This document shows positions 1 through 64,000 of a stretch of 64,000 nt of DNA, piece after piece (positions within the stretch are counted from its first letter, which is position 1; each line of letters starts with the position of its first letter). The notes under the pieces were generated by a model. It was not told the DNA's origin. It saw nothing but the letters and a program-made list of their open reading frames with translations, and did not search any database. The translations under genes and the position numbers were made by a program. Origin of the DNA: Halobaculum sp. MBLA0143 (GTDB taxonomy: Archaea > Halobacteriota > Halobacteria > Halobacteriales > Haloferacaceae); contig NZ_JBGKAC010000001.1 in NCBI RefSeq assembly GCF_041361465.1, positions 1,178,001 to 1,242,000 on the forward strand. The letters run 5' to 3'.

Positions 1-1
1 C

Positions 2-772
2 ACCCGGGTGGAACTGGACGTGGACGCGGAGACGCGCCCGGGAGAGAGCCAGAACGTCGTCGGTCACCTCGGCCCGGAGACGGACGACCGGCTCCTGCTC
101 CTCGCCCACTACGACGCCCACGACATCGCGGAGGGGGCACTTGACAACGGCTGTGGCGTGGCGACGCTGCTCGTCGCCGCGGGGCTCCTGGCCGACGCGG
201 AACTGGACCGTGGAGTGACCGTCGCGGCCGTCGGCGCCGAGGAGGTCGGACTCCTGGGGTCGGAACACCTCGCGCAGACGCTGGACCTGGAGACGGTCGC
301 GGGCGTCTGCAACGTTGACGGCGCCGGTCGGTTCCGCGATCTGGTGGCGATGGCTCACAGTTCGACGGCGACCGCGAGCGTCGCGCGCCGCGTCGCCGAG
401 CGGACCGGCCACCCGGTCGCCGTCCAGACGGATCCACACCCGTTCTCCGACCAGTGGCCGTTCGTCCGCCGGGGCGTGCCGGCGCTCCAGCTCCACTCCC
501 GGGCCGCGACGCCGCCGGCCGCCACCGGCGACTCCCCCTCGGGTGGCGTCGGCGCCGGCCGAGGCTGGGGACACACCCACGCCGACACGCTCGACAAGGT
601 CGACGTCCGGAACGTCCGGGAACACGGGATGTTGACCGCGTTGCTCGTGCGGGAACTGGCGGCCGCGGAGCTGCCGCGGTTGGAGACGGCGACGCTGGAG
701 AAGGCGTTCGAACGGAACGACTTCGAGCCCGGAATGCGGGCGGCCGGACTGTGGCCCGACGAGTGGGCGTAG
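2..772 (+). CDS. M28-family metallopeptidase (aminopeptidase), 5' partial
   Basis: The reading frame is open from the left edge, so the N-terminus lies outside the window; about 256 residues are visible. M28 zinc-peptidase hallmarks appear in order: the first metal-ligand block AHYDAHDIAEGALDNGCG (His and bridging Asp), the catalytic/ligand Glu pair in AVGAEEVGLLGSEH, the Asp in CNVDGAGR, and the last His in GWGHTHADTLDKVD. By family the enzyme is a di-zinc aminopeptidase or carboxypeptidase removing terminal residues from peptides. No membrane segment is visible in the part seen. The substrate cannot be told from sequence, and paralogues include glutamate carboxypeptidase-like enzymes. Confidence 0.88.
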   Translation, partial: TRVELDVDAETRPGESQNVVGHLGPETDDRLLLLAHYDAHDIAEGALDNGCGVATLLVAAGLLADAELDRGVTVAAVGAEEVGLLGSEHLAQTLDLETVAGVCNVDGAGRFRDLVAMAHSSTATASVARRVAERTGHPVAVQTDPHPFSDQWPFVRRGVPALQLHSRAATPPAATGDSPSGGVGAGRGWGHTHADTLDKVDVRNVREHGMLTALLVRELAAAELPRLETATLEKAFERNDFEPGMRAAGLWPDEWA

Positions 773-895
773 TGTGAACTACCTCGGGGTCGAGTGGTTC
801 GAGATGCCGAGGGCGTCTCGTCGTCCCGGCTTCGGTCTCCGGAGACCCCGAGGCACCCGCCTCGTCTACCTGTAGAGAACTGTGAGGTGTCGGCG

Positions 896-1043
896 TCGGT
901 CGCGGTCGGCGTCTTCGTCCGCGACCCGTGTCGGTGTGACGCTCCGTCGGCGCACTATCGTCGGTCGCGGTCGGCGTCTTCGTCCGCGACCCGTGTCGGT
1001 GTGACGCTCCGTCGGCGCACTATCGTCGGTCGCGGTCGGCGTC
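896..1043. repeat. 65-bp tandem duplication, 2.3 copies
   Basis: A 65-bp unit beginning tcggtcgcggtcggcgtctt occurs perfectly at 896-960 and 961-1025. The first 18 bases are repeated a third time at 1026-1043. The third partial copy encodes the last residues (ADRDRR) and stop of the zinc protein on the minus strand. The unit therefore looks like a duplication of that gene's 3' end plus its downstream sequence. Identity between the full copies indicates a recent event. Confidence 0.95.
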
Positions 1044-1334
1044 GCCTTCGGTCGCGCGGGCGACGACCTCCCGTTGGAAGACGGCCGCGAACTCCTCGCT
1101 CGTCGGGTGGTCGACCTCGCGTTCCACGTCGGCCAGGAGCGACTCCAGGCCGTCGCGGGGCTGGTGACACAGGTCGCCGTGACAGTCTCCGCAGAGGTAC
1201 TCGAACTCCTTGTCGTGACGGTCCCACCGATCTCCCTCCTTGTCGTACTCGCGGGCGTCACCCCGGGGGAGCTGGTCGCCACAGGCGATGCAGACGACCT
1301 CTTCGCCACCCCGATCCCGCCGGGAACCGAACAT
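1020..1334 (-). CDS. Small two-CxxC zinc-binding protein
   Basis: A 104-residue acidic protein starting MFGSRRDRGG. It has one CxxC knuckle near residue 15 (VCIACG) and a second about 35 residues later (YLCGDCHGDLC), so it should bind one structural zinc. The middle and C-terminus (ADVEREVDHPTSEEFAAVF) look helical. The ATG at 1334 was chosen because upstream in-frame sequence is not coding-like. It resembles short haloarchaeal zinc-ribbon proteins of unknown function. The final six codons and stop lie in a tandem repeat, so the C-terminus may have been reshaped by the duplication. It is divergent from the PUA gene. Confidence 0.72.
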   Translation of the reverse strand: MFGSRRDRGGEEVVCIACGDQLPRGDAREYDKEGDRWDRHDKEFEYLCGDCHGDLCHQPRDGLESLLADVEREVDHPTSEEFAAVFQREVVARATEGDADRDRR

Positions 1335-1442
1335 GAGCGTACGTGAGACGCCCGGGGACTTAGGCGTTGTCGGCTCGTCGCCGACCGTGTCGTCGGTCGA
1401 CTCGGTCGGGACGGTCGGTCCGCTCGTCACCGAATCGAACGG

Positions 1443-1452
1443 GCGATTTATG
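1443..1452 (+). promoter_or_regulatory. TATA-like box for the PUA gene
   Basis: The AT-rich stretch gcgatttatg stands out in GC-rich DNA about 26-35 bases upstream of the ATG at 1478. This spacing is typical for haloarchaeal leaderless or short-leader transcripts. Assignment is by position and composition only. Confidence 0.45.
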
Positions 1453-1477
1453 CTCCCGACGCCGCCCAGACACACAC

Positions 1478-1957
1478 ATGGACGTGAAGTCGCGTCACCA
1501 CCTCCGGTCGGACGAGATCGACGAGATCCGGACGGCGTTGTCCGACCGGCTGGGCGTGTCGTTGGACGGAGAGGCGTTCGAACTGGTCGAGTTGACTGAC
1601 TCCCCGTTCGATCTCGTGTTGGTCGACGGTGACCCGGACGTGTTGTACGTGGACGGCGATCCGTTCCTCACCGTGCGTGGGGCCAACGAGCACCCCCCGG
1701 AGACGGGTGTGGTGACGGTCGACCCCGGGGCGGTGTCGTTCGTCTCCGACGGCGCAGACGTGATGCGCCCGGGGATCACCGAGGCGGACGACGGGATCTC
1801 GACGGACGACCTCGTCGCTATCGCCGAAGAGAGCCACGGGAAGGTGCTCGCGGTCGGGCGCGCGCTCGTCGACGGCAGCGAGATGGCCGGCAACGAGGGG
1901 AAGGTGGTGGAGTCGGTTCACCACGTCGGCGACGATCTGTACGAGTTCGCGGTGTAG
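1478..1957 (+). CDS. PUA-domain RNA-binding protein (MCT-1/Tma20-like)
   Basis: A 159-residue protein with an N-terminal helical domain (MDVKSRHHLRSDEIDEI) and a C-terminal PUA domain. The PUA signature is recognisable in the segment from VSFVSDGADVMRPGI through DDLVAIAEESHGKVLAVGRAL, the classic PUA beta-barrel with its Gly and Pro positions. Archaeal members are related to eukaryotic MCT-1/Tma20, which bind the small ribosomal subunit or RNA. It is probably cytoplasmic and acts in translation. The start is the ATG preceded by a TATA-like box. Length and architecture fit haloarchaeal orthologues; the precise RNA target is unknown. Confidence 0.88.
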   Translation: MDVKSRHHLRSDEIDEIRTALSDRLGVSLDGEAFELVELTDSPFDLVLVDGDPDVLYVDGDPFLTVRGANEHPPETGVVTVDPGAVSFVSDGADVMRPGITEADDGISTDDLVAIAEESHGKVLAVGRALVDGSEMAGNEGKVVESVHHVGDDLYEFAV

Positions 1958-2002
1958 TCGAGCGCTGCGTTCTTGCGCTCGGATCGAGACAGCTTCGACC
2001 GC

Positions 2003-2230
2003 ATGGACGAACTGATCGAGGTCGCAGATGTCCTCGTGGACGGCGGTCTCGAGGGTATCGTCGCCGCACTGATCCGACTCGTCGGGCTAGTCGCACTGCT
2101 CGCGGGTGTCGGCCTCTGGCTCCTGACGGACACCGGGCTGCTCGTCGCGCCGGCGGCGTTGATCGCCTGCGGACTGTTCACGCTGCTGATCGCTCCGGGG
2201 CTGTTCGTCGCCGCGTTGGAGGTCGTCTAG
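2003..2230 (+). CDS. Small two-helix membrane protein
   Basis: A 75-residue protein beginning MDELIEVADV. A long hydrophobic region is divided into two segments: roughly residues 22-40 (ALIRLVGLVALLAGVGLWL) and 47-72 (LLVAPAALIACGLFTLLIAP). A short acidic N-terminal amphipathic helix precedes them. No family was recognised. It starts 45 bp after the PUA gene in the same direction, and its stop codon overlaps the end of the convergent nuclease gene by 4 bases. Hydrophobicity and codon pattern support a real gene. Confidence 0.6.
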   Translation: MDELIEVADVLVDGGLEGIVAALIRLVGLVALLAGVGLWLLTDTGLLVAPAALIACGLFTLLIAPGLFVAALEVV

Positions 2231-3003
2231 TCGGTTGCCGCCAGGTCTGCGGCGACCGGCCGGTGATCGGAGGGCCGCCCGGCCGGCTCGTCGTCGCCGT
2301 CGGCGCCGCCGGCGTGGACGGCGTACCGCCGCGTCTCGAACCCGCGTGTGAACACGTAGTCCAGCCGCCGACGGTCGGCCGGGCTGTCCTCGTCGTGGGC
2401 GCGGCCGCCGAACCCGACGTACGTCGCCCGTGGCCCGACGGTCTCCCCGGCGGCGCGTCGGCTGTCGGACAGCGACTCCGTGAACGCCGCGTACGGCGGG
2501 GCGTCGGGCGTGCAGTTGCAGTCGCCGGCGACGACCGCCGGGCCGTCCGGGAGTCGGTCACGGACGAGCCGCGCACCCTCCAGGCGGGCCTCGCTCCCGC
2601 GGTGGTCGAGGTGGAGAGAGACGACCGGGAACGTCGCCTGCGTCTCGCGGTCGCGCAGCGTCACCCGGGTCGCAACGCGCGGGAAGGCGGCGTCCCACGC
2701 GACCACACCCAGTTCTCCGTCCGGCGCGATCCCGAACGCCGTCGCGTCGACTCGCTCGAACCGCTCGGGGTCGAAACCCACCGGCGTGTGGCTCCCGTTC
2801 TCGTCCGGAAACGCGACCCACTCGTGGGGCGTGCGCGCCCGGAGGTCGTCGAGTTGACCGTGCCAGCACTCCTGGAGTGCGATCACGTCCGGCTCCAGAC
2901 CCGCGAGCACGTCGGCGACACGGTCGCGTCGCCGCTCCCAGGCGATCGACCCCTCGTCTAAGCCGGCGTACCGGACGTTGTAGGCGACGACACGGAGTGT
3001 CAT
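2227..3003 (-). CDS. Endonuclease/exonuclease/phosphatase (EEP) family protein
   Basis: A 258-residue protein with EEP-superfamily motifs in order: VVAYNVRYAG (Asn), ALQECW (catalytic Glu), VVAGDCNCTPDAPPY (Asp/Asn pair), RRLDYVFTRG, and PSDHRPVAADL (Asp-His). The fold cleaves phosphodiester or phosphate-ester bonds with Mg2+; members include exonuclease III, sphingomyelinases and inositol phosphatases. No signal peptide is seen, so it is probably cytoplasmic. The ATG at 3003 starts directly on the first beta strand (MTLRVVAYN), which fixes the start. Substrate cannot be assigned. Confidence 0.87.
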   Translation of the reverse strand: MTLRVVAYNVRYAGLDEGSIAWERRRDRVADVLAGLEPDVIALQECWHGQLDDLRARTPHEWVAFPDENGSHTPVGFDPERFERVDATAFGIAPDGELGVVAWDAAFPRVATRVTLRDRETQATFPVVSLHLDHRGSEARLEGARLVRDRLPDGPAVVAGDCNCTPDAPPYAAFTESLSDSRRAAGETVGPRATYVGFGGRAHDEDSPADRRRLDYVFTRGFETRRYAVHAGGADGDDEPAGRPSDHRPVAADLAATD

Positions 3004-3232
3004 CGTGTCCACGGAGCGTCCCGACGGAGAAGAGTCTGCTCCCGGCGGCCCCCCGGCCGCCGTCGCGGAGGTCACCCACGCCGAACCACCTGTGCGGGTC
3101 CACCGACGACCGGAGCGCGTCGAGGGCGCCCACCCGGTGAACCCGTCTGGCACGTTCACCGCCGTCGAGCGGCCGGTCGTCCCGGCGACTCTATGCCGGA
3201 ACGCAGAAACCGGGGACGGCCGTACGTCGCCC

Positions 3233-5347
3233 GTGGATCAGAAACGCGAGCTGACCAGCGTGGACGTGGCCGCCGTCGTCGGGGAGCTGTCCCGGTACGA
3301 GGGGGCGAAGCTGGACAAGGCGTACCTCTACGGCGACGACCTGGTGCGGCTGAAGCTGCGCCACTACGACCACGGGCGGGTGGAGCTGTTGATCGAGACG
3401 GGCGAGCGGAAACGGCTCCACGCGGCGGACCCCGACCGGGTGCCGGACGCGCCGGAACGGCCGCCGGAGTTCGCCAAGACGATCCGGTCGCGGATCGCCG
3501 GCGGGGAGCTGGCGAGCGTCGAGCAGTTCGAGTTCGACCGGATCGTCGTCTTACGGTTCGAACGACCCGACGGCGACACGACGCTCGTCGTGGAGCTGTT
3601 CGGCGACGGCAACGTCGCGGTGCTGGACGAACACGGCGAGGTGTTACGGAGCCTGGAGACGGTGCGGCTGAAGTCACGGACGGTCGCCCCCGGCGCCGTC
3701 TACGAGTACCCCGCCTCGCGGCTCCAGCCGTTCGCGGTGGGGTTCGACCAGTTCCGTGCGAAGGTGCAGGAGTCGGACGCCGACGTGGTGCGGACGTTGG
3801 CCACCCAGCTCAACTTCGGCGGGCTGTACGGCGAGGAGATCTGTGCCCGAGCGGACGTGGACAAGACGCTGGACGTGTCGGAGCTGTCGGACGACCAGAT
3901 CCGGGCGCTGTACGACGCCGTCGGCCGGATCGGCGACCGGCTGCGCGCCGGCGACCTGGAGCCCCGAGTGTACGAGGACGACGACGAGGTCGTCGACGTG
4001 ACGCCGTTGCCGCTCGCCGAGCGGGAGTCGTTCGACGCCGTCGGCTTCGACGACTTCCAACGGGCGCTCGACGACTACTTCCGGCGACTGGACACGGACG
4101 AGGCGGACGACGACACTGCGCCACAACGGCCGGACTTCGAGGGAGAGATAGCCAAACAGGAACGGATCATCGAACAACAGGAGGGGGCGATCCAGAACTT
4201 CGAGGAGCAGGCCGAGGCGGAGCGCGAACGGGCGGAACTGTTGTACGCCAACTACGACCTCGTCGACGACGTGCTGACGACCGTGCGCGACGCGCGCGAA
4301 GAGGGGACCGACTGGGACGAGATCGAGGCGACGCTGTCGGCCGGCGCCGACCGCGGCATCCCCGCGGCGGAGGCGGTCGTCGGCGTCTCCGGGAGCGACG
4401 GCACCGTCACCGTCGATATCGACGACAGCCGGATCGAACTCGTCGTCGCCGACGGGGTCGAGAAGAACGCCGACCGGCTGTACCAGGAGGCCAAACGCGT
4501 CGAGGGGAAGAAACAGGGCGCCCTGGAGGCAATCGAGAACACCCGCGAGGAGCTGGAGGCGGTCCGGGAACGCAAGCGCCGTTGGGAGGCGGCCGACGGC
4601 CACCCGGACGACGAGGACGAGGAGGAGGACGACGACGACGAAGAAGAGACGGAGACGGACTGGCTCGCGGAGCCGTCGGTCCCCCTGCGGACGAGCGACG
4701 AGTGGTACGAGCGGTTCCGGTGGTTCCACACCTCCGACGGCTTCCTCGTGATCGGCGGCCGCAACGCCGACCAGAACGAGGACATCGTGAACAAGTACCT
4801 GAACAGCAACGACCTGTTCTACCACACTCAGGCCCACGGCGGTCCAGTGACGGTGTTGAAGGCGACCGGACCCAGCGAGGCCGCTCGTGACGTGGACATC
4901 CCCCAGCAGAGCCGCGAAGAGGCCGCACAGTTCGCGGTGGCGTACTCGTCCGTCTGGAAGGACGGTCGCGGCGCCGGCGACGCCTACGAGGTCACCCCGG
5001 ATCAGGTGTCGAAGACCCCCGAGAGCGGGGAGTACCTGGAGAAAGGCGGGTTCGTGATCCGCGGCGACCGGACGTACTACCGGGACCTGGCCGCTCGCGT
5101 CGCCGTCGGCGTCCAGGCCGAGGAGACGACCCAGGTGATCGGCGGGCCGCCGAGCGCCATCGGCGACCGTGCCGCGACGACGATCGAGCTGGAGCCCGGC
5201 CGGTTCGCCCAGAACGACGCCGCGGTGAAGTGCTACCGGGAGTTCAAGACCCGTTTCGCCGACGAGTCGTTCGTCCGGAAGGTGGCGAGTGCGGACCTGA
5301 TCCAGGAGTTCCTCCCGCCCGGCGGGAGCGACCTGCTCGGGGTGTGA
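3233..5347 (+). CDS. rqcH: RqcH/Rqc2 (NEMF) ribosome quality control protein
   Basis: A 704-residue protein from a GTG start (VDQKRELTSVDVAAVV). It has an N-terminal NFACT-N region (about 1-230), then a coiled coil (about 303-370, rich in EQQEGAIQNFEEQ-type heptads) and a second helical stretch (about 410-455). An extremely acidic tract follows at about 458-476, then the NFACT-R domain from about 486 (WYERFRWFHTSDGFLVIGGR, DLFYHTQAHGG). The family binds obstructed large ribosomal subunits with peptidyl-tRNA and recruits tRNA to tail or release stalled chains. It is cytoplasmic. Its nearness to pelota fits a shared stalled-ribosome pathway. The last 73 bp recur in degenerate form at 7188-7260. 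Confidence 0.93.
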   Translation: MDQKRELTSVDVAAVVGELSRYEGAKLDKAYLYGDDLVRLKLRHYDHGRVELLIETGERKRLHAADPDRVPDAPERPPEFAKTIRSRIAGGELASVEQFEFDRIVVLRFERPDGDTTLVVELFGDGNVAVLDEHGEVLRSLETVRLKSRTVAPGAVYEYPASRLQPFAVGFDQFRAKVQESDADVVRTLATQLNFGGLYGEEICARADVDKTLDVSELSDDQIRALYDAVGRIGDRLRAGDLEPRVYEDDDEVVDVTPLPLAERESFDAVGFDDFQRALDDYFRRLDTDEADDDTAPQRPDFEGEIAKQERIIEQQEGAIQNFEEQAEAERERAELLYANYDLVDDVLTTVRDAREEGTDWDEIEATLSAGADRGIPAAEAVVGVSGSDGTVTVDIDDSRIELVVADGVEKNADRLYQEAKRVEGKKQGALEAIENTREELEAVRERKRRWEAADGHPDDEDEEEDDDDEEETETDWLAEPSVPLRTSDEWYERFRWFHTSDGFLVIGGRNADQNEDIVNKYLNSNDLFYHTQAHGGPVTVLKATGPSEAARDVDIPQQSREEAAQFAVAYSSVWKDGRGAGDAYEVTPDQVSKTPESGEYLEKGGFVIRGDRTYYRDLAARVAVGVQAEETTQVIGGPPSAIGDRAATTIELEPGRFAQNDAAVKCYREFKTRFADESFVRKVASADLIQEFLPPGGSDLLGV

Positions 5348-5388
5348 GGGCGGGCGGAGACAGGTGTCGATCCCGTGAGGACGCGCGA

Positions 5389-5658
5389 CTACTTCGTGTC
5401 GCCGTCGCCCGCGTCGCCGTCCCCCTCACCCAGCACGTCGTCGGCGAACGCCCGCAGTTCGCGCCCGTGTTCCGCCGAGAGCCCGGTCTGGCGGGCGGAC
5501 TCCAGCTGTGACTCGACGAGCCGGTTCTGTTGTGGCCCCCGCACTTCCGGGGGGTTGTTCCGTACGTACTCGGCTCACCGCTCGACCGCTGCCAGCCCCT
5601 CGCGGCGGGTCTGCTCGCGGCGGTCGGCCAACGGGTCGTCGGGATCTGAGTCTGGCAC
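5389..5658 (-). pseudogene. Small hypothetical gene interrupted by an in-frame TGA
   Basis: Reading the minus strand from GTG at 5658 gives VPDSDPDDPLADRREQ and on to LAAVER, then a TGA stop (5575-5577). The same frame continues with AEYVRNNPPEVRGPQQNRL and VESQLESARQTGLSAE to a TAG at 5389-5391. Both halves have acidic, helical, haloarchaeal-like composition and one frame, so they look like one 89-codon gene. A single G-to-A change of TGG (Trp) would create the stop. The family is not recognised. It could instead be a sequencing error. It lies 41 bp past the end of rqcH, convergent with it. Confidence 0.62.
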
Positions 5659-5719
5659 ACTCCTCGGACATCCCCAGGTGACGGTCGCCGTGGGGCCGTC
5701 GACGACGCTCACGGCGCCA

Positions 5720-5900
5720 TCTCCGCCCCGGCCGGCCCCAGCGCGTCGGCGGCCGACGCGGACGCGCAGCTCCACGAGACCGCCCGCAGACCCCGACAGA
5801 GTCGGCACACGCCGCCTACGACGAGCGTGTCGGCGTCGTTGCGACGGCGCTGGCGACGCTCCGCGACCGAGTCGAGTCGTCGACGTCGGAGGCGAAGTAG
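5720..5900 (+). pseudogene. Possible decayed gene remnant
   Basis: Two short coding-like stretches lie in different forward frames. About 5713-5770 reads ISAPAGPSASAADADAQLHE, and about 5805-5900 reads ESAHAAYDERVGVVATALAT followed by LRDRVESSTSEAK and a TAG. Joining them needs a frameshift. Composition suggests a broken helical protein rather than chance, but no family was recognised and no start can be placed. The remaining DNA up to 6031 shows no gene I can support; one minus frame has an isolated PCRSC knuckle. Confidence 0.25.
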
Positions 5901-6031
5901 CTCTCGGAGACGCCGGTGTCGACTTCGGTGACGCGGAGTCGATGGCGCCGACGCGGAGTCGACCGTCGGCCCGCACGACCGCGGCGGCGACGGTGTCGCC
6001 CCGTCGACAGCTACGGCACGGGAGAACGGCG

Positions 6032-6715
6032 TCACAACACCGACGCCAGCTCTGCGAGTGAGCCGAGTCGGTAGTCCGGCGTCGGGTCGGGGTCGTCCGT
6101 CGCGTCGTCGCGCGGCACCCACGCACTCGCCGCCCCGGCGGCGCGAGCACCGCCCACGTCGTCGTGGAGTGAGTTGCCGACGAGCAGAACTCGCTCCGGG
6201 GTGGTGTCGAGCGCCGCGGCCGCACGCTGCACCGGCTCCGGACTCGGCTTCCCCGGCGCGTCACCCTCGGGATGACAGTACAACTCGACGGCGAACGCGT
6301 CCCGAATACCGACGGCGTCGAGTTTCGTCGTCTGTGTCTCCCGTCTTCCGTTGGTCACCAGCCCGACCGATCCGTCGTCGGCCGCGGCCGCCAGCGCGGA
6401 CGCTGCCCCCTCGCGGAGCGACACGGCCGTGTGGTCCACCACCTCGGCGTTGGCCGCCGCCAGTCTCGGGGCGAGCGACGGATCCCCCCCGACCGTCTCG
6501 ATCACCGCCCGGTACACCGCCTCGTAGAACGCCCGGTCTCCGGTGGCGTCCACCTCCGGCAACGAGTGGAAGTCCACCGCGCGCATATCGGCCGGGTCGA
6601 AGAACGGGTCCACGTCCACCCGGTCGAACACGCCCGCGTGAATCTCCTCGAGTCCCTGTTCGTCCACGACCAGCGTCCCGTCGAGGTCGAACAACACCGC
6701 GTCGAACGTGTTCAC
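6032..6715 (-). CDS. HAD-superfamily hydrolase
   Basis: A 227-residue protein from GTG at 6715 with HAD motifs. Motif I is FDLDGTLV, with the nucleophile and general acid Asp at about 10 and 12. Motif II is the SVGLVTNGR strand end. The motif III Lys is in GKPSPEP, and motif IV is VGNSLHDDVGGARAAG. The helical cap between motifs I and II is typical of the phosphoglycolate-phosphatase-like subfamily. It dephosphorylates a small phospho-metabolite in the cytoplasm; the substrate is unknown. Its start overlaps the stop of an upstream ORF (6712-7170) by four bases. It sits within a segment bounded by two copies of the rqcH 3' end. Confidence 0.85.
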   Translation of the reverse strand: MNTFDAVLFDLDGTLVVDEQGLEEIHAGVFDRVDVDPFFDPADMRAVDFHSLPEVDATGDRAFYEAVYRAVIETVGGDPSLAPRLAAANAEVVDHTAVSLREGAASALAAAADDGSVGLVTNGRRETQTTKLDAVGIRDAFAVELYCHPEGDAPGKPSPEPVQRAAAALDTTPERVLLVGNSLHDDVGGARAAGAASAWVPRDDATDDPDPTPDYRLGSLAELASVL

Positions 6716-7170
6716 GACTCCGAGTTCGGGAGGCTCTCGGCAAGGCCGTTTCGACCGGTCGCGGACAGTGAGAGGCCGTCGTAGTTCTCGTCCGGGTCGT
6801 CTGGGTGGTTCGACGACGACGGGCCGCCACGGGAGGGTAGCGGCGGCGCTCGACGGACCGACCGCACGGGCGAACGGCAGCCGTCCACTCCGGTCGCCAG
6901 ACTGGTAGCGGCGACTCGCCGGGTGTCGCACCGGCCGGGCCAGACGATCCAGAGTCGAGACGTTCGGAGTGTCCCGAAGACCGATGTCCCGTATCGACGG
7001 TTGTCTGCGGCCGTTCTGGCGAGAACCTCTGTTCGCTCGCTCGCCCGTCCCGCGGTCGCTGTCGGTGTGCCGTCGTCGTTCTGGGAATCGTCGAGTCGGT
7101 CGGAGAGGGCGCGCCGGCCACCACCGCCGACGACGTACTGGCGAACCCGGTCGCGTTCCCCCTCGGTCAC
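6712..7170 (-). CDS. Doubtful ORF upstream of the HAD gene
   Basis: This 152-codon frame from GTG 7170 (VTEGERDRVRQYVVGGG) ends with a TGA that overlaps the HAD GTG start as GTGA, the arrangement used for translational coupling throughout this window. Its two ends look acidic and haloarchaeal (LSDRLDDSQNDDG; DDPDENYDGLSLS). The middle is basic, Cys- and Trp-bearing and unlike a normal halophilic protein. It may be a decayed or recently formed gene. No domain was recognised. Otherwise 6716-7187 holds nothing I can support. Confidence 0.28.
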   Translation of the reverse strand: MTEGERDRVRQYVVGGGGRRALSDRLDDSQNDDGTPTATAGRASERTEVLARTAADNRRYGTSVFGTLRTSRLWIVWPGRCDTRRVAATSLATGVDGCRSPVRSVRRAPPLPSRGGPSSSNHPDDPDENYDGLSLSATGRNGLAESLPNSES

Positions 7171-7187
7171 GTTCTCGACGGGCCCGT

Positions 7188-7260
7188 CGGAAGGGGCCGA
7201 GTGCGGACCCGATCCGGGGGTTCCTGCCGCCGGGCGGGAACGACCCGATCGAGGTGTGAG
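7188..7260 (+). pseudogene. Orphan copy of the rqcH 3' end
   Basis: These 73 bp align without gaps to the last 73 bp of rqcH (5276-5348), with 62 of 73 bases the same by eye. They encode SADPIRGFLPPGGNDPIEV plus a stop, against SADLIQEFLPPGGSDLLGV in RqcH. No other rqcH homology is visible upstream, so this is a gene fragment. Substitutions are mixed and partly synonymous, so the copies diverged some time ago or came from different lineages. Confidence 0.85.
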
Positions 7261-7325
7261 ACGACCGTCGTCCGCTCACCCGACGACGCCGTTGGCTACT
7301 TGTCGCTCGACAGAGACCCGAGGCC

Positions 7326-7793
7326 GTGGAGAAGACAGTGTTCAGACGCGAGGACAGAGGCGACGACGCGGCCGCGGCGACGGCCGTGCGAACACGCCAC
7401 GCGGACCACGACCGCGTGCAACTCGACGGGTTCGTCCCGCCCGGGGAGACGCCCCGGGACCGGGCCGATCGAGGACTGTCGTTCGCGGCGACGTTCCTCT
7501 CGGAGTACTGTGACGGGGGGTTGGAGGACGTGACGACGATCCGTCACTACGTCCGCGAGGATCTCCTCCCGGAGGCGGAGTTCGAGATCGGCGCGGCGTG
7601 TCGGGAGCACTTCGAGCCGCCGGAGCTGCCGGCGACCGTGATGGTCGGCGTGAGCGACGTCGTCGGCGGCGACGCCGCGGTGAAGATGGAACTGCGGGCG
7701 ACGGTGCCACACGATCGCGAGACGACGGACGTAGACGTGGTGGAGCTGCCGCCGCCACCGGGGTACGCGAGCAGCGCCGACCGGACGGAGTGA
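7326..7793 (+). CDS. Rid/YjgF-like protein, non-canonical
   Basis: A 155-residue protein. The segment FLSEYCDGGLEDVTTIRHYV, followed by REDLLPEAEFEIGAACREHF, PPELPATVMVGVSDV and AAVKMELRATV, follows the RidA (YjgF/YER057c/UK114) fold pattern of helix, strand and the PxxPARxxV motif. RidA proteins hydrolyse reactive enamine/imine intermediates. Here the Arg normally found in the PAR motif is absent (ELPATVMVGV), so deaminase activity is doubtful and a ligand-binding Rid subgroup is more likely. The GTG at 7326 is an assumed start; the N-terminal 25 residues are not conserved-looking. Confidence 0.6.
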   Translation: MEKTVFRREDRGDDAAAATAVRTRHADHDRVQLDGFVPPGETPRDRADRGLSFAATFLSEYCDGGLEDVTTIRHYVREDLLPEAEFEIGAACREHFEPPELPATVMVGVSDVVGGDAAVKMELRATVPHDRETTDVDVVELPPPPGYASSADRTE

Positions 7794-7969
7794 CCGAACG
7801 TCGGCACTGTCCCACTCGGCGTTCGTCCACGGTCTCGCGGCGACACAGTGGGTGGGTTCGGCAGTCGTGGACGGTCGAACTGCCGTCGGCGCGTCAGTCG
7901 CAGCGAACTGTCCCGGGTCGTGAGCGTCGAACCACGACACCCTTGTAGCGGCCCGCCCGAGATCCGAGT

Positions 7970-9037
7970 ATGCGAACGGAGCCCCGCGGCTACGCCGAGG
8001 ACGGTCGCGAGCGACTGGAGATCGTCCCGGAGACGACGGACGACCTGTGGCACCTCTCACACGTTCTGGAGCCGGGCGACCACGTCTCCGGCGACACCAC
8101 GCGGCGGATCCAACGAGACGACGAGAACCTCCGGGACACCGGCGGGGAGCGCGAGCACATGCGTGCCACGGTCCAGGTGGACGACGTCGAGTTCGCTCGG
8201 TTCGCCAACAGACTCCGAGTGGGCGGAGAGATCGTGGACGCCTCCCGCGAGGATCAGCTCGGCCACCACCACACGCTGAACGTGGAGGCAAACACGGAGA
8301 TCGTCGTGGAGAAGGAGTTCAAGCCGGACCAGACGGAGCGGCTGGAGGAGGCAGAGGCGGCGACGGACGCGCCGCCGGTCGCCATCGCCACCGTGGAGGA
8401 GGGGGCGGCGGCGGTCCACACGGTCCAACAGTACGGCACCGAGGAGTACGTCTCGCTGACGAAGCCGACGGGTAAGGGGGAGTACGCCCAGCCGCGGGCG
8501 GAACTGTTCGACGAGCTGGGCGAGGCGTTGAGACGGCTGGACACGGACGCGGTGATCCTGGCCGGGCCGGGGTTCACGAAACAGGACGCACTAGACTACT
8601 TCGAGGAGAACTTCTCGGACGTGGCCGGACGGGTGACGACCGTCGACACCTCGGGGATCGGCGACCGTGGGGTTCACGAGGTGCTCAAGCGCGGCGCGGT
8701 CGAACGGGTGCGCGAGGAGACCCGGATCGCTCGGGAGGCGTCGCTGATCGACGACCTCACGGAGCGAATCGCCGAGGGAACGAAGGCGACGTACGGGCCG
8801 GCGGCGACGATGGAGGCCGCGGAGTTCGGCGCCGTCGACACGCTGTTGATCGTCGACGAACGGCTGCGGGCCGAACGCCAGGGTGACGGCGACTGGGAGA
8901 TCGACGCCGACGAACTGCTCACGACCGTCGAACGCCAGGGCGGCGACGTGACCGTCTTCTCCGGAGAGTTCCAGCCCGGCCAACAGCTGTCGAACCTCGG
9001 CGGCGTCGCCGCACTCCTGCGGTACCGACTGGAGTAG
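7970..9037 (+). CDS. pelA: Archaeal pelota, mRNA surveillance / ribosome rescue factor
   Basis: A 355-residue protein, the usual length for archaeal Pelota. The N-terminal Sm-like domain begins [20 protein letters not shown] and includes [14 protein letters not shown]. The central eRF1 domain-2-like region starts near [20 protein letters not shown], and the C-terminal L7Ae-like domain contains [12 protein letters not shown] and [20 protein letters not shown]. No GGQ motif is present, as expected. With aEF1A or ABCE1 it splits ribosomes stalled on broken mRNA. The ATG at 7970 gives the conserved N-terminus. RqcH, which acts on the resulting large subunits, is encoded nearby on the same strand. 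Confidence 0.96.
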
Positions 9038-9136
9038 CCGGCGGCGCCTCCAGCCGGTGTCACCGTCGCACGTACAGTGTTTCGAATCCTGTGACACAGC
9101 GTTAGCTACTACTCGTGTGGTGTTGTACCAACGAAC

Positions 9137-9664
9137 ATGCCAGAGTCCCGAATCGAGGGTGACTACGTCGTCGCAGTGATCGACAGTGTGACCGACGTGT
9201 CACCGGTGTTCGAGTCCAGAGCCCGCGACATCCTGGCGGACGCCGGGATCGACGACCCAGAGCCGTCGGCCGCCTACGACGCCGCGGCGTTCGGCGACGC
9301 GATGACGGAGATGGCGGACGCGACCGGCCAGACGACGGTGAAGCGGGCCGGCGAGCAGATGGTCGCACAGAACGACGCCATCACCGCACAGGAGTCGTTC
9401 GTGGACGGGTTCGAGGTGTTGTGCGAGCAACACGAGGCCGTCCACCGCAGCTTCTCGACGGAGGCAGTCGGCGACTACCGGGCCGAGCAGACCGGCGACC
9501 GCGAGCACCGAGTCGCGACGTACGGCGGCTACACGTTCCCCGAAGCGTTGGCCCGTGGTGTGACCGAGGGCGTGGTGAAGGCGACGGAGTCGCCGGCGAT
9601 CGTAGCGTTCGACGACGCCACCCCGGAGCCGGACGAGACGCACGCGTTCGTCGTCTCTTGGTAG
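9137..9664 (+). CDS. Haloarchaeal hypothetical protein
   Basis: A 175-residue soluble protein beginning MPESRIEGDYVVAVIDSVTD. It appears alpha/beta, with helices around residues 55-110 and a C-terminal strand region (IVAFDDATPEPDETHAFVVSW). A single Cys occurs in the GFEVLCEQHEAVHRSF segment, next to His residues that could bind a metal or heme, but this is speculation. I do not recognise the family. It ends 5 bp before the convergent N-acetyltransferase gene. The 99-bp upstream region is relatively AT-rich and probably carries its own promoter. Confidence 0.65.
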   Translation: MPESRIEGDYVVAVIDSVTDVSPVFESRARDILADAGIDDPEPSAAYDAAAFGDAMTEMADATGQTTVKRAGEQMVAQNDAITAQESFVDGFEVLCEQHEAVHRSFSTEAVGDYRAEQTGDREHRVATYGGYTFPEALARGVTEGVVKATESPAIVAFDDATPEPDETHAFVVSW

Positions 9665-9668
9665 GGAG

Positions 9669-10454
9669 TCAGCCGTCGACCGGAATGCCGAACTCGGCCG
9701 CGAGTGTCGCCTCGAACGACGACTCGTCGACCGGCCGGCGCTCCCGGCCGTCGGCGGTCGTCACCGTCAGTCGGCCGTCCGTGAGCGTGCGGTAGCCGTC
9801 CTCTGTGGCGACGACCGCCAACGTCCAGTCGGTGAAGGTGGCGTCCGGGGCGTCCTGGTGGTACTCTCGGGCCGGCTCGAAGTACGACCGCTCCCGGTGG
9901 GTCGTCTCGAAGACGAACCGGTCGCGCCAGTCGTCGCCGTCGAATCCGCGCGACTGGGCGACGTAGTCGGCGTCGCGGCGGTCGCTGTCTGTGAGCCGCC
10001 AGGCGCCACACGGTCCCTCGCGGGGGGTGCCGTCGAACGGCAACGGCGTCCGGATCACGTCGCCGCCGAACCCCACGTCCGCGAGGTACGGTTCGTCCAA
10101 CGAAATCAGCAGCGTCTGGTGGTCGCCCGGCGGCCCGAGCGACCCGTCGGGCGCGAACACCCGAGCGCCCAGGCGGGAGACTTCGAACCCCAACTCCGTC
10201 AACAGCCAGTAGAACAGTCCGTTGAGTTCGTAACAGATCCCGCCCCGACCACGTTCGACCACCTTCTCGTAGCGGGCCGCCAGCGACTCCGGCACCCCAC
10301 TCGGCTCCCACTCCTCGCGTGTCCCCGCCGACACGGACAGCGTCTCGAACGGGACGGCCGTGACGTGTGCCGCCTGGAGTCGCCCGAGCGTCTCCAGGTT
10401 CGGCTCCGTCGCCGCTTCCGGCTCCACCCCGACCCGTTCGAGGTAACGTTCCAC
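9669..10454 (-). CDS. Arylamine N-acetyltransferase family protein
   Basis: A 261-residue protein from GTG 10454 (VERYLERVGVEPEAATEPNL). NAT hallmarks are LETLGRLQAAHVTAVPFETL near the N-terminus, catalytic Cys74 in RGGICYELN, His112 in GDHQTLL and Asp126 in ADVGFGG, which together form the Cys-His-Asp triad. The family transfers acetyl from acetyl-CoA to aromatic amines or hydrazines through an acyl-Cys intermediate. It is cytoplasmic. An alternative TTG start two codons upstream is possible. A poly-T/AT-rich promoter-like stretch (gtttttaaccc, around 10486-10498) lies about 35 bases upstream. Confidence 0.92.
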   Translation of the reverse strand: MERYLERVGVEPEAATEPNLETLGRLQAAHVTAVPFETLSVSAGTREEWEPSGVPESLAARYEKVVERGRGGICYELNGLFYWLLTELGFEVSRLGARVFAPDGSLGPPGDHQTLLISLDEPYLADVGFGGDVIRTPLPFDGTPREGPCGAWRLTDSDRRDADYVAQSRGFDGDDWRDRFVFETTHRERSYFEPAREYHQDAPDATFTDWTLAVVATEDGYRTLTDGRLTVTTADGRERRPVDESSFEATLAAEFGIPVDG

Positions 10455-10577
10455 GTTCAAGTGTGGAAACTACTACACTACTACTGTTTTTAACCCTTTC
10501 TCTCGGGGAGGCTGCCGAGATCGACGGGAGTAACTACGTTTCACGGACACCAGCCTCCGTCGACGGTCTCGTGGGTG

Positions 10578-12353
10578 TCAGTCGTCGTCGACGGCCTCAC
10601 GGACGCCACTCGCCGTCGCCTCGGTCAACGCCTCGCGGACGCGGTGGCTGGCCTCGGCGTCCGTCTCGACGGCGACGACGCCGCTGCCGTCCGTCGTCGT
10701 CGCCTCGCGGTACTGCTCGCGGAACGCCGCCGGATCGTCGCCGTCGACGCGGGCGAACGACAGTCCGAACATGTCGGCGGCGTGCTCGAACTCCAGTCCG
10801 TGTGGGGTGCGGAACTGCTCGGTGAACGGGGGGTCGAACGACTCGATGGGGAGCTTGTGGAAGATCCCGCCGCCGTCGTTGTCGATCAACACGACCGTCA
10901 CGTCCACGTCGGCGCGCTCGACCGCCAACAACCCAGTGGTGTCGTGGTAGAAGGCGAGGTCCCCAGTGACGAGCGTGAGGTGATCCGTGGTGGCGCTGCC
11001 GGCACCCAGTGCGGTCGAGGTTATCCCGTCGATCCCGGAGACGCCACGGTTCCCCAGCACCGTCAGCGAGCGGGCGGCGGGCTCGGCGAAGCGGTCCAGG
11101 TCGCGGACGGGCATGGAGTTGGAGACGAACACGGTGGACGGCTCCGGCGCGAGTTCGACCACGTCCGCGAGCACGCGCCCCTCGAACGGGCGGTCCTCGG
11201 CCGCCACCGCCTCCCAGTGGGCGCGCTCGGCCGCCTCCCAGCGCTCCCGCCAGGCGGTCGAGTCCGGCCCCCCGACGCGGCGCGCCGCGGCGACGGCCAG
11301 CCGCGAGGGGTCGGCCGCGACCAGGTCCGTCGCGGTGAACTCCGCCTCTCGCCAGCCGCCGGCTGGGTCGACGAGTAGCTGTCTGGCGTCGGTCGCGGCG
11401 AGGTACTCTCGGAGTGGCTTCGATGTGGGCGAGGCGCCGAAGCGGAACACCACCTCCGGATCCGGCCAGTCGGCGACGGCGTCGCCCGCGAGCACGCCGT
11501 CGTAGCCGCCGAGAATCGGCGCGACCCGGGTCGAGGAACCGAATCGGAGCCCGGACAACGGGTCCGCCAACACGGGGAAGCCCGTCCGGTGGGCGAGCGT
11601 GGTGATCGCCTCCGGATCCGGCCCGGGCGGGTCCGCCGGTCCGGCGACGATCAGCCCGCGTTCGGCCGACAGTGCCTCCGTCACGGCCCCGAGGTCCCGG
11701 TCGTCCAGCGTGGCGTGACCGGTCGTCGTCGCGACGAACGCGGTGTCGCCGTCGCGGCCGGCTGCCGCGAGCGGCGGCAGGTCGTCGGGCACGTCGCCCG
11801 GCACCGACACCGGCTCCAACGGCTTGCGGAACGGGACGTTCAGGTGGACCGGGCCGGCGGGTGTCGACTCCGCCTCGTGGACGGCCCGGCCGGCGTCCGT
11901 CCGGAGCCGTCGGAGCTTCCGTTCCGTCGGCTCCGGCTCCGGCAGGTCGCGGTACCACCGCACGGCGTCCCCGAACAGCTTCTCCTGGTCGGCCGTCTGG
12001 TTGGCGCCGGAGTCGCGCAGCTCCGGCGGACGGTCGGCCGTCAGCGCCAGCAACGGGACGCGCGCCTGTGACGCCTCCATCACGGCGGGGTGGTAGTTGG
12101 CGGCGGCGGTGCCGGAGGTGCAGATCAACGGCGTCACCTCGCCGGTGCGGCGGGCGCGACCCAGGGCGAAGAACGCCGAGGCTCGCTCGTCTAAGTGAGA
12201 GAAGACGCGGAGGTCGTCGTGGGCGGCCGCGGCGACCGTCAGCGGCGTCGACCGCGACCCCGGCGTGACACAGACGGCGGAGACGCCGGCGGCGACGAGC
12301 TCGTCGACCAGCGTCCGCGCCCACAGCGTGTTCCTGTTGGGTGCCTGACTCAC
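10578..12353 (-). CDS. menD: MenD, SEPHCHC synthase
   Basis: A 591-residue ThDP enzyme from GTG 12353 (VSQAPNRNTLWARTLVDEL). It converts isochorismate and 2-oxoglutarate to 2-succinyl-5-enolpyruvyl-6-hydroxy-3-cyclohexene-1-carboxylate in menaquinone synthesis. MenD features include VTPGSRSTPLTVAAA, the LDERASAFFALG segment with catalytic Glu, GNRGVSGIDGITSTALG, and the ThDP/Mg motif from GDLAFYHD to LIDNDGGGIFHKLP. Full length is present. Menaquinone is the standard haloarchaeal respiratory quinone. No other men genes are in the window, so it is separated from the rest of its pathway here. Confidence 0.96.
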   Translation of the reverse strand: MSQAPNRNTLWARTLVDELVAAGVSAVCVTPGSRSTPLTVAAAAHDDLRVFSHLDERASAFFALGRARRTGEVTPLICTSGTAAANYHPAVMEASQARVPLLALTADRPPELRDSGANQTADQEKLFGDAVRWYRDLPEPEPTERKLRRLRTDAGRAVHEAESTPAGPVHLNVPFRKPLEPVSVPGDVPDDLPPLAAAGRDGDTAFVATTTGHATLDDRDLGAVTEALSAERGLIVAGPADPPGPDPEAITTLAHRTGFPVLADPLSGLRFGSSTRVAPILGGYDGVLAGDAVADWPDPEVVFRFGASPTSKPLREYLAATDARQLLVDPAGGWREAEFTATDLVAADPSRLAVAAARRVGGPDSTAWRERWEAAERAHWEAVAAEDRPFEGRVLADVVELAPEPSTVFVSNSMPVRDLDRFAEPAARSLTVLGNRGVSGIDGITSTALGAGSATTDHLTLVTGDLAFYHDTTGLLAVERADVDVTVVLIDNDGGGIFHKLPIESFDPPFTEQFRTPHGLEFEHAADMFGLSFARVDGDDPAAFREQYREATTTDGSGVVAVETDAEASHRVREALTEATASGVREAVDDD

Positions 12354-12399
12354 GTCGTCCCGTTCGGGCGGGGCGGTGTTACGCGCTACGGACTCGTGG

Positions 12400-12678
12400 T
12401 CACACCTTCTCTTCTGCGTCGTCCGCGAGCTCCTCCATCCGCTTGCCGACGCGACCGGCGTCGGAGAACTCGTCTTCCGACATCGCCGTCGCCAGGGCGT
12501 TGCCGAGGACGAACACCGCGTGCTTGTGTTCGCTCTTGGACTTGTGGACGTGTGAGGGGTCCACCTCCAACTCGTCGTACGGATCGAACAACGAGGAGTC
12601 CACGTCGTCTTGGCTGCGGAACTGCTCCATGATGATGACCATCTGCTCGTGCAGTTCGAGCAGTTCGTCCTTGTGCAT
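12400..12678 (-). CDS. UPF0058 family protein
   Basis: A 92-residue helical acidic protein from ATG 12678 (MHKDELLELHEQMVIIMEQF), the N-terminus characteristic of archaeal UPF0058 proteins. A GTG two codons upstream is in frame, but the ATG matches the family start. The rest (SEHKHAVFVLGNALATAMSE) keeps the family pattern. Function is unknown; its length fits family members. It lies 46 bp upstream of menD on the same strand and may be co-transcribed with it. Confidence 0.85.
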   Translation of the reverse strand: MHKDELLELHEQMVIIMEQFRSQDDVDSSLFDPYDELEVDPSHVHKSKSEHKHAVFVLGNALATAMSEDEFSDAGRVGKRMEELADDAEEKV

Positions 12679-12792
12679 ACCCACACTGAGGATTTCCCGA
12701 GGTTAAACGTTGTCCGGCAACCACTCGCAGACGGCCGCGACGGACGGCGCCGCGGCTCCCCGCGGGCCCGCACGCGACGAGACCGGCCCAGA

Positions 12793-13017
12793 TCAGAAGA
12801 CGTACTCGTCGTCGTGGCCCATCATCCCGTCGTCCTCGAAGCCGTCGACGGGATCCGCCCCCTCGTCGTCCTGGGGTCCGCTCGTCTTGAACGCCTTCAG
12901 CCCGGTGGACAACAGTTCCTCGACCGCCTCCTCCCTGTCGACGAACTCCCCCCGCTCTACCATCTGCGCGATCTGCATCTCCAGGTGCTCCGGTACCGTC
13001 AGTTCGACTCGTGGCAT
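12793..13017 (-). CDS. Ribbon-helix-helix DNA-binding protein
   Basis: A 74-residue protein. Residues 1-45 (MPRVELTVPEHLEMQIAQMV, then DREEAVEELLSTGLKAF) match the CopG/MetJ-type ribbon-helix-helix: an N-terminal beta strand that would insert into the major groove, followed by two helices. The C-terminal tail is acidic and ends in DDEYVF. It probably acts as a dimeric transcription regulator, possibly of its own gene. No toxin partner lies beside it, so a toxin-antitoxin role is not supported. A strong TATA box sits 24-33 bases upstream of the ATG. Confidence 0.8.
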   Translation of the reverse strand: MPRVELTVPEHLEMQIAQMVERGEFVDREEAVEELLSTGLKAFKTSGPQDDEGADPVDGFEDDGMMGHDDEYVF

Positions 13018-13040
13018 CTACTGCGGTCTTGACGAACGTG

Positions 13041-13050
13041 TTATTTAAAA
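13041..13050 (-). promoter_or_regulatory. TATA box of the ribbon-helix-helix gene
   Basis: On the minus strand this reads ttttaaataa, a near-consensus haloarchaeal TATA box. It lies 24-33 bases before the ATG at 13017, which predicts a leaderless transcript starting at or next to the start codon. Confidence 0.75.
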
Positions 13051-13263
13051 CCTGTGGGGCGTGCTCCAGCACCGAGACCACCGGATAATCGCTGTACGGC
13101 GGCGGGGTCGTCGGAACACCGCCGCCGTAGAATTCACGTCTGTTGTCACGATTCTAACCGTCACAGGGGGCGGCTGGCGGCGCGCGCGCGCCGAGACGGC
13201 CGCGTCGTCGGTGACACTCGTGGCCGGCAGTGGGTCGTCGCCAGCGGCGCCCTGGTGCTCCAC

Positions 13264-13305
13264 GCTCGCGGACGACTGCTCGCGGACGACTGTTCGCGGA
13301 CGACG
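13264..13305. repeat. 14-bp tandem repeat, three copies
   Basis: gctcgcggacgact is repeated at 13264-13277 and 13278-13291, with a third copy (two changes) at 13292-13305. It lies in the 326-bp spacer between the ribbon-helix-helix gene and the next gene. The unit is not a multiple of three and the spacer shows no other gene. Confidence 0.85.
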
Positions 13306-13343
13306 CCGCAAGCGCCAAGCCGTCGGGCCGCCAGGATTCGGTC

Positions 13344-14036
13344 GTGACACGCGCGGCAGTCGAGGCCGGCTTCGAACAGTTCGTCGACGACGCGATTCGG
13401 GCGACCGCCGAGGCGTTCGCCGTCGGCAACGCCCTCGGCGGGACGGACGGCCCGCCGGGGGTCGTCGACCGGCTGGTGTCCAACAGCGCGGCCGTCGAAC
13501 GCTCCGTCGTCCAGCCGGAGCTGGAGTCGTACCGTCGGGACGTGCTCGCACAGTTCGACGCCGTCTTGGACGCCGTCGAGTCGCCGGAGCCGTGGGACGC
13601 GCACGCCGACCGGGTTCTGGAACTCGACCGCTACCGGGTGGCGATGCGCGACTCGTTGTCGTCGAGCCGCCGCGAGACGGTGGAGTCGGCGTTGTTGGAC
13701 CGCCAGCGCGGGCTCGCCGACGCGGTCGCGCCGATGGTCTCGGCCGACGCCGACGCGTTCTGGCCGGCCGTCACGGAGACGCTGTCCGTCTCGGAGGCCC
13801 GGACGGTCGTCGACGACCACTTCGAGTTCACTCGGCCGCTGGAGGCGTTCCCGGACGCGTTCGCGTTCGCCACCACGGTCGACCCTGCGGACGTACTCGG
13901 CGGGCTGGGTGGTCTCCTGGCCGGCGGGCTCCCCACCCTCCGGGTGGAGTTCACCGACGAGGCCGCGCGCGCGATGCGACGCGCCGAAGAGCGCGTGAGC
14001 GAGCAGGCCCACCGCGAGATCGACCGCCGGTTCTAA
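13344..14036 (+). CDS. Haloarchaeal hypothetical protein
   Basis: A 230-residue protein taken from GTG 13344 (VTRAAVEAGFEQFVDDAIRA). Most of it is predicted helical and acidic. One low-complexity hydrophobic-glycine stretch (DVLGGLGGLLAGGLPTLRVE, about residues 182-201) could be a loop or weak membrane contact. The C-terminus has AMRRAEERVSEQAHREIDRR. I do not recognise a family. Its stop overlaps the stop region of the convergent gene by 4 bases. Upstream starts in frame exist but fall in repeat-bearing, non-coding-like DNA. Confidence 0.62.
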   Translation: MTRAAVEAGFEQFVDDAIRATAEAFAVGNALGGTDGPPGVVDRLVSNSAAVERSVVQPELESYRRDVLAQFDAVLDAVESPEPWDAHADRVLELDRYRVAMRDSLSSSRRETVESALLDRQRGLADAVAPMVSADADAFWPAVTETLSVSEARTVVDDHFEFTRPLEAFPDAFAFATTVDPADVLGGLGGLLAGGLPTLRVEFTDEAARAMRRAEERVSEQAHREIDRRF

Positions 14037-14500
14037 CGTCCCGGCTGGTCGAACTCCGCTTCCGTCACGCGGACAGTCACCGTCTCCTCGACGTCGTGGA
14101 GGTCGTAGCTCGGCCGCCCGCTCCCCGTCCGCGCGAGGTACATCGGCTCCAACAGCCGATCCTCTCGGAGACCGTACACCTTGAGGTACCGTCCGGTCTC
14201 CTCGGGCGCGGCCCGTTCGTTCCTGATCGCCGTCGCCAGGTCGCGCGAGAGCCACTCCTCGTCGGTGACACTGGGCTCCTGGAGCAGCGTCTCGTCGACG
14301 AACCGCGTCAGGTACCAGTCTAAGTCGTTGCACAGCGCGAGCGCCGTGCCGAGACTCACCGTCTCCAGGGCCACGGAGTCGTGGAACGGACTGTACAGGT
14401 CGTAGGTGGCCAGCGCCTCCCGGGCCGTCTCCCGCGAGAGGAGTTCGCGTCTGAGCGGCGCCTCCGCGTCGCGGTCGCCGAGGAGACAGACTGTGGTCAT
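14033..14500 (-). CDS. Haloarchaeal conserved protein (DUF5804-like)
   Basis: A 155-residue soluble protein starting MTTVCLLGDRDAEAPLRREL. It contains SRETAREALATYDLYSPFHD, a hydrophobic LGTALALCNDLDWYLTRFVD segment, and EEWLSRDLATAIRNE. The pattern matches, from memory, a haloarchaeal family annotated DUF5804, whose function is unknown. The start ATG is unambiguous. It could be the first gene of a unit with the downstream gene, but that gene is convergent, so it stands alone. Confidence 0.7.
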   Translation of the reverse strand: MTTVCLLGDRDAEAPLRRELLSRETAREALATYDLYSPFHDSVALETVSLGTALALCNDLDWYLTRFVDETLLQEPSVTDEEWLSRDLATAIRNERAAPEETGRYLKVYGLREDRLLEPMYLARTGSGRPSYDLHDVEETVTVRVTEAEFDQPGR

Positions 14501-14551
14501 TCGGGTCGCCGTCGTGGTGCCAACGGCATAACTGGCTGGGGATCGGCCGCC

Positions 14552-14860
14552 TCAGACGAGCGGCTCGACGACGAGCGTCTCCTGTGCCGGCACCGGTCGC
14601 TTCCGTCTCCCCTCCGTCTCGAAGCGCCCGACGCCCAACTCTGCGAGCGCCGACAGATCACGCGACACCTGCGACTTGTCGCGGTCGAGCCGGCGCGCGA
14701 GATCAGTGACGGAGTCGACTTCCTCGGCTCGTACCGTTCGAAAGATCTCCCGCCGGGCGGGGGTGATCTCGGCGGCCGTCTCCCAGCCGATCACGTTCAC
14801 GTCGTCCACTCTGCCGCGTGCGAGCGTCAGAGAGAGACCAACAGGCGGACGGACGACCAC
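14552..14860 (-). CDS. Winged-helix regulator (HVO_A0114-like)
   Basis: A protein of about 102 residues. The HTH lies in ITPARREIFRTVRAEEVDSV, TDLARRLDRDKSQVSRDLSA and LAELGVGRFETEGRRKRPV, with the recognition helix at DKSQVSRDLSAL and a basic wing, as in haloarchaeal HVO_A0114-type MarR-like regulators. The start is uncertain: GTG 14860 is used because the family carries a short N-terminal beta segment; GTG 14809 is an alternative. Divergent from the downstream lipoprotein gene, which it might control (inference from position only). Confidence 0.7.
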   Translation of the reverse strand: MVVRPPVGLSLTLARGRVDDVNVIGWETAAEITPARREIFRTVRAEEVDSVTDLARRLDRDKSQVSRDLSALAELGVGRFETEGRRKRPVPAQETLVVEPLV

Positions 14861-15040
14861 GCCAACGCCGAGCCGACGGAGACGAGTCGTCGGATCGAGT
14901 CTCTCCTTCGCCGTCGGTGTCACCTGTCTCTGGTGGGAGGTGGCGTGACGTCACACCTTCCGAACAGAGGGGGACGACAGATCGTCCTACGGGCTCTCAC
15001 GAACCAGGCGTCACGACGAGCCAGACACACTCTCCAGCAA

Positions 15041-15048
15041 TTTTAACA
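15041..15048 (+). promoter_or_regulatory. TATA-like box of the propeller lipoprotein gene
   Basis: The sequence ttttaaca, standing out from GC-rich flanks, lies 31-38 bases upstream of the GTG at 15079, the usual position for a short-leader haloarchaeal promoter. Confidence 0.55.
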
Positions 15049-15078
15049 AACGGGCGAGCATCTACTACGGTTCGATCT

Positions 15079-16431
15079 GTGACCAGTACACGACGACGAC
15101 TTCTCCAGGCGGTCGGTGTGGCCAGTGTCGGGTCGCTCGCCGGGTGTGGTAGGGCCTCTGAAGACGAGTCGACGAGCGACCCTCGTGTGGGTGGGTGGCC
15201 GTCCATCTACTACGACGGTCGCAACACCAGCCACAATCCACACGCAGCGCCACCGACCGACGAGCCCGGAGTCGTCTGGCGGGTGAAGGGTCACACCTGG
15301 AGGAGCGCCGCAGCAGAGACGACGTACCGTCTCTCCAGCGCTAGACCGGTCGTTGCCGACGGACGTGTGTACGTCGGTGGCCAGGGCGTCACCTGCTACG
15401 ATACACGAACTGGGGAACGGACGTGGGAGCGAGAGAACGACGACCGGTTCGTCGTCGGGCTGGCTGCTCTCCACGGTCGGGTACACGCCGTCGAACGGGC
15501 AGCGGACGCATCGGCGGGTGGTGACCCGGAGGGGTTCCTGTCGGTCCTCGATGCGGCGACCGGGGAACGCGTCCGGACGGCGAACTGTGGTGCTCGACCG
15601 TTCGTCCCGACTACCGACGGCGACCGAGTCGTCGTCCCGACACGTCGTGGTCAGGTCGGGTTCGACGCTGCCGGAGCCAGACGGTGGCGCGTCGCCGACG
15701 GCACTCCCCGGATCCCTCCCGGGCCGGCGGCGATCACCGACGACAGCGTCTACCTCTCGGCGTCCGGCGAGTTCGGAAGATACAGCCGGGAGAGTAGTCT
15801 AATAACCGGGGCTTCCGTCGACAGCCGTTGGTCGGTCGACCGTGGCCTTCGGCGTCGCTGGCACCCGCCGACAGTCACAGACGAGTGTATCGTCGCCCCG
15901 GTCGTGCAGTTGGCCCAGGATCTTCCCGGGGCGGGTGGTGTTCGGCCGGGGCTCCACGCGTACGGTCGGGACGGCACACCTCTGTGGCACCTCCCCGTCC
16001 CGACGACGTGGATGTCCGGTGACGACTCTCCGGGAGAGTTCATCCACCGTGTGTCGTCGCCGGCCGTCGCAGACGGCGTCGGCTACGTCACGAGCGCCCG
16101 GCTGTCGTGGAACCGGGGGGCCGCAACGTCGGCAGACACGGCCCTCCAAGCGTTCGATACGACGAGTGGCGACGAGCGGTGGCGGGCGACCTTCCCGGGC
16201 GAGGGGAGTGACGCAGTCAGTCCGGTCGTCGCCGACGGTCGGGTCTACGCTGTGATTCCCGACAACACTGGGGAGAGCGAGACGAGCAGGCTCGTCGCCC
16301 ACGGACGACGTGGAAATCGCTTGTGGAGCGTCGGCGTCCCGGGAGTCGGGTACCACCTCGCTGTCTGTGGTGAGACGTTGTACGTCGCACTGAGGGGCGG
16401 TGAAGTCGTTGGGTACAGTTCGAACAGTTGA
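15079..16431 (+). CDS. TAT-exported PQQ-like beta-propeller lipoprotein
   Basis: A 450-residue protein. The N-terminus TSTRRRLLQAVGVASVGSLA ends in a lipobox (LAGC at about residue 21), so it is a twin-arginine-exported lipoprotein anchored outside the membrane. Repeated blade motifs such as PVVADGRVYVGGQG, YDTRTGERTWERE, VLDAATGERVR and SPVVADGRVYAVIP are typical of the PQQ/BamB-type propeller. The GTG start places the RR motif at the extreme N-terminus. It could be a scaffold or substrate-binding protein; no quinoprotein catalytic residues can be asserted. Its neighbours are not functionally linked. Confidence 0.86.
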   Translation: MTSTRRRLLQAVGVASVGSLAGCGRASEDESTSDPRVGGWPSIYYDGRNTSHNPHAAPPTDEPGVVWRVKGHTWRSAAAETTYRLSSARPVVADGRVYVGGQGVTCYDTRTGERTWERENDDRFVVGLAALHGRVHAVERAADASAGGDPEGFLSVLDAATGERVRTANCGARPFVPTTDGDRVVVPTRRGQVGFDAAGARRWRVADGTPRIPPGPAAITDDSVYLSASGEFGRYSRESSLITGASVDSRWSVDRGLRRRWHPPTVTDECIVAPVVQLAQDLPGAGGVRPGLHAYGRDGTPLWHLPVPTTWMSGDDSPGEFIHRVSSPAVADGVGYVTSARLSWNRGAATSADTALQAFDTTSGDERWRATFPGEGSDAVSPVVADGRVYAVIPDNTGESETSRLVAHGRRGNRLWSVGVPGVGYHLAVCGETLYVALRGGEVVGYSSNS

Positions 16432-16530
16432 GCTTCGGAGCTAGCCTCTGTAGACGTTCCCTGTCTCGGTGGCCGTTCGGGAGCGAGGCACCGATCGCAC
16501 GGACACGCTGTCGCTGTAGGACGCCTCGGA

Positions 16531-18786
16531 CTACTCCCCCGGCGTCCACGTCAGCGCCTCGTACAGCGACGCCCGCGGCGGCGAGCACGACCGGCCGCGA
16601 CAGACGTACGCGGTCGGCGTGCCGTCGCGCGCCTCGCGGTTCGCCCAGACGGGCGGCGCGTCGGCGAGGTCGAGTCGCGTCAGCCAGTCTTCCAAGTCGG
16701 CCTCGGTCGCGGGCCGGGGGGCGAGCACGGCGTCGGCGAGGAACTGGTTGGCGAGCGTGTCGCGCCACTCGGTGGGCCACTCGTCGGCCGCGAGCGTGAG
16801 CTCCAGCGAGCCGCGGGCGTGTTTGGCGGCCGACAACGCCAGGGTGACGTGCTCCAGCGGGCGGCCGGCGACGCGGTCGCGGTGGGTCGCCAGCGTGTCG
16901 GCGGCGGCGTCGGCGAAGCCCGCCTCCGGCCGGAAGTCGTCCAGGTCCAGCAGGACGGAGACGGCGACACCGAGACTGGAGGGGGTCGAGCGGTCCGTGG
17001 GCTCCTGTGGCCGGGCGATCAGCTCCTCGCCGTCGGCGGGCGTGGCGTAGATCGTCCCCTCGTCGGCGTCGTAGAACGCCTCCGAGATCACCTCGGCCAG
17101 ATCCAGCGCGAACGCGAGGTGGTCCACGTCCCCGGTGACGCCGTACAGTTCCAGCGCGCCGCGCGCGAGGAAGGCGTAGTCCGCGAGGTAGCCCGTTCCG
17201 GCGGCGCCGCCGACGGCGTCTCCCCCGCCTGCGTCGGCGTCGTCCGTCTCGGTCGCTTCACCGTCGTCACCGACGGGGTTCACGTCGGCCGGGTCGACGT
17301 ACCGACGAGCGAGTCGGTCCCCGTCCCAGAGGTGCTCCCGGACGAACGCGAGCGCGTCGGCGCCGCGGTCGGCCAGCCCCGGATCCAGGCTGCGGGCACC
17401 GGCGGCGAACGCGGAGACGGCCAGCCCGTTCCAGGCGGCGATCACTTTCTCGTCGCGCGGCGGTCGCTCCCGACGCTCGCGGGCGTCGTACAGCGCGGCC
17501 CGGGTCTCTCCCAACAACGCCGTGACGGTGTCCTCGTCCAGGTCGTAGTCGGCCGCCAGGTCCGCGACGGACGCGGTGACGGTGAGGACGGTCGTCCCGC
17601 GCTCGAAGTTGGGCTCGTCGACGCCGAACCGGTCGCGGACGACGGCGACGGCAGTGTCCTCGTCGACACCCAGCTCCCCCAGCACGTCCGAGTCCAGTTC
17701 GGCCGACAGCGCGGCCGTCAGCGACGACTCGTCCCAGACGTAGAACGCCCCCTCCTGGCCGCCGGTGTCGGCGTCCAGCGAGGCGTAGAAGCCGCCGTCC
17801 GGGTGTGACAGCTCCCGGTCTAGGAACGCCAGCGTCTCGCGGGCGACGACGGCGTACCGCGGCTCGTCGGTGAGCCGGTGGCCGTCGAGGTACAGCCGAG
17901 CCAACGAGGCGTTGTCGTACAGCATCTTCTCGAAGTGGGGGACGACCCACTCCCGGTCCGTGCAGTAACGGTGGAAGCCGCCGCCGACGTGGTCGAACAG
18001 TCCGCCCTCGCTCATGGCGTCCAGCGCCTCCGTCGCCACCCGCAGCGGCTCCGGATCGTCCGCGCGGTCGGCCGCCCGGAGGAGGAGGTCGACTCGACCG
18101 GGCTGGGGGAACTTCGGGCCGCCGCTACCGAAGCCGCCGTAGTCGCGGTCGGCGCTCCGGAGTGCGGTCGTGACGGCGTCGTCCAGCGAGCCGTCGACGA
18201 CGTCGGCGTCGGTGCCGGGGGCGCTCGCGTCCCCGGTCGTCGACTCGGAACTGCCCGTCGACTCCAGTTCCTGGCGGGCGGTCGCGGCCCACTGCTCGCC
18301 GCGGCGCTCCATCTCGCGGCGTTGTTCCGGATCCGCCCAGGAGTCGGCGACGTTGCGGCAGATCTCCAGGAACCCCGGGCGATTCCCCTTCGCTCTCTTC
18401 GGGAAGTAGGTGCCGACGTAGAACGGGTCCCCGTCGGGCGTGAGCCAGGCGGACAACGGCCAGCCCCCGCCGCCACTCACCTTCCGACAGACGGTCTGGT
18501 AGATCCGGTCGAGATCCGGCCGTTCCTCGCGGTCCACCTTGATCGGGACGAACGCGTCGTTGAGCAGCTCCGCGACGGTCTCGTCTTCGAACGACTCCTC
18601 TTCCATGACGTGACACCAGTGACACGCCGCGTAGCCGACCGAGAGGAAGATGGGCTTCTCCTCCTCTCGGGCGGTCGCCAACGCCTCGTCGTCCCACGGC
18701 TGCCAGTCGACGGGGTTGTCCGCGTGCTCGCGCAGGTACGGGCTCGCCTCGCCGGCCAGCCGGTTTCGCGCGGTCGAGTTGCTCAT
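16531..18786 (-). CDS. Thioredoxin-domain (DUF255/YyaL) protein
   Basis: A 751-residue protein from ATG 18786 (MSNSTARNRLAGEASPYLRE). The family signature HADNPVDWQPW is followed by a thioredoxin-like domain with the motif YAACHWCHVMEEESF (about residues 60-74). The long C-terminal part forms an (alpha/alpha)6 glycosidase-like barrel (FDHVGGGFHRYCTDREW, EKVIAAWNGLAVSAFA). Homologues (YyaL, spermatogenesis-associated protein 20) are widespread; the molecular function is unsettled. Full length and intact. An acidic insertion (EATETDDADAGGGDA) is a typical halophilic loop. Confidence 0.93.
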   Translation of the reverse strand: MSNSTARNRLAGEASPYLREHADNPVDWQPWDDEALATAREEEKPIFLSVGYAACHWCHVMEEESFEDETVAELLNDAFVPIKVDREERPDLDRIYQTVCRKVSGGGGWPLSAWLTPDGDPFYVGTYFPKRAKGNRPGFLEICRNVADSWADPEQRREMERRGEQWAATARQELESTGSSESTTGDASAPGTDADVVDGSLDDAVTTALRSADRDYGGFGSGGPKFPQPGRVDLLLRAADRADDPEPLRVATEALDAMSEGGLFDHVGGGFHRYCTDREWVVPHFEKMLYDNASLARLYLDGHRLTDEPRYAVVARETLAFLDRELSHPDGGFYASLDADTGGQEGAFYVWDESSLTAALSAELDSDVLGELGVDEDTAVAVVRDRFGVDEPNFERGTTVLTVTASVADLAADYDLDEDTVTALLGETRAALYDARERRERPPRDEKVIAAWNGLAVSAFAAGARSLDPGLADRGADALAFVREHLWDGDRLARRYVDPADVNPVGDDGEATETDDADAGGGDAVGGAAGTGYLADYAFLARGALELYGVTGDVDHLAFALDLAEVISEAFYDADEGTIYATPADGEELIARPQEPTDRSTPSSLGVAVSVLLDLDDFRPEAGFADAAADTLATHRDRVAGRPLEHVTLALSAAKHARGSLELTLAADEWPTEWRDTLANQFLADAVLAPRPATEADLEDWLTRLDLADAPPVWANREARDGTPTAYVCRGRSCSPPRASLYEALTWTPGE

Positions 18787-18917
18787 CACCTCGCGGTAGG
18801 AGCGCGACACTGAAGAAGGGCCCGCGACCGGGCGAGCGGGCGGGGGAACCGCTCACACGGACCGAGTCGCCCGTTCCGGTCGGGCGCAATCCACTCGGTC
18901 GGGTGCCGCCCACCCGA

Positions 18918-20372
18918 TCAGACGCCGTCTCGGACGGACACCACCCGGAGCTCCGTGTCGGCGGGTTCGCCGTCGGCCGTCAGGTAGCCGGCGGCGAACA
19001 GGGTGTACACCCCGCCACTCTCGGCGGTGACGTCGACGGTCGTGATCGGCTCGCCCTCGTTGTCACTCGTGGCGCCGTACACCGACAGGCTGTACTCGCC
19101 GGCCGGCAGCTCCGTGTACGAGCCGTCCCCGTACGCGACGCCGTCGAAGACGACGCTCCCGTCCCCCCCGACCACGTCCACCGCGGGTGCGTCCGGGACG
19201 GCGTGCACCAGTCGCACGCGCGCCGTGTCCTCGCCGGGGCTGTCGTTGTCGTCGCGCAACACCACCGGCTCGAACGGGAAGTCACCGTCACCCACCTCGC
19301 CGACCGCGGCGACCGTGTAGTCGACCCCGCTCTCGAACGGGATGCGCCCGCCGAACACGGTCGTCTCCGGGTCGTCGGCCGGCCGGATCTCCACCGGTCG
19401 CCCGCCGGGAGTCACCGGGCGGTACTCCGACACGTCGCCGAACGCGAGGTCACTCAGTGCGATCATCTGGTCGGTGAACACGTCCACCGCGGGCGCGTTC
19501 GGCGAGAGGTGTGCCACCCGGAACGCGGCCTGCGAGGGCACCGCGTCCACCAGTCGGGTGCCGCCGTCGTCTCGGGTCACCCGGAGGTCGAACCCGCGCT
19601 CCCCGGGGACGTCGTCCGGCACCGACTCCGGCGAGAGGTAGCCGACCGCGAACGCGGAGTAGCTGCCGTCCGCAGCGAGCTCCAGGTCGTAGGCGGCGAC
19701 GATGTCGCCGTCGCCGTTCGCGGTGTCGCCGCGAACCTCGACAGTGTACTCGCCGGCCGGCACCGTCGCGGTCGGCGCCTGCCCGAAGGAGACGCCGTCG
19801 AAGACCGCGACGGGGTCGCCGTCTGCGACCAACTGCACGTCCACGGCGGGCGCGCCCGGCGAGGCGTGGAGCAGTCGGAGCCGGGCGTCGCCGTCGGAGT
19901 CGGTCACGTCGTCGGTCAACACCTGCGGGGTGAACGAGCGGTCGCCGTCGGCGCCGAGTTCACCCGTCGCGGCGACCGTGTAGCCGGTGTCGCTCGCGAC
20001 GGAGACCGACCCCTCGAACACCGTCTGCTCCGTGTCACTCGCGGGCGCGATCCGAACCGTGTGCTCGCCCGCCACCACACCGCCGTACTCGGTCACTTCT
20101 CCGTACGAGACCTCTCGGAACCTCGAGGTTCCGTCGAGGAAGACGGTGACGGGAGGTGCGTTCGGCGAGAGGTGTGCCACCCGGAGCGCGCCGACCGCGT
20201 CCATCTCCGTCGCCTCGTCCGTCTCTGTCGCCTCGTCCGTCTCTGTCGCCTCGTCCGTCGCAGTCGAGGGGGGCGTCTCCGTCTCACTGGCGCCGCCACA
20301 GCCGGCGAGACCGGCCGTGACACCGACACCGAGCGTTCCGAGCAACCGTCGTCGCGTCGTGTCGCGGGGCAT
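18918..20372 (-). CDS. DUF4397-repeat TAT lipoprotein
   Basis: A 484-residue exported lipoprotein starting MPRDTTRRRLLGTLGVGVTA with the lipobox LAGCGG. A Thr/Glu-rich linker follows, including three TDEATE units encoded by an 18-bp repeat near 20210-20262. Four related domains come next, beginning LRVAHLSPNAPPVTVFLDG, LRLLHASPGAPAVDVQL, FRVAHLSPNAPAVDVF and VRLVHAVPDAPAVDV. Each also has a PAGEYTVEV-type strand, the DUF4397 pattern. It is likely a cell-surface binding or structural protein; the ligand is unknown. Divergent from a winged-helix gene. Confidence 0.88.
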   Translation of the reverse strand: MPRDTTRRRLLGTLGVGVTAGLAGCGGASETETPPSTATDEATETDEATETDEATEMDAVGALRVAHLSPNAPPVTVFLDGTSRFREVSYGEVTEYGGVVAGEHTVRIAPASDTEQTVFEGSVSVASDTGYTVAATGELGADGDRSFTPQVLTDDVTDSDGDARLRLLHASPGAPAVDVQLVADGDPVAVFDGVSFGQAPTATVPAGEYTVEVRGDTANGDGDIVAAYDLELAADGSYSAFAVGYLSPESVPDDVPGERGFDLRVTRDDGGTRLVDAVPSQAAFRVAHLSPNAPAVDVFTDQMIALSDLAFGDVSEYRPVTPGGRPVEIRPADDPETTVFGGRIPFESGVDYTVAAVGEVGDGDFPFEPVVLRDDNDSPGEDTARVRLVHAVPDAPAVDVVGGDGSVVFDGVAYGDGSYTELPAGEYSLSVYGATSDNEGEPITTVDVTAESGGVYTLFAAGYLTADGEPADTELRVVSVRDGV

Positions 20373-20658
20373 GCAGACGGACGGAGTCACCACACCGGCA
20401 AGTATCATTTCGGGAGTGGGTCGGGACTCTCTCTCAATTTCGACTCGATTCCGTCGTGAGTTGCTCTCTCCGTCGAAATCGGCCGTTCGTCGAAAGTCAT
20501 ATACCCACACTCCGACGATCAAACGGTGTGACAGGCCGGCCGTCGCTCCGCCGCGAGACACCCGTTCGGCACCCGGAGCGACAGTGCCACCCACGACGGT
20601 CGTCGACCGACACAGTGTCGGTGGATACTTGCCGCGAGGTGCAGAACCGACAGACGGG

Positions 20659-20937
20659 ATGGACACGGTCCTCTGGCAGACGCTGGCCGGGACACGCGGA
20701 GGACCGAACCGCGCCCGGATCCTGGCGACCCTCGACGAACGGCCGCGCAACGCCAACAAACTCGCCGAGGAGATGGATCTGGCGTACAACACCGTGCGGT
20801 ACCACCTCGACGTACTCGAGGAGAACGGTGTCGTCACCAGCGGCGACACGGACTACGGCGCGGTGTACCTGCCCAGCGACCGCACCCGAGCCAACTGGGA
20901 CACCGTCGAACGAATCCTCTCACAGGTGGACGACTGA
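20659..20937 (+). CDS. ArsR-like winged-helix regulator
   Basis: A 92-residue protein (MDTVLWQTLAGTRGGPNRAR). The wHTH spans RILATLDERPRNANKLAEEM and DLAYNTVRYHLDVLEENGVV, with recognition helix YNTVRYHLDVL, as in haloarchaeal ArsR-type one-domain regulators. It is cytoplasmic and DNA-binding. Only one base separates it from a 28-codon ORF, which in turn overlaps the DUF7521 membrane-protein gene. The three look like one transcript in which a regulator is paired with a small membrane protein, a recurrent haloarchaeal pairing. Confidence 0.85.
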   Translation: MDTVLWQTLAGTRGGPNRARILATLDERPRNANKLAEEMDLAYNTVRYHLDVLEENGVVTSGDTDYGAVYLPSDRTRANWDTVERILSQVDD

Positions 20938-20938
20938 C

Positions 20939-21025
20939 ATGCTCACGCTACACCACGCCGACCCGCTCTCGTCGACTGCGACCGAGACGATGGCCGCAGG
21001 CCAGTTCGGAGGTGGTCGGCGGTGA
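20939..21025 (+). CDS. 28-residue ORF between regulator and membrane protein
   Basis: An ATG at 20939 (one base after the regulator stop) opens MLTLHHADPLSSTATETMAA, ending in GQFGGGRR and a TGA that overlaps the next GTG start as GTGA. Spacing on both sides is what translational coupling would require, so the ORF may be translated even if its product has no role. No domain, signal or membrane segment is present. It could instead be a leader-like spacer. Confidence 0.4.
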   Translation: MLTLHHADPLSSTATETMAAGQFGGGRR

Positions 21026-21303
21026 GTCTCCTGTTGGACGCCGCGCGCGTCGCCGCGGGCACGAACATCCTCCTACTGCTCGCCCTGTTGGGAATCTGGG
21101 GGCGCACCTACCGCGAGGTGAAGGCGCCGCTCACGCTCGGGTCGATGGTGTTCGCCGCGTTCCTGCTCGCGGAGAACGTCGTCGCCATCTGGTTCTACTC
21201 GACTGCACCCGCTCTCCCGGGGATCGCGGTCGAGGTGATGATGGCGCTCCAACTGTTGGAGACGGTCGGGATCGCGGCGCTGACGTACGTCACCTGGCAG
21301 TGA
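21022..21303 (+). CDS. Three-helix membrane protein (DUF7521-like)
   Basis: A 93-residue hydrophobic protein from GTG 21022. Three membrane segments are visible: about 10-27 (AGTNILLLLALLGIW), 37-60 (LTLGSMVFAAFLLAENVVAI) and 67-90 (PGIAVEVMMALQLLETVGIA). It resembles the haloarchaeal family annotated DUF7521, typically encoded next to an ArsR-like wHTH gene as here. Function unknown; it may sense or buffer a membrane signal for the regulator (inference). Confidence 0.78.
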   Translation: MSLLLDAARVAAGTNILLLLALLGIWGRTYREVKAPLTLGSMVFAAFLLAENVVAIWFYSTAPALPGIAVEVMMALQLLETVGIAALTYVTWQ

Positions 21304-21346
21304 GACAGTCGACGACTGCCGTCGGGGTCGTCGCCGTCGGACGGGA

Positions 21347-21973
21347 CTACTCCCGTCGGGCCAGATCCGACCACGCGCCCCAGAACCGTTGGAGTGCGGT
21401 GAGGTGGCCGACGACGGCGAACAGCCCGAGCAACGCTCCGACGACACCGACACTGCCGACCACCGGGACCGACAACGTCACCGGAACGAGGGCGGCGACG
21501 ACGCCGACGACCCCGGCGAGTGCGAGTCGGTCGGCCCGTCCCAGCAGGCCGCCGTACTCCCGACCGATCCCGACCGCCTGGATCTGAGTGCCCAGGTACG
21601 AGGTCATCAACACGCCCGTCACCGCGGCGAGCCCCAACACCCACTGGTCGACGCCGGCGGTGAGACCGACCAACACCGCGAGGTCGGCGTAGCGGTCGAG
21701 CACGTGGTCCAACAGGTCGCCGCCGGAGGAGTCGACACCCTGTTCGCGGGCGAGTGCGCCGTCGACCAAGTCGAGCCAGCCGTTGCCGAGCACGAGCAGG
21801 CTGCCGGCGACGTACGCGACCGGGGTGGCGACCGCGAACGCGCCGCCGGCCGCGACCGCACAGCCGAACGCGACGACGCTGACGCCGTCCGGCGACAGCC
21901 CCAGTCGGTCGGCGGCGGTGACGAACGGCGTCAGCCCGCGCTCGGCCACGGGGCGGAGCCGGTCCAGCGTCAT
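21347..21973 (-). CDS. CDP-alcohol phosphatidyltransferase, archaeal lipid synthesis
   Basis: A 208-residue integral membrane protein with the CDP-alcohol phosphotransferase signature DLVDGALAREQGVDSSGG followed by DLLDHVLDRYAD (D-x2-DG-x2-AR...G-x3-D-x3-D), the metal- and CDP-binding site. Five or six membrane helices surround it. In archaea such enzymes attach a polar head group (inositol phosphate, glycerol phosphate or serine) to CDP-archaeol. The subtype, for example archaetidylinositol phosphate synthase, cannot be fixed by eye. Its ATG overlaps the upstream kinase stop by four bases. Confidence 0.88.
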   Translation of the reverse strand: MTLDRLRPVAERGLTPFVTAADRLGLSPDGVSVVAFGCAVAAGGAFAVATPVAYVAGSLLVLGNGWLDLVDGALAREQGVDSSGGDLLDHVLDRYADLAVLVGLTAGVDQWVLGLAAVTGVLMTSYLGTQIQAVGIGREYGGLLGRADRLALAGVVGVVAALVPVTLSVPVVGSVGVVGALLGLFAVVGHLTALQRFWGAWSDLARRE

Positions 21974-22548
21974 ACGTACTCGATGTAGTCGACGGTGCCG
22001 ACCGCCGGCTCTCGGTCGCCGGCGACGACCGCCTCGATCGCGGCGGCCGTCTCGACGGGGGTAGCCTGCGTCGTCTCGATCTCGTAGACGGCGTCCCGTC
22101 CGTGTCGTTCGACCGCCTCGCCCGTCACCACGTCCAACGCCTCGCTCTCGCGGTTCTCCGCCGCGCTCTCGGGCGACTCACCGCGCTCCACGAGTCGGTC
22201 TTCGAGCACGTCCGGACGGCAGCGCAACACGACGACCCGGTCGGCTGCCAACCGGTGTGCGAGGTGTGACTCGACGACGACCGGCCCGTCTGTGGCCGCG
22301 ACCCGTTCGTCGACGAACGTGGCGGCGGCGTCCAAGTCCACGATCAGGCTGTCGCGCTCGTCGTCCCGGTCGGCGACCAGTTCGCCGCCGCTCCCGTCCG
22401 TCGCGTCGCCGGTCTGCTCGGTCGCGTCACCGCCGACTCCGTCCGTCTGCTCGCGGACGGCGTCGTTCAGGTGGACGACCGTCTCGTCGAGGTGGTCGGT
22501 CGCGGTCGTCTTCCCGGTGCCGGGGGTGCCGGTGACGGCCACCCTCAC
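21970..22548 (-). CDS. Adenylate kinase family protein (Fap7-like)
   Basis: A 192-residue P-loop protein starting MRVAVTGTPGTGKTTATDHL (Walker A), then VVVESHLAHRLAADRVVVLR (Walker B-like strand) and ENRESEALDVVTGEAVERHG, the pattern of archaeal Fap7/hCINAP-type kinases. Family members interconvert adenine nucleotides and assist small-subunit ribosome assembly. An acidic Gly/Thr/Asp-rich insertion (about residues 33-66) is extra relative to the core fold and is probably a halophilic loop. It is coupled by ATGA overlaps to hisC upstream and the lipid gene downstream. Confidence 0.87.
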   Translation of the reverse strand: MRVAVTGTPGTGKTTATDHLDETVVHLNDAVREQTDGVGGDATEQTGDATDGSGGELVADRDDERDSLIVDLDAAATFVDERVAATDGPVVVESHLAHRLAADRVVVLRCRPDVLEDRLVERGESPESAAENRESEALDVVTGEAVERHGRDAVYEIETTQATPVETAAAIEAVVAGDREPAVGTVDYIEYV

Positions 22549-23822
22549 GAGGCGTCACCCTCCGCTGGAGTCGCCTCGTCCTCACTCGGTGCCGTCTCGT
22601 CTGTTCCGGCTGTCGCCTCGTCTGCTCCCGGCGTCTCCTCGGATCGGTCGCCGCCGTCGGCGGCCGCGTCCGGCGGGCCGGCCGCGTCGGGGTCGAACGC
22701 CGCGGCGTCCAACTCTGCGAACACGTCGTTCAGTGTCTCGACCGCGGTGCGGGTCTCCTCTCGCGTCCCGCAGGAGATCCGGACGTGGTCCGGGAGCCCG
22801 AACGAGCCGGTGTCGCGGACGATCACGCCACGGCGCTTGGCGGCCGCCGCGACCGCCGCGCCCGGCGTCTCGCTGTCCACGTCCGTGCCCTCGGTCTCGA
22901 CGTCGCCGACCTTCGCGAGCAGAAAGTTGCCCGCGCCGTCGACGGTCGGCACACCCAGCCGCTCGGCCATGTACTCGCGGGCCCAGGCGGCCGTCTCGAC
23001 GCTCTGTTCGACGTGGTCGTCGTCGTCCAACGCCGCCAGCGCCGCCCGGAGTCCGACCTCGTTGGCCGCGAACGGCGTGTTGATCTGCGCGTACACCTCG
23101 CCCCACGACTCCGGGACGAGCGCGTACCCGATCCGCAGCCCCGCGAGCCCGTACGCCTTCGAGAACGTGCGTGTCACCGCGAGGTTGTCGTGCTCGTCGA
23201 GCAACTCTGCCGCCGAAGCGCGCTCGGTGTACTCCCCGTACGCTTCGTCGACGACGACGAGCGTGTCGTCGTCGACCGTCCCGAGTAGCTCCCGCAGCTC
23301 CTCGCGCGGGAACTCCGTCCCGGTCGGGTTGTGCGGGGAGGTGACGTAGACGACCCGTTGGCCGTCGTACGCCGAGAGCACGGTCGCGGCGTCCTGTTGG
23401 AACCCGTCGGCCTCGTGGAGGTCGTAGGTCGTCACCTCGCCGTGGTGGTAGCGCGTGCTCATCGAGTAGTAGGCGAACCCCGGCTCGGGGACGAGCACCT
23501 CCTGGCCCGGCTCCAACACCGCCCGCGAGACGTAGTCGAGCGAGCCGTCCGCGCCCGGCGACACCCACACCTGCTCGGGGGTCACGTCCCACGTCTCCGC
23601 GACCGCGGCGGTCAGATCCGTGTGGCTCGCCTTCGGGTAGTGGTGGACCCCCTCGGCGGCCGACTGCGCGGCCTCGACGGCCGCCGGCGACGGACCGTGT
23701 GGGTTCTCGTTCGAGGAGAGCTTCACGAGGTCTGCGGGTTCGACGCCCAGGTCGCGGGCCACCTCCTCGATTCCCTTCCCCGGCACGTACGGCGCGTGCG
23801 CCGAGAGGTCTCGTGGTTGCAT
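22545..23822 (-). CDS. hisC: Histidinol-phosphate aminotransferase
   Basis: A 425-residue PLP enzyme from ATG 23822 (MQPRDLSAHAPYVPGKGIEE). It transfers the amino group from glutamate to imidazole-acetol phosphate in histidine synthesis. Class-II aminotransferase landmarks are LVKLSSNENPHGPSP, the VWVSPGADGSLDY region, TSPHNPTGTEF, VVVDEAYGEY and the PLP lysine in TFSKAYGLAGLRIGYAL. The last 50 or so residues are a disordered Ala/Asp/Glu/Thr tail not expected in HisC. It is first in a three-gene coupled operon unrelated to other his genes. Confidence 0.93.
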   Translation of the reverse strand: MQPRDLSAHAPYVPGKGIEEVARDLGVEPADLVKLSSNENPHGPSPAAVEAAQSAAEGVHHYPKASHTDLTAAVAETWDVTPEQVWVSPGADGSLDYVSRAVLEPGQEVLVPEPGFAYYSMSTRYHHGEVTTYDLHEADGFQQDAATVLSAYDGQRVVYVTSPHNPTGTEFPREELRELLGTVDDDTLVVVDEAYGEYTERASAAELLDEHDNLAVTRTFSKAYGLAGLRIGYALVPESWGEVYAQINTPFAANEVGLRAALAALDDDDHVEQSVETAAWAREYMAERLGVPTVDGAGNFLLAKVGDVETEGTDVDSETPGAAVAAAAKRRGVIVRDTGSFGLPDHVRISCGTREETRTAVETLNDVFAELDAAAFDPDAAGPPDAAADGGDRSEETPGADEATAGTDETAPSEDEATPAEGDAS

Positions 23823-23951
23823 ACGCACGTGTTGGTGCGCCGGGGTTTAATGACTCCCGAACGGGTGACGACCGCGGTGTCGAAGCTGTTGACTATCTCG
23901 ACGACGGAGGGTGTGGTGACTAGCACGGTAGCCAGTCGGTCGGGTGATCGA

Positions 23952-24350
23952 ATGAACGACGACACACTCCTCGTGACGGTCGAATCGCTCACAAACGTAG
24001 AACGGCGAGCACGCGACGCGACGACGACGGCGCTCGCGGACACCGACACCACTGCGGGCGGCAGCCTGCGTCGGCTCTCGTTTCCCGACCCGGCGTCGTT
24101 GTTCGCGGTGTTCTCGCCCGAGGCGGTGACACTACTTCGACTCGTCGCCGACGAGGAGCCCGCGAGTGTGGCAGACGCGGCGCGGCTCGCGGACGAAGAC
24201 CGGGAGACGGTCGCGGAGACGTTGGAACGGCTCGCGACCCACGAGGTGGTCGCGTTCGACGGGGACCGGCCGGTGGTGTCGTACGAGACGGTGCGAATCG
24301 AGTTGGGTGTGGGGACGGTCGAGGATACGGAGCGAGTCGTCGAGGCGTGA
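23952..24350 (+). CDS. Winged-helix regulator (HVO_A0114-like)
   Basis: A 132-residue protein from ATG 23952 (MNDDTLLVTVESLTNVERRA). The wHTH is in SPEAVTLLRLVADEEPASVA, DAARLADEDRETVAETLERL and ATHEVVAFDGDRPVV. The N-terminal segment with an FPDPASLFAVFSPEA motif is characteristic of this haloarchaeal MarR-like group. It shares its architecture with the regulator at 14552-14860. The target is unknown; it is divergent from hisC, whose promoter lies within 130 bp. Confidence 0.75.
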   Translation: MNDDTLLVTVESLTNVERRARDATTTALADTDTTAGGSLRRLSFPDPASLFAVFSPEAVTLLRLVADEEPASVADAARLADEDRETVAETLERLATHEVVAFDGDRPVVSYETVRIELGVGTVEDTERVVEA

Positions 24351-24368
24351 CTCGTGGTGTGGTCGGCG

Positions 24369-26210
24369 TCACCGCGTCGCGCGCCGCCCGAGCACGAACA
24401 CCAAGACGGCGAACAGAGTGACCCCCAGCGCGGACTCGACGGTCGCAAGCACGCGCCCGAAGCCAACCGGGCTGAAGTCGCCGAACCCGAGTGTCGTGAA
24501 CGTCACCGACGAGAAGTAGAGGCTGTCCGCGAGCGTGGCGGCGAGTGTGTCGAGGTACGAGGGGAGTGTGGCGAGTCCGTCCGGGAGCGGTGGGTAGCGG
24601 ACGGCGGCGCTCACGGCTGCATCACCGGTCGCGTTGCCTTCGAGTCCGCGCTGTGCCGCCTCGACACTGCCGGGGTTCGGCGCGACCCAGTTCCCGAGTG
24701 GGTAGAGAGCCGCACAGGCGAGGATACACCCGACGGCCATCCCGATCACCTTCGATGGCTGTTCGCCGTACCCCATCGTCACCTCGAACGTCCGGAGCTG
24801 GAGCCAACGGGCGTACGCCTCCCAGTCGCGGCGTCCGCGAACCCACTGAGCAGTCTTGCGGACGGGGTTCCCTCGTAGACGTTGCCAGAGACGCCCGAGT
24901 CGGTCGCGTGCGTTTTGGACTCGTTCGTGTGGTGACTTTCGGGTGCGTGTGTCGCGGATGTCGCTGGCGCGGCTCGTAATCGCGTCTCTGGTGAGTCCGC
25001 CGCGGAGTTCGCCGACCTGGGTCCGAAGCGCGTCGCTGTCGAGAAGCGCGTCCGGAATCCGGTCGCGCCACTTCCCGACGTTCGCCTCCTCGGCGTAGTG
25101 GCGCTTGCGGGCGCGTTGCTTGCGGATGTGAAACCGTCTGGCGACTGAACTGAGGGCGTTCTCCTCGTGGAGGCGTTCGAGGCGGCGGTGGACCCAGACG
25201 GACGGTGGAACGGCGTCGTCTCCGTCGTCGCGGACCTCGCTAGTTACGCCCTCCTCGCGTTCGTAGATCGTCTTGGCATCGAAGGTGGTCTGCGCGTCGA
25301 TGCGGGCGTCCGTGAGGTCAATCTGGTCGAGTCTAGCGTCGATGAAGTCCGCGCCGCGGAGGTCGGCGTTTTTGAGTACGGCGTTTTCGAGGTTTGTTGG
25401 TCGGTGGTCTGTGTCTGGGTCGCCGAAGTCGGCGTTTCGGAAATTAGCATTTTCGGCGACGGTGTCCGAGACGTCTGCCCCCGAGAGGTCGGCATGCCGG
25501 AGATCTGCTCCTGAGAGGTCGGCACGCCGGAGATCTGCTCCTGAGAGGTCGGTACCCAAGAGCTCCGCCTCCGAGAGGTTGGCACGCCGGAGATCTGCTC
25601 CTGAGAGGTCGGTACCCAAGAGCTCCGCCTCCGAGAGGTTGGCACCACTGAGCTCTGCCTCCGAGAGGTTGGCACCACTGAGCTCCGCCTCCGAGAGGTT
25701 GGCACCACCGAGGTCCGCCTTCGAAAAGTTGGAACCGAAGAGATCCGCCTTTGAGAGGTCGGCACGAAAGAGATTCGCATCCGAGAACTCGGCATTTAGG
25801 AGGTTCGTCCCCTGGAGGTCGGTGCCGCGGAGGTCCGCCCCCGAGAAGTTACTCTCTGAGAGATTTGCCTCCAAGAGATCTGCTTTCGGGAGATTCGCTC
25901 GTGAAAAGTCGGCGTACCGACACGCAGCTCCGTCTGGCAACGAATCTGACTCCAGTTCATCGCCGCTCGCGCCGTCAAGGACAACTACCGACTCGTTTCC
26001 CACGAGTTCATCGCCACCTCTAATGTCCCCCTCTGCGTGCCAGCCACAGCGACTTCGCCCGTCGATTGTCTGTCGCCAGCAGACCGCGCTCCGATTCCGT
26101 TCAACTACTTCCGACAACGTATCGGGCGCGAGCGGCCGCAATTGAACGTCCGCGGCCAACATCCCGAACCCACACCGCTCCTCTGGCACTTCACTCTGAT
26201 CCTGCGCCAC
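24369..26210 (-). CDS. Pentapeptide-repeat / two-TM ion-channel fusion
   Basis: A 613-residue protein. The N-terminus has a Cys/His cluster (EERCGFG, SAVCWRQ, RCGWHAEG) that could bind zinc. Residues about 95-310 are pentapeptide repeats (A[DN]LxxADLS-type), a right-handed beta helix. A basic helical linker follows (about 345-480). At the C-terminus lies a two-helix channel: TM1 about 505-525, a selectivity filter TFTTLGFGDFSP at about 577-588, and TM2 ending VFVLGRRATR. The filter matches K+ channels. The GTG at 26210 keeps the Cys cluster. The cytoplasmic beta helix may gate or localise the channel. Tandem DNA repeats underlie the helix. Confidence 0.88.
   Translation of the reverse strand: MAQDQSEVPEERCGFGMLAADVQLRPLAPDTLSEVVERNRSAVCWRQTIDGRSRCGWHAEGDIRGGDELVGNESVVVLDGASGDELESDSLPDGAACRYADFSRANLPKADLLEANLSESNFSGADLRGTDLQGTNLLNAEFSDANLFRADLSKADLFGSNFSKADLGGANLSEAELSGANLSEAELSGANLSEAELLGTDLSGADLRRANLSEAELLGTDLSGADLRRADLSGADLRHADLSGADVSDTVAENANFRNADFGDPDTDHRPTNLENAVLKNADLRGADFIDARLDQIDLTDARIDAQTTFDAKTIYEREEGVTSEVRDDGDDAVPPSVWVHRRLERLHEENALSSVARRFHIRKQRARKRHYAEEANVGKWRDRIPDALLDSDALRTQVGELRGGLTRDAITSRASDIRDTRTRKSPHERVQNARDRLGRLWQRLRGNPVRKTAQWVRGRRDWEAYARWLQLRTFEVTMGYGEQPSKVIGMAVGCILACAALYPLGNWVAPNPGSVEAAQRGLEGNATGDAAVSAAVRYPPLPDGLATLPSYLDTLAATLADSLYFSSVTFTTLGFGDFSPVGFGRVLATVESALGVTLFAVLVFVLGRRATR
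25501..25710. repeat. 30/60-bp tandem repeats inside the pentapeptide region
   Basis: The pentapeptide helix is encoded by 30-bp units (two pentapeptides each). The 60-bp blocks 25531-25590 and 25591-25650 differ at about three bases. The next 30-bp units (25621-25710) are also nearly the same. The high DNA identity indicates recent unit gain and probable length variation between strains. Confidence 0.9.
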
Positions 26211-26240
26211 GCACTACTCACGCCCCAGAAAAACAAGAAT

Positions 26241-26429
26241 CTACTCCACGGACAACTCACCCTGCCGCCACGCCCCGACGAACACCACGATGGCCCCAAC
26301 AACAGCGAGCCCGACACCCATCATCCCACTCACGCCCCCAGCGAGATCTAGTACGTTCACCATCAGCCCGAGGCCCACGAGCCCGAACCCCACCCACCGC
26401 GGCACACCGTCTACACTGTCTACTACCAT
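26241..26429 (-). CDS. Small two-helix membrane protein
   Basis: A 62-residue hydrophobic protein from ATG 26427-26429 (MVVDSVDGVPRWVGFGLVGL). Two membrane segments, about 12-28 and 33-54 (MMGVGLAVVGAIVVFVGAW), are separated by a short polar turn, and the tail is RQGELSVE. No family recognised. It lies just upstream of the pentapeptide-channel gene on the same strand (gap about 30 bp from its stop to that GTG), so the two may be co-transcribed; a role as a channel partner is speculation. Confidence 0.6.
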   Translation of the reverse strand: MVVDSVDGVPRWVGFGLVGLGLMVNVLDLAGGVSGMMGVGLAVVGAIVVFVGAWRQGELSVE

Positions 26430-26533
26430 CGACTCCGGAATCGCACCGCCAGAACTTCGATCCACCGGCCCACCACACACCACGCCACACCCACACACGC
26501 CAACTTGACACCAGTCCAACCCCAGTAACAGCT

Positions 26534-27328
26534 ATGAGCCAGACACCCCCGGAACGCTCGCCGGACCCGACCCAGATCGAAGACGACCCCAGAGCGCGTC
26601 GTGACGCCGCGATTCGCGCGTTGATCGACCGCGAGCCGAATCGCGCGGGCGACCTCTACACCCTCGCAGGGCGCGGGACACTCGCGGGACTGGAGGGTCG
26701 CGGTCGCGACTACGACACACTCGGCGCGGACGCCACCCGCGCGGGCTGGGGACTGGGCGCGTTCGTGCTCGCGGCGTTCTGTTACCGCGCCGCGGGTCGG
26801 AAGCCCCGCGCGACCACTCGCGCGACGGAGGGAATCGCCATCGCCACGGACTACCGCGACAGCGTCCTCCAGACCACCGCCGAGCAGGCCGCCGCCGAGG
26901 AGTACCGCGGCACCTTCGGCGTCGCCGGCGGGATCGACACCGGCGGCTTCGACCGCGCGGAGGAGCTGTACGGCGAGGTGGACACCGACGACCCGGTCTC
27001 CGTCGCCACCGACCCGTTCTTCGAGGGGCTCCGGACCGCGGTCGTCCAGACGAGTCGTCACACCCCCGCGCGGTTCGAGTGGGACGACATGCACGGCGGC
27101 GACGCGAGTGACGCCTCGTATCTGGCGGGCCGGCCGCGGTTCCTGAAGCGTCGTCTGCCGAAGGTGCTGGAGCACGTGATCGACGCCGGGCGTGTGGCCC
27201 CGCCGCGTGCGACGACGGAACACAACAACGCGAACTGGCGCTGTCCGGACTGCGGGCAGTCCGAAGCGCACTGGGTCGCCGACGAAGTGATCTGTCTCGA
27301 CTGTGACGTTCGGATGGTGGAGAAGTAG
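26534..27328 (+). CDS. Hypothetical protein with C-terminal zinc ribbon
   Basis: A 264-residue protein from ATG 26534 (MSQTPPERSPDPTQIEDDPR). Most of it is soluble and helical, with one hydrophobic patch around residues 73-89 (GWGLGAFVLAAFCYR). The C-terminus is a zinc ribbon: CPDCGQSEAHW at about 236 and CLDCDVRM at about 255, a CxxC-x15-CxxC spacing. No family recognised. It is divergent from the small membrane protein gene. The GC-rich spacer after it marks the end of the unit. Confidence 0.65.
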   Translation: MSQTPPERSPDPTQIEDDPRARRDAAIRALIDREPNRAGDLYTLAGRGTLAGLEGRGRDYDTLGADATRAGWGLGAFVLAAFCYRAAGRKPRATTRATEGIAIATDYRDSVLQTTAEQAAAEEYRGTFGVAGGIDTGGFDRAEELYGEVDTDDPVSVATDPFFEGLRTAVVQTSRHTPARFEWDDMHGGDASDASYLAGRPRFLKRRLPKVLEHVIDAGRVAPPRATTEHNNANWRCPDCGQSEAHWVADEVICLDCDVRMVEK

Positions 27329-27727
27329 TACCGTCTATACACTGTAGCTCCGGTTCGTTCTCCCCCGTGTCCGCTGTCTGACTGGTCTATCGCGGGACTG
27401 TGAACACGCTGAAAGCCCGGTGCCCCTCTCAGTCCCACCCTGCACTGCAGGCTCACACGTCCCCAGCCTCCTCGTTCGCTTCGCTCACTGCGTTCGGTCG
27501 CTCCGCTCGTCTTACGTCGGAGCAACCTCCGACGAGGTCTTGCTCGCTTCGCTCGCGAGACCCTCGCGCGCCGCTCGCGCCGGCACAGGGCCGGCGCTGC
27601 GCGCGCCCTCGGCTGTGTGACCAATCGGCGCAGTCAGAGATCCAGTGGAAAAGCGCCATCGGACCGTCGACTCTGTTTTGCTCCGTCTCGCTCCGTCTCG
27701 TTCCGTCAGAACCCCGAGTCCCGCCTC
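27329..27727. other. 399-bp intergenic spacer with strong hairpins
   Basis: I see no gene here. Two clear inverted repeats are present. At 27515-27534 cgtcggag pairs with ctccgacg around caac, and at 27577-27597 gcgccggc pairs with gccggcgc around acagg. The segment 27470-27560 also has the repetitive cgcttcgctc/cactgcgttc composition seen in haloarchaeal spacers. The hairpins could terminate transcription from the convergent genes on either side. Confidence 0.6.
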
Positions 27728-28885
27728 TCAGTGATCGTGCCCGGCGTGCGGGTCGCCGGGATTCGACACGCCGCCAGGTCCAGCCACACCGCCTGGGCCT
27801 TCGCCACCGTCCTCTAAGTTCCCGCCGTAGGTGACGTGACCGGCCGTCGACACCTCCCGGCGATTGACGAGCCCGGCGTTGTTGGCGACGTTCTCGGTGA
27901 CGACCCGGAACGCGTCGGCCGTCTCGGAGTCTTCCTCCAACACGACCGGGCGGCCGTCGTCGCCGCCGGTCCGGACCCGTTTGTCCAGGGGCACCCCACC
28001 GAGGAACGGGAGGTCGTTGTCGGCGGCGAACGCCTCGCCCCCGCCGGCGCCGAACAGGTCGTGCGTGGAGCCACAGTCCGGACACTGGAACCCGGACATG
28101 TTCTCGGCGATGCCGAGCACGTTCGTGTCGTGTTTGCCGAACATCCGGAGACCCTTCCGGGCGTCGTCGACGGCCACCTCCTGGGGCGTGGTGACGATCA
28201 CGGCACCGGTCAACGGCAGCGTCTGGAGGATGGTGAGCTGCGTGTCGCCGGTCCCTGGGGGGAGGTCGAGCACGAGGTAGTCCAGTTGCCCCCAGCGTAC
28301 GTCCTCGACGAGCTGGGTGAGCAGCTTGTGGACCATCGGCCCACGCCAGATCACGGGGTCGTCCTCGCCGACGAGGAACGCCATCGAGATGAGCCGGACG
28401 CCGAACTTCTCCGGCGGGATGATCTCCTCGTCTGCGGTCGCCTTCGGCGCCTCGTCGGCGTCGATCATCCGCGGCACGTTCGGTCCGTACACGTCGGCGT
28501 CGAACAACCCCACCCGAGCGCCCAACTGCGACAACCCGGCCGCGAGGTTGACCGCGACCGTCGACTTCCCCACCCCGCCTTTGCCGGAGGCGACGGCGAT
28601 CACGTTCTTCACGCCCGGCAACACCCGCTCGGAGTCGTCCAACGCGGTCGGCACGGACGCGGACAGGTCCACGTCGTAGTCGGGCCCCGACAGCGCCTCC
28701 CGGACGCGGCCGGCGATCTCCGTCTCCGTGGGCGCGTACGGCGCCCCCAGGGCCAACGACACCTGGATCACGCCCGCCTCGTCGTCCACCTCGACCGCGT
28801 TCACGAGTCCCAGCGACACCAGATCCTCGTTGAGACCCGGGTCCGTCACCCGGCTGAGCCGCTCGCGCACTGTCGTCTCGTCCAT
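27728..28885 (-). CDS. Mrp/NBP35-family Fe-S cluster carrier ATPase
   Basis: A 385-residue protein from ATG 28885 ([20 protein letters not shown]). The N-terminal MIP18/DUF59 domain (about 1-90) is followed by a MinD-like ATPase with the deviant Walker [21 protein letters not shown] and [28 protein letters not shown] and CPDCGSTHD, the CPxC that binds a bridging cluster. It loads Fe-S clusters onto apoproteins in the cytoplasm. The C-terminal tail is Gly/His-rich (DPHAGHDH). The neighbour moaA encodes a radical-SAM Fe-S enzyme, transcribed divergently. Confidence 0.94.
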
Positions 28886-28968
28886 ACCGACACACGGCCC
28901 CTCCCGCGAATAAGGATTACTCACTTCGGCCCACGAGCGGAACCCTCACCGCTCTCTCGGAGCGACTG

Positions 28969-28992
28969 TGTGTAACCTTGGAGAGTTACACA
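28969..28992. promoter_or_regulatory. Perfect inverted repeat between mrp and moaA
   Basis: The arms tgtgtaac (28969-28976) and gttacaca (28985-28992) are exact complements around the 8-base spacer cttggaga. The site lies 52 bp before the moaA start and 84 bp before the divergent mrp start. Its size and symmetry suit a dimeric transcription factor; a hairpin terminator is less likely because the arms are AT-rich and it lies in a divergent promoter region. Confidence 0.6.
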
Positions 28993-29043
28993 GCGTCGTC
29001 TCTCACCCCGCAGTTGAAGTGTGACGGTCGGATACACGGTGGT

Positions 29044-30015
29044 GTGCCGCTGGCAGACGACTTCGACCGGGAGGTGACGGGCGTGCGGGTGTCGCTCACC
29101 GACCGGTGTAACTTCGACTGTGTCTACTGTCACAACGAGGGGCTCGGCGACACTCGCGGACCGTCGGCGCCCCAGGACCACGAGATGGACGCCGACGACG
29201 TGGTCCAGTTCCTGGAGGTGGCCGCGGAGTTCGACGTGGACGCGGTGAAGTTCACCGGCGGCGAGCCGATGCTCCGGCAGGACCTGGCGGAGATTGTCCG
29301 ACGCACCCCCGAGTCGATGGCGGTGTCGATGACGACGAACGGCACCTTCCTCCCCGGCCGGGCCGAAGAACTGGTCGACGCCGGCCTGGAGCGTGTGAAC
29401 GTCTCACAGGACGCGCTCGACCCGGACGCGTTCGCGGCCGTCACGCAGTCGGGCGCCTACGACCGCGTGCTGGAGGGGGTGGAGGCCGCCTTGGACGCCG
29501 GGCTCGATCCGGTGAAGCTCAACATGGTCGTGTTCGAGCACACGAAAGGCTACGTGGAGGGGATGGTGGACCACGTCGCCGAGCGCGAGGGGCTCCGGCT
29601 CCAGCTGATCGAGTACATGCCGGAACTGACCGGACGGCCGGAGTGGAACGTCGACATCGACCGTGTCCACGGCTGGCTCGCCGACATCGCCGACCGCGTG
29701 GAGCGTCGGGAGATGCACGACCGCCGGCGCTACTGGGTGGACGGCGGGATGGTGGAGATCGTCGACCCGGTCGGCAACGAGTCGTTCTGTGCGGGCTGCG
29801 GCCGGGTCCGGGTGACCCACGAGGGGAAGCTGAAGGGGTGTCTCAACCGCAACGACGACCTCCGGTCGATGGGGGAGATGACGAAGCCGGAGATCCGCGA
29901 GACGTTCCGCGAGACGGTCGCCGAGCGGGTGCCGTACTACGGCGAGTACCTCGTCGAGACGGACGACGGCTGGGAGATGAACGATGAGTACGTCGAGTCG
30001 CCGGCTGTAGAGTGA
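29044..30015 (+). CDS. moaA: GTP 3',8-cyclase MoaA
   Basis: A 323-residue radical-SAM enzyme from GTG 29044 ([20 protein letters not shown]). It makes (8S)-3',8-cyclo-GTP, the first intermediate of molybdenum cofactor. The SAM-cluster motif RCNFDCVYC supplies Cys22, 26 and 29. Further landmarks are [11 protein letters not shown] and the C-terminal cluster [15 protein letters not shown] through GC (CX2CX13C), which binds GTP. The C-terminus ends ESPAVE and lacks the GG dipeptide of the bacterial enzyme, so the mode of GG-dependent catalysis may differ. A 24-bp inverted repeat lies upstream. Confidence 0.95.
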
Positions 30016-30080
30016 CGCGCGGCACCTGCCGAGTTCACCGGCGCCCACAGCGATAACTCCCTACGGCCCGAGTTCGGATC

Positions 30081-30377
30081 GTGCCCTGTCGCCACCTGGA
30101 GTACCGCGAGACGGACGGCGAGACGGAGTTCGAGACGGCCCGCGCCTACTGCACGGTCGCAGATCGGTTCGTCCAACCGATGCGGGCGGACATCTGCAAC
30201 CAGCGCTACGACCTCACCCCCGCGGCCGACTGCGAGATCTACCGCGACCACGCCGGGATGGCGTGGGACGACCCACCCTCGACCGACCCCGCGGGCGACG
30301 AGTCGGACGGCGACTCGACCGGCGGTGCCGACGAGCCTGACGCTGGCGATTCGACCGGCGGCGGTGACGACCCGTGA
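30081..30377 (+). CDS. Small four-cysteine protein
   Basis: A 98-residue protein from GTG 30081. Residues 1-58 carry four Cys (3, 24, 39, 51) in PCRHLEYRE, ARAYCTVADR, ADICNQRYD and ADCEIYRDH, a spacing that suggests one metal or Fe-S site. Residues 65-98 are an acidic Gly/Asp/Ser tail with a repeated DSTGG motif. No family could be named. Its TGA overlaps the next start as GTGA, so it is probably translated together with the BKACE enzyme. Confidence 0.68.
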   Translation: MPCRHLEYRETDGETEFETARAYCTVADRFVQPMRADICNQRYDLTPAADCEIYRDHAGMAWDDPPSTDPAGDESDGDSTGGADEPDAGDSTGGGDDP

Positions 30378-31219
30378 CCTACGACGACTACCTCGACGGC
30401 GAGCCAGTGATCGTCACGGCGGCGCTCACGGGCGGGGTGCAAGGGAGAGAGGCCCACCCGGAACTGCCGGAGACGCCAGCGGAGATCGCCGCGGCGGCGG
30501 CCGACTGCGAGGCGGCCGGGGCGAGCGTCGTCCACCTCCACGCCCGCCGCGACAACGGAGAGCGCGCCTTCTCGACCGAGCGGTTCCAGGCGGTGACCGA
30601 CGCGGTTCGGGCCGCCACGGACGACGTGATCGTCCAACACTCCACCGGCGGCACCGCGGCGCCGCCGGCGCTGCGGGCGGAGCCGCTGCGGACGGACCCC
30701 CCGCCGGCGATGGCGAGTCTCGACGTCGGCCCGGTGAACCGCTACGACCGGCTCACGGCCGAGAACACTCGTGACACCGTCGCCGGCCTCCACGACGAGA
30801 TGCGCGAACGCGGGATCGTCCCCGAACTTGAGGTGTTCAACGACGGCCACCTGAACGAGGCGCTGTCGATCCTGGACCGGTTCGACGACCCGCCGTACCT
30901 GAACCTGATCTTCGGGCCCGGGACGCTGTCGCCGCCACACCCTCGGCGGCTCCTGGCGGCCGTCGAACGCCTGCCCGACCGCGCGGAGTTCACCGTCCTC
31001 GGGTTCGGCCGCCACCAACTCCCGTTGACCACGCTGTCGATCCTGCTGGGCGGCCACGTCCGCGTCGGACTGGAAGACAACCTCTACTACCGCGAGGGGG
31101 AGTACGCCACGAACGACCGACTCGTCGCCCGGAGCGTCCGGCTCGCCGAGGAGCTGGGTCGGCCGGTCGCGTCGCCCGCGGAGGCGAGAGCGATTCTCGG
31201 CATCTCTCCGCGAGAGTGA
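30374..31219 (+). CDS. BKACE-family (DUF849) beta-keto acid cleavage enzyme
   Basis: A 281-residue TIM-barrel protein from GTG 30374 (VTYDDYLDGEPVIVTAALTG). BKACE landmarks are VIVTAALTGG, GASVVHLHARRDNG (Zn-binding His pair), DVIVQHSTGG, PELEVFNDGHLNEAL and GGHVRVGLEDNLYYREGE. The prototype Kce cleaves 3-keto-5-aminohexanoate with acetyl-CoA; the family acts on varied beta-keto acids, and no lysine-fermentation genes are nearby. The actual substrate is unknown. Confidence 0.88.
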   Translation: MTYDDYLDGEPVIVTAALTGGVQGREAHPELPETPAEIAAAAADCEAAGASVVHLHARRDNGERAFSTERFQAVTDAVRAATDDVIVQHSTGGTAAPPALRAEPLRTDPPPAMASLDVGPVNRYDRLTAENTRDTVAGLHDEMRERGIVPELEVFNDGHLNEALSILDRFDDPPYLNLIFGPGTLSPPHPRRLLAAVERLPDRAEFTVLGFGRHQLPLTTLSILLGGHVRVGLEDNLYYREGEYATNDRLVARSVRLAEELGRPVASPAEARAILGISPRE

Positions 31220-31251
31220 CCGCCAGACGGCGTAGACTCCGAAGGTTCGAA

Positions 31252-31283
31252 GCCAAAAGTATACCACTACAGACTCCGTAGTG
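31252..31283 (+). promoter_or_regulatory. Promoter with small palindrome before the ABC exporter
   Basis: An AT-rich TATA-like stretch (ccaaaagtatac, 31252-31263) is followed directly by the inverted repeat cactac/gtagtg (31265-31270 and 31278-31283, 7-base spacer). The ATG is at 31289. A repressor bound here would cover the transcription start, an arrangement common for drug-exporter genes. Confidence 0.5.
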
Positions 31284-31288
31284 TTGCT

Positions 31289-32287
31289 ATGGCGAAGGCG
31301 ACCGAGCAGGAGCGGCAGACGAGCGAGGACGGGCAGCCGTCGGTGTCCGTGCGCGACCTCCAGTTGACGTACGGCGACGGCACCGAGGCGATCGCGGGCG
31401 TGGACATGACAGTCCCGCAGGGGGAGTTCTTCGGCTTTCTCGGCCCGAACGGCGCGGGCAAGACGACGACGATCAAGGTGTTGGCGACGCTGCTGTCGCC
31501 CACCGCGGGCGAGGTGTCAGTCAACGGGTTCGACGTGACGGCGTCACCCCGTTCGGTTCGGGAGTCCATCGGCTACATGGCCCAGGAGACGAGCGTCGAC
31601 GGCGAACTCACCGCAGAGGAGAACATTGCGTTCGCGTGTGAGGCGTACGGCGTCCCGCGGGGCGAGCGGGGCGAGCGGACGGCAGAGCTGTTGGATCTCG
31701 TCGACCTGGCGGACGTGGCCGACAAGCGGGCCGAGGAGTTCTCCGGCGGGATGAAGAAACGGCTGGACGCCGCGACCGCGCTCGTCCACCGCCCGCCGTT
31801 GGTGTTCTTAGACGAGCCGACCACCGGACTGGACCCGAAGGCGCGAAATCGGCTGTGGGAGTACTTCGAGCGGATCAACGACCGCGGGACGACGATCTTC
31901 CTCACGACACAGTACTTGGAGGAGGCGGACACGCTGTGTGACCGGCTGGCGGTGATCCGGGGCGGTCGAATCGTCGCCGAGGGGTCGCCCGCGGAGCTGA
32001 AGCGGCGCGTCGGCGGCGAGGTGTTGGACGTGACGGTGTCGGGCGACCGCGACCGGGCCGTCGAGATCGCCGGCGAGATGGACGTGTTCGCGGACGCGAC
32101 CGTGACGGAGACGGAGACGGGCATCAGCGTCACGAGCGAGGTCGCCCGCGAACACGGGACGGACCTGCTCGTCAGGCTACGCGACGACGGCCTGACGGTG
32201 ACGAGCTTCGAGATCAACGCTCCCACCTTGGACGACGTGTTCCTGGCGATCACCGACGACGACGACGACCGGGAGGTGGAACGGTGA
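31289..32287 (+). CDS. ABC exporter ATP-binding protein (DrrA/daunorubicin type)
   Basis: A 332-residue ATPase. Walker A is GPNGAGKTTTIKVL, the signature EEFSGGMKKRLDAA, and Walker B PPLVFLDEPTTGLDPKARN, with the switch His replaced in the FLTTQYLEEAD region by the usual TQY loop of DrrA-type proteins. The C-terminal accessory domain (DVTVSGDRDRAVEI onwards) is typical. With the downstream permease it would export a hydrophobic compound or lipid. Four-base overlap with the permease start shows translational coupling. Confidence 0.92.
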   Translation: MAKATEQERQTSEDGQPSVSVRDLQLTYGDGTEAIAGVDMTVPQGEFFGFLGPNGAGKTTTIKVLATLLSPTAGEVSVNGFDVTASPRSVRESIGYMAQETSVDGELTAEENIAFACEAYGVPRGERGERTAELLDLVDLADVADKRAEEFSGGMKKRLDAATALVHRPPLVFLDEPTTGLDPKARNRLWEYFERINDRGTTIFLTTQYLEEADTLCDRLAVIRGGRIVAEGSPAELKRRVGGEVLDVTVSGDRDRAVEIAGEMDVFADATVTETETGISVTSEVAREHGTDLLVRLRDDGLTVTSFEINAPTLDDVFLAITDDDDDREVER

Positions 32288-33174
32288 GCACCCCCGGCGC
32301 GGAGGACACGACGGTCGTCGGCGAGCAGGAGGCCGTCGAACGGGCGGGCAACAGCTTCCTGGGTGACGCCTGGGTGAACTTCAAGCGCTGGAACCTGAAG
32401 GCGGTCCGCAATCCGTTCGTGTTGGTCGTGTCGTTGGTCCAGCCGATCATCTTCCTCGTCTTGTTCACGGAGGTGTTCGGCAACGTCGCCGGCCAGGCGG
32501 TCGCCCGCGGGATTCCGGGCGTGAGCTACGAGACGTACCTCGTGCCGGCCATCGCCATCCAGGTGGCGCTCGCGGCCGCGATCACCTCCGGAATCGGTCT
32601 CGTCAACGACATCGAGAACGGCATGTTCGAGAAGGTGCTCGTGTCGCCGATGAACCGGACGGCGATCTTCGTCGGCAAGACCGCCGCGGAGGTGTTCCGG
32701 ATCGTGATCCAGATCGGGATCATCCTCGGACTCGGGGTCGCCCTGGGGGCCGAGATCGCCACCGGGATCGTCGGCGTCGTCGGGATTATCGCCGTCGGGG
32801 TCGTCTTCTCGTTCTGGTTCCTGGCGTTCTCGAACGCGCTGGCGATCCTCACCCGCGACCAGGAGTCGACGATCATCGGCGCGAATCTGCTCCAGTTCCC
32901 GCTCCTGTTCCTCTCGTCTGCGTTCCTGCCGTTGTCGGCGCTGCCGGGCTGGATCCAGACGTTCGCCCGGTTCAACCCCGTGACGTACGGCGTCGACGCC
33001 GCCCGCGCCCTGACGACGGACCGCGACGTGATGACCGTGATCGAGGTGACGGCGTTCGAGGGGGCCGCGAACACCGTCGTCCCCGGACTCGCCGTGTTGC
33101 TGGCGTTGGATGTCGTGTTAGGTGCCGTCGCGGTCGTCCTGTTGTCGCGGGCGTCCAGCTCCGACGTCCGCTGA
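32284..33174 (+). CDS. ABC-2 type exporter permease
   Basis: A 296-residue protein from GTG 32284 with about six membrane helices, including PFVLVVSLVQPIIFLVLFTE, ETYLVPAIAIQVALAAAI, IGIILGLGVALGAEIATGI and LLQFPLLFLSSAFLPLSALP. The ABC-2 family pattern ends NPVTYGVDAARALTT, like DrrB-type permeases. It partners the preceding ATPase. Its last 57 bp overlap the convergent sugar-isomerase-like gene, so the coding ends of both are sandwiched. Confidence 0.9.
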   Translation: MSTPGAEDTTVVGEQEAVERAGNSFLGDAWVNFKRWNLKAVRNPFVLVVSLVQPIIFLVLFTEVFGNVAGQAVARGIPGVSYETYLVPAIAIQVALAAAITSGIGLVNDIENGMFEKVLVSPMNRTAIFVGKTAAEVFRIVIQIGIILGLGVALGAEIATGIVGVVGIIAVGVVFSFWFLAFSNALAILTRDQESTIIGANLLQFPLLFLSSAFLPLSALPGWIQTFARFNPVTYGVDAARALTTDRDVMTVIEVTAFEGAANTVVPGLAVLLALDVVLGAVAVVLLSRASSSDVR

Positions 33175-33954
33175 GGCGCTCGCCAGGAGCGCGTCGAACC
33201 GGTCGCGGCTCGCGGCCGCGTACGACCGGTCGAAGGTGAACAGTTCGTGCGTGACCGTCCCGCTCCACCCGTCAGCGAGCGCCGCCGCGATCGGTTCGAC
33301 GTCGATCCGCCCCATCCCGACCGGGAGGTGTTCGTCGTCTCCCGTCTGCCGGGTGTCCTGGAGGTGGACGTGATCGATCCGGTCGCCGTGGTCGGCCAGG
33401 AGTGCCGCCTGGTCGGCGCCGTCCAGCCCGGAGACGTAGGCGTGGCCGGTGTCGAGACACGCCGTCGCGTCCGTCTCCTCGAACAACGCCCGCAGGTCGC
33501 CCGCGTCGACGAAGGCCCCCTTCGCCGTCTCGGCGACGGGTTGGACGCCGACCCGGTCGCCGTAGGCGGCGAGCCGGTCGGCCGTCTCGCGGACCGCGTC
33601 CCACACCGGCTCGCGGTCCCACTTCTCCGGGTGCACCTCCGTCCCGAGGTGGTAGACGCCCCGCTCTGCACCGTACTCCGCGGCCGCGTCCAGGGCAGCC
33701 TCTAGCTCCGCGACCCCGGCCGCCCGGACGGACTCGTGTGGCGAACACGGATCGATCCGGACGGGGAAGTGGACGACCGCGTCCAACCCCCGGGCCGACA
33801 GCGCCTCCCGCACCCGGGCGGCGTCCGTCCGGTCGCGGGCGAACTGCCAGTCCATCGACAGCTCCAGGAAGTCGAACTCCTCGCGCTCCGCTAGCGCCAG
33901 ACACGTCTCGAAGTCTACGCCGTTGGCGACCGAGAACCCCTGTCTGAGCGACAC
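33118..33954 (-). CDS. Xylose-isomerase-like TIM-barrel protein
   Basis: A 278-residue protein from GTG 33954 (VSLRQGFSVANGVDFETCLA). The AP-endonuclease-2/sugar phosphate isomerase fold shows EFDFLELSMDWQF, DAVVHFPVRIDPC, RGVYHLGTEVHPE, VGVQPVAETAKGAF, ACLDTGHAY and DHVHLQDTRQTGDDEHLPVG, carrying the Glu, Asp and His metal ligands. It could be a sugar isomerase/epimerase or an endonuclease-IV relative; the substrate is undetermined. Its C-terminal 19 residues overlap the permease gene on the other strand. Confidence 0.87.
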   Translation of the reverse strand: MSLRQGFSVANGVDFETCLALAEREEFDFLELSMDWQFARDRTDAARVREALSARGLDAVVHFPVRIDPCSPHESVRAAGVAELEAALDAAAEYGAERGVYHLGTEVHPEKWDREPVWDAVRETADRLAAYGDRVGVQPVAETAKGAFVDAGDLRALFEETDATACLDTGHAYVSGLDGADQAALLADHGDRIDHVHLQDTRQTGDDEHLPVGMGRIDVEPIAAALADGWSGTVTHELFTFDRSYAAASRDRFDALLASASADVGAGRPRQQDDRDGT

Positions 33955-33998
33955 GGGGGCTCGCGTCGCCGGAGTCACTTGAACGACTGGGGCCGCTC

Positions 33999-36506
33999 TC
34001 ACTCCCCGCGACGGTCCGGTACCCGAATCCGGACCGTGGTGCCGTCGTCCGTGTCGAACGAGAGGACGCCGTTGAGCTCGTCGACCCCCCAGCGGAGCTG
34101 CCACAGCCCCAGCCCCCGGCCGTGCTTCAGTTCCGTCTCCGTCCCGCGGTGGAGCGACTCTAGCTCCGCGTCCGGGATCCCCGGCCCGTCGTCGGCGATC
34201 TCCACGACGATCGCGTCGTCGTCACGGTGTCCCGTGACTGACACCTCGTTCGCGGCGTACTCGACGGCGTTGTCGAGCGCCGCCGCCACCGCCGCCCGGA
34301 AGGCGGCCCGGTCCGTGACGACCGACACCTCCGCCGGCACCGCCGTCTCGACGGTCACTCCCTCCCGGGGCGGGAGCCGTTCCAGCGTGTCCGCGACCAG
34401 CTCTGCGACCGCGACCGGCTCCGGGTCGAACGCCTGCGAGACGATCCGGTCGACGGCACGGGCCCGCTCACCCATCGAGTCGAGCTTGTCCGCGGCCGCG
34501 AGCACCTGGCGGGCGTGGTCCGCGACGGCGCCGTCGGCGTCCGTCAGCGTCTCTGCGTGGGCCTTCACCACGTCGAGGTGGTTGCGGAGGTTGTGCCGGA
34601 GGACACGGTTGAACACCTCCAGACGTTGTTCGCGGCGTTTCCGCTCGGTCACGTCGTCTGCGACGCCGACGTACCGCCGTTCCTCGTCGGACAGCGCGAC
34701 CGTGTAGCCGGCCGCGGAGATCCACCGCAGCCCGCCGTCCGGCTGTCGCACCCGGAACTCGAAGTCGTGGCGGTTCCGCGAGCCGTCCGTGTCGACGTCT
34801 TCGCGGAGCTGGCGGAACTTCTCGCGGAACGTCTCGCGGTCTCGGGGGTCGATCCCGTCTACGAACGCCGTCGGGTCCTCGTACAGCTCCGCGATACTCC
34901 GTCCCCACACGTCCTCGTAGGCGGGGTTGACGTACGACAGCGCCGAGAAGTCCGGCTCCGCGAGGTAGATCACCTCGTCGATCCGGTCGACGATCAGCCG
35001 GAAGCGACGCTCGCTCTCTCTGACGGCTCGTTCCCGTTCGACCCGGGCGAGGGCGGTGGTGACGTGGTCCGCCAGCGCCTGGGCCAGCTCCAACACCGTC
35101 TCACCGACGCTGTGGTCCGCTCGACTGCCGGCGACCAACAGCCCGTGGTCGCCGAGCGGCAGAGTGACGGCCGTCTCGAACGCGCCTGTCGGCTCCGTCG
35201 CCGCCTGGACGGGCGACTCTCGTTGGAACAGGTCGTACTCGATCTCCCCGAGCTGGAACTCCGAGGGGGTGACCCCCTCCGTCGCGGCCGCCACCTCCGG
35301 CTCCTCGCCGGCGGTCTCGTGGAGCCAACAGGCCGCAGCCGGCAGCCCCGTCACCTCCGTCGCCGTCTCGACTGCTACCTCCGCCACCTCCGTCGGGGCC
35401 ACGGCCGTCTGCATCTCCTCGCTGGCGCGAGCGAGCGCCTCGACGGCCTGCTCGCGGCGCCGCCGCTCCGTCACGTCCCGGTGGACGGAGATGGTCACCG
35501 TCCGGCCCTCGATCTCGGCGGCCGTCACCTTGATCTCCAGCCGCCGGCGCCGCCCGTCGCCCGTCTCCGCCACCCACTCGACCAGCTCCGAGCCGCCGCT
35601 CTCGGCGACACGTCTGTTGATCTCGCGGGACCGTTCCGGCGTGAACCCGTCGTCCGTGTCGCTCAACCCCGCGACCCCTTGCTCGCGGATCGCCGCGAGG
35701 CTGTCGTAGCCGACGAGATCGAGGTACGCCTGGTTGGCGTCGACGATCTCCAGCGTCTCCGGGTCCAGAATGGCGATCGCGTCCTGGACGCTCTCGAAGA
35801 TCTGTTCGTACTCCCGGCGGCGACGCTTCCGTTCCGTCACGTCACGCTGGAGCGAGAACACCCGTCGTCGGCCGTCGACCCGTTCGGGAACGAGCGTCGC
35901 CTCCAGCCACACTGGCTCGCCGTCGGCCCGTTCGGCCCGCCACTCGACAGTGCGGGGCTCCCCCTCGGCGGCGACGGACTCGATCAGCTCCCACGCCCGC
36001 TCGGCCGTGTACCCCTCGTCGCCCGCCGACAGCCCCGCGATCCCCTGCTCGCGGATCGCCGCGAGACTGTCGTACCCCAGGGTCTCCAGGTAGCTCTGGT
36101 TCACGTCCACGAACCGGCGGTCCTCCGGGTCGAACACGTTGATCCCGTCGTTGACGATGTCGAACAGCCGCTCGTACCCTTCCGGGTACTCCGTGGCGGC
36201 CTCGGAGACGACCGACGCCAGCCGCTCGTGTGCGGTCGCCGGCGCCTCCACGAGCAGGGCACGCGGGAGCCACTCCCGGGCTAGCCCGGCCTCCACCGCC
36301 GCGACGCCTCGCTCACCCGGCGGGTCGGCGACCGCGACGACCGGTCCGTCGTCGGGGGCACCCTCGGCGTCGAGCCGAGCGGCGTCGACGAGCAGACAGT
36401 CGGCTGTCGCGGGCTCGGTCGGCGACACTGCAGAGCGCTCTCCCAGTGGTCCGAGAGAGACACCCACCGTCGCGACCGACAGCCGTCTCTTTTCGCCTCC
36501 TGCCAT
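33999..36506 (-). CDS. Multi-PAS/GAF sensor histidine kinase
   Basis: An 835-residue soluble kinase from ATG 36506 (MAGGEKRRLSVATVGVSLGP). After an N-terminal receiver-like region come PAS1 (about 105-220), PAS2 (about 225-345), both with DSLAAIREQG and a DVTERKRR/DVTERRRR PAC end, then GAF (about 355-490) and PAS3 (about 500-620). The dimerisation helix has NRVLRHNLRNHLDVVKAHAE with the phospho-acceptor His at about 638. The HATPase has the N box DNAVEYAANEVS, G1 DDGPGIPD and G2 GRGLGLWQLR. No membrane segment. It senses an intracellular or redox/ligand signal; the response regulator is not in the window. Confidence 0.92.
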   Translation of the reverse strand: MAGGEKRRLSVATVGVSLGPLGERSAVSPTEPATADCLLVDAARLDAEGAPDDGPVVAVADPPGERGVAAVEAGLAREWLPRALLVEAPATAHERLASVVSEAATEYPEGYERLFDIVNDGINVFDPEDRRFVDVNQSYLETLGYDSLAAIREQGIAGLSAGDEGYTAERAWELIESVAAEGEPRTVEWRAERADGEPVWLEATLVPERVDGRRRVFSLQRDVTERKRRRREYEQIFESVQDAIAILDPETLEIVDANQAYLDLVGYDSLAAIREQGVAGLSDTDDGFTPERSREINRRVAESGGSELVEWVAETGDGRRRRLEIKVTAAEIEGRTVTISVHRDVTERRRREQAVEALARASEEMQTAVAPTEVAEVAVETATEVTGLPAAACWLHETAGEEPEVAAATEGVTPSEFQLGEIEYDLFQRESPVQAATEPTGAFETAVTLPLGDHGLLVAGSRADHSVGETVLELAQALADHVTTALARVERERAVRESERRFRLIVDRIDEVIYLAEPDFSALSYVNPAYEDVWGRSIAELYEDPTAFVDGIDPRDRETFREKFRQLREDVDTDGSRNRHDFEFRVRQPDGGLRWISAAGYTVALSDEERRYVGVADDVTERKRREQRLEVFNRVLRHNLRNHLDVVKAHAETLTDADGAVADHARQVLAAADKLDSMGERARAVDRIVSQAFDPEPVAVAELVADTLERLPPREGVTVETAVPAEVSVVTDRAAFRAAVAAALDNAVEYAANEVSVTGHRDDDAIVVEIADDGPGIPDAELESLHRGTETELKHGRGLGLWQLRWGVDELNGVLSFDTDDGTTVRIRVPDRRGE

Positions 36507-36551
36507 CGATTTCCCCTTGGGACTTTCGGCAAAAAGCTGTTGGCATTCGAC

Positions 36552-36593
36552 CACGCTCTCGAGCGTGTAACTGCTCGACGCCGTCGAGCAGTT
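36552..36593 (-). terminator. Two adjacent hairpins between transducer and kinase genes
   Basis: In the 98-bp gap, cacgctc (36552-36558) pairs with gagcgtg (36561-36567), and aactgctcgac (36569-36579) pairs perfectly over 11 bases with gtcgagcagtt (36583-36593) around gcc. These lie just after the transducer stop on the minus strand and before the kinase start. They may terminate or attenuate transcription, or cap the kinase mRNA. Confidence 0.5.
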
Positions 36594-36604
36594 CCAGCCG
36601 GCGC

Positions 36605-38092
36605 TCACCCCCCGTCCGTGGGTGTCGTCGCCGGGCTCGTCGCGTCTGTCCCCGTCCGGTCGTCGCCGGCCTCGGCGTCGTCAAGGAACGACCGGGCGCG
36701 GTCGAGGCTGTCCGTGATCGCCTCCACCTGCTCCACCTGGCGGCGGTTGGCGGCCGCGATCTCGTCGATCTCCGTCGAGACGTCGTCGGCGGCCGTCGCC
36801 GCCTCCGTCACCATTCCCGCGATCTGTTCCGTGGAGGCCGCCTGGTCGTCCGTCGCGGCCGCGACCTCCTCTGCTCCCTCGGCCGTCTCCGTCGCCCGGT
36901 CGACGATCGTCCCGAACGTGTCGCGTGCCGTCTCGATCTGTCGCATCCCGTCGTGGACGCGGTCGGCGGCGGTGTCGAGTCGGTCGACCGCCTCCGCCGT
37001 CCGGGCCTGGATCTCGTCTGCCTGGCTCTCGATCCGGTCGGTCTGTTCTGCCGTCTCCTCCGCCAGCGACTTCACCTCCTGTGCGACGACCGCGAACCCG
37101 TCGCCCGCCTCGCCCGCCCGCGCCGCCTCGATGTTGGCGTTCAGCGCCAACAGGTTCGTCTGGTCGGCGATATCGTCGATCAACGACACCACCTCGTCGA
37201 TCTCCGCGACCTGTTCGCGCAGCCGTTCGAACTCCGCGCTCGCGTCGTCGACGGCCGTCTCCACGTCCTCGACCAACGCCGCCGTCTCCGTCGCGGCGTC
37301 GTAGCCGTCCTCCGCCAGCGACAGCGTCTCCTCGCTGTTGTCCCGCACCCGGTCGGACTGGGCGGCGATCTCCTCGACGACCGCGCTCAGGTCCGCCACC
37401 TCCTCTGCTGCCTCCGCCGTCGTCTCCGCCTGCTCGTCGGCGAGATCACCGATCTCCGCCGTCCCCGCCGAGACGCTCTCGGCGGTCGCCTCCAACTCGG
37501 CGACGCTGTCGGCGACGGCGTCCGTCAGGTCGCGCAACACCGCCTGTTGTTCCCGGAGCGTCTCGGCCCGCTCCGCCAGGTCCCGTTCGCGGGCCACCCG
37601 GTCTAACGCCTCCGCGGCGCTGCGGCACAACACCTCCAGGAACCGCGCGTCGCGGCCGTCGAACGCCGACGGCTCCGGCGACCCGGACAACAACACCCCG
37701 TGGTCTCCCACCTGGACGATCACCTCGCTCCGGAAGACGGCGTCCGGGTCGTGGAACTCACCCGTGTCGGCGTGGTAGTCGTCGACCGAGACGGTCTCGC
37801 CCGTCTCGAACACCTCCCAGGCGACGCTGTCGGGGCCCAACGCCGGCGGTTCACCCATCTCCTGCTGGAGTGTCCCGCTCCAGTCTTCCGGGACGAGCGC
37901 CTGCCGGCTCTCGTCTAACGTGTGGATACCGGTCTGTGACAGCCCCAGCACCTCTGTCGCCGCTCCGAGCAACGCCTCCAGAGCGGCCCCCCGCGAGTCG
38001 GCCGCCATCATCTGCTCGATGGCGTCGTACAGCGTGTCTGTCGCGCCGAACTCGTCGGTACTCTCCCCACTTGTCCCGCCGACTGCTCCCAT
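36605..38092 (-). CDS. Soluble GAF-MCP transducer (Htr)
   Basis: A 495-residue chemotaxis/phototaxis transducer from ATG 38092. Residues about 15-165 form a GAF domain ([40 protein letters not shown]). The rest is the MCP signalling coiled coil with hairpin tip [19 protein letters not shown] and [17 protein letters not shown], which contacts CheA/CheW. No membrane helix or HAMP domain is seen, so it is a cytoplasmic transducer like other haloarchaeal Htr proteins. Possible methylation glutamates lie in the EETAE-type segments. The gene is divergent from the Liv importer. Confidence 0.93.
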
Positions 38093-38101
38093 AGCACTCG
38101 A

Positions 38102-38127
38102 ATGCAGTCTGCATCACTGTAAGTATC
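38102..38127 (-). promoter_or_regulatory. Transducer promoter with 13-bp palindrome
   Basis: atgcagtctgcat (38102-38114) is a perfect 6-base inverted repeat with one central base. On the minus strand the TATA-like atactta (about 38121-38127) lies just upstream of it, about 29-35 bases from the transducer ATG at 38092, so the palindrome covers the likely transcription start region. Confidence 0.5.
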
Positions 38128-38196
38128 CCACGTCTCCGCTCGACCGGGGGGTCACACCGTGACCATTCAAGTGCCCGCTCGTTCGTAGGGTGTCGT

Positions 38197-39498
38197 ATGG
38201 CAACAGATGACGAACGGAGCCGGCGGGCGTTCCTGGCGGCGACCGGCGCCACGGGCGTCGGTCTGACGGCCGGCTGTGTGACGACGACGGACGAGGAGAC
38301 GTCGACCGACACGGAGACGGACGGCGGCGGCGGCGGCGCCGGCACCGAGGACGACACGCCGACGGCGACGGCGGAGCCGACTGGTCCGTACACCGTCGGG
38401 ATGGTGAACTCTCTGACGGGCTCGTTGTCCGCGTTCGGACAGCGAAACGAGCGCGGGAAGGAGCTGGCGCTGTCGGCCGTCAACGAGGTGGGGATCGGCG
38501 GCCGCGAACTCCGGATCGTCTCCGAGGACTCACAGTCACAGTCTCAGTCCGGAGTGTCGGCGGCCCAGAAGCTGGTCAACCAGGACGGTGTCCCGTTCCT
38601 GATCGGCGCCGTCGGCTCCGGCGTGTCGTTGGCGATCTACCAGTCCGTGATCCAGGGGACGGACGTGGTCCAGTTGAGCCAGAACTCCACGAGTCCGGAT
38701 CTGACGGACTTCTCCGGACTGTTGCGGATGTCACCGACCGGCAGCACACAGTCGGCGGCGCTGGCGGACATCGTCGCCGCCGACGGCTACGACGCCGTCG
38801 CGCTGGCGTGGGTGAACAACGACTACGGCCAGGGGCTCGCGGAGGCGTTCCGGGAGGCGTACGACGGCGACATCGTCTACGATCAGTCTCACGACCAAGG
38901 CCAGTCGTCGTACTCGTCGACCGTCTCCGAGATGGCCGGCTCGGACGCGGACGCCTGGCTGTTCGTCACCTACCAGCCGGAGTTCACGACGATGGTCCAG
39001 GAGACGTTCTCCAACGGCTACGAGGCGCAGTTCTACGGCGCCGACTCCGTCGCCGGGCCGGACGTGTTGGCCAACACCCCCGACGGGAGCCTCGCGGGGA
39101 TGAAGATCGTCACTCCCTCGGCCGCGGTCGACCAGGAGAACTACCAGAGCTTCGCGAGTGACTTCGAGTCCGCCTACGGGGAGCGCCCGACCTCGTGGTC
39201 GGCGTTCGCGTACGACTGCGTGGTGACCGCCGCCCTGACGATCGCGACCGCAGACGAGTTCACCGGTGCCGCGCTCTCGGAGACCGTCCGGGACGTGACC
39301 CGTCCGGAGGGGGAGGCGGTGTTCACCTTCGCCGAGGCGATGGACGTGCTCGGCGACGACGGCGATCCCTCCGACGTCGACTACCAGGGAGTGTCCGGCC
39401 CCATCGACTTCGACGAGAACGGCGACCCGGTCGGCTTCCTCCAGGTGCTCACGGTGGACGGCGGGGAGTACGTCCAGACCGACACTGTCGAAGGCTGA
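38197..39498 (+). CDS. livK: Branched-chain amino acid ABC transporter substrate-binding lipoprotein
   Basis: A 433-residue exported protein. The N-terminus SRRAFLAATGATGVGLTAGC has twin arginines and a lipobox Cys at about residue 27, so the protein is exported folded and lipid-anchored. A Thr/Glu/Gly-rich linker follows, then a Leu/Ile/Val-binding-protein fold: VGMVNSLTGSLSAFGQRNER, QSQSGVSAAQKLVNQDGVPF, AVGSGVSLAIYQSVIQG, VALAWVNNDYGQGLAEAFRE and GERPTSWSAFAYDC. The ligand may be an amino acid, amide or urea. It is first in a five-gene operon. Confidence 0.93.
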   Translation: MATDDERSRRAFLAATGATGVGLTAGCVTTTDEETSTDTETDGGGGGAGTEDDTPTATAEPTGPYTVGMVNSLTGSLSAFGQRNERGKELALSAVNEVGIGGRELRIVSEDSQSQSQSGVSAAQKLVNQDGVPFLIGAVGSGVSLAIYQSVIQGTDVVQLSQNSTSPDLTDFSGLLRMSPTGSTQSAALADIVAADGYDAVALAWVNNDYGQGLAEAFREAYDGDIVYDQSHDQGQSSYSSTVSEMAGSDADAWLFVTYQPEFTTMVQETFSNGYEAQFYGADSVAGPDVLANTPDGSLAGMKIVTPSAAVDQENYQSFASDFESAYGERPTSWSAFAYDCVVTAALTIATADEFTGAALSETVRDVTRPEGEAVFTFAEAMDVLGDDGDPSDVDYQGVSGPIDFDENGDPVGFLQVLTVDGGEYVQTDTVEG

Positions 39499-39499
39499 G

Positions 39500-40414
39500 A
39501 TGTCGGTCCTGGAGTACCTCGCCAACGGCCTGGTGTTCTCCAGTATCGTCGTGTTGGCGAGCGTCGGGCTGTCGCTCGTGTACAGCATCGCCGGCTTCGC
39601 CAACTTCGCGCACGGCGACACGATGACCGTCGGCGCCTACGCCGCGCTCGTCACGTTCGGCGCCGTCGGTGGCCTCGGCGCCGGCGTGCTCGGCTTACCC
39701 GTCGGCTTCTTCGTCGCACTACTCGTCGGCGCGGTCGTCGCGGCCGTCGTCGCCGTCGTCACCCACCGAATCGTGTACGAGCCGTTGGAGTTGGACTCCA
39801 TCGGACTGCTCATCACGAGTATCGGCGTGGCGTTCGTCTACCGGGGAGCAATCCAGACCGGCTTCGGCGCCGGCTTCACCGAGTTCGGCATCCAGGTGTT
39901 GCGGCCGATCGAGTTTCTGATCCCGTACGGCGTCCGGATCACGCGTCACGACGTGGCGATCGTCCTCTCGGCGGGCGCGCTCGTCGCCGCGACCCACGCC
40001 CTGCTCCAGTACACGGACCTCGGCCGGAAGATGCGCGCGACCGCGGACAACCCGGAGCTGGCACGGGTCGCCGGGATCCGAACCGCCCGGATCGAGCTGT
40101 GGACCTGGGTCGTCGGCGCCGGACTCGCCGGCGCCGGGGGCGTGTTCCTCGGGCTGTACAACCAGGTGTCGCCGCGGATGGGGTTCAACCTCCTGTTGGT
40201 CGTGTTCGCGGCCGTGATCCTCGGAGGGATCGGCTCCGTCTACGGCGCGATGCTTGGCGGGTTCCTGATCGGGACGATCAACCAACTGACGCCGTTGCTG
40301 TCGGATCTCGGGATCCCGATCGGGATCGAGTACGCCAACGCCGTCGCCTTCCTGGTGATGGTGGCGGTGTTGCTCGTCCGCCCGCAGGGCATCGCCGGGG
40401 AGGTGGTGTCGTGA
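39500..40414 (+). CDS. livH: Liv-type ABC transporter permease 1
   Basis: A 304-residue membrane protein beginning MSVLEYLANGLVFSSIVVLA, with about eight helices and the LivH family pattern: SLVYSIAGFANFAHGDTMTV, LEFxSIGLLITSIGVAFVYR-like stretch, TDLGRKMRATADNPELARVA (the EAA-like loop that contacts the ATPase) and ILGGIGSVYGAMLGGFLIGT. It starts 2 bp after livK and ends overlapping livM as GTGA. It forms the membrane channel with LivM. Confidence 0.93.
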   Translation: MSVLEYLANGLVFSSIVVLASVGLSLVYSIAGFANFAHGDTMTVGAYAALVTFGAVGGLGAGVLGLPVGFFVALLVGAVVAAVVAVVTHRIVYEPLELDSIGLLITSIGVAFVYRGAIQTGFGAGFTEFGIQVLRPIEFLIPYGVRITRHDVAIVLSAGALVAATHALLQYTDLGRKMRATADNPELARVAGIRTARIELWTWVVGAGLAGAGGVFLGLYNQVSPRMGFNLLLVVFAAVILGGIGSVYGAMLGGFLIGTINQLTPLLSDLGIPIGIEYANAVAFLVMVAVLLVRPQGIAGEVVS

Positions 40415-41586
40415 CGGACGGCGACACGCTCGGCGACCGGATCCGGCGACTCACCCGGGCCGAACGAGGGGTGGCGGTGTTCGTCGTCGGGCTCGTCGGG
40501 GTGTTGCTCGCCGGCACCCTCGGGGGTGTGTTCGGTCCGACGTACGTCCTCTACCTCCTCGGCTTGGTGGGGATGTACGTCCTGTTGTCGTTCGGGCTGA
40601 ACGTCCAGTGGGGGTACGCCGGGCTGATCAACTTCTCCGTGGCGGCGTTCTTCGGACTGGGTGCCTACGGGACGGCGCTCCTGACCGCGGACAACTCCCC
40701 CATCGCCGGCGGTGTGAGTCCGGTCGTCGGCTTGGTCGTCGGGTTGGGGTTGGCGGCGGTGTTGGCGGTCGCCATCGGGATTCCGACGCTCCGGCTCCGG
40801 ACGGACTACCTCGCCATCGCCTCGCTGGGGCTGGCGGAGGTGGTGCGGCTCGTCGTCCGCAACGAGCGGCAGTGGACGAACGGCAGCGCAGGGCTCCGAG
40901 GGATCCCGGGCTTCTTCGAGGGGTGGCCCGTGTTGGCGCAACTCCCGGAGACGCTGCCGGGACTGCGCGTAGAGGTCGTCCCCGGCAGTCCGATATTCGT
41001 CCAGACGCCGTTCTGGCAGGCGGCGCTCAACGTCGGGCTCGTGTTCGTGTTCGTCGCCGTCACCTACCTCCTGCTCCGTCGGCTCCACCGGTCGCCGTGG
41101 GGCCGCGTCCTGCGGACGATCCGGTCGGACGAGGATCTCGCGGCGGCGCTGGGGCGCGACACCTACCGGTTCAAGATGCAGGCGTTCGTGCTCGGGAGCG
41201 TGATCGCGGCGCTGGCGGGGGTGTTCTACGCCCACCTCAACCTGTTCGTCTCCCCCGGCGACCTGGAGCCGATCAACACGTTCTACGTCTGGATCGCGGT
41301 GATCCTCGGCGGCAGCGGCTCCAATCGTGGAGCGATGTTTGGCGGGTTCGTCGTGATCGCCATCCGGGAGGGCACCCGATTCGTCGACAGCTTCGGGGGT
41401 CTCCCCGTCGACGTGGCGCCGCTGCGGCTACTCGTCATCGGCCTGTTGATCGTCCTCGTGATGCGGTTCCGGCCGGAGGGGGTGCTCCCGCCACAACGGG
41501 AGCTGATCTGGCCGGCCGCGCTCGCGGACGCCGAGACGCCGGAGCGGGGTCCGGACACAGCCGCCGACGGGGGTGACGAGTCGTGA
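40411..41586 (+). CDS. livM: Liv-type ABC transporter permease 2
   Basis: A 391-residue membrane protein from GTG 40411. It has LivM landmarks: LLSFGLNVQWGYAGLINFSV, AAFFGLGAYGTALLTADN, RLRTDYLAIASLGLAEVVRL, SPWGRVLRTIRSDEDLAAAL (ATPase-contact loop) and VIAALAGVFYAHLNLFVSPG, with about ten helices. The C-terminus (PERGPDTAADGGDES) is a halophilic acidic tail. It pairs with LivH. Coupled by GTGA overlaps on both sides. Confidence 0.93.
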   Translation: MTDGDTLGDRIRRLTRAERGVAVFVVGLVGVLLAGTLGGVFGPTYVLYLLGLVGMYVLLSFGLNVQWGYAGLINFSVAAFFGLGAYGTALLTADNSPIAGGVSPVVGLVVGLGLAAVLAVAIGIPTLRLRTDYLAIASLGLAEVVRLVVRNERQWTNGSAGLRGIPGFFEGWPVLAQLPETLPGLRVEVVPGSPIFVQTPFWQAALNVGLVFVFVAVTYLLLRRLHRSPWGRVLRTIRSDEDLAAALGRDTYRFKMQAFVLGSVIAALAGVFYAHLNLFVSPGDLEPINTFYVWIAVILGGSGSNRGAMFGGFVVIAIREGTRFVDSFGGLPVDVAPLRLLVIGLLIVLVMRFRPEGVLPPQRELIWPAALADAETPERGPDTAADGGDES

Positions 41587-42446
41587 GCGACCCAGATCAC
41601 GATAGCGGCGCGAGCGCCGACCCAGACCACCAGATGGACGCTGGAACGACGCTGTACGACGGAGCGAACTTGGACAAAGAAGACGTGGTGCTGTCGGTGG
41701 AGGGCCTCCAGAAGACGTTCGGCGGGCTCGTGGCGACGGACGACGCCTCCTTCCAGGTGGAACGCGGGACGATCACGGGACTGATCGGGCCGAACGGCGC
41801 CGGCAAGTCCACCATCTTCGAACTCGTCTCCGGCTTCTACGAGGCGGACGCGGGCACAGTTCGGGTGAACGGGACGGACGTGACGGACGCACGGCCACAC
41901 GAGGTCGCGGCCCAGGGGCTCGTCCGGACGTTCCAGACCCCCCGCAAGCTGGAGGGGATGACCGTCCGAGAGGCGATGCTGATCGGGCCGCGACAGCAGT
42001 TGGGGGAGTCGTTCGTCGCCGCCCTCACGCGCGGCGAGGCGATCCGACGAGAGGAACGGGCGAACCTCGCGGACGCCCAACGGGTGTTAGAGCAGTTCGA
42101 CATCGGCCACCTCGCCCGGGAGCCGGCGACGGATCTCTCCGGTGGACAGCTGAAGCTGGTCGAGCTCGCCCGGGCGATGCTGGCGGAGCCGGAGATTCTC
42201 CTGTTGGACGAGCCGGTCGCGGGGGTCAACCCGACGCTGGCGCGGGAGCTGCGCGACCACGTCGCCCGGCTGAACGACCGCGGAACGACGTTCCTCGTGA
42301 TCGAACACGACATGGAGTTCGTCATGTCACTGGCGGACCCCGTGATCGTGTTGGACCAGGGTAGCGTGCTCGTGGAGGGGAGTCCGGAGGCGGTCCGGGC
42401 GGACGACCGCGTGTTGGACGCCTACCTCGGAGGTGGAGAACGGTGA
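41583..42446 (+). CDS. livG: Liv-type ABC transporter ATPase 1
   Basis: A 287-residue ATPase from GTG 41583 with a 35-residue acidic His/Asp-containing extension before the core. Walker A GLIGPNGAGKSTIFELVSG, signature TDLSGGQLKLVELARAML, Walker B EILLLDEPVAGVNPTLARE and switch VIEHDMEFVMSLADPVIVL are intact. The GVNPT motif is typical of LivG. It energises LivHM. Coupled to livM upstream and livF downstream. Confidence 0.94.
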   Translation: MSDPDHDSGASADPDHQMDAGTTLYDGANLDKEDVVLSVEGLQKTFGGLVATDDASFQVERGTITGLIGPNGAGKSTIFELVSGFYEADAGTVRVNGTDVTDARPHEVAAQGLVRTFQTPRKLEGMTVREAMLIGPRQQLGESFVAALTRGEAIRREERANLADAQRVLEQFDIGHLAREPATDLSGGQLKLVELARAMLAEPEILLLDEPVAGVNPTLARELRDHVARLNDRGTTFLVIEHDMEFVMSLADPVIVLDQGSVLVEGSPEAVRADDRVLDAYLGGGER

Positions 42447-43204
42447 GCGACACCGAGGGGGGCGTCGGAACGGACGCGGCGGTCGCCGAGGGTGACGGCT
42501 CGTCGGTGCTCGAAGTCGACGGTGTCGACAGCGGCTACGGCGACGTACAGGTGTTAGACGAGATCACGCTGTCGCTGTCTGCCGGTGAGGTGGCGTGTCT
42601 CGTCGGGCCGAACGGCGCCGGGAAGTCGACGGTGCTGAAGACGGTGTTCGGGCTGTTGGAGCCGTGGACCGGCAGTGTTCGCTACCACGGGACGGATATC
42701 GGCGGGCTCGCGCCCGAGCGGATCGTCCGGGAGGGGATCGGCTACGTCCCGCAGACGGAGAACGTGTTCGGCAGTCTCACCGTCGCGGAGAACCTCCGGA
42801 TGGGCGGTGTCGCCCGCGACGACGACGTCGAGACGGTCGTCGCGGACCTGTACGACCGGTTCTCGATCCTGGACGACAAACGGACGGCGAAGGCGAGCAC
42901 GCTCTCGGGGGGGCAGCGGCAGGTGTTGGCGTTCGCTCGGGCACTCGTGATGGAGCCGGACGTACTCCTGATCGACGAGCCGTCCGCGGGGCTGGCGCCC
43001 AACACCGCACAGGCGGTGTTCGACGACGTGTTGGCCGTCAACGAGCTCGGGACTGCGATCCTGATGGTCGAACAGAACGCCCGCGAGGGGCTGGCCATCT
43101 CCGACACCGGGTACGTGTTGGACCAGGGACGGGTCGCGTTCGCCGACGAGGCGGACGCACTGCTCGACGACCCGGAGGTGTCGCGGTTGTATCTGGGAGG
43201 CTAG
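42443..43204 (+). CDS. livF: Liv-type ABC transporter ATPase 2
   Basis: A 253-residue ATPase from GTG 42443. Walker A LVGPNGAGKSTVLKTVFG, signature STLSGGQRQVLAFARALVM, Walker B DVLLIDEPSAGLAPNTAQ and switch MVEQNAREGLAISDTGYVL follow LivF. A short acidic N-terminal extension is present. It is the last gene of the importer operon. Its TAG stop is the first element of a 37-bp tandem-repeat array. Confidence 0.94.
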   Translation: MSDTEGGVGTDAAVAEGDGSSVLEVDGVDSGYGDVQVLDEITLSLSAGEVACLVGPNGAGKSTVLKTVFGLLEPWTGSVRYHGTDIGGLAPERIVREGIGYVPQTENVFGSLTVAENLRMGGVARDDDVETVVADLYDRFSILDDKRTAKASTLSGGQRQVLAFARALVMEPDVLLIDEPSAGLAPNTAQAVFDDVLAVNELGTAILMVEQNAREGLAISDTGYVLDQGRVAFADEADALLDDPEVSRLYLGG

Positions 43205-43425
43205 TGCCGCGCTGCGACGGCCGCCGCACGGGTCGGATTAGTGTCGCGCGGCAGCGGTCGCCGCACGGGTCGGATTAGTGCCGCGCGGCAACGGTCGCCG
43301 CACGGGTCGGATTAGTGCCGCGCGGCAACGGTCGCCGCACGGGTCGGATTAGTGCCCCGCGGCAACGGTCGCCGCACGGCTCGGGTTGGTGTCACGCGGC
43401 AACGGCCGTCGCGTCACTCGGAGGG
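43204..43425. repeat. 37-bp tandem-repeat array with embedded palindrome
   Basis: Six consecutive 37-bp units start at 43204, 43241, 43278, 43315, 43352 and 43389. The 3rd and 4th are perfect copies, the outer ones carry a few changes, and the last is strongly degenerate. The core contains tgccgcgcggca, a 12-bp perfect palindrome in units 3 and 4. The first unit begins with the last base of the livF stop. There are no spacers between units, so this is not CRISPR. It may act as a terminator or protein-binding array separating livF from the next cluster. Confidence 0.95.
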
Positions 43426-43462
43426 GCGCTGGGCGGCGACGACCGTCGCCGGTGGACAAAGG

Positions 43463-43470
43463 GTTTTGTA
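43463..43470 (+). promoter_or_regulatory. TATA-like box of the tubulin-like cluster
   Basis: The sequence gttttgta lies 22-29 bases before the ATG at 43492, after the repeat array. It is the only AT-rich stretch in this spacer and would give a leaderless transcript. Confidence 0.45.
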
Positions 43471-43491
43471 CAGGTCCCCGAAGAGACACCC

Positions 43492-45375
43492 ATGTCGACA
43501 TCACAGAGCCGCCGCCCGACCGTCGCGTGGGCGGCGGCCGGACTACCGTTGGTCGTGACGCTGGGTCAGACACTGATGGCGTTGTTCGGTTACACCTCGG
43601 CGTCGGCTGGCGTGGAGCCGGTCACCGGGCCGTTGTTGTCCGTCCCGGTGTTGTTCGAGGCGGCGGTCGTGTTCAAGGAGTCGTCCGGGGTCGTGATGGC
43701 GTTGTTCCTGTTGATCGCCGTCGCGTGGGCGTCACAGGGGGTGACGATGCACAGACTGGAGCACCGCGAGGCGACGTTCGGCGCCGCCACGCTCGGGAGC
43801 GTGTTGTTCTTCGTGTTGTTCTTCGGCGTGTACGCCCCGTTGTACGGCGGCGGGACGGGCGTCGGCCCGGTCCAGCTCGGACTGTTCTCGCTCGTCCCGA
43901 TCCTGGCGTCCGGTCTGATGGTGTACGCGGCGTCCGACTACCCGTGGGCCGTGACGGTGGACCGCGAGGCCAGCGAGGAGCTCGGGGAGATCGAGGCGTC
44001 GCTGGACGACGCCCAGGCGACGTTCCGGGAGGCGTTCGACCGCCGACTCGACGGGTTCGAGGAGCTGTCGACGACCGCGCCGGAGGCGGTCGACACCGTA
44101 GAGCAGCGCCGGGAGGAGTTCCAGAGTCAGGTGGACGACGCCAGACAGCTGCTCGCCGACTGCCGGTCGATCGACGACCCGGAGCGACGGCGCAGTCGGG
44201 CGGGCGACGCCCGACGGCGCGTCGACGAGCTCCGACCGACCGCGACGGTCGACCGGATCGAGTCCGGCTTCCGCGACCGGCTGACGGACGCCGTCCGGGC
44301 CGCGTTCGGCGACCGGACGGTGGAGTCGGCGTTCGGTAGCCCGTACGAGGTCGTCAACCTCCCGACGCGGTTCCGGGAGTTCGACGTGCCGGGGGTGGAG
44401 GGTGACGTGCACGTCCGCGAGGTAGACCGGGCGTTGATCGACCTGATCGAGTCCGACGCCTCCGTGGCGACGGTGGCGTCGGCCGTCGACGGCGCACACC
44501 GGGAGTTCGACCGACTGGAGCGACACGTCGCCGACCGGGAGACGCCGGTGGTCGAGACGATCCGACAGGCGGAGTCGGATCTGGAGACGGCGGAGTCGGA
44601 GGTGGAACGCGACCGGCTCCCGTTCGCCGACCGGCTGTCGGAGGTGGTCGTCGACGGTCGGACGGAGGCGACGCCCGGCACGCGCGAACTGCGGCGGGAG
44701 CTGCGGCGGGTCCGCGACCGACTCCACGACTGTGAGTTCGACACCGCGGGACGCGAGGCGGACACGGTCGCGACGTCGGCCGACCGGCTCGTCGTGTTCG
44801 TGGAGTTCGCGGGCGCCGTCTGGTCGGCGGTCGACACCCGAGCCAGCGGGAGCAACGTCCCCGAAGAGCTGGACGACGATCTCGTCTCGGTGTTGGCGAC
44901 GGCAGTGGAACGCGCAGACGAGGCCGTCGCCGTCGCTCACGAGGACGACCGGCTCTCGTTCGAGTACGCCGACGTGACGCCGGACGCGGAGTCGACCGAG
45001 GCGTCGGACGAGACGGACGAGACCGACGCGACGGACCCGACAGACGCGGACGGCGGCTCGGAGACGGACAACGTGCAACAGCCGGAGGCGGTGGTCGACG
45101 AGGTGTTGTACGTCCTCCGGGAGCTGTCGACGGCCGCAGAGCGGGGTGAGACGTTCCTCCAGTACAACTTGGACGACCTCCCGTCGTCGATGGCGACGGC
45201 GGACGTGTTGGTCAACACGCGCCGGTTCGTCGACCGACAGACGGACTTGTTCGGCCGGGTAGACCTCCAGAGCCCGGAGCCGCCGGGGTTCTTCGAGCTG
45301 ACGGCCGCCGACGACACGGACGTGGAGACGGCGTTGTCGACGGCCCGCGAACGGTTCCGCGATCGGTACGTCTGA
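43492..45375 (+). CDS. Four-helix membrane protein with long cytoplasmic helical domain
   Basis: A 627-residue protein (MSTSQSRRPTVAWAAAGLPL). Four membrane segments fill the first 150 residues: about 10-32, 45-85 (VVMALFLLIAVAWASQG), 97-115 (GSVLFFVLFFGVYAPLY) and 122-145 (QLGLFSLVPILASGLMV). The remaining 480 residues are acidic and helical, with coiled-coil-like stretches (DDAQATFREAFDRRLDGFEE; DRLERHVADRETPVVETI) and a Thr/Asp/Glu linker at about 500-525. No family recognised. It opens the tubulin-like cluster, 66 bp ahead of the first tubulin-like gene, and could anchor that protein to the membrane (inference from order). Confidence 0.8.
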   Translation: MSTSQSRRPTVAWAAAGLPLVVTLGQTLMALFGYTSASAGVEPVTGPLLSVPVLFEAAVVFKESSGVVMALFLLIAVAWASQGVTMHRLEHREATFGAATLGSVLFFVLFFGVYAPLYGGGTGVGPVQLGLFSLVPILASGLMVYAASDYPWAVTVDREASEELGEIEASLDDAQATFREAFDRRLDGFEELSTTAPEAVDTVEQRREEFQSQVDDARQLLADCRSIDDPERRRSRAGDARRRVDELRPTATVDRIESGFRDRLTDAVRAAFGDRTVESAFGSPYEVVNLPTRFREFDVPGVEGDVHVREVDRALIDLIESDASVATVASAVDGAHREFDRLERHVADRETPVVETIRQAESDLETAESEVERDRLPFADRLSEVVVDGRTEATPGTRELRRELRRVRDRLHDCEFDTAGREADTVATSADRLVVFVEFAGAVWSAVDTRASGSNVPEELDDDLVSVLATAVERADEAVAVAHEDDRLSFEYADVTPDAESTEASDETDETDATDPTDADGGSETDNVQQPEAVVDEVLYVLRELSTAAERGETFLQYNLDDLPSSMATADVLVNTRRFVDRQTDLFGRVDLQSPEPPGFFELTAADDTDVETALSTARERFRDRYV

Positions 45376-45400
45376 CCCTCCCGCGGCCGTCCGGTCGGGG

Positions 45401-45410
45401 GGAAAACTAA
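45401..45410 (+). promoter_or_regulatory. Possible internal promoter before tubulin-like gene 1
   Basis: ggaaaactaa lies 32-41 bases before the ATG at 45442 in a 66-bp gap. It is the only AT-rich run there, so gene 1 may also be transcribed on its own. Confidence 0.35.
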
Positions 45411-45441
45411 GTACCGGAGCGGCGAGGTACTTCACGAACGA

Positions 45442-47043
45442 ATGCCAGACCAGTGCCAGATCTGCCTGACCGGGCCGTCCGAGTGGAACGCGGACGACCT
45501 GGAGGGACACGTCCGTGCGGCCCACGGTGACAACGAGGCGGCCGTCGCGGCGATGTACGGCGACGAGTTCGACCACCTGTTCGAGGAGAACGGCGGCGGG
45601 AGCGGCACCGGCGACTCGCCTCGACAGACGACGCGGGAGACGCCGAAGCCGACCGGCGGCAGCGGCGGCGGTGCCACGGACAGTGTCGGCAAGAAGTGGT
45701 TCATGATCGGTGTCGGCGGCGCTGGCAACAACATCCTGGACGCGCTCCTGATGCGCCGGGACACGCTCGTGGCCGCCGGCGAGGAGCGCGCCCGTATCTG
45801 GGAGGGGGGGCTGGCCGGCTACGGACTGCTGAACACGAACACGGCGGAGTTGGAGCAGACGTACTACGCTCAGGAGGAACAGGGGTACGACCGCGCACAG
45901 CTGGAGACGAACACGATCATCGGACTGGGGGCACACGACAACTCCGGGATGGGTTACCGGTGGCAGAACGGCGCCGCGGTCGCCGAGGTCGACTTCGAGG
46001 GGGAGAACAACCCGTTCCGCGACCGCTGGGACATGCGCCAGACCGACCTCCGGAGCGCACAGGCGTTGTTGCTCGTCCACAGTGTGACGAAGGGGACCGG
46101 CTGCGGGTCGACGCCGGTGTTGGCCGAGCGCATCCGCGACGAGGTGTTGTCGGACGACCGAGAGATCGACAAGGCGATCCTGAGCGCCGTGGTGATCCCG
46201 TCGGTCGGGAGTCAGCAGTCGACGCTGGGTGGACGCGGGAAGACGAACGGGGTCGTCGGGCTCGCCCGGACGGCACAGGCGGTAGACGCACTCATCCCGT
46301 TCAACAACGCCAAGCTCCGAGAGGTGAGCCAGGACATCACGCCGCGGGTCGACGGGCTCGCGCAGTACAACCCGCCGCAGTTCGTCGACCTGAACAAGCC
46401 GCTGGTGGCGTTCCTGGAGGCGTTCACGATGTCGTCGACCCCGCAGTTCGTCGACCAGGACGCCACGATGTCGATCCGCGGCAACGTGTTCGACGTGGCA
46501 GACAGCTTCCGACTGGTCCAGGACAAGTACCCCGCGAGCATGCCGAAAGACGAGCGGCCGGCGGTCGTGTTGGCACCGGTGCTGGGGCGGCTCCGGTCGG
46601 AGACGGTGTCGGAGTCGAAGCTGGAGATTCTCGCCCGGCGGACGCTGGACCAGAACCGGTTCGCCGACTTCGATCCGTCGACGGCCTGGGGGGCCAACTT
46701 CATGCTGTACGGTCCAGAAGAGAAGATGCGCGAGGCGTCGGAGTACGTCACTGACGGTCGACTCCAACGGATCCTCAACGGGCCGGACTTCCTCGACGCC
46801 GGGAACACGGCGGGCGTCGAGACGGTGGACGTGCAGCTCAACCAGCTCGTCACCCCGCAGTTGGACGACCTCTACATGTGGGGGATGCTGTGGAACCCGG
46901 AGATGCCGGCGCTGGAGTCGATGTACGAACACGCACAGCGGCTCAACCAGGAGGGCCAGACGCAACAGGCCGAGAGCGTCAGAGAGGTCTGGAGCGACGT
47001 GGAGGCGTTGTTCTCCTGTCTGGGCCGCGACAACATGCTGTGA
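45442..47043 (+). CDS. Tubulin/FtsZ-superfamily protein 1 with N-terminal zinc finger
   Basis: A 533-residue protein. Residues 5-28 (CQICLTGPSEW...HVRAAH) form a C2H2-like finger with Cys5, Cys8, His23 and His28; a Gly/Thr linker follows. The GTPase-like core from about 84 has loop 1 MIGVGGAGNN (88-97), NTNT (131-134), a Gly-rich loop GLGAHDNSGMG (161-171), a nucleotide loop VTKGTGCGSTP (215-225) in place of GGGTGTG, and IPFNNAKL (285-292), which mirrors the T6 segment. The order fits FtsZ-like proteins (possibly the Tubulin_2/FtsZl group). The T7-like loop PPQFVDLNKP has only one Asp, so hydrolysis may be altered. Not a division FtsZ. Coupled to the next gene by GTGA. Confidence 0.8.
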   Translation: MPDQCQICLTGPSEWNADDLEGHVRAAHGDNEAAVAAMYGDEFDHLFEENGGGSGTGDSPRQTTRETPKPTGGSGGGATDSVGKKWFMIGVGGAGNNILDALLMRRDTLVAAGEERARIWEGGLAGYGLLNTNTAELEQTYYAQEEQGYDRAQLETNTIIGLGAHDNSGMGYRWQNGAAVAEVDFEGENNPFRDRWDMRQTDLRSAQALLLVHSVTKGTGCGSTPVLAERIRDEVLSDDREIDKAILSAVVIPSVGSQQSTLGGRGKTNGVVGLARTAQAVDALIPFNNAKLREVSQDITPRVDGLAQYNPPQFVDLNKPLVAFLEAFTMSSTPQFVDQDATMSIRGNVFDVADSFRLVQDKYPASMPKDERPAVVLAPVLGRLRSETVSESKLEILARRTLDQNRFADFDPSTAWGANFMLYGPEEKMREASEYVTDGRLQRILNGPDFLDAGNTAGVETVDVQLNQLVTPQLDDLYMWGMLWNPEMPALESMYEHAQRLNQEGQTQQAESVREVWSDVEALFSCLGRDNML

Positions 47044-48350
47044 CCGTGACGGGAGAACACGTCAGCGAGGCCGCCGACCGGCTGGGTGTGGAGCCGGAGC
47101 CCGAGGCGGTCGCAGACGAGGTCAGAGAGTGGCACGGAGCGCTGTACCGGATCACCTCGAAGCTCGACTCCGAGGCGACCGGCATCGAGCCGGGCGACTC
47201 CGCCGCAGATCGGTTGTTCGCGCTCCAGAAGGCCGCGGCGGACGGCCGACTGTCCGTCGAGCCGGCGGGAGAAGAGGAGACGGCGGCCGACGCCGAGTCA
47301 CCCTTCGACGAGACCGTCACGGGCGGGGCGGACGCCAGGGGTGCCACGGAGACGGACGCGAGAGGAGACACGACGACGGACGCGAGAGGAGACACGACGA
47401 CGACGGACGCGAGAGGAGACACGACGACGACGGACGCGAGAGGAGACGCGACGACGGACGCGGGGGAGACGACCCCGGCGCAGCCAGACTCGGAGTCGAC
47501 CGGCGGGGGCGAAGCGGACGGTGACGAACCCGTGTCACCGGGCGCGCGAGCGGCGGCCCGGGTGGCGGACGCCCGCGAGCCGTCACAGCGGGTGATCCAG
47601 CAGCTGCTCGACACGCTCCAGGACGGCTCCGTCGCGGGTGTCGAGTTGGCGCTGGAACGGACGGCCGACGCGGTCGCCCGGTCGGCGGCCGTCGGCGCCA
47701 TCGACGACGACGACAGCGATCCGGCGGCTGCACGAGACGCGCTCGGCGACGCACGGGAGGCGCTGGCCGACGTCCCCGACCCGGTCGCGGCGCCGTTCGA
47801 CGAGCGGCTGTCGGAGCTGGCCCGTCAGCTGGAGGCGGCCGCCGACGGGAACCCGGTCGTGCCGTACGCCGTCGGGCGAGAGGCGACGTTCTACGCCGAG
47901 ACGCTCGCCGGGTCGCTGGCGTCGGTGTCCGTCGACGGCGACCGGACCGACGGGACCGCCGACGCGGCGACCGTCGGGGACGCGACGACTCCCGATAATG
48001 CGACAGCTCCAGACGACGCGACATCTCCAGAGGGCGCGACGGCTCCGGACGACGCGACAGCTCCGGACGACGGGGAGGCGGCGGAGACGGTCCAACGGGT
48101 CGCCGACCGGCGGCGCGAGATCACGGAGCGGTTCGTCAACCGCCGAGAGGACCACAGCCACGCCATCCCGTTGTTGTTCCTCTCGACGGCCGACGACCTC
48201 CGGGAGCGCGCGGGCGAGGCGATAGATCGAGGGGAGACTGCCCGGGCGACAGGAGTCGCAGAGGCCGCGCTCGCGTCGTTGGACACGGTGGAGTCACTGT
48301 ACGAGGAGAACCAGTACAGCGTCATGCTACGGCAGCTACGCGGGAGCTAG
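47040..48350 (+). CDS. Acidic helical protein with low-complexity linkers
   Basis: A 436-residue protein from GTG 47040, overlapping the end of tubulin-like gene 1. Helical blocks are at about 1-80 (EAVADEVREWHGALYRIT), 170-310 (SQRVIQQLLDTLQDGSVAG) and 345-436. They are separated by two Thr/Asp/Ala-rich linkers: about 100-165, made of TDARGDTT repeats with matching DNA repeats near 47350-47460, and about 315-345, made of ATAPDDAT-type repeats. No signal peptide or membrane segment was seen. It is probably a cytoplasmic adaptor for the tubulin-like protein (inference from translational coupling). Family unknown. Confidence 0.72.
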   Translation: MTVTGEHVSEAADRLGVEPEPEAVADEVREWHGALYRITSKLDSEATGIEPGDSAADRLFALQKAAADGRLSVEPAGEEETAADAESPFDETVTGGADARGATETDARGDTTTDARGDTTTTDARGDTTTTDARGDATTDAGETTPAQPDSESTGGGEADGDEPVSPGARAAARVADAREPSQRVIQQLLDTLQDGSVAGVELALERTADAVARSAAVGAIDDDDSDPAAARDALGDAREALADVPDPVAAPFDERLSELARQLEAAADGNPVVPYAVGREATFYAETLAGSLASVSVDGDRTDGTADAATVGDATTPDNATAPDDATSPEGATAPDDATAPDDGEAAETVQRVADRRREITERFVNRREDHSHAIPLLFLSTADDLRERAGEAIDRGETARATGVAEAALASLDTVESLYEENQYSVMLRQLRGS

Positions 48351-48427
48351 CCGGGGGCGTGACCCCGACGGAGGACGGCGTTCCCGGCGTGTAGTTCGAC
48401 CGAGTAACGCGGCGGAAGGATACGGTA

Positions 48428-48435
48428 GGTTTAAC
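48428..48435 (+). promoter_or_regulatory. TATA-like box before tubulin-like gene 2
   Basis: ggtttaac lies 32-39 bases before the ATG at 48467, in the largest internal gap (116 bp) of the cluster. It probably starts a second transcript covering 48467 to 61663. Confidence 0.5.
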
Positions 48436-48466
48436 AGACGAACTGCGGACGATACACACAGTACAG

Positions 48467-49630
48467 ATGGCGTATCTCTTTGTCGGAGCGGGGCAGGCCG
48501 GGTGTGCGCTCGTCGACTCCGTCTTCGACCACGAACGTGTGTCGACGTTAGCGACGCCGGTCGCGGTGAACTCCACGGCGAGAGACCTCCAGAACCTCTC
48601 GAACGTGGGGTCAGAGTCGTGGTACGGCATCGCACGCGGAGAGGGCCTCGTCGCGGGCGACACGGCGGGGTTCGAAGAACAGGTTCAGGGCGGCTTCGGT
48701 CGGGAGCCGCGAGAGGCAGACAGTGTGGCGAGCGACCTCGTGGGGCCGATGGCGGACGCGTTCGGCGAGCAGTTCGGCGAAGGGACGCCGTCGTTCGCCT
48801 TCGTCTTCGTCGGGTTGGGCGGCGGCACCGGCTGCGGGATCGGGCCACACGTCGTGGAGGCGATCCGAGAGTTCTCCGGGCCGAGCACGGACGTGATCGC
48901 CGTCGCGGTGTTGCCGAACACGAGCGGCGACGTGACACAGGGCGAAGACGACGCGACGGTGTCGGCGACACGACAGGCGGACAACGCGGTCTACGGACTC
49001 GACCGGCTGGAGTCGGTCGTCGACGGGGTCGTGCTCGTGGACAACCAACGGCTCGCCTTCGAGGACGCCGCCGAGGGCCGGTTCGGGGAGTTCAACGACT
49101 ACGTCGCGGCCGGGGTCGTCGACCTGATCTCCGGGGCGGTGCTCGAACGGATCGACCCCGGCGGGTACGAGTCGTTCGACCCACAGACGATCGACCTACA
49201 GGACATCGTCACGTCGCTGTCGCTGTCGGACGGTGTCGGCTACGCGGCACTCGGTCGGTCGGTCGTCCGGACGCGGTCGCTGGCGGGGTACTTCCTGCCG
49301 TTCGTCGGCAGACAGGCGGTCGACGGCGACACGCTCGCGGATCTGGCGGTGACGAAACGCTCCGTCGCGGACCTGAATCCGAGCCTGGCGGAGAAGGCGA
49401 TCGGGCAGATTCGTGCGCCAGAGCGGTACGTGACGGACAGCGACTACCGGATCGAGGCGTCGGTGATCCGGAGTCGACTCGACAGCTACTGCCCGGAGGT
49501 GAACATGGGACTGATGTTGACGGAACGCAACCTGGCGTCGTTCACGACGCTGCTGACGTTCGAACGCGAGGACATCGATCGAATCGCAGACCTCGAGACG
49601 CTGGCGGCACAGGGGAGGGGGCGAGCGTGA
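48467..49630 (+). CDS. Tubulin/FtsZ-superfamily protein 2, CetZ-like
   Basis: A 387-residue protein. It begins MAYLFVGAGQAGCALVDSVF; the GAGQAGC loop is the tubulin/CetZ loop-1 form rather than the FtsZ GGGGN form. AVNST (33-37), the signature GLGGGTGCGIGP (116-127), AVLPNTSGDVTQGE (about 147-160), VVLVDNQRL (188-196) and EFNDYVAAGVVDL (208-220) follow in superfamily order, as in CetZ proteins that control haloarchaeal cell shape. All glycine loops are intact, so GTP binding is likely. It is shorter than a CetZ1-type protein would suggest for its C-domain, and sequence distance from CetZ looks large. It is coupled to the next gene by GTGA. Confidence 0.85.
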   Translation: MAYLFVGAGQAGCALVDSVFDHERVSTLATPVAVNSTARDLQNLSNVGSESWYGIARGEGLVAGDTAGFEEQVQGGFGREPREADSVASDLVGPMADAFGEQFGEGTPSFAFVFVGLGGGTGCGIGPHVVEAIREFSGPSTDVIAVAVLPNTSGDVTQGEDDATVSATRQADNAVYGLDRLESVVDGVVLVDNQRLAFEDAAEGRFGEFNDYVAAGVVDLISGAVLERIDPGGYESFDPQTIDLQDIVTSLSLSDGVGYAALGRSVVRTRSLAGYFLPFVGRQAVDGDTLADLAVTKRSVADLNPSLAEKAIGQIRAPERYVTDSDYRIEASVIRSRLDSYCPEVNMGLMLTERNLASFTTLLTFEREDIDRIADLETLAAQGRGRA

Positions 49631-49944
49631 GTCGGGCGGTCTCGTGTCTCGTCGCCGTCGCCGTCGTCGCCGTGGCGCTGGCCGGTGTCGGCGGCGTCAC
49701 CGCGCAGGCCGACGACGACGGGACGACCGGGAACGAGACGGCCGGCAACGGGACGACGCAGGCGGCCACGGCGACCCCGTCGCTCGGAGAGCTGTCGACG
49801 GCCGTCGCCGAGCGACGGACGGCCGTCGCGGAGACGAGAGCGAACGGCGGCGCCGTCCAGCCGGCGGTCGTCGGGCTGCTCGCGGGCGTCGGCGGCGGAC
49901 TGCTCGTCGGCACCGTCGTGCGTTACTGGGGGGTGGGGCGGTGA
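49627..49944 (+). CDS. Small secreted/membrane protein
   Basis: A 105-residue protein from GTG 49627. The N-terminal signal peptide is SRAVSCLVAVAVVAVALAGV, with likely cleavage after TAQA. A Thr/Asn/Gly-rich stretch with potential N-glycosylation sites (GNETAGNGT) and a short helix (LGELSTAVAERRTAVAETRA) follow. A C-terminal membrane helix spans about 77-98 (AVVGLLAGVGGGLLVGTVVR) and ends in a few residues. It would be a tiny single-pass surface protein. The four-base overlaps with tubulin-like gene 2 and the next gene argue for co-production. Confidence 0.7.
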   Translation: MSRAVSCLVAVAVVAVALAGVGGVTAQADDDGTTGNETAGNGTTQAATATPSLGELSTAVAERRTAVAETRANGGAVQPAVVGLLAGVGGGLLVGTVVRYWGVGR

Positions 49945-50954
49945 CGCGGCTCCTCGCACTCCTGGTGTGTCTGCTCGCCGTCGTCCCCGGCACCGCCGGG
50001 GCGACGGCGGCGCCGCCGGCGGACTGTTCGGGCGTCCAGAACACGACCGCGGTCGTCACGGACGCCGCGGGCGACCGGGTCACCGGCACGGTCCGGCTGT
50101 ACCCGGGCTCGGAGTTGACGCTGACCGTCTGCAGCGACGGCGACCCAGAGGACTTCGGTCCGGTCTGGGGGCTGGCCGACAGCCCAGTGTACGAGCGGCT
50201 GGACAACACCTCCGAGAGCGTCCGGCTCCGGGTGGTCGCGGCGGGCGCCGGTGAACGTGTCTCCCTCGGCGAGGCGATAGAGCGCCGGGACGCACGTGGG
50301 CCGACGGTGGTAGTGCCGCCGGCGAACACGGTGACGTGGAACGCCACGGACGAGACGTCGGTGACACTCCGGTTCGAGACGGCCAGCCAGAGTGAGGCGT
50401 TCGCGGCCGCGTCGGACCGGCACTCGACCGCCCGGCGGGAACTGAACGGCACCCTGTCGGCGCTGCCGACGAACGCCTCGTCGGACGACGAGTCGGCTTC
50501 CAACGCCAGCCAGGTGGTGACGGCGTTGCGCGAGTACGAGCGCGCGTCGGTGGCGCTCCAGCAGACGGCGTTCGCGGCGACGGCGACGGGTGACGCCGCG
50601 GCGGCCGACACGGTGACGCGCCGGTCGAGTGAACGGCTCACGGCGGCCCGCGACCGGGTCCGCGAGCGGCTGACGGCGTACGAGACCACGTTGGTCGAGC
50701 GCCGTTCGTCCGTCGTGGGGACGAGCCGGCTCGCGTTCGGCGGCGCGCTCGCCGGCGGCGTCGTCGTCGGCGCGGCCGTCGGCGTCTGGTTCGCCGGCCG
50801 CCGTCGCGCGGAGATCGACTTCGACAAGACGTACGACAGCGGGACGACGCTGGACCCGCGTCACGTCGCAGTGCCGCTCGCGGCCGGCGGGCTGTTGTTG
50901 GTGGGCGGGCTCGCGGCTGCGGTCGTCCTCGGCGTCGCGGGGGTGATCGTCTGA
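49941..50954 (+). CDS. Exported protein with two C-terminal membrane helices
   Basis: A 337-residue protein from GTG 49941 with signal peptide TRLLALLVCLLAVVPGTAGA. The extracellular part has a beta-rich region (about 25-150; CSGVQNTTAVVTDAAGDRVT, VRLYPGSELTLTVC, with a Cys pair that may be disulphide-bonded) and several N-x-[ST] sites. A helical region follows at about 150-255. Two C-terminal membrane helices (about 258-280 and 310-335) flank a cytoplasmic loop RRRAEIDFDKTYDSGTTLDP. No family recognised. The loop faces the tubulin-like proteins if topology is as predicted. Confidence 0.72.
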   Translation: MTRLLALLVCLLAVVPGTAGATAAPPADCSGVQNTTAVVTDAAGDRVTGTVRLYPGSELTLTVCSDGDPEDFGPVWGLADSPVYERLDNTSESVRLRVVAAGAGERVSLGEAIERRDARGPTVVVPPANTVTWNATDETSVTLRFETASQSEAFAAASDRHSTARRELNGTLSALPTNASSDDESASNASQVVTALREYERASVALQQTAFAATATGDAAAADTVTRRSSERLTAARDRVRERLTAYETTLVERRSSVVGTSRLAFGGALAGGVVVGAAVGVWFAGRRRAEIDFDKTYDSGTTLDPRHVAVPLAAGGLLLVGGLAAAVVLGVAGVIV

Positions 50955-53035
50955 TGCGGCCGGCCGTTCGCAACGCGCTGCGGCTGGTCGCGGTCGTCCT
51001 GGTCGCCGGCGGTGTCGGCGCCGGCGTGTTGCTCGCGACCGGCTCCAACGTCGGCGTCGGGCTCGCGGGCGTCGGCGTCCCGTTGGTCGTGGCGGCGGCG
51101 ATCGTCGTCTACGTCCAACGGACGGTGAACCAGAACGCGACGAGCCCCGGGGAGTTCGTCCGGGACCGCGCCCGCAACACTGCGGGACAGCTGCGCGACG
51201 AGCTGACGACCTACGAGCGCCGACGCGGCCAACACCCGGAGTGGGACACGACCCAACTGGACACGCAGGTGGAGCAGTTGGTCGACGACTTCGCCGCCGC
51301 CGGCGTCCAGGTGTCGCCCGAAGACGGGACGTTCACCGTCGACGAGCCGGGCAACCCACGGGAGTTCGACACGCTGGAAGACGAGGTCGCGGAGTTCGCC
51401 CGACAGCGAGACGAGTCGTTCGTCTCGTTCGTGGAGACGGCGGTCGGGCGAGCGGCGACGGCGTTAGACCGGCTGTCGCCGGGCGTGCTCGACTCGGACG
51501 AGGTGGAGTCCGTCCCGGCGTCGGCAGTGCCGTCGGAGCCCGACGGCGCGGCCACGACGCTGTCGGAGGCCCGCGACACCGCCCGCGAGACGGTCGAGCG
51601 GGCGGCAGATCGGGTCGAAGAGACGATCCAGGAGTACGACGGCGACCCGACGACGATCCGCGACCACTTGGAGACCGCCCGGACGGCGGCGGCAGACGGG
51701 CGCGTCGAGGAGGCGGTCGGCGAGATCGAGCGGGCGACGAGCGCGGCCGAGGCGGCCGTCGAGACGGAGTTCACCGACCGCCGGCAGGCGGTCGAGGAGC
51801 TGGTGGAGACGGTGGAGTCGTCCGTCGTCGACGAGTACGTCGACGCCGACAGCGTCGCCACGGTGTCGACGGTCGGCGACGACGTGAGCGACGTGGACTC
51901 GGCGCTAGAACGGGAGGCGCTGGCGACCGCAGAGTCGCAGCTCCGGACCGCATGCCGGGAGATGGTCGAACAGCTCCAGGCCGACTTAGACGGCCACATC
52001 GAGACGATCCAACGGGCGGACATTCCGGTCGGCTTCTACACGGTGCCGCCGGCGGCGGGGACGGACTACGCCGGTCGGCTCCAGTCGACGTCGGACGTGT
52101 CGTCGTTCCGTTCGACGTGGGTGGACGCGGTCGGCGCGCTGACGGACGCCGTCGAGACGGCGTCGTCGAAGGCGGCCGTCGCAGACACCTACGGGATGGT
52201 CGCAGACCAGATGGACGAGACACTCCGGACGAGCGGACGAGTCGAGGGGTCGGACCTGCGCGTGGCGGAGCCGGAACAGTTCATGGAGCTGTACGCCGAC
52301 GCGAACCCGGAGACGGAGTACGATCCACGCGGACCGACGCTCACGGCACCGGGCGGCGGGGAGACGTACACCCTCGACGCGACGGCGCGGCTGGGTGACA
52401 ACGACGGCTCGAAGTACGAGTTCCAGATCGACGTGACCGGCGGCGACGAGCGCCGGACGGCGCGCACGCGGGACTTCGTCGCCACGCAGGAGACGTTCGA
52501 CCGGCTGCCGTACGGGGAGTACGAGGTGACGGCGACGGTCGACGACGACGGCTTCCCGACGGTCTCGGAGACGGTCGCGGTGCAGTCGGACACGGAGGTG
52601 ACGCTGTCGTTGACGCGGCAGTCCGTCGCCGACCGGGTGTGTGGCCGCGACCGGGCGACCGTCCGCGACCAGCTCCCGACGGTGACGACGGAGCTGGAAC
52701 GGCGGTTCGAACAGGAGAGTCACCTCTCGCCGGAGATGGACCTGCCCGTCACCGACGAGTATGTCCCGTGTCTCCTGGCGCTGTGGGCCGAGGGGACGAA
52801 CCACGACGCCCAGATCGACGACGGGCGCGTGCTCGTGTACGACCACGACGACCTGACGGAGAAGGTGGAGTACGCGTTGGCCCAGTCGGTCGTGGACGGC
52901 GGGGAGACGATGCGGTTCGACACGATCCGGAGCCGGTACCTCTCCGTCCCGGTCTCGGACGACCTGTTGGAGACGGTCGTCAGGGAGACCGGGTTGGACG
53001 TGGCAGTCGACGGAGCGGAGGTGCGTCCGGCGTGA
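50954..53035 (+). CDS. Membrane-anchored coiled-coil protein with beta domain
   Basis: A 693-residue protein whose ATG overlaps the upstream TGA as TGATG. Two membrane helices at the N-terminus (about 8-29 LRLVAVVLVAGGVGAGVLLA and 33-54) are followed by a long acidic helical region of about 60-440 (ARDTARETVERAADRVEETI; TARTAAADGRVEEAVGEIER). A carboxypeptidase-regulatory-like beta domain sits at about 455-555 (YTLDATARLGDNDGSKYEFQ; RLPYGEYEVTATVDDDGFPT), and a helical end domain follows. With two short N-terminal helices the bulk should be cytoplasmic. It could be a link between membrane and tubulin-like proteins (inference). Family unknown. Confidence 0.75.
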   Translation: MRPAVRNALRLVAVVLVAGGVGAGVLLATGSNVGVGLAGVGVPLVVAAAIVVYVQRTVNQNATSPGEFVRDRARNTAGQLRDELTTYERRRGQHPEWDTTQLDTQVEQLVDDFAAAGVQVSPEDGTFTVDEPGNPREFDTLEDEVAEFARQRDESFVSFVETAVGRAATALDRLSPGVLDSDEVESVPASAVPSEPDGAATTLSEARDTARETVERAADRVEETIQEYDGDPTTIRDHLETARTAAADGRVEEAVGEIERATSAAEAAVETEFTDRRQAVEELVETVESSVVDEYVDADSVATVSTVGDDVSDVDSALEREALATAESQLRTACREMVEQLQADLDGHIETIQRADIPVGFYTVPPAAGTDYAGRLQSTSDVSSFRSTWVDAVGALTDAVETASSKAAVADTYGMVADQMDETLRTSGRVEGSDLRVAEPEQFMELYADANPETEYDPRGPTLTAPGGGETYTLDATARLGDNDGSKYEFQIDVTGGDERRTARTRDFVATQETFDRLPYGEYEVTATVDDDGFPTVSETVAVQSDTEVTLSLTRQSVADRVCGRDRATVRDQLPTVTTELERRFEQESHLSPEMDLPVTDEYVPCLLALWAEGTNHDAQIDDGRVLVYDHDDLTEKVEYALAQSVVDGGETMRFDTIRSRYLSVPVSDDLLETVVRETGLDVAVDGAEVRPA

Positions 53036-53093
53036 CCCGACGACCCGACAGGGCAACACTGACGGAAGGGGGTTCCCTGGTGGTGAGTAAGTG

Positions 53094-54299
53094 ATGGCAC
53101 GAGCAGACACGTTCACTCGGTGGGGCGTCGTCGCCTCCGGAGAAGGTGGGAATCGCGTCGCCGCGGAGCTGTTGTCCCGCGAGGAGAACACGGGTATCGC
53201 CGAACGAGTGGTGTTGTTGAACACGAACCGCGCGGACATCCGGAACACGGTAGACCAGTCCGACGTGGACGGCGACCTGGACGACTACGTCAGGGTGTTC
53301 GGCGACAAGCGGGGGGTCGGCAACGACTTCCTCGAGGGGGAGCGCCAGACGGAGAGTGACGTACAGGGGATCACCAACGAGATCGACGACCGGATGATCA
53401 ACGCGGACGCCCAGCTGTTCTTGACGACGCTGGGCGGCGGCACGGGCAACGGCTCCGTGCCGTACCTCCTGCGGGAGTACGACGAACAGATCGACGTGGA
53501 GTCGGCGAACTACGGCCCGTGGATCGACGACGCGGTCCGGATCGGCGTCGGGATCTGGCCGTACTACAACGAGCCGTCACAGCGACAGTTCAACGCGATG
53601 CTGGGGCTCTCCCGGCTACTCCGTCGGCGTGACGGCACCCAGAACGCCGACATGACGCTGTTGGCGGGCAACTCCCACCTGGACCGAGACGGCCGCTCGG
53701 AGAGCTACGACCGGGTGAACGAACGGATCGTGGCGGCGTTGGACATGATGATCGGCGCCGGACGGGAGACACAGAGCGTCATCGACGTGGAAGACTACGT
53801 CGCCAAGCCCTCCTCCGTGGGGGCGTACCACTTCACGCCGGCGTTGGCGACGGAGCTCAACGGCAAGATGCTGGAGTACGGGCTGATGTTCGACAAGGCG
53901 GCCGAGAACGCCTACGTCCCGATGGACGTGTCGACCGCCCGGGCGGCGTTCGCGGTCGTCCGCGCGCCAGAACGGATGGTCGAGCGCGGGGAGGTGACCG
54001 CGACGGAAGTCGACCGGGCGTTCGACACCTGGAAGCGGGACAACGGCCTCTCCGGTGCCGTCGGGATGACGACCGTCACGCCGGCCGACCGCCGGGGCAA
54101 CGACGTGGACGTGCTCCTGTTGTTGGGCGGGTTCGATCTGAACCCGTTGCTGGACCACGCGCGCGACAGCTACGAGGGTCACAAGCGGAACCTGGACGCG
54201 GCCAGACAGCTCGGGGGCAACGAGGCGACCATCTCGCAGCGCCACCTGGAGGACCTGGAACGCAACCTGGAGGAGTACGTCGATGCGAACGCGAGGTGA
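53094..54299 (+). CDS. Tubulin/FtsZ-superfamily protein 3
   Basis: A 401-residue protein from ATG 53094 (MARADTFTRWGVVASGEGGN). Superfamily segments are loop 1 ASGEGGNRVA (14-23), LLNTNRADI (41-49), GDKRGVGNDFL (70-80), signature LGGGTGNGSVP (113-123), GIWPYYNEPSQRQFN (153-167), LLAGNSHL (189-196) and YDRVNERIVAALDMMIG (205-221). The last resembles the N-x-x-I helix entry of tubulins. It differs widely from proteins 1 and 2, so the three are not recent duplicates. The C-terminal domain (DVDVLLLLGGFDLNPLLDHA) is shorter than FtsZ's. Followed 6 bp later by a large surface-protein gene. Confidence 0.82.
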   Translation: MARADTFTRWGVVASGEGGNRVAAELLSREENTGIAERVVLLNTNRADIRNTVDQSDVDGDLDDYVRVFGDKRGVGNDFLEGERQTESDVQGITNEIDDRMINADAQLFLTTLGGGTGNGSVPYLLREYDEQIDVESANYGPWIDDAVRIGVGIWPYYNEPSQRQFNAMLGLSRLLRRRDGTQNADMTLLAGNSHLDRDGRSESYDRVNERIVAALDMMIGAGRETQSVIDVEDYVAKPSSVGAYHFTPALATELNGKMLEYGLMFDKAAENAYVPMDVSTARAAFAVVRAPERMVERGEVTATEVDRAFDTWKRDNGLSGAVGMTTVTPADRRGNDVDVLLLLGGFDLNPLLDHARDSYEGHKRNLDAARQLGGNEATISQRHLEDLERNLEEYVDANAR

Positions 54300-54305
54300 C
54301 GACGG

Positions 54306-57167
54306 GTGACGGGGAACCGAACCGCCCTCGTCTGTTGGGTGACGCTGGCGGTCGCGGTCGTGGCGGCCGGCGTGGCCGGCGGGGCCGTCGGGGTCGGCGA
54401 GCCCGACGGTATCGGCGGAGCCGACACTGTCGCCGAAGCCGACGCCGCCGTGACGACTAACCACACGAACGCGACGCTGGAGGACGTCCGGTCGTCGCCG
54501 TCGAGCGGCGCGCTCGTCGTCGAACTGGCGAACGCGAACGGCTCGGTGAACGTGACAGTGGCGACGGTCGACGGTCCCGAGGACACGTACACCAGAACCG
54601 TCGAGGAGAGCGGCGACGTTCGGGTCGTGCGGGTCGCTCCCGGAGTACTCCCGACGGGAGACCTGAGTCCGGCGACAGTGTCGGTGTCGGTCGGCGGGCA
54701 GCAGATCGGCTCCGACCAACTGCCGTTGGACTACGTCGAACTCGACCCGAACACGGCACGGATCCGGCCGAACGGCACGGCGGTGTTCGGCACCAGCACG
54801 TCCGTCGGGACGGACGCCGTCACGCTGCGACTGCTCGGTGACGGCGGCGCAGTGACGACGGCGACAGCGACCCGCAGGAACGGCAGCCTAGTCGTGGGAG
54901 GGGAAGCGGTGGAACAGTACCTCCTCCCGCCCCAGCCGTTCCGGGTCACCGGCCCGGCAGCCAGCGAGACGGTGCCCGTCACCGGAGGCGGAGCGAGCGT
55001 CGACCCCGGGCAGTTGGCCGACCGTGGTAACACGACCGTCACGGCCGGCGACGGGCGGATCACGCTGTCTAGTCCGGCGCTCGTGAACGACGAGACGTAC
55101 ACCGTCACCGTCCACTCTGGCGCGCAGTACACGACCACCACGACCGCCAGCGGCGGCAGCGTCACCGTCGAGAACCCGGCGTTGTTGGAGCTGGCGTCGG
55201 TGAACGTCACGGTGGCGTACGACGGCACGGACGTCGTCTCCGTCGACGACTACCGGATCCACGAGGTGACGACGGCGACCGTCGTGGCGGCGACGGGCAA
55301 CACGACCACGCTGAACCTCACCGAGAGCGCACTGCCGTCGCAGGCGGGGCTGGCCGACGCGAGCGTGATCGGTGCCGAGCGGACGGTGGCGGTCGACGTC
55401 GACCGCACGCCCAGTGGTGACGTGACGCTAGACGGCGTGTCGCTGAACGTGAGCGGCAGCTACCGAGTGCTCCTCCGGACGGCAGACGGCGCCAGCTACC
55501 CGGTCCGAGTCGGTGCGGGCGACGCGCTCGGAGAGATCCAGACGCCGGCTGCGGCCGGCGGCACCGACGGCGGCACCGACGGCGGCGCCGGGCTCGCCGA
55601 CAGCCCGGTCTTACTCGGCGGAGCCGGGGCGGTGTTGGTGTTGGTCATAGTCGGTGCGTTCGCAGTGCTCCAGACGGACGTGCTCGGTGGACCGTCCGGT
55701 GGTGGCCGCGAATCGCGGTCGGAGACGGTCGAAGTCGAGGTACTGGATCCGGACGGGAGTGTCCACGACGGGCCGGTAGAGGTCGTCTACCGAGAGGCCG
55801 GCCCACTCGGCGGGGACGGGTCGAGCGGCCGCCAGCGGAGCCAACCCGGACGGAACGACCCGGCCGGCGGTCGGGGGCGCAAGCAGGACAAGGAGACGAT
55901 CGACGGGCGCAGGACGCTCGAGTTCTTCCCGAAGGAGTGGGAGCTGACCGTCCAAGACCCGTTGTCGATCCGGGGTGGCTCCGTCCGGTTCGACCCGGAG
56001 CGGTCGGACACCGTCACGCTCGATCTCGAGCCCCAGCGGCGGCGGCTCCGCGTCGTCGACGAGGTGGGAGACCCGATCGACGGGGTCGAGGTGGCGGTCG
56101 ACGGTGATCGCCGCCAGACGGACGCGAGCGGGGAAGCGACGTTCCAACGCCCGCCGGGCGAGCGCCGGACCAACGTCCGGACGGACCACCCGGTGTACGA
56201 GGACGCCGACCGGCGACTCCGGTGGGCGAGCGACGGGACGACGGAGCTCGCGTTGGACGTCGACAGCGGCGGACTCGCGGTGACCGCGGCCGTCGACGGC
56301 GAGCCGACGGCCGGGATCGACGTGACTGTGGAACGTGCAGACGGGCGGCCGGTGGCGGACGACCCACGGACCGGCGAGACGGACGGGGACGGGAGCGTCT
56401 CCTTCTCCGGGCTGGTCGTCGGGGAGTACACCGTCACCGCGGACGCCGGCGAGTCGTTCACCACCGACGAGCGAACCGTCTCGGTGGCGGTCGACCGGAC
56501 GGAGCCGGTGGAGCTGTCGGTGTCGTTCCGGTACGAGCTGTCGCCGGACCACGACCGACGGCTGTCGGCGTTGGCGGACGCGGCCGACGAGCTCCGGCCG
56601 TCACAGCAGCTCGACGGTGCCGTCCACCACTACTACGGGACGGTGATCGAGTCGCTGGCAGACGTGATCGGCGGGCTGCCGGACGCCGGTCACCGGTTCG
56701 TCGACGCGCCGGCGGCGCCGGCGGCGGTGACGGCGGCGTTGCTGGACACGGGTGAGGAGTTGCTGGACCTGACGCGGGTCGCGCTGAACGACAAGCGGAA
56801 CGTCGACCTGTTCACCGCCTGTGCGGAGATGCAGTCCGTCCGGACGGGCTGGGCGGACGGGTACGACGAGGCGGCGTTGTTCGAGGCGCTGACGGCGGAG
56901 CCGAACGGCCTGATCCGCGACGTGAGTCGTCGGCTAGAGGAGACGGACGAGTTCCTCCAGAGCCGTCGTGACGAGGTGACGGTCGACTCCCCGGTTCGAG
57001 AGCCGTACGCGGAGGTGGACTCGTACGCCAGGTCGGCGGCGGATCCGGTCCCGCCGTTGGCGTCTGCGGCCGCGCTGTCGTTCGCGGTCGACGGCTACCT
57101 CCGGGCGATCGAAGACGTGTTCGACGAGCCGACGCTCCGGGAACGGCTCGACAGTACGGTGTACTGA
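54306..57167 (+). CDS. Large single-pass surface protein with cytoplasmic beta and helical domains
   Basis: A 953-residue protein from GTG 54306. Signal peptide region LVCWVTLAVAVVAAGVAGGA; an extracellular beta-rich part of about 35-420 with many N-x-[ST] sites; a Gly-rich linker GGTDGGTDGGAG; and a membrane helix at about 432-453 (SPVLLGGAGAVLVLVIVGAF). A cytoplasmic part of 500 residues follows: carboxypeptidase-regulatory-like repeats (RLRVVDEVGDPIDGVEVAVD; DGRPVADDPRTGETDGDGSV) and a helical end domain. Its large cytoplasmic part could meet the tubulin-like proteins. Family unknown. Confidence 0.78.
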   Translation: MTGNRTALVCWVTLAVAVVAAGVAGGAVGVGEPDGIGGADTVAEADAAVTTNHTNATLEDVRSSPSSGALVVELANANGSVNVTVATVDGPEDTYTRTVEESGDVRVVRVAPGVLPTGDLSPATVSVSVGGQQIGSDQLPLDYVELDPNTARIRPNGTAVFGTSTSVGTDAVTLRLLGDGGAVTTATATRRNGSLVVGGEAVEQYLLPPQPFRVTGPAASETVPVTGGGASVDPGQLADRGNTTVTAGDGRITLSSPALVNDETYTVTVHSGAQYTTTTTASGGSVTVENPALLELASVNVTVAYDGTDVVSVDDYRIHEVTTATVVAATGNTTTLNLTESALPSQAGLADASVIGAERTVAVDVDRTPSGDVTLDGVSLNVSGSYRVLLRTADGASYPVRVGAGDALGEIQTPAAAGGTDGGTDGGAGLADSPVLLGGAGAVLVLVIVGAFAVLQTDVLGGPSGGGRESRSETVEVEVLDPDGSVHDGPVEVVYREAGPLGGDGSSGRQRSQPGRNDPAGGRGRKQDKETIDGRRTLEFFPKEWELTVQDPLSIRGGSVRFDPERSDTVTLDLEPQRRRLRVVDEVGDPIDGVEVAVDGDRRQTDASGEATFQRPPGERRTNVRTDHPVYEDADRRLRWASDGTTELALDVDSGGLAVTAAVDGEPTAGIDVTVERADGRPVADDPRTGETDGDGSVSFSGLVVGEYTVTADAGESFTTDERTVSVAVDRTEPVELSVSFRYELSPDHDRRLSALADAADELRPSQQLDGAVHHYYGTVIESLADVIGGLPDAGHRFVDAPAAPAAVTAALLDTGEELLDLTRVALNDKRNVDLFTACAEMQSVRTGWADGYDEAALFEALTAEPNGLIRDVSRRLEETDEFLQSRRDEVTVDSPVREPYAEVDSYARSAADPVPPLASAAALSFAVDGYLRAIEDVFDEPTLRERLDSTVY

Positions 57168-57191
57168 CAGCCTGCAGAGAGAGAACGACAG

Positions 57192-58271
57192 ATGCCGAGA
57201 GGACACACACGACACACGACGCTGGTGGTCGCCGTGACCGTGGCCGTCGTCGTGGCCGGCTGGGCGCCGGTCGCGGCCGGGGCGCGGCCGACCGCCGAGG
57301 GAACGGGGGGACAGATAGACACAGTGACCGCCACGGACACGCCGAACCACGCGGCGACGACCGCACCGCCGACGACGGCCAACGGCTACCTGGCTGCGTT
57401 CCGGAACCTCTCGGACGATCCGGCGTTGTCGACGTACGGCGAACTGGAGGTGTTGCGGAGCCGGGCGGTGGCGGCCGTCCAGGTCGGGTCGTTCGACGAC
57501 GCCCGGAGCCGTCGGATGCGGGGTGTGCTCGCGGTGTTGCAGAACTTCTCTGCGGCCTACGAGTCGGCGACCGCGGGCGACCGAGAGGAGAGCCTGACGC
57601 GGGCGAACGACACGGCGCGGGCGTTGGACCGGCTCCGGACTGCCGGCGGCCGAGACTACGCGGCGCTGGCGCAGTTGGCGTTAGACCGGTTCTACCGCGA
57701 CCGCGGGGACAGGCTCCGTACGGAGGCGCGGACGGCAGAGCGCACGCCGACACAGCTCCAGTTGTTCCGGCTGGCCGTCCGAGCCTACCAACGAGGCGGG
57801 GCGACCGACCGGTTCTCCTCCACGTCGGCGAACCTGGAACGGCTGTCGGCGGAGTACGAGACGGACCTGTCGTTGTTGAACCGGTCGGTGACGACGGCGG
57901 CGGCGTTCCGGTCGTCGTGTGACGACCGGTGTAGTGACCCGCAGACGGCGGTTCGGGCGTTCGGACTCGACGTGTTCGACCGGTACGTGGAGGCACGTGC
58001 GGCAGTGTCGGGCGCCCGGCAGGCGGCGTCGCTGTCGTCCGAACACCAGCTGACGGCCCGGCTGGAACGGGCCCGTGGCTTGGAGGAGTGGGGCGTCGGG
58101 ACGCTGCGGGCGCTGACGATCGCCTCGGTGGCGCTGATCGGCGGCTACACCCTCCTGTTCGCGTTGTTCGGGGCGGTCGTGATGGCCAGACTCTCCCGGT
58201 GGGGACAGGACGCGAAGGACGCGACACTGGGTGACATCCTCCCGCGGGAGCCCCTGGAGGTGGAACGGTGA
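57192..58271 (+). CDS. Single-pass surface protein with LGD-type tail
   Basis: A 359-residue protein. Signal peptide GHTRHTTLVVAVTVAVVVAG; extracellular helical domain of about 55-305 (ARALDRLRTAGGRDYAALAQ; RTPTQLQLFRLAVRAYQRGG); a Cys pair in SSCDDRCSDP; a membrane helix at about 306-330 (IASVALIGGYTLLFALFGAV); and a short cytoplasmic tail ending TLGDILPREPLEVER. The tail resembles that of the next gene's product. The helical ectodomain may pack against its partner. No family recognised. Its stop overlaps the next GTG by four bases. Confidence 0.76.
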   Translation: MPRGHTRHTTLVVAVTVAVVVAGWAPVAAGARPTAEGTGGQIDTVTATDTPNHAATTAPPTTANGYLAAFRNLSDDPALSTYGELEVLRSRAVAAVQVGSFDDARSRRMRGVLAVLQNFSAAYESATAGDREESLTRANDTARALDRLRTAGGRDYAALAQLALDRFYRDRGDRLRTEARTAERTPTQLQLFRLAVRAYQRGGATDRFSSTSANLERLSAEYETDLSLLNRSVTTAAAFRSSCDDRCSDPQTAVRAFGLDVFDRYVEARAAVSGARQAASLSSEHQLTARLERARGLEEWGVGTLRALTIASVALIGGYTLLFALFGAVVMARLSRWGQDAKDATLGDILPREPLEVER

Positions 58272-61200
58272 CCCGTCGACTTCCGGTCGTTCTGGCGGTG
58301 GCGACGTTGGTCGTCTGTGCGGCCGTCGCCGGGCCCGCGAGCGCTGCCGGGACGGACGTCCAGTTGCAGGCGGCGACCGACGAGGACGCCACCGCGAGTC
58401 TCGGAGTTACGTTCACGACGAGCGGCAACGGCACCGTCTCCGTGCCGAGCCAACTGAACGACGGCCCGGCCCAGTTCGTCTTCCAGGAGTGGGAACGCGT
58501 CGACGGGCAGGACGGCGGCAGCAGTAGCGAGTGGGAGGCAGAACCCGGCGTCGAGTACCGCGTCGAGTACGACGTGATCGTCGACGGGGACGCGGAGGAG
58601 GGGGTCTACGGCGAGACGCTCGACGTTCGCCGCGAGGGGAGCGTGGTGGACGACGAGCAGTTGACCGTGGACGTGACCGTGCAGGAGCCGTCGTTCGCCG
58701 ATCCCGGTTTCGTCTCCGACACGGTGGCGGTCGACGCCACCAGACAGGAGCCACAGGCGGTGAGCGTCGAGGTGCCGATCGAGAACCGCGGCTCGGGCGT
58801 GATGCTCGTCGACTCCGTGGGTGCCCGCGACCTCCCGGCGGGATTCTCCGTCTCCGGCGGGAGCGTCGACGCACAGAAGCTGGTCGCCGGCGCGGAGACG
58901 ACCGGGGAGATCGATCTCACGGTCGCGTCCGGCGTGGAGCCGGGGGAGTACGAGATCACGGCGGTCGTCGAGGACAACCTGGGTAACACGCAGATGTTCC
59001 CGGTGACGGTGACTGTCGAAGAGCTACTCCCGGAGTTCGGGGAGGTGACCGGCACCGGGCTGTCGGTCAACGTCGACCGGGTCGGCGACGGGGAGGCGAC
59101 GGCCAACGGGATCGTCAGAGTGCAGAACGTCGGTCCCGGGACGATGCGATTGGAGGCGTTCCGGATCGACGACACGCCACAGGGGATCACCGCCGAGGCC
59201 GACACGGTCGACGATCCGATCGACCCGCGGTCGAACGCTCAGGTCCCCTACACCATCTCCGTCTCCCGCGACATCCGGTCGGGGACGTACAGGCTCGACG
59301 GCTTCGTCGAAGGAGTGGCCGCCGGTAGCCGCAACTTCGAGGCCACGGTGGACGTCGACGTGTTGTTCCCGTCGCTCGGGAACGTGCCGGAGCAGTCCGG
59401 CACCGTCCAGTTCGACCGCGCGGCCCAGGAGTCGGCGACGGTGTCGTTCGACACGCCGGTGCCGAACACCGGTGCCGGCAACATGCGTCTGTCGGCGGTG
59501 GGGTTCTCGAACGTTCCCGCCGGAATGGAGGTCGTCGACGCGAGCGTCGGTGGGACCGTCGTCGAGCCGGACAGACAGGGGACGGCCGAGTTCACCGTCC
59601 GGGTAGACGAGAGCGTCGAGAAAGGGACCTACCAGTTCCAGGCGACCGTCGAGGAGAGCCTGGGCAACACCGAGTCGTTCCCGGTGACGGTGTCCGTGGA
59701 GAAGCCGCCGATCCTCGACGTCGGCGGCGAGACGGTGTCACTGGGTGACGTGCTCGTCGGCCAACGGTCGGAGACGACGCTGTCGCTCGCCGAAGTCGGC
59801 GACGCGACCGGGATCGACGGGGTCCAAGCGACCGTCCAGTCGTCCCCGGGCAACGGGTCACTGTCGCTCGACGCCGTCCGGAACACGCAGTTGCCGGCCG
59901 GCGGGGAGACGGACCGAACCGTCCCGGTGACGGTGGCAGACGGGGCGCCACAACACGAGACCCTCCGGTGGACCGTGACCACACAGCCGAACGACGAACG
60001 GTCTCGGAGCCGCCAGGTGACACTCACCGCACGCGTGATCTACCCGCCGGAGCTGACGAACGTCTCCGCGACCCCAGAGTCGTTCGGCTTCGACCGGGCG
60101 CGGCCCACCTCGGACTACGAGCAGACGTCGACGCTGACACTCGGCAACGCGGGCGACCTGCCGATGACCGTGACGAGCGTGTCCGCGAGCGTCGACGGGC
60201 CGGCGTCGCTGTCGGCGACGGCCGTCGACGTGCCGGAGACGGTCGAGGGGCTGACTACGGAGGAGGTCGACGTCGCTCTGACGGCCGCCCCGTCGACGCC
60301 GGAGGGTGAGTACACGTTCACCGTCCAGGTGGAGACGGCCGACGCCGGCAGCCGGACGCTCACCCGGACGGTGACGGTCCGTCACGAGACGGAACTGTCG
60401 GTGGAGACGGGGTCCGTCACGTTCGGCGAGCTGACGATCACGAGCGAGCGGACCCGCGCCGTCGACGTGGCCGAGGAGCTGGGCTACCAGGACCTGGAGA
60501 ACTTCACCGTGACGCGCGTCGACGGTCCAGAGCAGTTCCTGGCGGTGACGAGCAGACCGGGGTCGGTGTTGCCTGCCGGTGAGTCCGACCAGATCGTGTT
60601 CGCGCTCCGATTCGGGACGAGCGCCCGCGTGTACGAGGACTACGAGTGGACCTACCGGATCGACGGCGAGCGGGCCGACCCCCGAACGGTGACGGTGACG
60701 GCGCGCCCGAGCCCGTACTCGTTCGACAGTCTGCGGCAGAACCTCACTGCGGTCGCGGACGGCGGCGAGTGGCGCGAGCCGTTGGCCGGCGGTGTCGTCT
60801 CGACGCTGGACCGGCTGGAACGACAGCTCCGCGAGGAGGAGTCCGTCGGCCGCGACACGCTCCCGACGGCACTGGCGATGGGGCGGGCGGCGTTGCTGTA
60901 CGCCGACGCCGTCGACGGCGCACAGACGGCCCAAGCGGACGGCAACTACAGTCTCGCACAGCGGCGGGTGGTCCGGGCGGCCGTCGCCCGTGACCAGCTC
61001 GTCCAGTTCGCCGGCAGTCTCCCCGGCCGACTCCGGGAGACGGCGAGCCCGACCGTCGACGTGGCCAACCGGACGCTGTCGGACGTCGTCGCCAACCAAC
61101 GGTCACACTACCGTGGCCTGGTCGGCGAGGACGCCAACTTCGACGAGCGCGCCCGGGCCAGACGGGCGCTGGCGCAGTTGGCCGCCATCGAGGGCGACCG

Positions 61201-61663
61201 GGCGGCCGAGCGTCGCAACCGACGGGCGACCCGCAACGCGACGGAGTCGTACCTCCAACGGGTGTCTGCGGCCTCACAGCACCGCGCGACCGCAGACGCC
61301 GCGTGGCGCGGGCTCACCGACAACGCGACCGTCGTCGTCGCCGGGCAGCCGCTCGTGTTGAACCCCGCGCGGTTCGACGCGACGACGGCGCGGCTGGACG
61401 AGGTCGACACGGCGTACGCGCAGGCCGTCGACGACTACGGCGCTGCCGGTGCGACCGCCGAGGCCGACACGGTCGCCGACCGACGGTCGACCGTCGCCGG
61501 CCAGGCGACTATCGTCCGGTACGGCCTCTACGGCGCCCTCGGCGCGTACGCGCTCGTGTTCCTGGGGCTCGTCTGGTACGTCGCGCGACGCGCGCTCCAG
61601 TACTACAGCGAGTCGAACGAGGCGGCGCTGGGGGACTTCCTCCTGGATCAGCCGGTGTCGTGA
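58268..61663 (+). CDS. Large Ig-like repeat surface protein with LGD-type tail
   Basis: An 1131-residue protein from GTG 58268. Signal peptide TRRLPVVLAVATLVVCAAVA; then about seven beta-sandwich repeats through about residue 815 (NEW3/CARDB-like phrases such as NLGNTQMFPVTVTVEE, SLGNTESFPVTVSVEKP and FGELTITSERTRAVDV). A helical stalk lies at about 820-1075 (LPTALAMGRAALLYADAVDG), a membrane helix at about 1080-1102 (YGLYGALGAYALVFLGLVWY), and a tail ending EAALGDFLLDQPVS. It is a single-pass extracellular protein with many N-x-[ST] sites. Last gene of the cluster. It could form the surface arm of the system. Confidence 0.8.
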   Translation: MTRRLPVVLAVATLVVCAAVAGPASAAGTDVQLQAATDEDATASLGVTFTTSGNGTVSVPSQLNDGPAQFVFQEWERVDGQDGGSSSEWEAEPGVEYRVEYDVIVDGDAEEGVYGETLDVRREGSVVDDEQLTVDVTVQEPSFADPGFVSDTVAVDATRQEPQAVSVEVPIENRGSGVMLVDSVGARDLPAGFSVSGGSVDAQKLVAGAETTGEIDLTVASGVEPGEYEITAVVEDNLGNTQMFPVTVTVEELLPEFGEVTGTGLSVNVDRVGDGEATANGIVRVQNVGPGTMRLEAFRIDDTPQGITAEADTVDDPIDPRSNAQVPYTISVSRDIRSGTYRLDGFVEGVAAGSRNFEATVDVDVLFPSLGNVPEQSGTVQFDRAAQESATVSFDTPVPNTGAGNMRLSAVGFSNVPAGMEVVDASVGGTVVEPDRQGTAEFTVRVDESVEKGTYQFQATVEESLGNTESFPVTVSVEKPPILDVGGETVSLGDVLVGQRSETTLSLAEVGDATGIDGVQATVQSSPGNGSLSLDAVRNTQLPAGGETDRTVPVTVADGAPQHETLRWTVTTQPNDERSRSRQVTLTARVIYPPELTNVSATPESFGFDRARPTSDYEQTSTLTLGNAGDLPMTVTSVSASVDGPASLSATAVDVPETVEGLTTEEVDVALTAAPSTPEGEYTFTVQVETADAGSRTLTRTVTVRHETELSVETGSVTFGELTITSERTRAVDVAEELGYQDLENFTVTRVDGPEQFLAVTSRPGSVLPAGESDQIVFALRFGTSARVYEDYEWTYRIDGERADPRTVTVTARPSPYSFDSLRQNLTAVADGGEWREPLAGGVVSTLDRLERQLREEESVGRDTLPTALAMGRAALLYADAVDGAQTAQADGNYSLAQRRVVRAAVARDQLVQFAGSLPGRLRETASPTVDVANRTLSDVVANQRSHYRGLVGEDANFDERARARRALAQLAAIEGDRAAERRNRRATRNATESYLQRVSAASQHRATADAAWRGLTDNATVVVAGQPLVLNPARFDATTARLDEVDTAYAQAVDDYGAAGATAEADTVADRRSTVAGQATIVRYGLYGALGAYALVFLGLVWYVARRALQYYSESNEAALGDFLLDQPVS

Positions 61664-61741
61664 CGCTGCCGCCTCTCCCGACTCTGGGAGAAAGCCGGCG
61701 AAGAACTGACACCCACACCGGGGATCGGCCTCGGTGGGGTG

Positions 61742-64000
61742 TCACTCCGGAGCGAACGGACCGACGAGAATCGACGGGAACTCCGGCCGGTCGTCGCCCG
61801 CGTCGGCCACCTCGAACGCGCCGTCCCCGTCGCCCACGGCACGCTCTCGTCGGAGGACGGCCTCGTCGTCGACCGAGACCGTCTCGACGGTCACGACCAC
61901 CTCGTCGGCGTCCGTCTCCGGCGTCAGCTCCAACAGGAACTCCCGTGTCTCCCCGGGACCGACGCTGTCGACGACGCCGTCGCCGAACGTGGCGACGCTC
62001 GCGCCGTCGCCGTGACACCGGAGCCGGACGTCTTCGACCGGCGCGTCACCGGTGTTGACGACCGTCAACGAGGGGTTGTCCCCGCCGGTCAGCGAGTCGA
62101 CGGCCAGCCCGGACGGGCCGTCGTCCGTCGCCAGTCGCGGCGCGAGCGTGTCGAGACGCCGACGCTCGCCGTCGACGACGAGGTTCAACTGCGCCGGCAC
62201 CGCCGTCTTCGAGTCGACGCTCGGCAGCGACTGCGACGCGACCGTGCCGTCGAACGGACACTCGAACTCGAACGGCTCCGGCTGTGAGTCCAGTGTCACT
62301 CCCTCCACCCGGCCGGTCACGCCGTCGTCGCCGTCGGCCGCGACACACAGCTTCGGCCCGTCGTCGCCGACCGTCCGCCAGACGTACGGGACGACCGGTC
62401 CGTCGGAGGCCGTCAGGTCGACGGCGCTCGTCGACACCCGGTCGCCGTCGACCGCGACGGACAACGGCGGCAGTCGCTCGTCTCGGTAGACGACGACCCG
62501 CCGGGTGCCGACCGCCCGCGGCTCCAACGGCAGCGTCGTGTCGTCGTCCAACGGCCGTTCGAGCGTCGCCGTCCGGTCGGCCCCGTCCGTCGACCGGGCC
62601 TGGAGTCGGTCCGTGACCGCGACCCCAGCCCAGGCGTCCGTCTTCGCTACCGACCGCTCGACCGTCACCGGCGGACCCGACGCCAGCGTGTCGCCGGTGG
62701 CCGCCGACGCGGGGTCGTTGGCTGGCGCCGACGCGGCATCGTCGGTCGTCGCGGCAGCGCCGGTCGCCGTCGCGGTAGGGTCTGTCGTCGCCGCAGCGAC
62801 GTCGCCCGTCGGCCGCCGTCGTCCGCGCGTGTCCGCGACGGCCGGGACGACCCCGGGGTCGAGCGTGAGCCGTGCGTTCGCCGTCTCCGTCGCCGCCTCG
62901 ACGATGCGTCGCTCCGGGTCGACGGACGGGAGCCGCCAGCACAGACTGCCGGCCGGCGGGAGCGACAGCTCCCGGGTGACCCGGTCGTCGGCCGACGGGA
63001 GTCCCTGGACGACGAGTCGGTCGGTCGTCGGACAGTCGACGCGGCTCTCGACGGTCACCTCGGCGTACCCAGTCTCGTCGGCCGACGCCACGTCGACCGA
63101 CAACGGCTGTTCCGGCACCGCAACGTCAACCGTGCGCTCGCCGAACTTGTCGAGCGTGACGGTCACGCCGTCGACGGGCGGGTCGAGGACCGCCTCGACC
63201 GTGACCGTGTCGCCGGCCGGTACCCGGTCGATCTGGGAGTCTGCGACGTACCCCCCCTCCACCGGCGTGTCCGTCGCGTTCGACACCTCGACGGCGACCG
63301 TCACTCGACCGTCGGTCACACCGACCGGCTCGCCGGTGACGCTCGCCGTCTCCGTCGACTCCCGGACGGTGAGACTCGTCTCGTCGACGGTGCCGTCGCC
63401 GTCCGACAGCCGGACGGTCACCTCACCGGCAGACAGCTCTCGGAGTTCGAACTCTCGGGTGAGACTGTCGCCCGCCCCCAGCGACAACGGGACCGGGCCG
63501 CCGGCGAACGTCACCCCCTCGCCGGTCAGCTGGACGGTGTCGTCCACCGGCACGTCGCCGTCGTTGCCGACGGCGACCGGCAGCGTCGCCGCCGTCTCGT
63601 CGACGGACGCGGCCGGCACGGACACGGACAGGTCCGCGCCGGCGTCGCTGCTGGGCCGGAACACGCCCGCGGTACCGCCGGCCACCACACAGACGACGGA
63701 ACCGTCTGTCGACGGCACGACCGTTCCGTCGGGCGACAGCCCGGTGACGGGGGTCCGGTCGCCGTCCGGACGCAACGCCGCGAGTTCACCGGCCGTCTCA
63801 CACAACAGCCACTCCGTTCCGTTGGACGCCAGCCAGTCGACGCCGGCGTCCTCGCTCCACTGTCGCCGCCCGTCCTCGTACGCGACCGCCGACCCGTCCG
63901 CGAGCACGGCGAACAGGCGACCGTCCAACAGCCCGACCCGTTCCACGGCACCGTCCAGCTGGACCGGCTCCCGCGGCTCACCGTCGACGATCCGGGTGAA
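61742..64000 (-). CDS. Propeller plus Ig-like repeat protein, 5' partial
   Basis: The minus-strand frame is open to the right edge, so the start lies beyond the window; 752 residues are visible. The N-terminal visible part resembles a beta-propeller (RLFAVLADGSAVAYEDG; EWLLCETAGELAALRPDG; SVVCVVAGGTAGVFRP). Then come CARDB-like sandwich domains (VAVGNDGDVPVDDTVQLTGE; TVVNTGDAPVEDVRLRC) and a Thr/Ala-rich linker (ATTDPTATATGAAATTDDAA). No C-terminal membrane helix. It is convergent with the tubulin-like cluster, 78 bp from its end. Whether it belongs to that system is not shown. Confidence 0.72.
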   Translation of the reverse strand, partial: FTRIVDGEPREPVQLDGAVERVGLLDGRLFAVLADGSAVAYEDGRRQWSEDAGVDWLASNGTEWLLCETAGELAALRPDGDRTPVTGLSPDGTVVPSTDGSVVCVVAGGTAGVFRPSSDAGADLSVSVPAASVDETAATLPVAVGNDGDVPVDDTVQLTGEGVTFAGGPVPLSLGAGDSLTREFELRELSAGEVTVRLSDGDGTVDETSLTVRESTETASVTGEPVGVTDGRVTVAVEVSNATDTPVEGGYVADSQIDRVPAGDTVTVEAVLDPPVDGVTVTLDKFGERTVDVAVPEQPLSVDVASADETGYAEVTVESRVDCPTTDRLVVQGLPSADDRVTRELSLPPAGSLCWRLPSVDPERRIVEAATETANARLTLDPGVVPAVADTRGRRRPTGDVAAATTDPTATATGAAATTDDAASAPANDPASAATGDTLASGPPVTVERSVAKTDAWAGVAVTDRLQARSTDGADRTATLERPLDDDTTLPLEPRAVGTRRVVVYRDERLPPLSVAVDGDRVSTSAVDLTASDGPVVPYVWRTVGDDGPKLCVAADGDDGVTGRVEGVTLDSQPEPFEFECPFDGTVASQSLPSVDSKTAVPAQLNLVVDGERRRLDTLAPRLATDDGPSGLAVDSLTGGDNPSLTVVNTGDAPVEDVRLRCHGDGASVATFGDGVVDSVGPGETREFLLELTPETDADEVVVTVETVSVDDEAVLRRERAVGDGDGAFEVADAGDDRPEFPSILVGPFAPE

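Follow-up and report, generated by a model that had tools for sequence, protein, structure and literature searches.

An operon coding for three divergent tubulin-family proteins and their membrane and surface partners in Halobacteria: a candidate envelope-coupled cytoskeletal system

What would an archaeal cell do with three divergent tubulin-family proteins encoded together with a set of membrane and surface proteins? The question is raised by a locus of Halobaculum sp. MBLA0143, which lies in a 64,000-nucleotide stretch of its genome (the window). Here eleven genes, termed A to K, all occupy the + strand between positions 43492 and 61663 with several neighbors sharing 1-4 bases, just as an earlier note, made from the sequence, had described them. 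Upstream of A is a branched-chain amino-acid-type ABC transporter, which we judge from its sequence to be outside the gene set. Gene A (43492-45375) codes for a 627 aa protein, first described as a four-helix membrane protein; it is indeed a membrane protein, but its N-terminal membrane domain has four to five hydrophobic segments and is followed by a long cytoplasmic coiled coil. The product of C (47040-48350) is an acidic cytoplasmic protein that is largely low-complexity and helical, with a conserved C-terminal segment. Gene E (49627-49944), which overlaps D by four bases, specifies a 105 aa protein with an N-terminal hydrophobic segment, a short linker and a glycine-rich C-terminal transmembrane segment (TM), and F (49941-50954) one with a signal peptide, a short β plus helical ectodomain and two C-terminal TMs. 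A Pfam scan of ten operon proteins (all but E) found no catalytic family over cut-off besides the tubulins.

The three tubulin/FtsZ-family GTPases are encoded by B (45442-47043), D (48467-49630) and H (53094-54299), and the claim that these are divergent members of the tubulin superfamily is borne out by the Pfam Tubulin profile (PF00091). All three exceed its gathering score of 33 (B, 44.7 bits, 2.3e-11; D, 47.4 bits, 3.5e-12; H, 37.8 bits, 3.2e-9), and the profile also matches each of their aligned orthologs with E <= 0.001 (B 25/25, D 26/26, H 26/26). They are the most divergent three among the nine PF00091 proteins of their own genome, with the remaining six scoring higher. The loop-1 forms (GVGGAGNN, GAGQAGC and ASGEGGN) and signature forms (KGTGCGS, GGGTGCG and GGGTGNG) quoted earlier are present in the sequence, and the motifs can be placed in B (T1 90-96, T4 217-222, T6 near 289, T7 349-356), D (T1 7-12, T4 118-124, T6 193, T7 242-248) and H (T1 14-20, T4 114-120, T6 193, T7 229-236). 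Within each of the three families the T1, T4 and T6 residues and both T7 DxxD aspartates are near-invariant. B bears, in addition, a C2H2-type zinc-finger-like motif at its N-terminus. A segment of B, VDLNKPLVAF, was considered as a β-tubulin-like T7 with a basic residue and rejected, as it falls in helix H7 by profile alignment as well as in the model; the actual T7 reads VFDVADSF, and neither of its aspartates varies.

Structure prediction had been proposed as a check on the fold and was applied to B, the most divergent of the three, for which an AF2 model built with 25 orthologs shows the whole tubulin/FtsZ fold (pLDDT 70, with low confidence in the T7 loop region). The best matches of this model in the PDB (Foldseek) are Methanocaldococcus jannaschii FtsZ, CetZ, OdinTubulin and γ-tubulin, with E about 1e-13 and alignments of 400-530 columns that include the C-terminal domain. 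B is thus modeled as a complete fold, with helix H7 and the C-terminal α/β domain. The profiles of D and H match, by sequence, the structures of CetZ, FtsZ, RepX and TubZ; the best PDB sequence match of H is CetZ (4b45, 4b46), which is also among the best for D. In a quick maximum-likelihood tree, B, D and H fall into three clades of their own, on long stems and apart from FtsZ1, FtsZ2 and CetZ (SH-aLRT 100, 100 and 99, respectively); given the quick search and long branches, we place no weight on how the clades are ordered. The genome of the window encodes a further divergent tubulin-family protein of 471 aa (L005, G000:C1:2282134-2285595), whose very long branch lies near FtsZ1/FtsZ2. An apparent loss of T1 in D of Haloarchaeobius proved to be a start-site error; these proteins (L052, L077, L078) have instead extra N-terminal sequence inserted between T1 and T4, in frames of about 500-513 aa.

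A survey of 391 Halobacteria genomes for B, D and H recovered the orthologs of H as a sharp group in 40 genomes (43-100% identity, E below 1e-80, with the next match at 1e-18), and D is present in exactly the same 40. The Fisher p for this co-occurrence is 1e-55, which overstates independence, as the genomes share ancestry. B is found in 38 of the 40, and a B-like protein occurs without D or H in two further haloarchaeal genomes (L180, L181). The locus is not a chance assemblage, because gene order from A to K and strand recur in all 39 orthologous haloarchaeal loci, two of which are without A, B and C; the set is kept together. Over these loci, A has orthologs in 37/39 and C in 36/39, the layout of E after D is kept in 36, and F has a tblastn match in 24, while its profile reaches most of the named haloarchaeal loci. 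The carriers include Halobaculum, Halopenitus, Halorussus, Haloarchaeobius, Halorubrum, Natrinema, Halomicroarcula, Natronomonas, Halobellus and Haloquadratum. In RefSeq, "cell division protein FtsZ" is the label of both B and D, and almost every other product is a "hypothetical protein". About 90% of the Halobacteria searched lack the operon, which is therefore not a general shape machine.

Is the system confined to Halobacteria? When genome contigs were searched with H, relatives of 30-35% identity over almost the entire protein emerged in Methanoperedens, ANME-2, Hydrothermarchaeota, Altarchaeum, Micrarchaeota and unassigned Euryarchaeota. All 11 non-halobacterial genomes sampled have D and H together, mostly beside homologs of G, I, J and K; many of these loci are arranged as D-G-H with divergent J-K and with I, and in Methanoperedens D is separated from G by an E-like ORF, of 126 aa, and an F-like one. 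D and H lie apart from each other in ANME-2 and Altarchaeum, where no surface genes were seen next to H. B was found in none of the 11, where its weak matches are D itself or another tubulin-family gene; among the genomes searched, only Halobacteria had the A-B-C block. The picture of a three-tubulin system hence holds in Halobacteria, but the core, as far as the sequences tell, is the pair of tubulins D and H, and the haloarchaeal setting is only part of its range. The quick tree places the deep archaeal proteins, which span several phyla, inside the D and H clades; because these lineages have both genes, co-present in 11/11 genomes and nested within the clades, the pair is older than Halobacteria. 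Two further observations concern these genomes. Hydrothermarchaeota possess, apart from D and H, another cluster in which three tubulin-family genes stand in tandem (G393:C36:2938-6451; G394:C9:948675-953107; G401:C54:8360-11872), and in the ANME-2 loci L103, L104 and L109, a conserved, divergently transcribed gene for a protein of 475-478 aa (M(A/T)DEFPFELSPMFEGER...) adjoins H.

Within Halobacteria the copies of Halorubrum and Haloquadratum look transferred. The Halorubrum copies are far nearer to the Natrialbaceae-type (Natrinema, Halobiforma) than to those of other members of the window's family, the Haloquadratum copies are nearer to Halomicroarcula, and the affinities agree across B, D, G, H and J. 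The operon hence seems to move between families as one unit, which is what a self-contained function would predict. Halobacterium salinarum R1 (OE_RS12075 to OE_RS12025) and a Natrinema sp. carry it on plasmids as exactly eleven annotated genes, and it is also plasmid-borne in Halobaculum; the Halobaculum halobium plasmid NZ_CP126159.1 has two whole copies (L040, L041), one with split B and D. Such transfer, together with the patchy distribution and the plasmid locations, would fit a defense or mobile-element module or a TubZ-like plasmid segregation system. Nevertheless, we regard this as highly improbable: there is no PADLOC match, many genomes carry the operon on chromosome-sized contigs, no DNA-binding partner is recognized among proteins that are mostly membrane or surface-associated, and D and H are ancient.

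What, then, do these partners offer? The Ig-like and helical surface proteins with which the earlier note associated the tubulins are recognizable in the domain features of G, I, J and K. G (50954-53035) has two N-terminal TMs, a long cytoplasmic helical rod, an Ig-like (CarboxypepD_reg-type) domain and a C-terminal helical domain. Its AF2 model (pLDDT 87.6) displays the TM hairpin, rod, Ig-like domain and helical domain, and it is conserved as far as Hydrothermarchaeota and Micrarchaeota; searches for structural relatives (Foldseek, VIA) returned just Ig-domain and helical-bundle matches of middling score, none of them clear beyond the Ig domain. I (54306-57167) combines a signal peptide, an Ig-like ectodomain and a TM near residue 437 with a cytoplasmic CarboxypepD_reg plus helical module. 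J (57192-58271) has a signal peptide, a helical ectodomain, a TM and a short cytoplasmic tail with LGDIL; K (58268-61663) has a signal peptide, Ig-like repeats, a helical ectodomain, a TM and a short cytoplasmic tail with LGDFL. The homology of J to the C-terminal third of K (hhalign probability 97.8%, E 1e-12) takes in the TM and the tail as well as the ectodomain. Of the K tails, 48/53 have a strict G[DNE]x[LVI]-type motif, as have 19/53 of the J tails, compared with about 2 in shuffled tails; the haloarchaeal J tails are mostly looser, e.g., GSVV or GQIV. In different phyla, the cytoplasmic module of I is found beneath differing ectodomains, Ig-like in the window and a β-propeller in Hydrothermarchaeota. 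Methanoperedens has paralogs of the module, one without an ectodomain and another with an S-layer (PF07752) ectodomain, whose gene adjoins the operon. A 34-genome family search found the full-length S-layer/I-module joining in one Methanoperedens genome only, so that it is suggestive and does not appear to be general. As the ectodomains differ (Ig-like, β-propeller, S-layer), the outer target may not be constant. Variable ectodomains with Ig-like and β-propeller folds would also suit an apparatus for contact, adhesion or cell-cell interaction, in which a filament positions or retracts surface adhesins, and a patchily distributed unit transferred between families is in keeping with it. Yet no pilin or toxin domain exceeds its curated cut-off in the ten operon proteins of the window that were scanned, and the ancient core and conserved J/K tails suit a structural role equally; we consider this alternative quite unlikely.

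The gene set had been taken to consist of eleven genes, which it does, but the haloarchaeal set runs past position 61663 into two further genes. L (61742-64000 on the - strand, cut by the window end; 904 aa in the genome) codes for a β-propeller/CARDB protein and is convergent with the operon, as it is in 9/10 downstream haloarchaeal regions and both plasmid records; its annotated homolog in Halobacterium salinarum is OE_RS12020. Adjoining it outside the window is M (L188:4453-6027, minus strand), an AAA+ gene that is beside the β-propeller gene in 8/10 downstream regions and both plasmid records; the loci from outside the haloarchaea yielded no such gene. Structures matched by the AAA+ product are those of Cdc48/p97 (E about 1e-45), and its best NCBIfam scores are with CDC48 and CdvC, both well below the cut-offs. 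The LGDLL end of the Halobacterium AAA+ protein was considered as a J/K-like tail and set aside, as it is not kept in the orthologs. The convergent pair is probably part of the haloarchaeal version of the system. A neighbor scoring best with CDC48 and CdvC, the many TM and secreted components and the prediction that FtsZl1 operons remodel membranes (PMC2875224) could all be accommodated by a machine for membrane remodeling, vesicle formation or secretion, with the tubulins bending or constricting the membrane and the surface proteins forming the outer part. We hold this to be unlikely, if less so than the adhesion apparatus: the ten operon proteins scanned are without any vWA, kinase, P-loop GTPase or OmpA-type Pfam match, and in Haloferax a vesiculating GTPase system, ArvA, is known (PMC10927574). 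The same study found vesicle production to be unchanged in Haloferax CetZ knock-outs (PMC10927574).

Taken as a whole, the locus is, we are inclined to think, by some way short of certainty, an envelope-coupled tubulin-family cytoskeletal machine. D and H, joined by B in Halobacteria, would assemble into GTP-dependent polymers on the inner face of the membrane, and D and H probably co-assemble, because they always occur together. The polymers might be tethered through G, with its TM hairpin and cytoplasmic rod, and A as adaptors, through the short G[D/N]xL-type tails of J and K, and through the large cytoplasmic module of I. The ectodomains of I, J and K would touch the S-layer or surface, and therefore growth or disassembly of the polymers would shape or remodel the envelope locally; the Cdc48/CdvC-type AAA+ ATPase neighboring most haloarchaeal loci may dismantle the assembly. 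We argue for envelope-tethered polymers because the GTP and T7 motifs are retained, the pairing of D and H is strict and the partners are membrane-borne. Observed are the gene content, the fold and motifs, the gene order, the co-occurrence, the age of the core, the tail motif and the homology of J with K; polymerization, hetero-assembly, tail docking, S-layer contact, the AAA+ role and the cellular function we infer. More tentatively, and perhaps only as a possibility, the system might be an ancient paired-tubulin heteropolymer linked across the membrane to the S-layer, to which haloarchaea added an AAA+ remodeler and a third tubulin; if true, this would be a tubulin-based linkage of cytoskeleton to surface. 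The observation made in the earlier note is confirmed, and neither of the outcomes that it named as refuting has appeared, as B, the protein modeled, has a tubulin/FtsZ fold and the genes stay together. Its interpretation is partly supported, namely for the three different tubulin-superfamily proteins, the single conserved gene set and the accompanying surface proteins; the multiple filaments or hetero-polymer that it proposed would go beyond this.

In the literature examined here, the archaeal cytoskeletal repertoire has so far consisted of FtsZ, CetZ, artubulins and a few orphans. The operon extends it by three further families of the tubulin superfamily, of which two are ancient and occur strictly as a pair. 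How archaea link the cytoskeleton to the S-layer could be approached through this system, and D and H are an independent pair for studying whether tubulin heterodimers arose more than once. Its presence on a plasmid of the laboratory strain Halobacterium salinarum R1 makes it directly testable.

The earlier note knew of no such locus having been characterized, and we found no description of one in the open-access literature, the scope of our search, beyond which lie most subscription papers and bioRxiv-only preprints. The nearest published idea is the membrane-remodeling prediction of Makarova and Koonin (2010) for FtsZl1/Tubulin_2 (PF13809; PMC2875224), which shares with the present operon a divergent tubulin-superfamily protein, an operon with membrane proteins and a predicted action at the membrane. 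In those systems a single FtsZ-like protein that ends in a coiled coil is accompanied by vWA, kinase, GTPase and OmpA partners (PMC2875224), whereas the operon here has two or three tubulins, which are compact and keep the T7 motif, and surface proteins with Ig domains, TMs and tails. In the window, D scores 17.3 bits with PF13809 against a cut-off of 27 and B and H have no match; by the E-value criterion only (E <= 0.001), the profile matches 10/26 D and 2/25 B orthologs. Because D of the window falls below the cut-off and vWA, kinase, P-loop GTPase and OmpA partners were not found in the ten proteins scanned, the operon is, on its domain content, not an FtsZl1/Tubulin_2 system.

CetZ and the archaeal FtsZ1/FtsZ2 act at the envelope or the division site. 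B, D and H share with them the tubulin superfamily fold but form their own clades and have different gene partners, and their own genome keeps separate FtsZ/CetZ-type copies alongside them. "Halo.Tub" and other non-canonical archaeal tubulin-superfamily proteins have also been reported, with Halobacterota tubulin-like paralogs that are quasi-tandem, lie beside coiled-coil genes and are patchily distributed (PMC9871819, PMC9856176). Compared by description only, the sections of these papers that we covered do not describe the operon, its partner genes, the pairing of D and H or its deep conservation, and part of the present locus may have been seen earlier, without description, among the paralogs of PMC9871819. 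Finally, the obligate co-occurrence of two different tubulin-family proteins recalls α/β tubulin, BtubA/B and the FtsZ1/FtsZ2 pair; unlike in these, B, D and H each keep their own T7 DxxD, and the pairing seen here is one of gene co-occurrence.

Follow-up and report, generated by a model that had tools for sequence, protein, structure and literature searches.

The reading frame at positions 45442-47043 on the + strand of the Halobaculum sp. MBLA0143 contig analysed here (a stretch of 64,000 nucleotides, hereafter the window) raises the question of what a tubulin with a zinc finger at its N-terminus is, and whether it works alone. Its 533-residue product, which we call tubulin 1, has PF00091 (Tubulin) as its sole Pfam match, scoring 44.7 bits (cut-off 33) over residues 88-296, and the same family is matched by 31/31 of its homologues at E<=1. 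The score against the FtsZ equivalog TIGR00065 is 28.3 bits, below the cut-off of 295.2, and PF13809 (FtsZl1/Tubulin_2) gives no match at E 0.1, being found weakly in 5/31 homologues (best E 0.001). Searched against solved structures, the tubulin 1 profile matches BtubA best (2.7e-6). An AF2 model built from 23 sequences reached a pLDDT of 76.3 and a pTM of 0.76, compared with scores of 54-64 for its four alternatives, and it superimposes on CetZ1 with Z 34.7 and an rmsd of 2.5 over 323 aligned residues; further matches of residues 80-533, for which Foldseek was also run, are CetZ2 (Z 34.5), BtubB (31.9) and Odin tubulin (31.6). To judge from this model, tubulin 1 is a real tubulin-fold protein with a complete two-domain fold in residues 84-503.

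The finger (residues 5-28; 45454..45525, + strand) has the pattern C-x2-C-x14-H-x4-H. Its ligands C5, C8, H23 and H28 are identical in 31/31 rows of one alignment (A1) and are kept in 23/23 rows of another built from named GTDB contigs (A4); the two alignments overlap in organisms, and locus L042 was left out of A1 because it and L044 are one place. The spacing in A1 is x14-x4 in 27/31 rows, x11-x4 in 2/31, x9-x4 in 1/31 and x12-x4 in 1/31 (as read by alignment; three Haloarchaeobius rows are x14-x4), which on the sequences is a range that a finger tolerates. A chance finger is ruled out: over residues 1-84 of the 31 rows, Met1 and the four ligands are the sole invariant positions. Homologues that had seemed to be finger-less (L032, L034-L036, L037 and L038), with alignments that began at residue 48-80, carry the finger in every full ORF. 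Thus the tubulin-like core and the Cys-Cys-His-His finger described in the first-pass annotation both stand, and no homologue without the finger was met among the 31.

Pfam finger models each match 1/31 rows, below cut-off (zf-C2H2 at E 0.31, zf-C2H2_4 at E 0.16). Classical C2H2 fingers share the arrangement L-x2-H-x4-H seen here, and the conserved ligand pattern of this type makes the finger putatively zinc-binding. It is acidic, with a mean net charge of -4.3 and a range of -8 to 0 over 31 rows (3/31 measured on a mis-parsed stretch), which mildly favours protein contact over DNA contact. The linker that joins it to the core has a pLDDT of 26-27 at residues 51-80 of the AF2 model and is hypervariable, with 57-156 residues between the last His and the GxGGAG motif; both properties are consistent with a flexible leash for the finger.

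The T4 phosphate loop, placed by the alignments and the AF2 model, occupies residues 215-222 (V-T-K-G-T-G-C-G; 46084..46107, +). The segment HSVTKGTGCG is found in 29/31 homologues, the two variants reading HSIENGTGTG and HSIAKGTGTG. When aligned by hhalign with the genome's own FtsZ/CetZ set, TKGTGCG falls on GGGTGSG, T-K taking the place of the first two Gly; the exact GGGTG[ST]G loop is absent from tubulin 1, and the loop position is retained. The model shows a strand (208-214), the TKGTGCG loop and a helix (218-235) in the order S4-T4-H4, i.e. the altered loop is predicted to lie at the nucleotide site and not away from it. The departure from GGGTGTG that the first-pass annotation had noticed is therefore genuine and conserved, with its register corrected here from KGTGCGS to TKGTGCG. 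The same annotation had reported a single Asp in a T7-like loop, which is incorrect, and had taken the protein to hydrolyse nucleotide poorly. T7 and the start of H8 (residues 349-356; 46486..46509, +), located by alignment with the CetZ T7, read VFDVADSF, and both D351 and D354 are invariant in 31/31; the segment aligns with VVDSSEII of CetZ (hhalign) and with VIDVEDYV of tubulin 3. Because the D351-x-x-D354 pair is invariant, and the same D-x-x-D is present in both sister tubulins described below, poor hydrolysis is not supported. The T4 Lys is, from the alignments, a real oddity, and with T-K in place of G-G the usual turnover of nucleotide could be lost. Two Asn, N289 and N318, are likewise invariant in the 31 rows, at positions that we take to be those of the T6 and H7 Asn that contact guanine in tubulins. 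The predicted GTP site of tubulin 1 thus combines a changed phosphate loop with the full acidic pair of T7.

Beyond what the first-pass annotation described, tubulin 1 has two sister tubulins and an operon around it. Tubulin 2 (387 aa; 48467-49630, +; PF00091 at 47.4 bits) has the loop GGGTGCG and T7 residues D243/D246, and tubulin 3 (401 aa; 53094-54299, +; PF00091 at 39.6 bits in the genome scan) has GGGTGNG and D231/D234; these motifs, the acidic pairs included, are invariant in 24 rows for tubulin 2 and 27 rows for tubulin 3. The nearest relatives of tubulin 2 among solved structures are CetZ (3zid) and RepX/TubZ (4ei7). PF00091 has nine matches in the 3.58-Mb genome, two FtsZ1/FtsZ2-like, four CetZ-like and the three in this window, the FtsZ and CetZ labels of the genome's own proteins (L001-L006) having been assigned in this analysis. 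A 43-row tree places each of the three tubulins in its own clade with 100/100 support, on stems of 2.35, 1.9 and 2.83 changes/site; long branches are flagged in this tree, and the order of the three clades relative to FtsZ and CetZ is unsettled. Within all three clades the same pairs recur, most clearly the window sequence with Halobaculum, Halobacterium with Halopenitus, and Halomicroarcula with Haloquadratum, which is what joint inheritance of the set would produce. In public records, which include WP_049892685 (tub1), WP_231851042 (tub2) and WP_049892678 (tub3), two of these tubulins are labelled 'cell division protein FtsZ' and one 'hypothetical protein'. By the assignment made here the genome already contains a pair of FtsZ proteins, so that the FtsZ label is probably misleading.

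The three tubulin genes belong to a run of 11 genes on the + strand (43492-61663), several of which overlap by 1-4 bases. With TM segments called by plain hydropathy, gene A (43492..45375, +) encodes a 627-aa membrane protein of ~4-5 TM segments followed by ~480 aa predicted to be helical and cytosolic; it is present in all of the 27/33 loci that have the whole operon, and in both variant loci. Between tubulins 1 and 2 lies gene C (47040..48350, +), predicted from hydropathy and locus comparison to be a soluble acidic protein. In a Natrinema homologue from this slot (L041:16996-18816) a bacterial PH domain occurs together with a zinc ribbon, and the slot may be that of a membrane or protein adaptor. 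Gene E (49627..49944, +) is small, with signal/TM segments by hydropathy, and was found elsewhere in L073 alone, being too short or diverged. Gene F (49941..50954, +) has a signal peptide, a presumed outside domain and a C-terminal TM segment, also by hydropathy. The AF2 model of the gene G product (50954..53035, +; pLDDT 85.9, pTM 0.49) has two N-terminal TM segments, a long helical region, an Ig/transthyretin-like domain (469-556) and a C-terminal helix with a mixed domain. The Ig-like domain gives a structural match of Z 10.0 over 77 residues. A tubulin-regulator fold was looked for in this protein, and its structural matches are mainly to the Ig-like domain; the helical part matches only lyase and crystallin helix bundles (Z 7.5-9.3) and is not interpretable, and no EzrA-like fold is among the structural matches listed for it, which excludes nothing. 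Downstream of tubulin 3, gene I (54306..57167, +; hydropathy and Pfam) has a signal peptide, an outer part, a TM segment at 435-453, CarboxypepD_reg-like repeats and a helical end, gene J (57192..58271, +; hydropathy) a signal peptide, an outer part and a C-terminal TM segment, and gene K (58268..61663, +) a signal peptide, Ig-like repeats (Big_13 at 35.5 bits, cut-off 27) and a C-terminal TM segment.

Genes A, tub1, C, tub2, G, tub3, J and K stand in the same order in 27/33 loci, counting L042 and L044, which are one plasmid, and gene I is present in 26 of those 27. The remaining loci run off their contigs (L065, L072), are variants (L068, L069) or gave no match (L070, L071). Another 22 loci, fetched by a second route, comprise 18 with all three tubulins, 3 that end early, and one that does not have all three (L090), a MAG in which A and tub1 are followed by genes of different codon bias. 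Upstream of the operon in the window (39500-43204) are genes for what appears, with the family judged by eye, to be a branched-chain amino-acid-type ABC transporter; none of these stands beside the operon in three annotated plasmid loci.

Convergent with gene K is a second conserved operon of 5 genes, with a 904-aa protein, an AAA ATPase of 524 aa and three proteins of no known family as its products. The gene adjacent to K, for the 904-aa protein (CARDB by Pfam), lies at 61742..64000 on the - strand and continues past the window; its H. salinarum homologue has a beta-propeller (PQQ_2). The ATPase, with a single Cdc48-like AAA domain, is encoded just beyond the right edge (L105:2857-4428 on the - strand, equivalent to window ~64456-66027). 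In gene order, the five proteins are 31, 59, 30, 34 and 43% identical between this genome and H. salinarum, and the ATPase is ~48-64% identical across carriers. It scores 102 bits against the CDC48 model (cut-off 802.65) and 98 bits against that of CdvC (cut-off 650), both below cut-off, and 161 bits against p97 by phmmer; by sequence it is nearest to p97/CDC48, and its Walker A and B motifs are, by our reading, intact. The AAA gene is convergent to the tubulin operon in 21/24 downstream stretches, and in the three exceptions, all from one genus (G222, G076, G153), it is located elsewhere in the genome.

Co-occurrence is evident from one draw of 293 haloarchaeal genomes of the order. Tubulin 1 is found at E<=1e-3 in 31/293, i.e. 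27 standard, 2 divergent (G202, G006) and 2 marginal (G002, G074), the marginal matches not being counted as family members. At E<=1e-60 the AAA protein is found in 28/293 genomes, which are all 27 with standard tub1 and one incomplete genome with a partial AAA gene at a contig end (G016), and tubulin 3 in 29/293, which are the same 27 plus G132 and G138; the 266 genomes without standard tub1 thus hold tubulin 3 in two cases and a partial AAA gene in one. The p value of the AAA co-occurrence, 2.6e-37, ignores relatedness and linkage. Together, these results show that the three tubulins, gene A, the Ig-like and other TM proteins and the Cdc48-type AAA protein are inherited together. The hosts include Halobacterium salinarum R1, a laboratory strain with a full copy of the set on its plasmid pHS2, Halobaculum, Natrinema, Halorubrum, Halorussus, Haloarchaeobius, Natronomonas, Halovenus and Haloquadratum walsbyi. 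Plasmid copies appear in 5 PLSDB records, and many loci lie on contigs of 2.9-4.5 Mb, which are chromosomes. On the Halobaculum halobium plasmid NZ_CP126159.1 two places match tub1; in genome G389, contig C2, which is the same place, the second match is in two pieces (21416-22243 and 22231-23031), and this copy is apparently damaged. Tub1 was found at E 1e-20 in 6/246 genomes of the phylum, all from the same order. Among 391 genomes of the class, 193 match at 1e-3, of which 40 are full-length members (>500 bits) and the others short matches to the GTPase core only. A viral origin was considered and set aside, as no relative of tub1 was present in IMG/VR (peptide scan) or in 50,697 phage records.

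Given this joint inheritance, the reading that we favour, with modest confidence, is that the three proteins are mutually divergent GTPases of the tubulin superfamily and parts of a membrane-associated machine of haloarchaea, whose genes make up the 11-gene and the convergent 5-gene operons and which the AAA protein disassembles. With GTP, the tubulins would polymerise at the inner membrane face, either jointly or as homopolymers that interact, and each subunit would rely on the D-x-x-D of its neighbour to complete hydrolysis. The finger of tubulin 1 would dock the polymer to a partner from the same set, most likely the product of gene A or C, the polymer would act on the cell surface layer through the TM proteins, and the AAA protein would take it apart. 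We infer GTP-dependent assembly, docking by the finger, a force or scaffold transmitted to the outside domains and AAA disassembly; the patchy distribution and the plasmid copies would also fit another sort of accessory function. Candidate cell functions of such a machine are envelope shape, surface structure and contact. A bolder version, which we regard as tentative and rather doubtful, is a new prokaryotic cytoskeletal machine in which three non-interchangeable tubulins form a mixed, GTP-driven submembrane polymer, with the finger as docking hub, Ig-domain TM proteins as the coupling, a Cdc48/Vps4-like AAA protein for disassembly, and FtsZl1 modules as exchangeable parts.

The partial sets bear on these last points. 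Two variant loci (L068, L069) have tub1 without tub2 and tub3, and two genomes (G132, G138) have tub2, G, tub3, I, J, K and the beta-propeller gene with no A, tub1, C or AAA gene nearby, which indicates that the three tubulins are not obligate partners; G202 has gene A, the zinc-finger tub1 and a C-like gene, with no tub2 or tub3. An FtsZl1-type gene (PF13809 over cut-off, in a frame of 1147-1174 aa) is present within ~20 kb in G132, G138 and G202, and not in the fourth partial genome, G006. PF13809 is above cut-off in 9/31 genomes scanned, and frames of >1100 aa above it occur only in those three. This pattern, noticed post hoc in three genomes, suggests that tubulin modules are exchangeable, with FtsZl1 standing in; because the idea came from the data themselves, its p value of 0.0009 is a guide only. 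Two of the FtsZl1-type (Tubulin_2) genes beside partial sets, L068:5948-9379 (+) and L142:217-3687 (+), are followed by a TM protein of ~460-490 aa, and the remaining one (G138, near 352,655) has homologues of these TM proteins next to it. Near the divergent zinc-finger tubulin of G006 is a 456-aa, low-GC3 ORF (L069:8889-10256, +) with a GLGGGG-like loop at its start and no Pfam match, which might be a further tubulin-like protein.

Three other explanations of the locus were weighed. One is DNA segregation of the TubZ type, in which the finger would bind centromere-like DNA and the tubulins would move plasmids or replicons. The set is carried on the 5 PLSDB plasmids, pHS2 of H. salinarum included, fingers are able to bind DNA, and tubulin 2 is nearest to CetZ (3zid) and RepX/TubZ (4ei7); however, many loci are chromosomal, most products of the operon are TM proteins or presumed to lie outside, Pfam-type family searches of the neighbours recognised no helix-turn-helix TubR-like gene, and the finger is acidic, so that we consider this explanation unlikely. 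Slightly less probable still is the original view of the first-pass annotation, i.e. a filament protein, held by its finger and acting alone, that binds nucleotide with poor hydrolysis, for although the T-K-G-T-G-C-G change is real and conserved, T7 has two invariant acidic residues and the same operon holds two sister tubulins with GGGTG loops. Equally improbable is a mobile conflict or defence island with the tubulins and the AAA protein as a sensor/effector complex, which would fit the patchy distribution (27+2 of 293 genomes), the plasmid location and the generic matches of the AAA protein to the IetA and TRIP13 models, whereas none of the 9 other proteins run through PADLOC gave a match, no domain of a nuclease or toxin was recognised above a cut-off, and we know of no defence set that resembles 16 genes with large presumed ectodomains.

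The membrane-associated tubulin machine that we favour can be compared with several known systems. From a phylogeny, Santana-Molina et al. 2023 (PMC9871819) report a 'Halo.Tub' group with 'quasi-tandem' copies and coiled-coil neighbours. As far as the available text of that paper allows a match, made by description and not by accessions, it is probably the same cluster as the three-tubulin operon, and the novelty of our finding is lower for that reason; the word 'zinc' occurs 0 times in its main text, and the available portions do not describe the finger, the module logic or the AAA partner. CetZ (4b46, 4b45) is the closest fold to tubulin 1 (Z 34.7 and 34.5), is likewise archaeal and has an acidic T7 pair, which is D-x-x-E in the CetZ-like proteins of this genome; in contrast to tubulin 1, it has no finger, its identity in the fold alignment is <=20%, and in the 43-row tree, in which long branches are flagged, tubulin 1 forms a clade of its own (100/100). 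BtubA/B and the Asgard tubulins give the best tub1 profile matches among solved structures and also form multi-tubulin systems, but they lack the finger, and the three haloarchaeal tubulins are far apart. BtubA/B and the Asgard tubulins are heterodimers of closer relatives. The partner AAA protein matches CDC48, CdvC and p97, and it differs from CDC48/p97 and CdvC/Vps4 in having a single AAA domain and an N-terminal part of its own, far under the curated cut-offs. FtsZl1 is defined in the available sections of Makarova and Koonin 2010 (PMC2875224), where a system for membrane remodelling is predicted. FtsZl1/Tubulin_2 is also a divergent tubulin family in operons with membrane genes, some of them haloarchaeal, and in the genomes examined here it adjoins partial versions of the three-tubulin system, but its proteins have >1000 aa with a coiled coil and tubulin 1 has no PF13809 match at E 0.1. 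The accessible text of Brown and Duggin 2023 (PMC9856176) mentions non-canonical archaeal tubulin-superfamily proteins, with no description of this set there, and H. salinarum cetZ5 (VNG6260G, plasmid-type numbering) is growth-regulated according to the part of PMC7439475 that treats it. Among the papers listed by a search of an open-licence library, none is by its title about a finger-tubulin fusion.

Among prokaryotic tubulins, FtsZ serves division, CetZ shape and TubZ the movement of plasmids. The conserved gene set points to an unstudied, putative cytoskeletal machine. A set of this fixed composition, in which three deep tubulin lineages, one of them tagged by a finger, go with membrane proteins and an AAA protein of their own, would be a further use of tubulin. 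In the bolder version, the AAA partner would be an archaeal counterpart of tubulin-severing logic. The set would also bear on the origin of mixed tubulin polymers and of AAA-driven tubulin disassembly outside eukaryotes.
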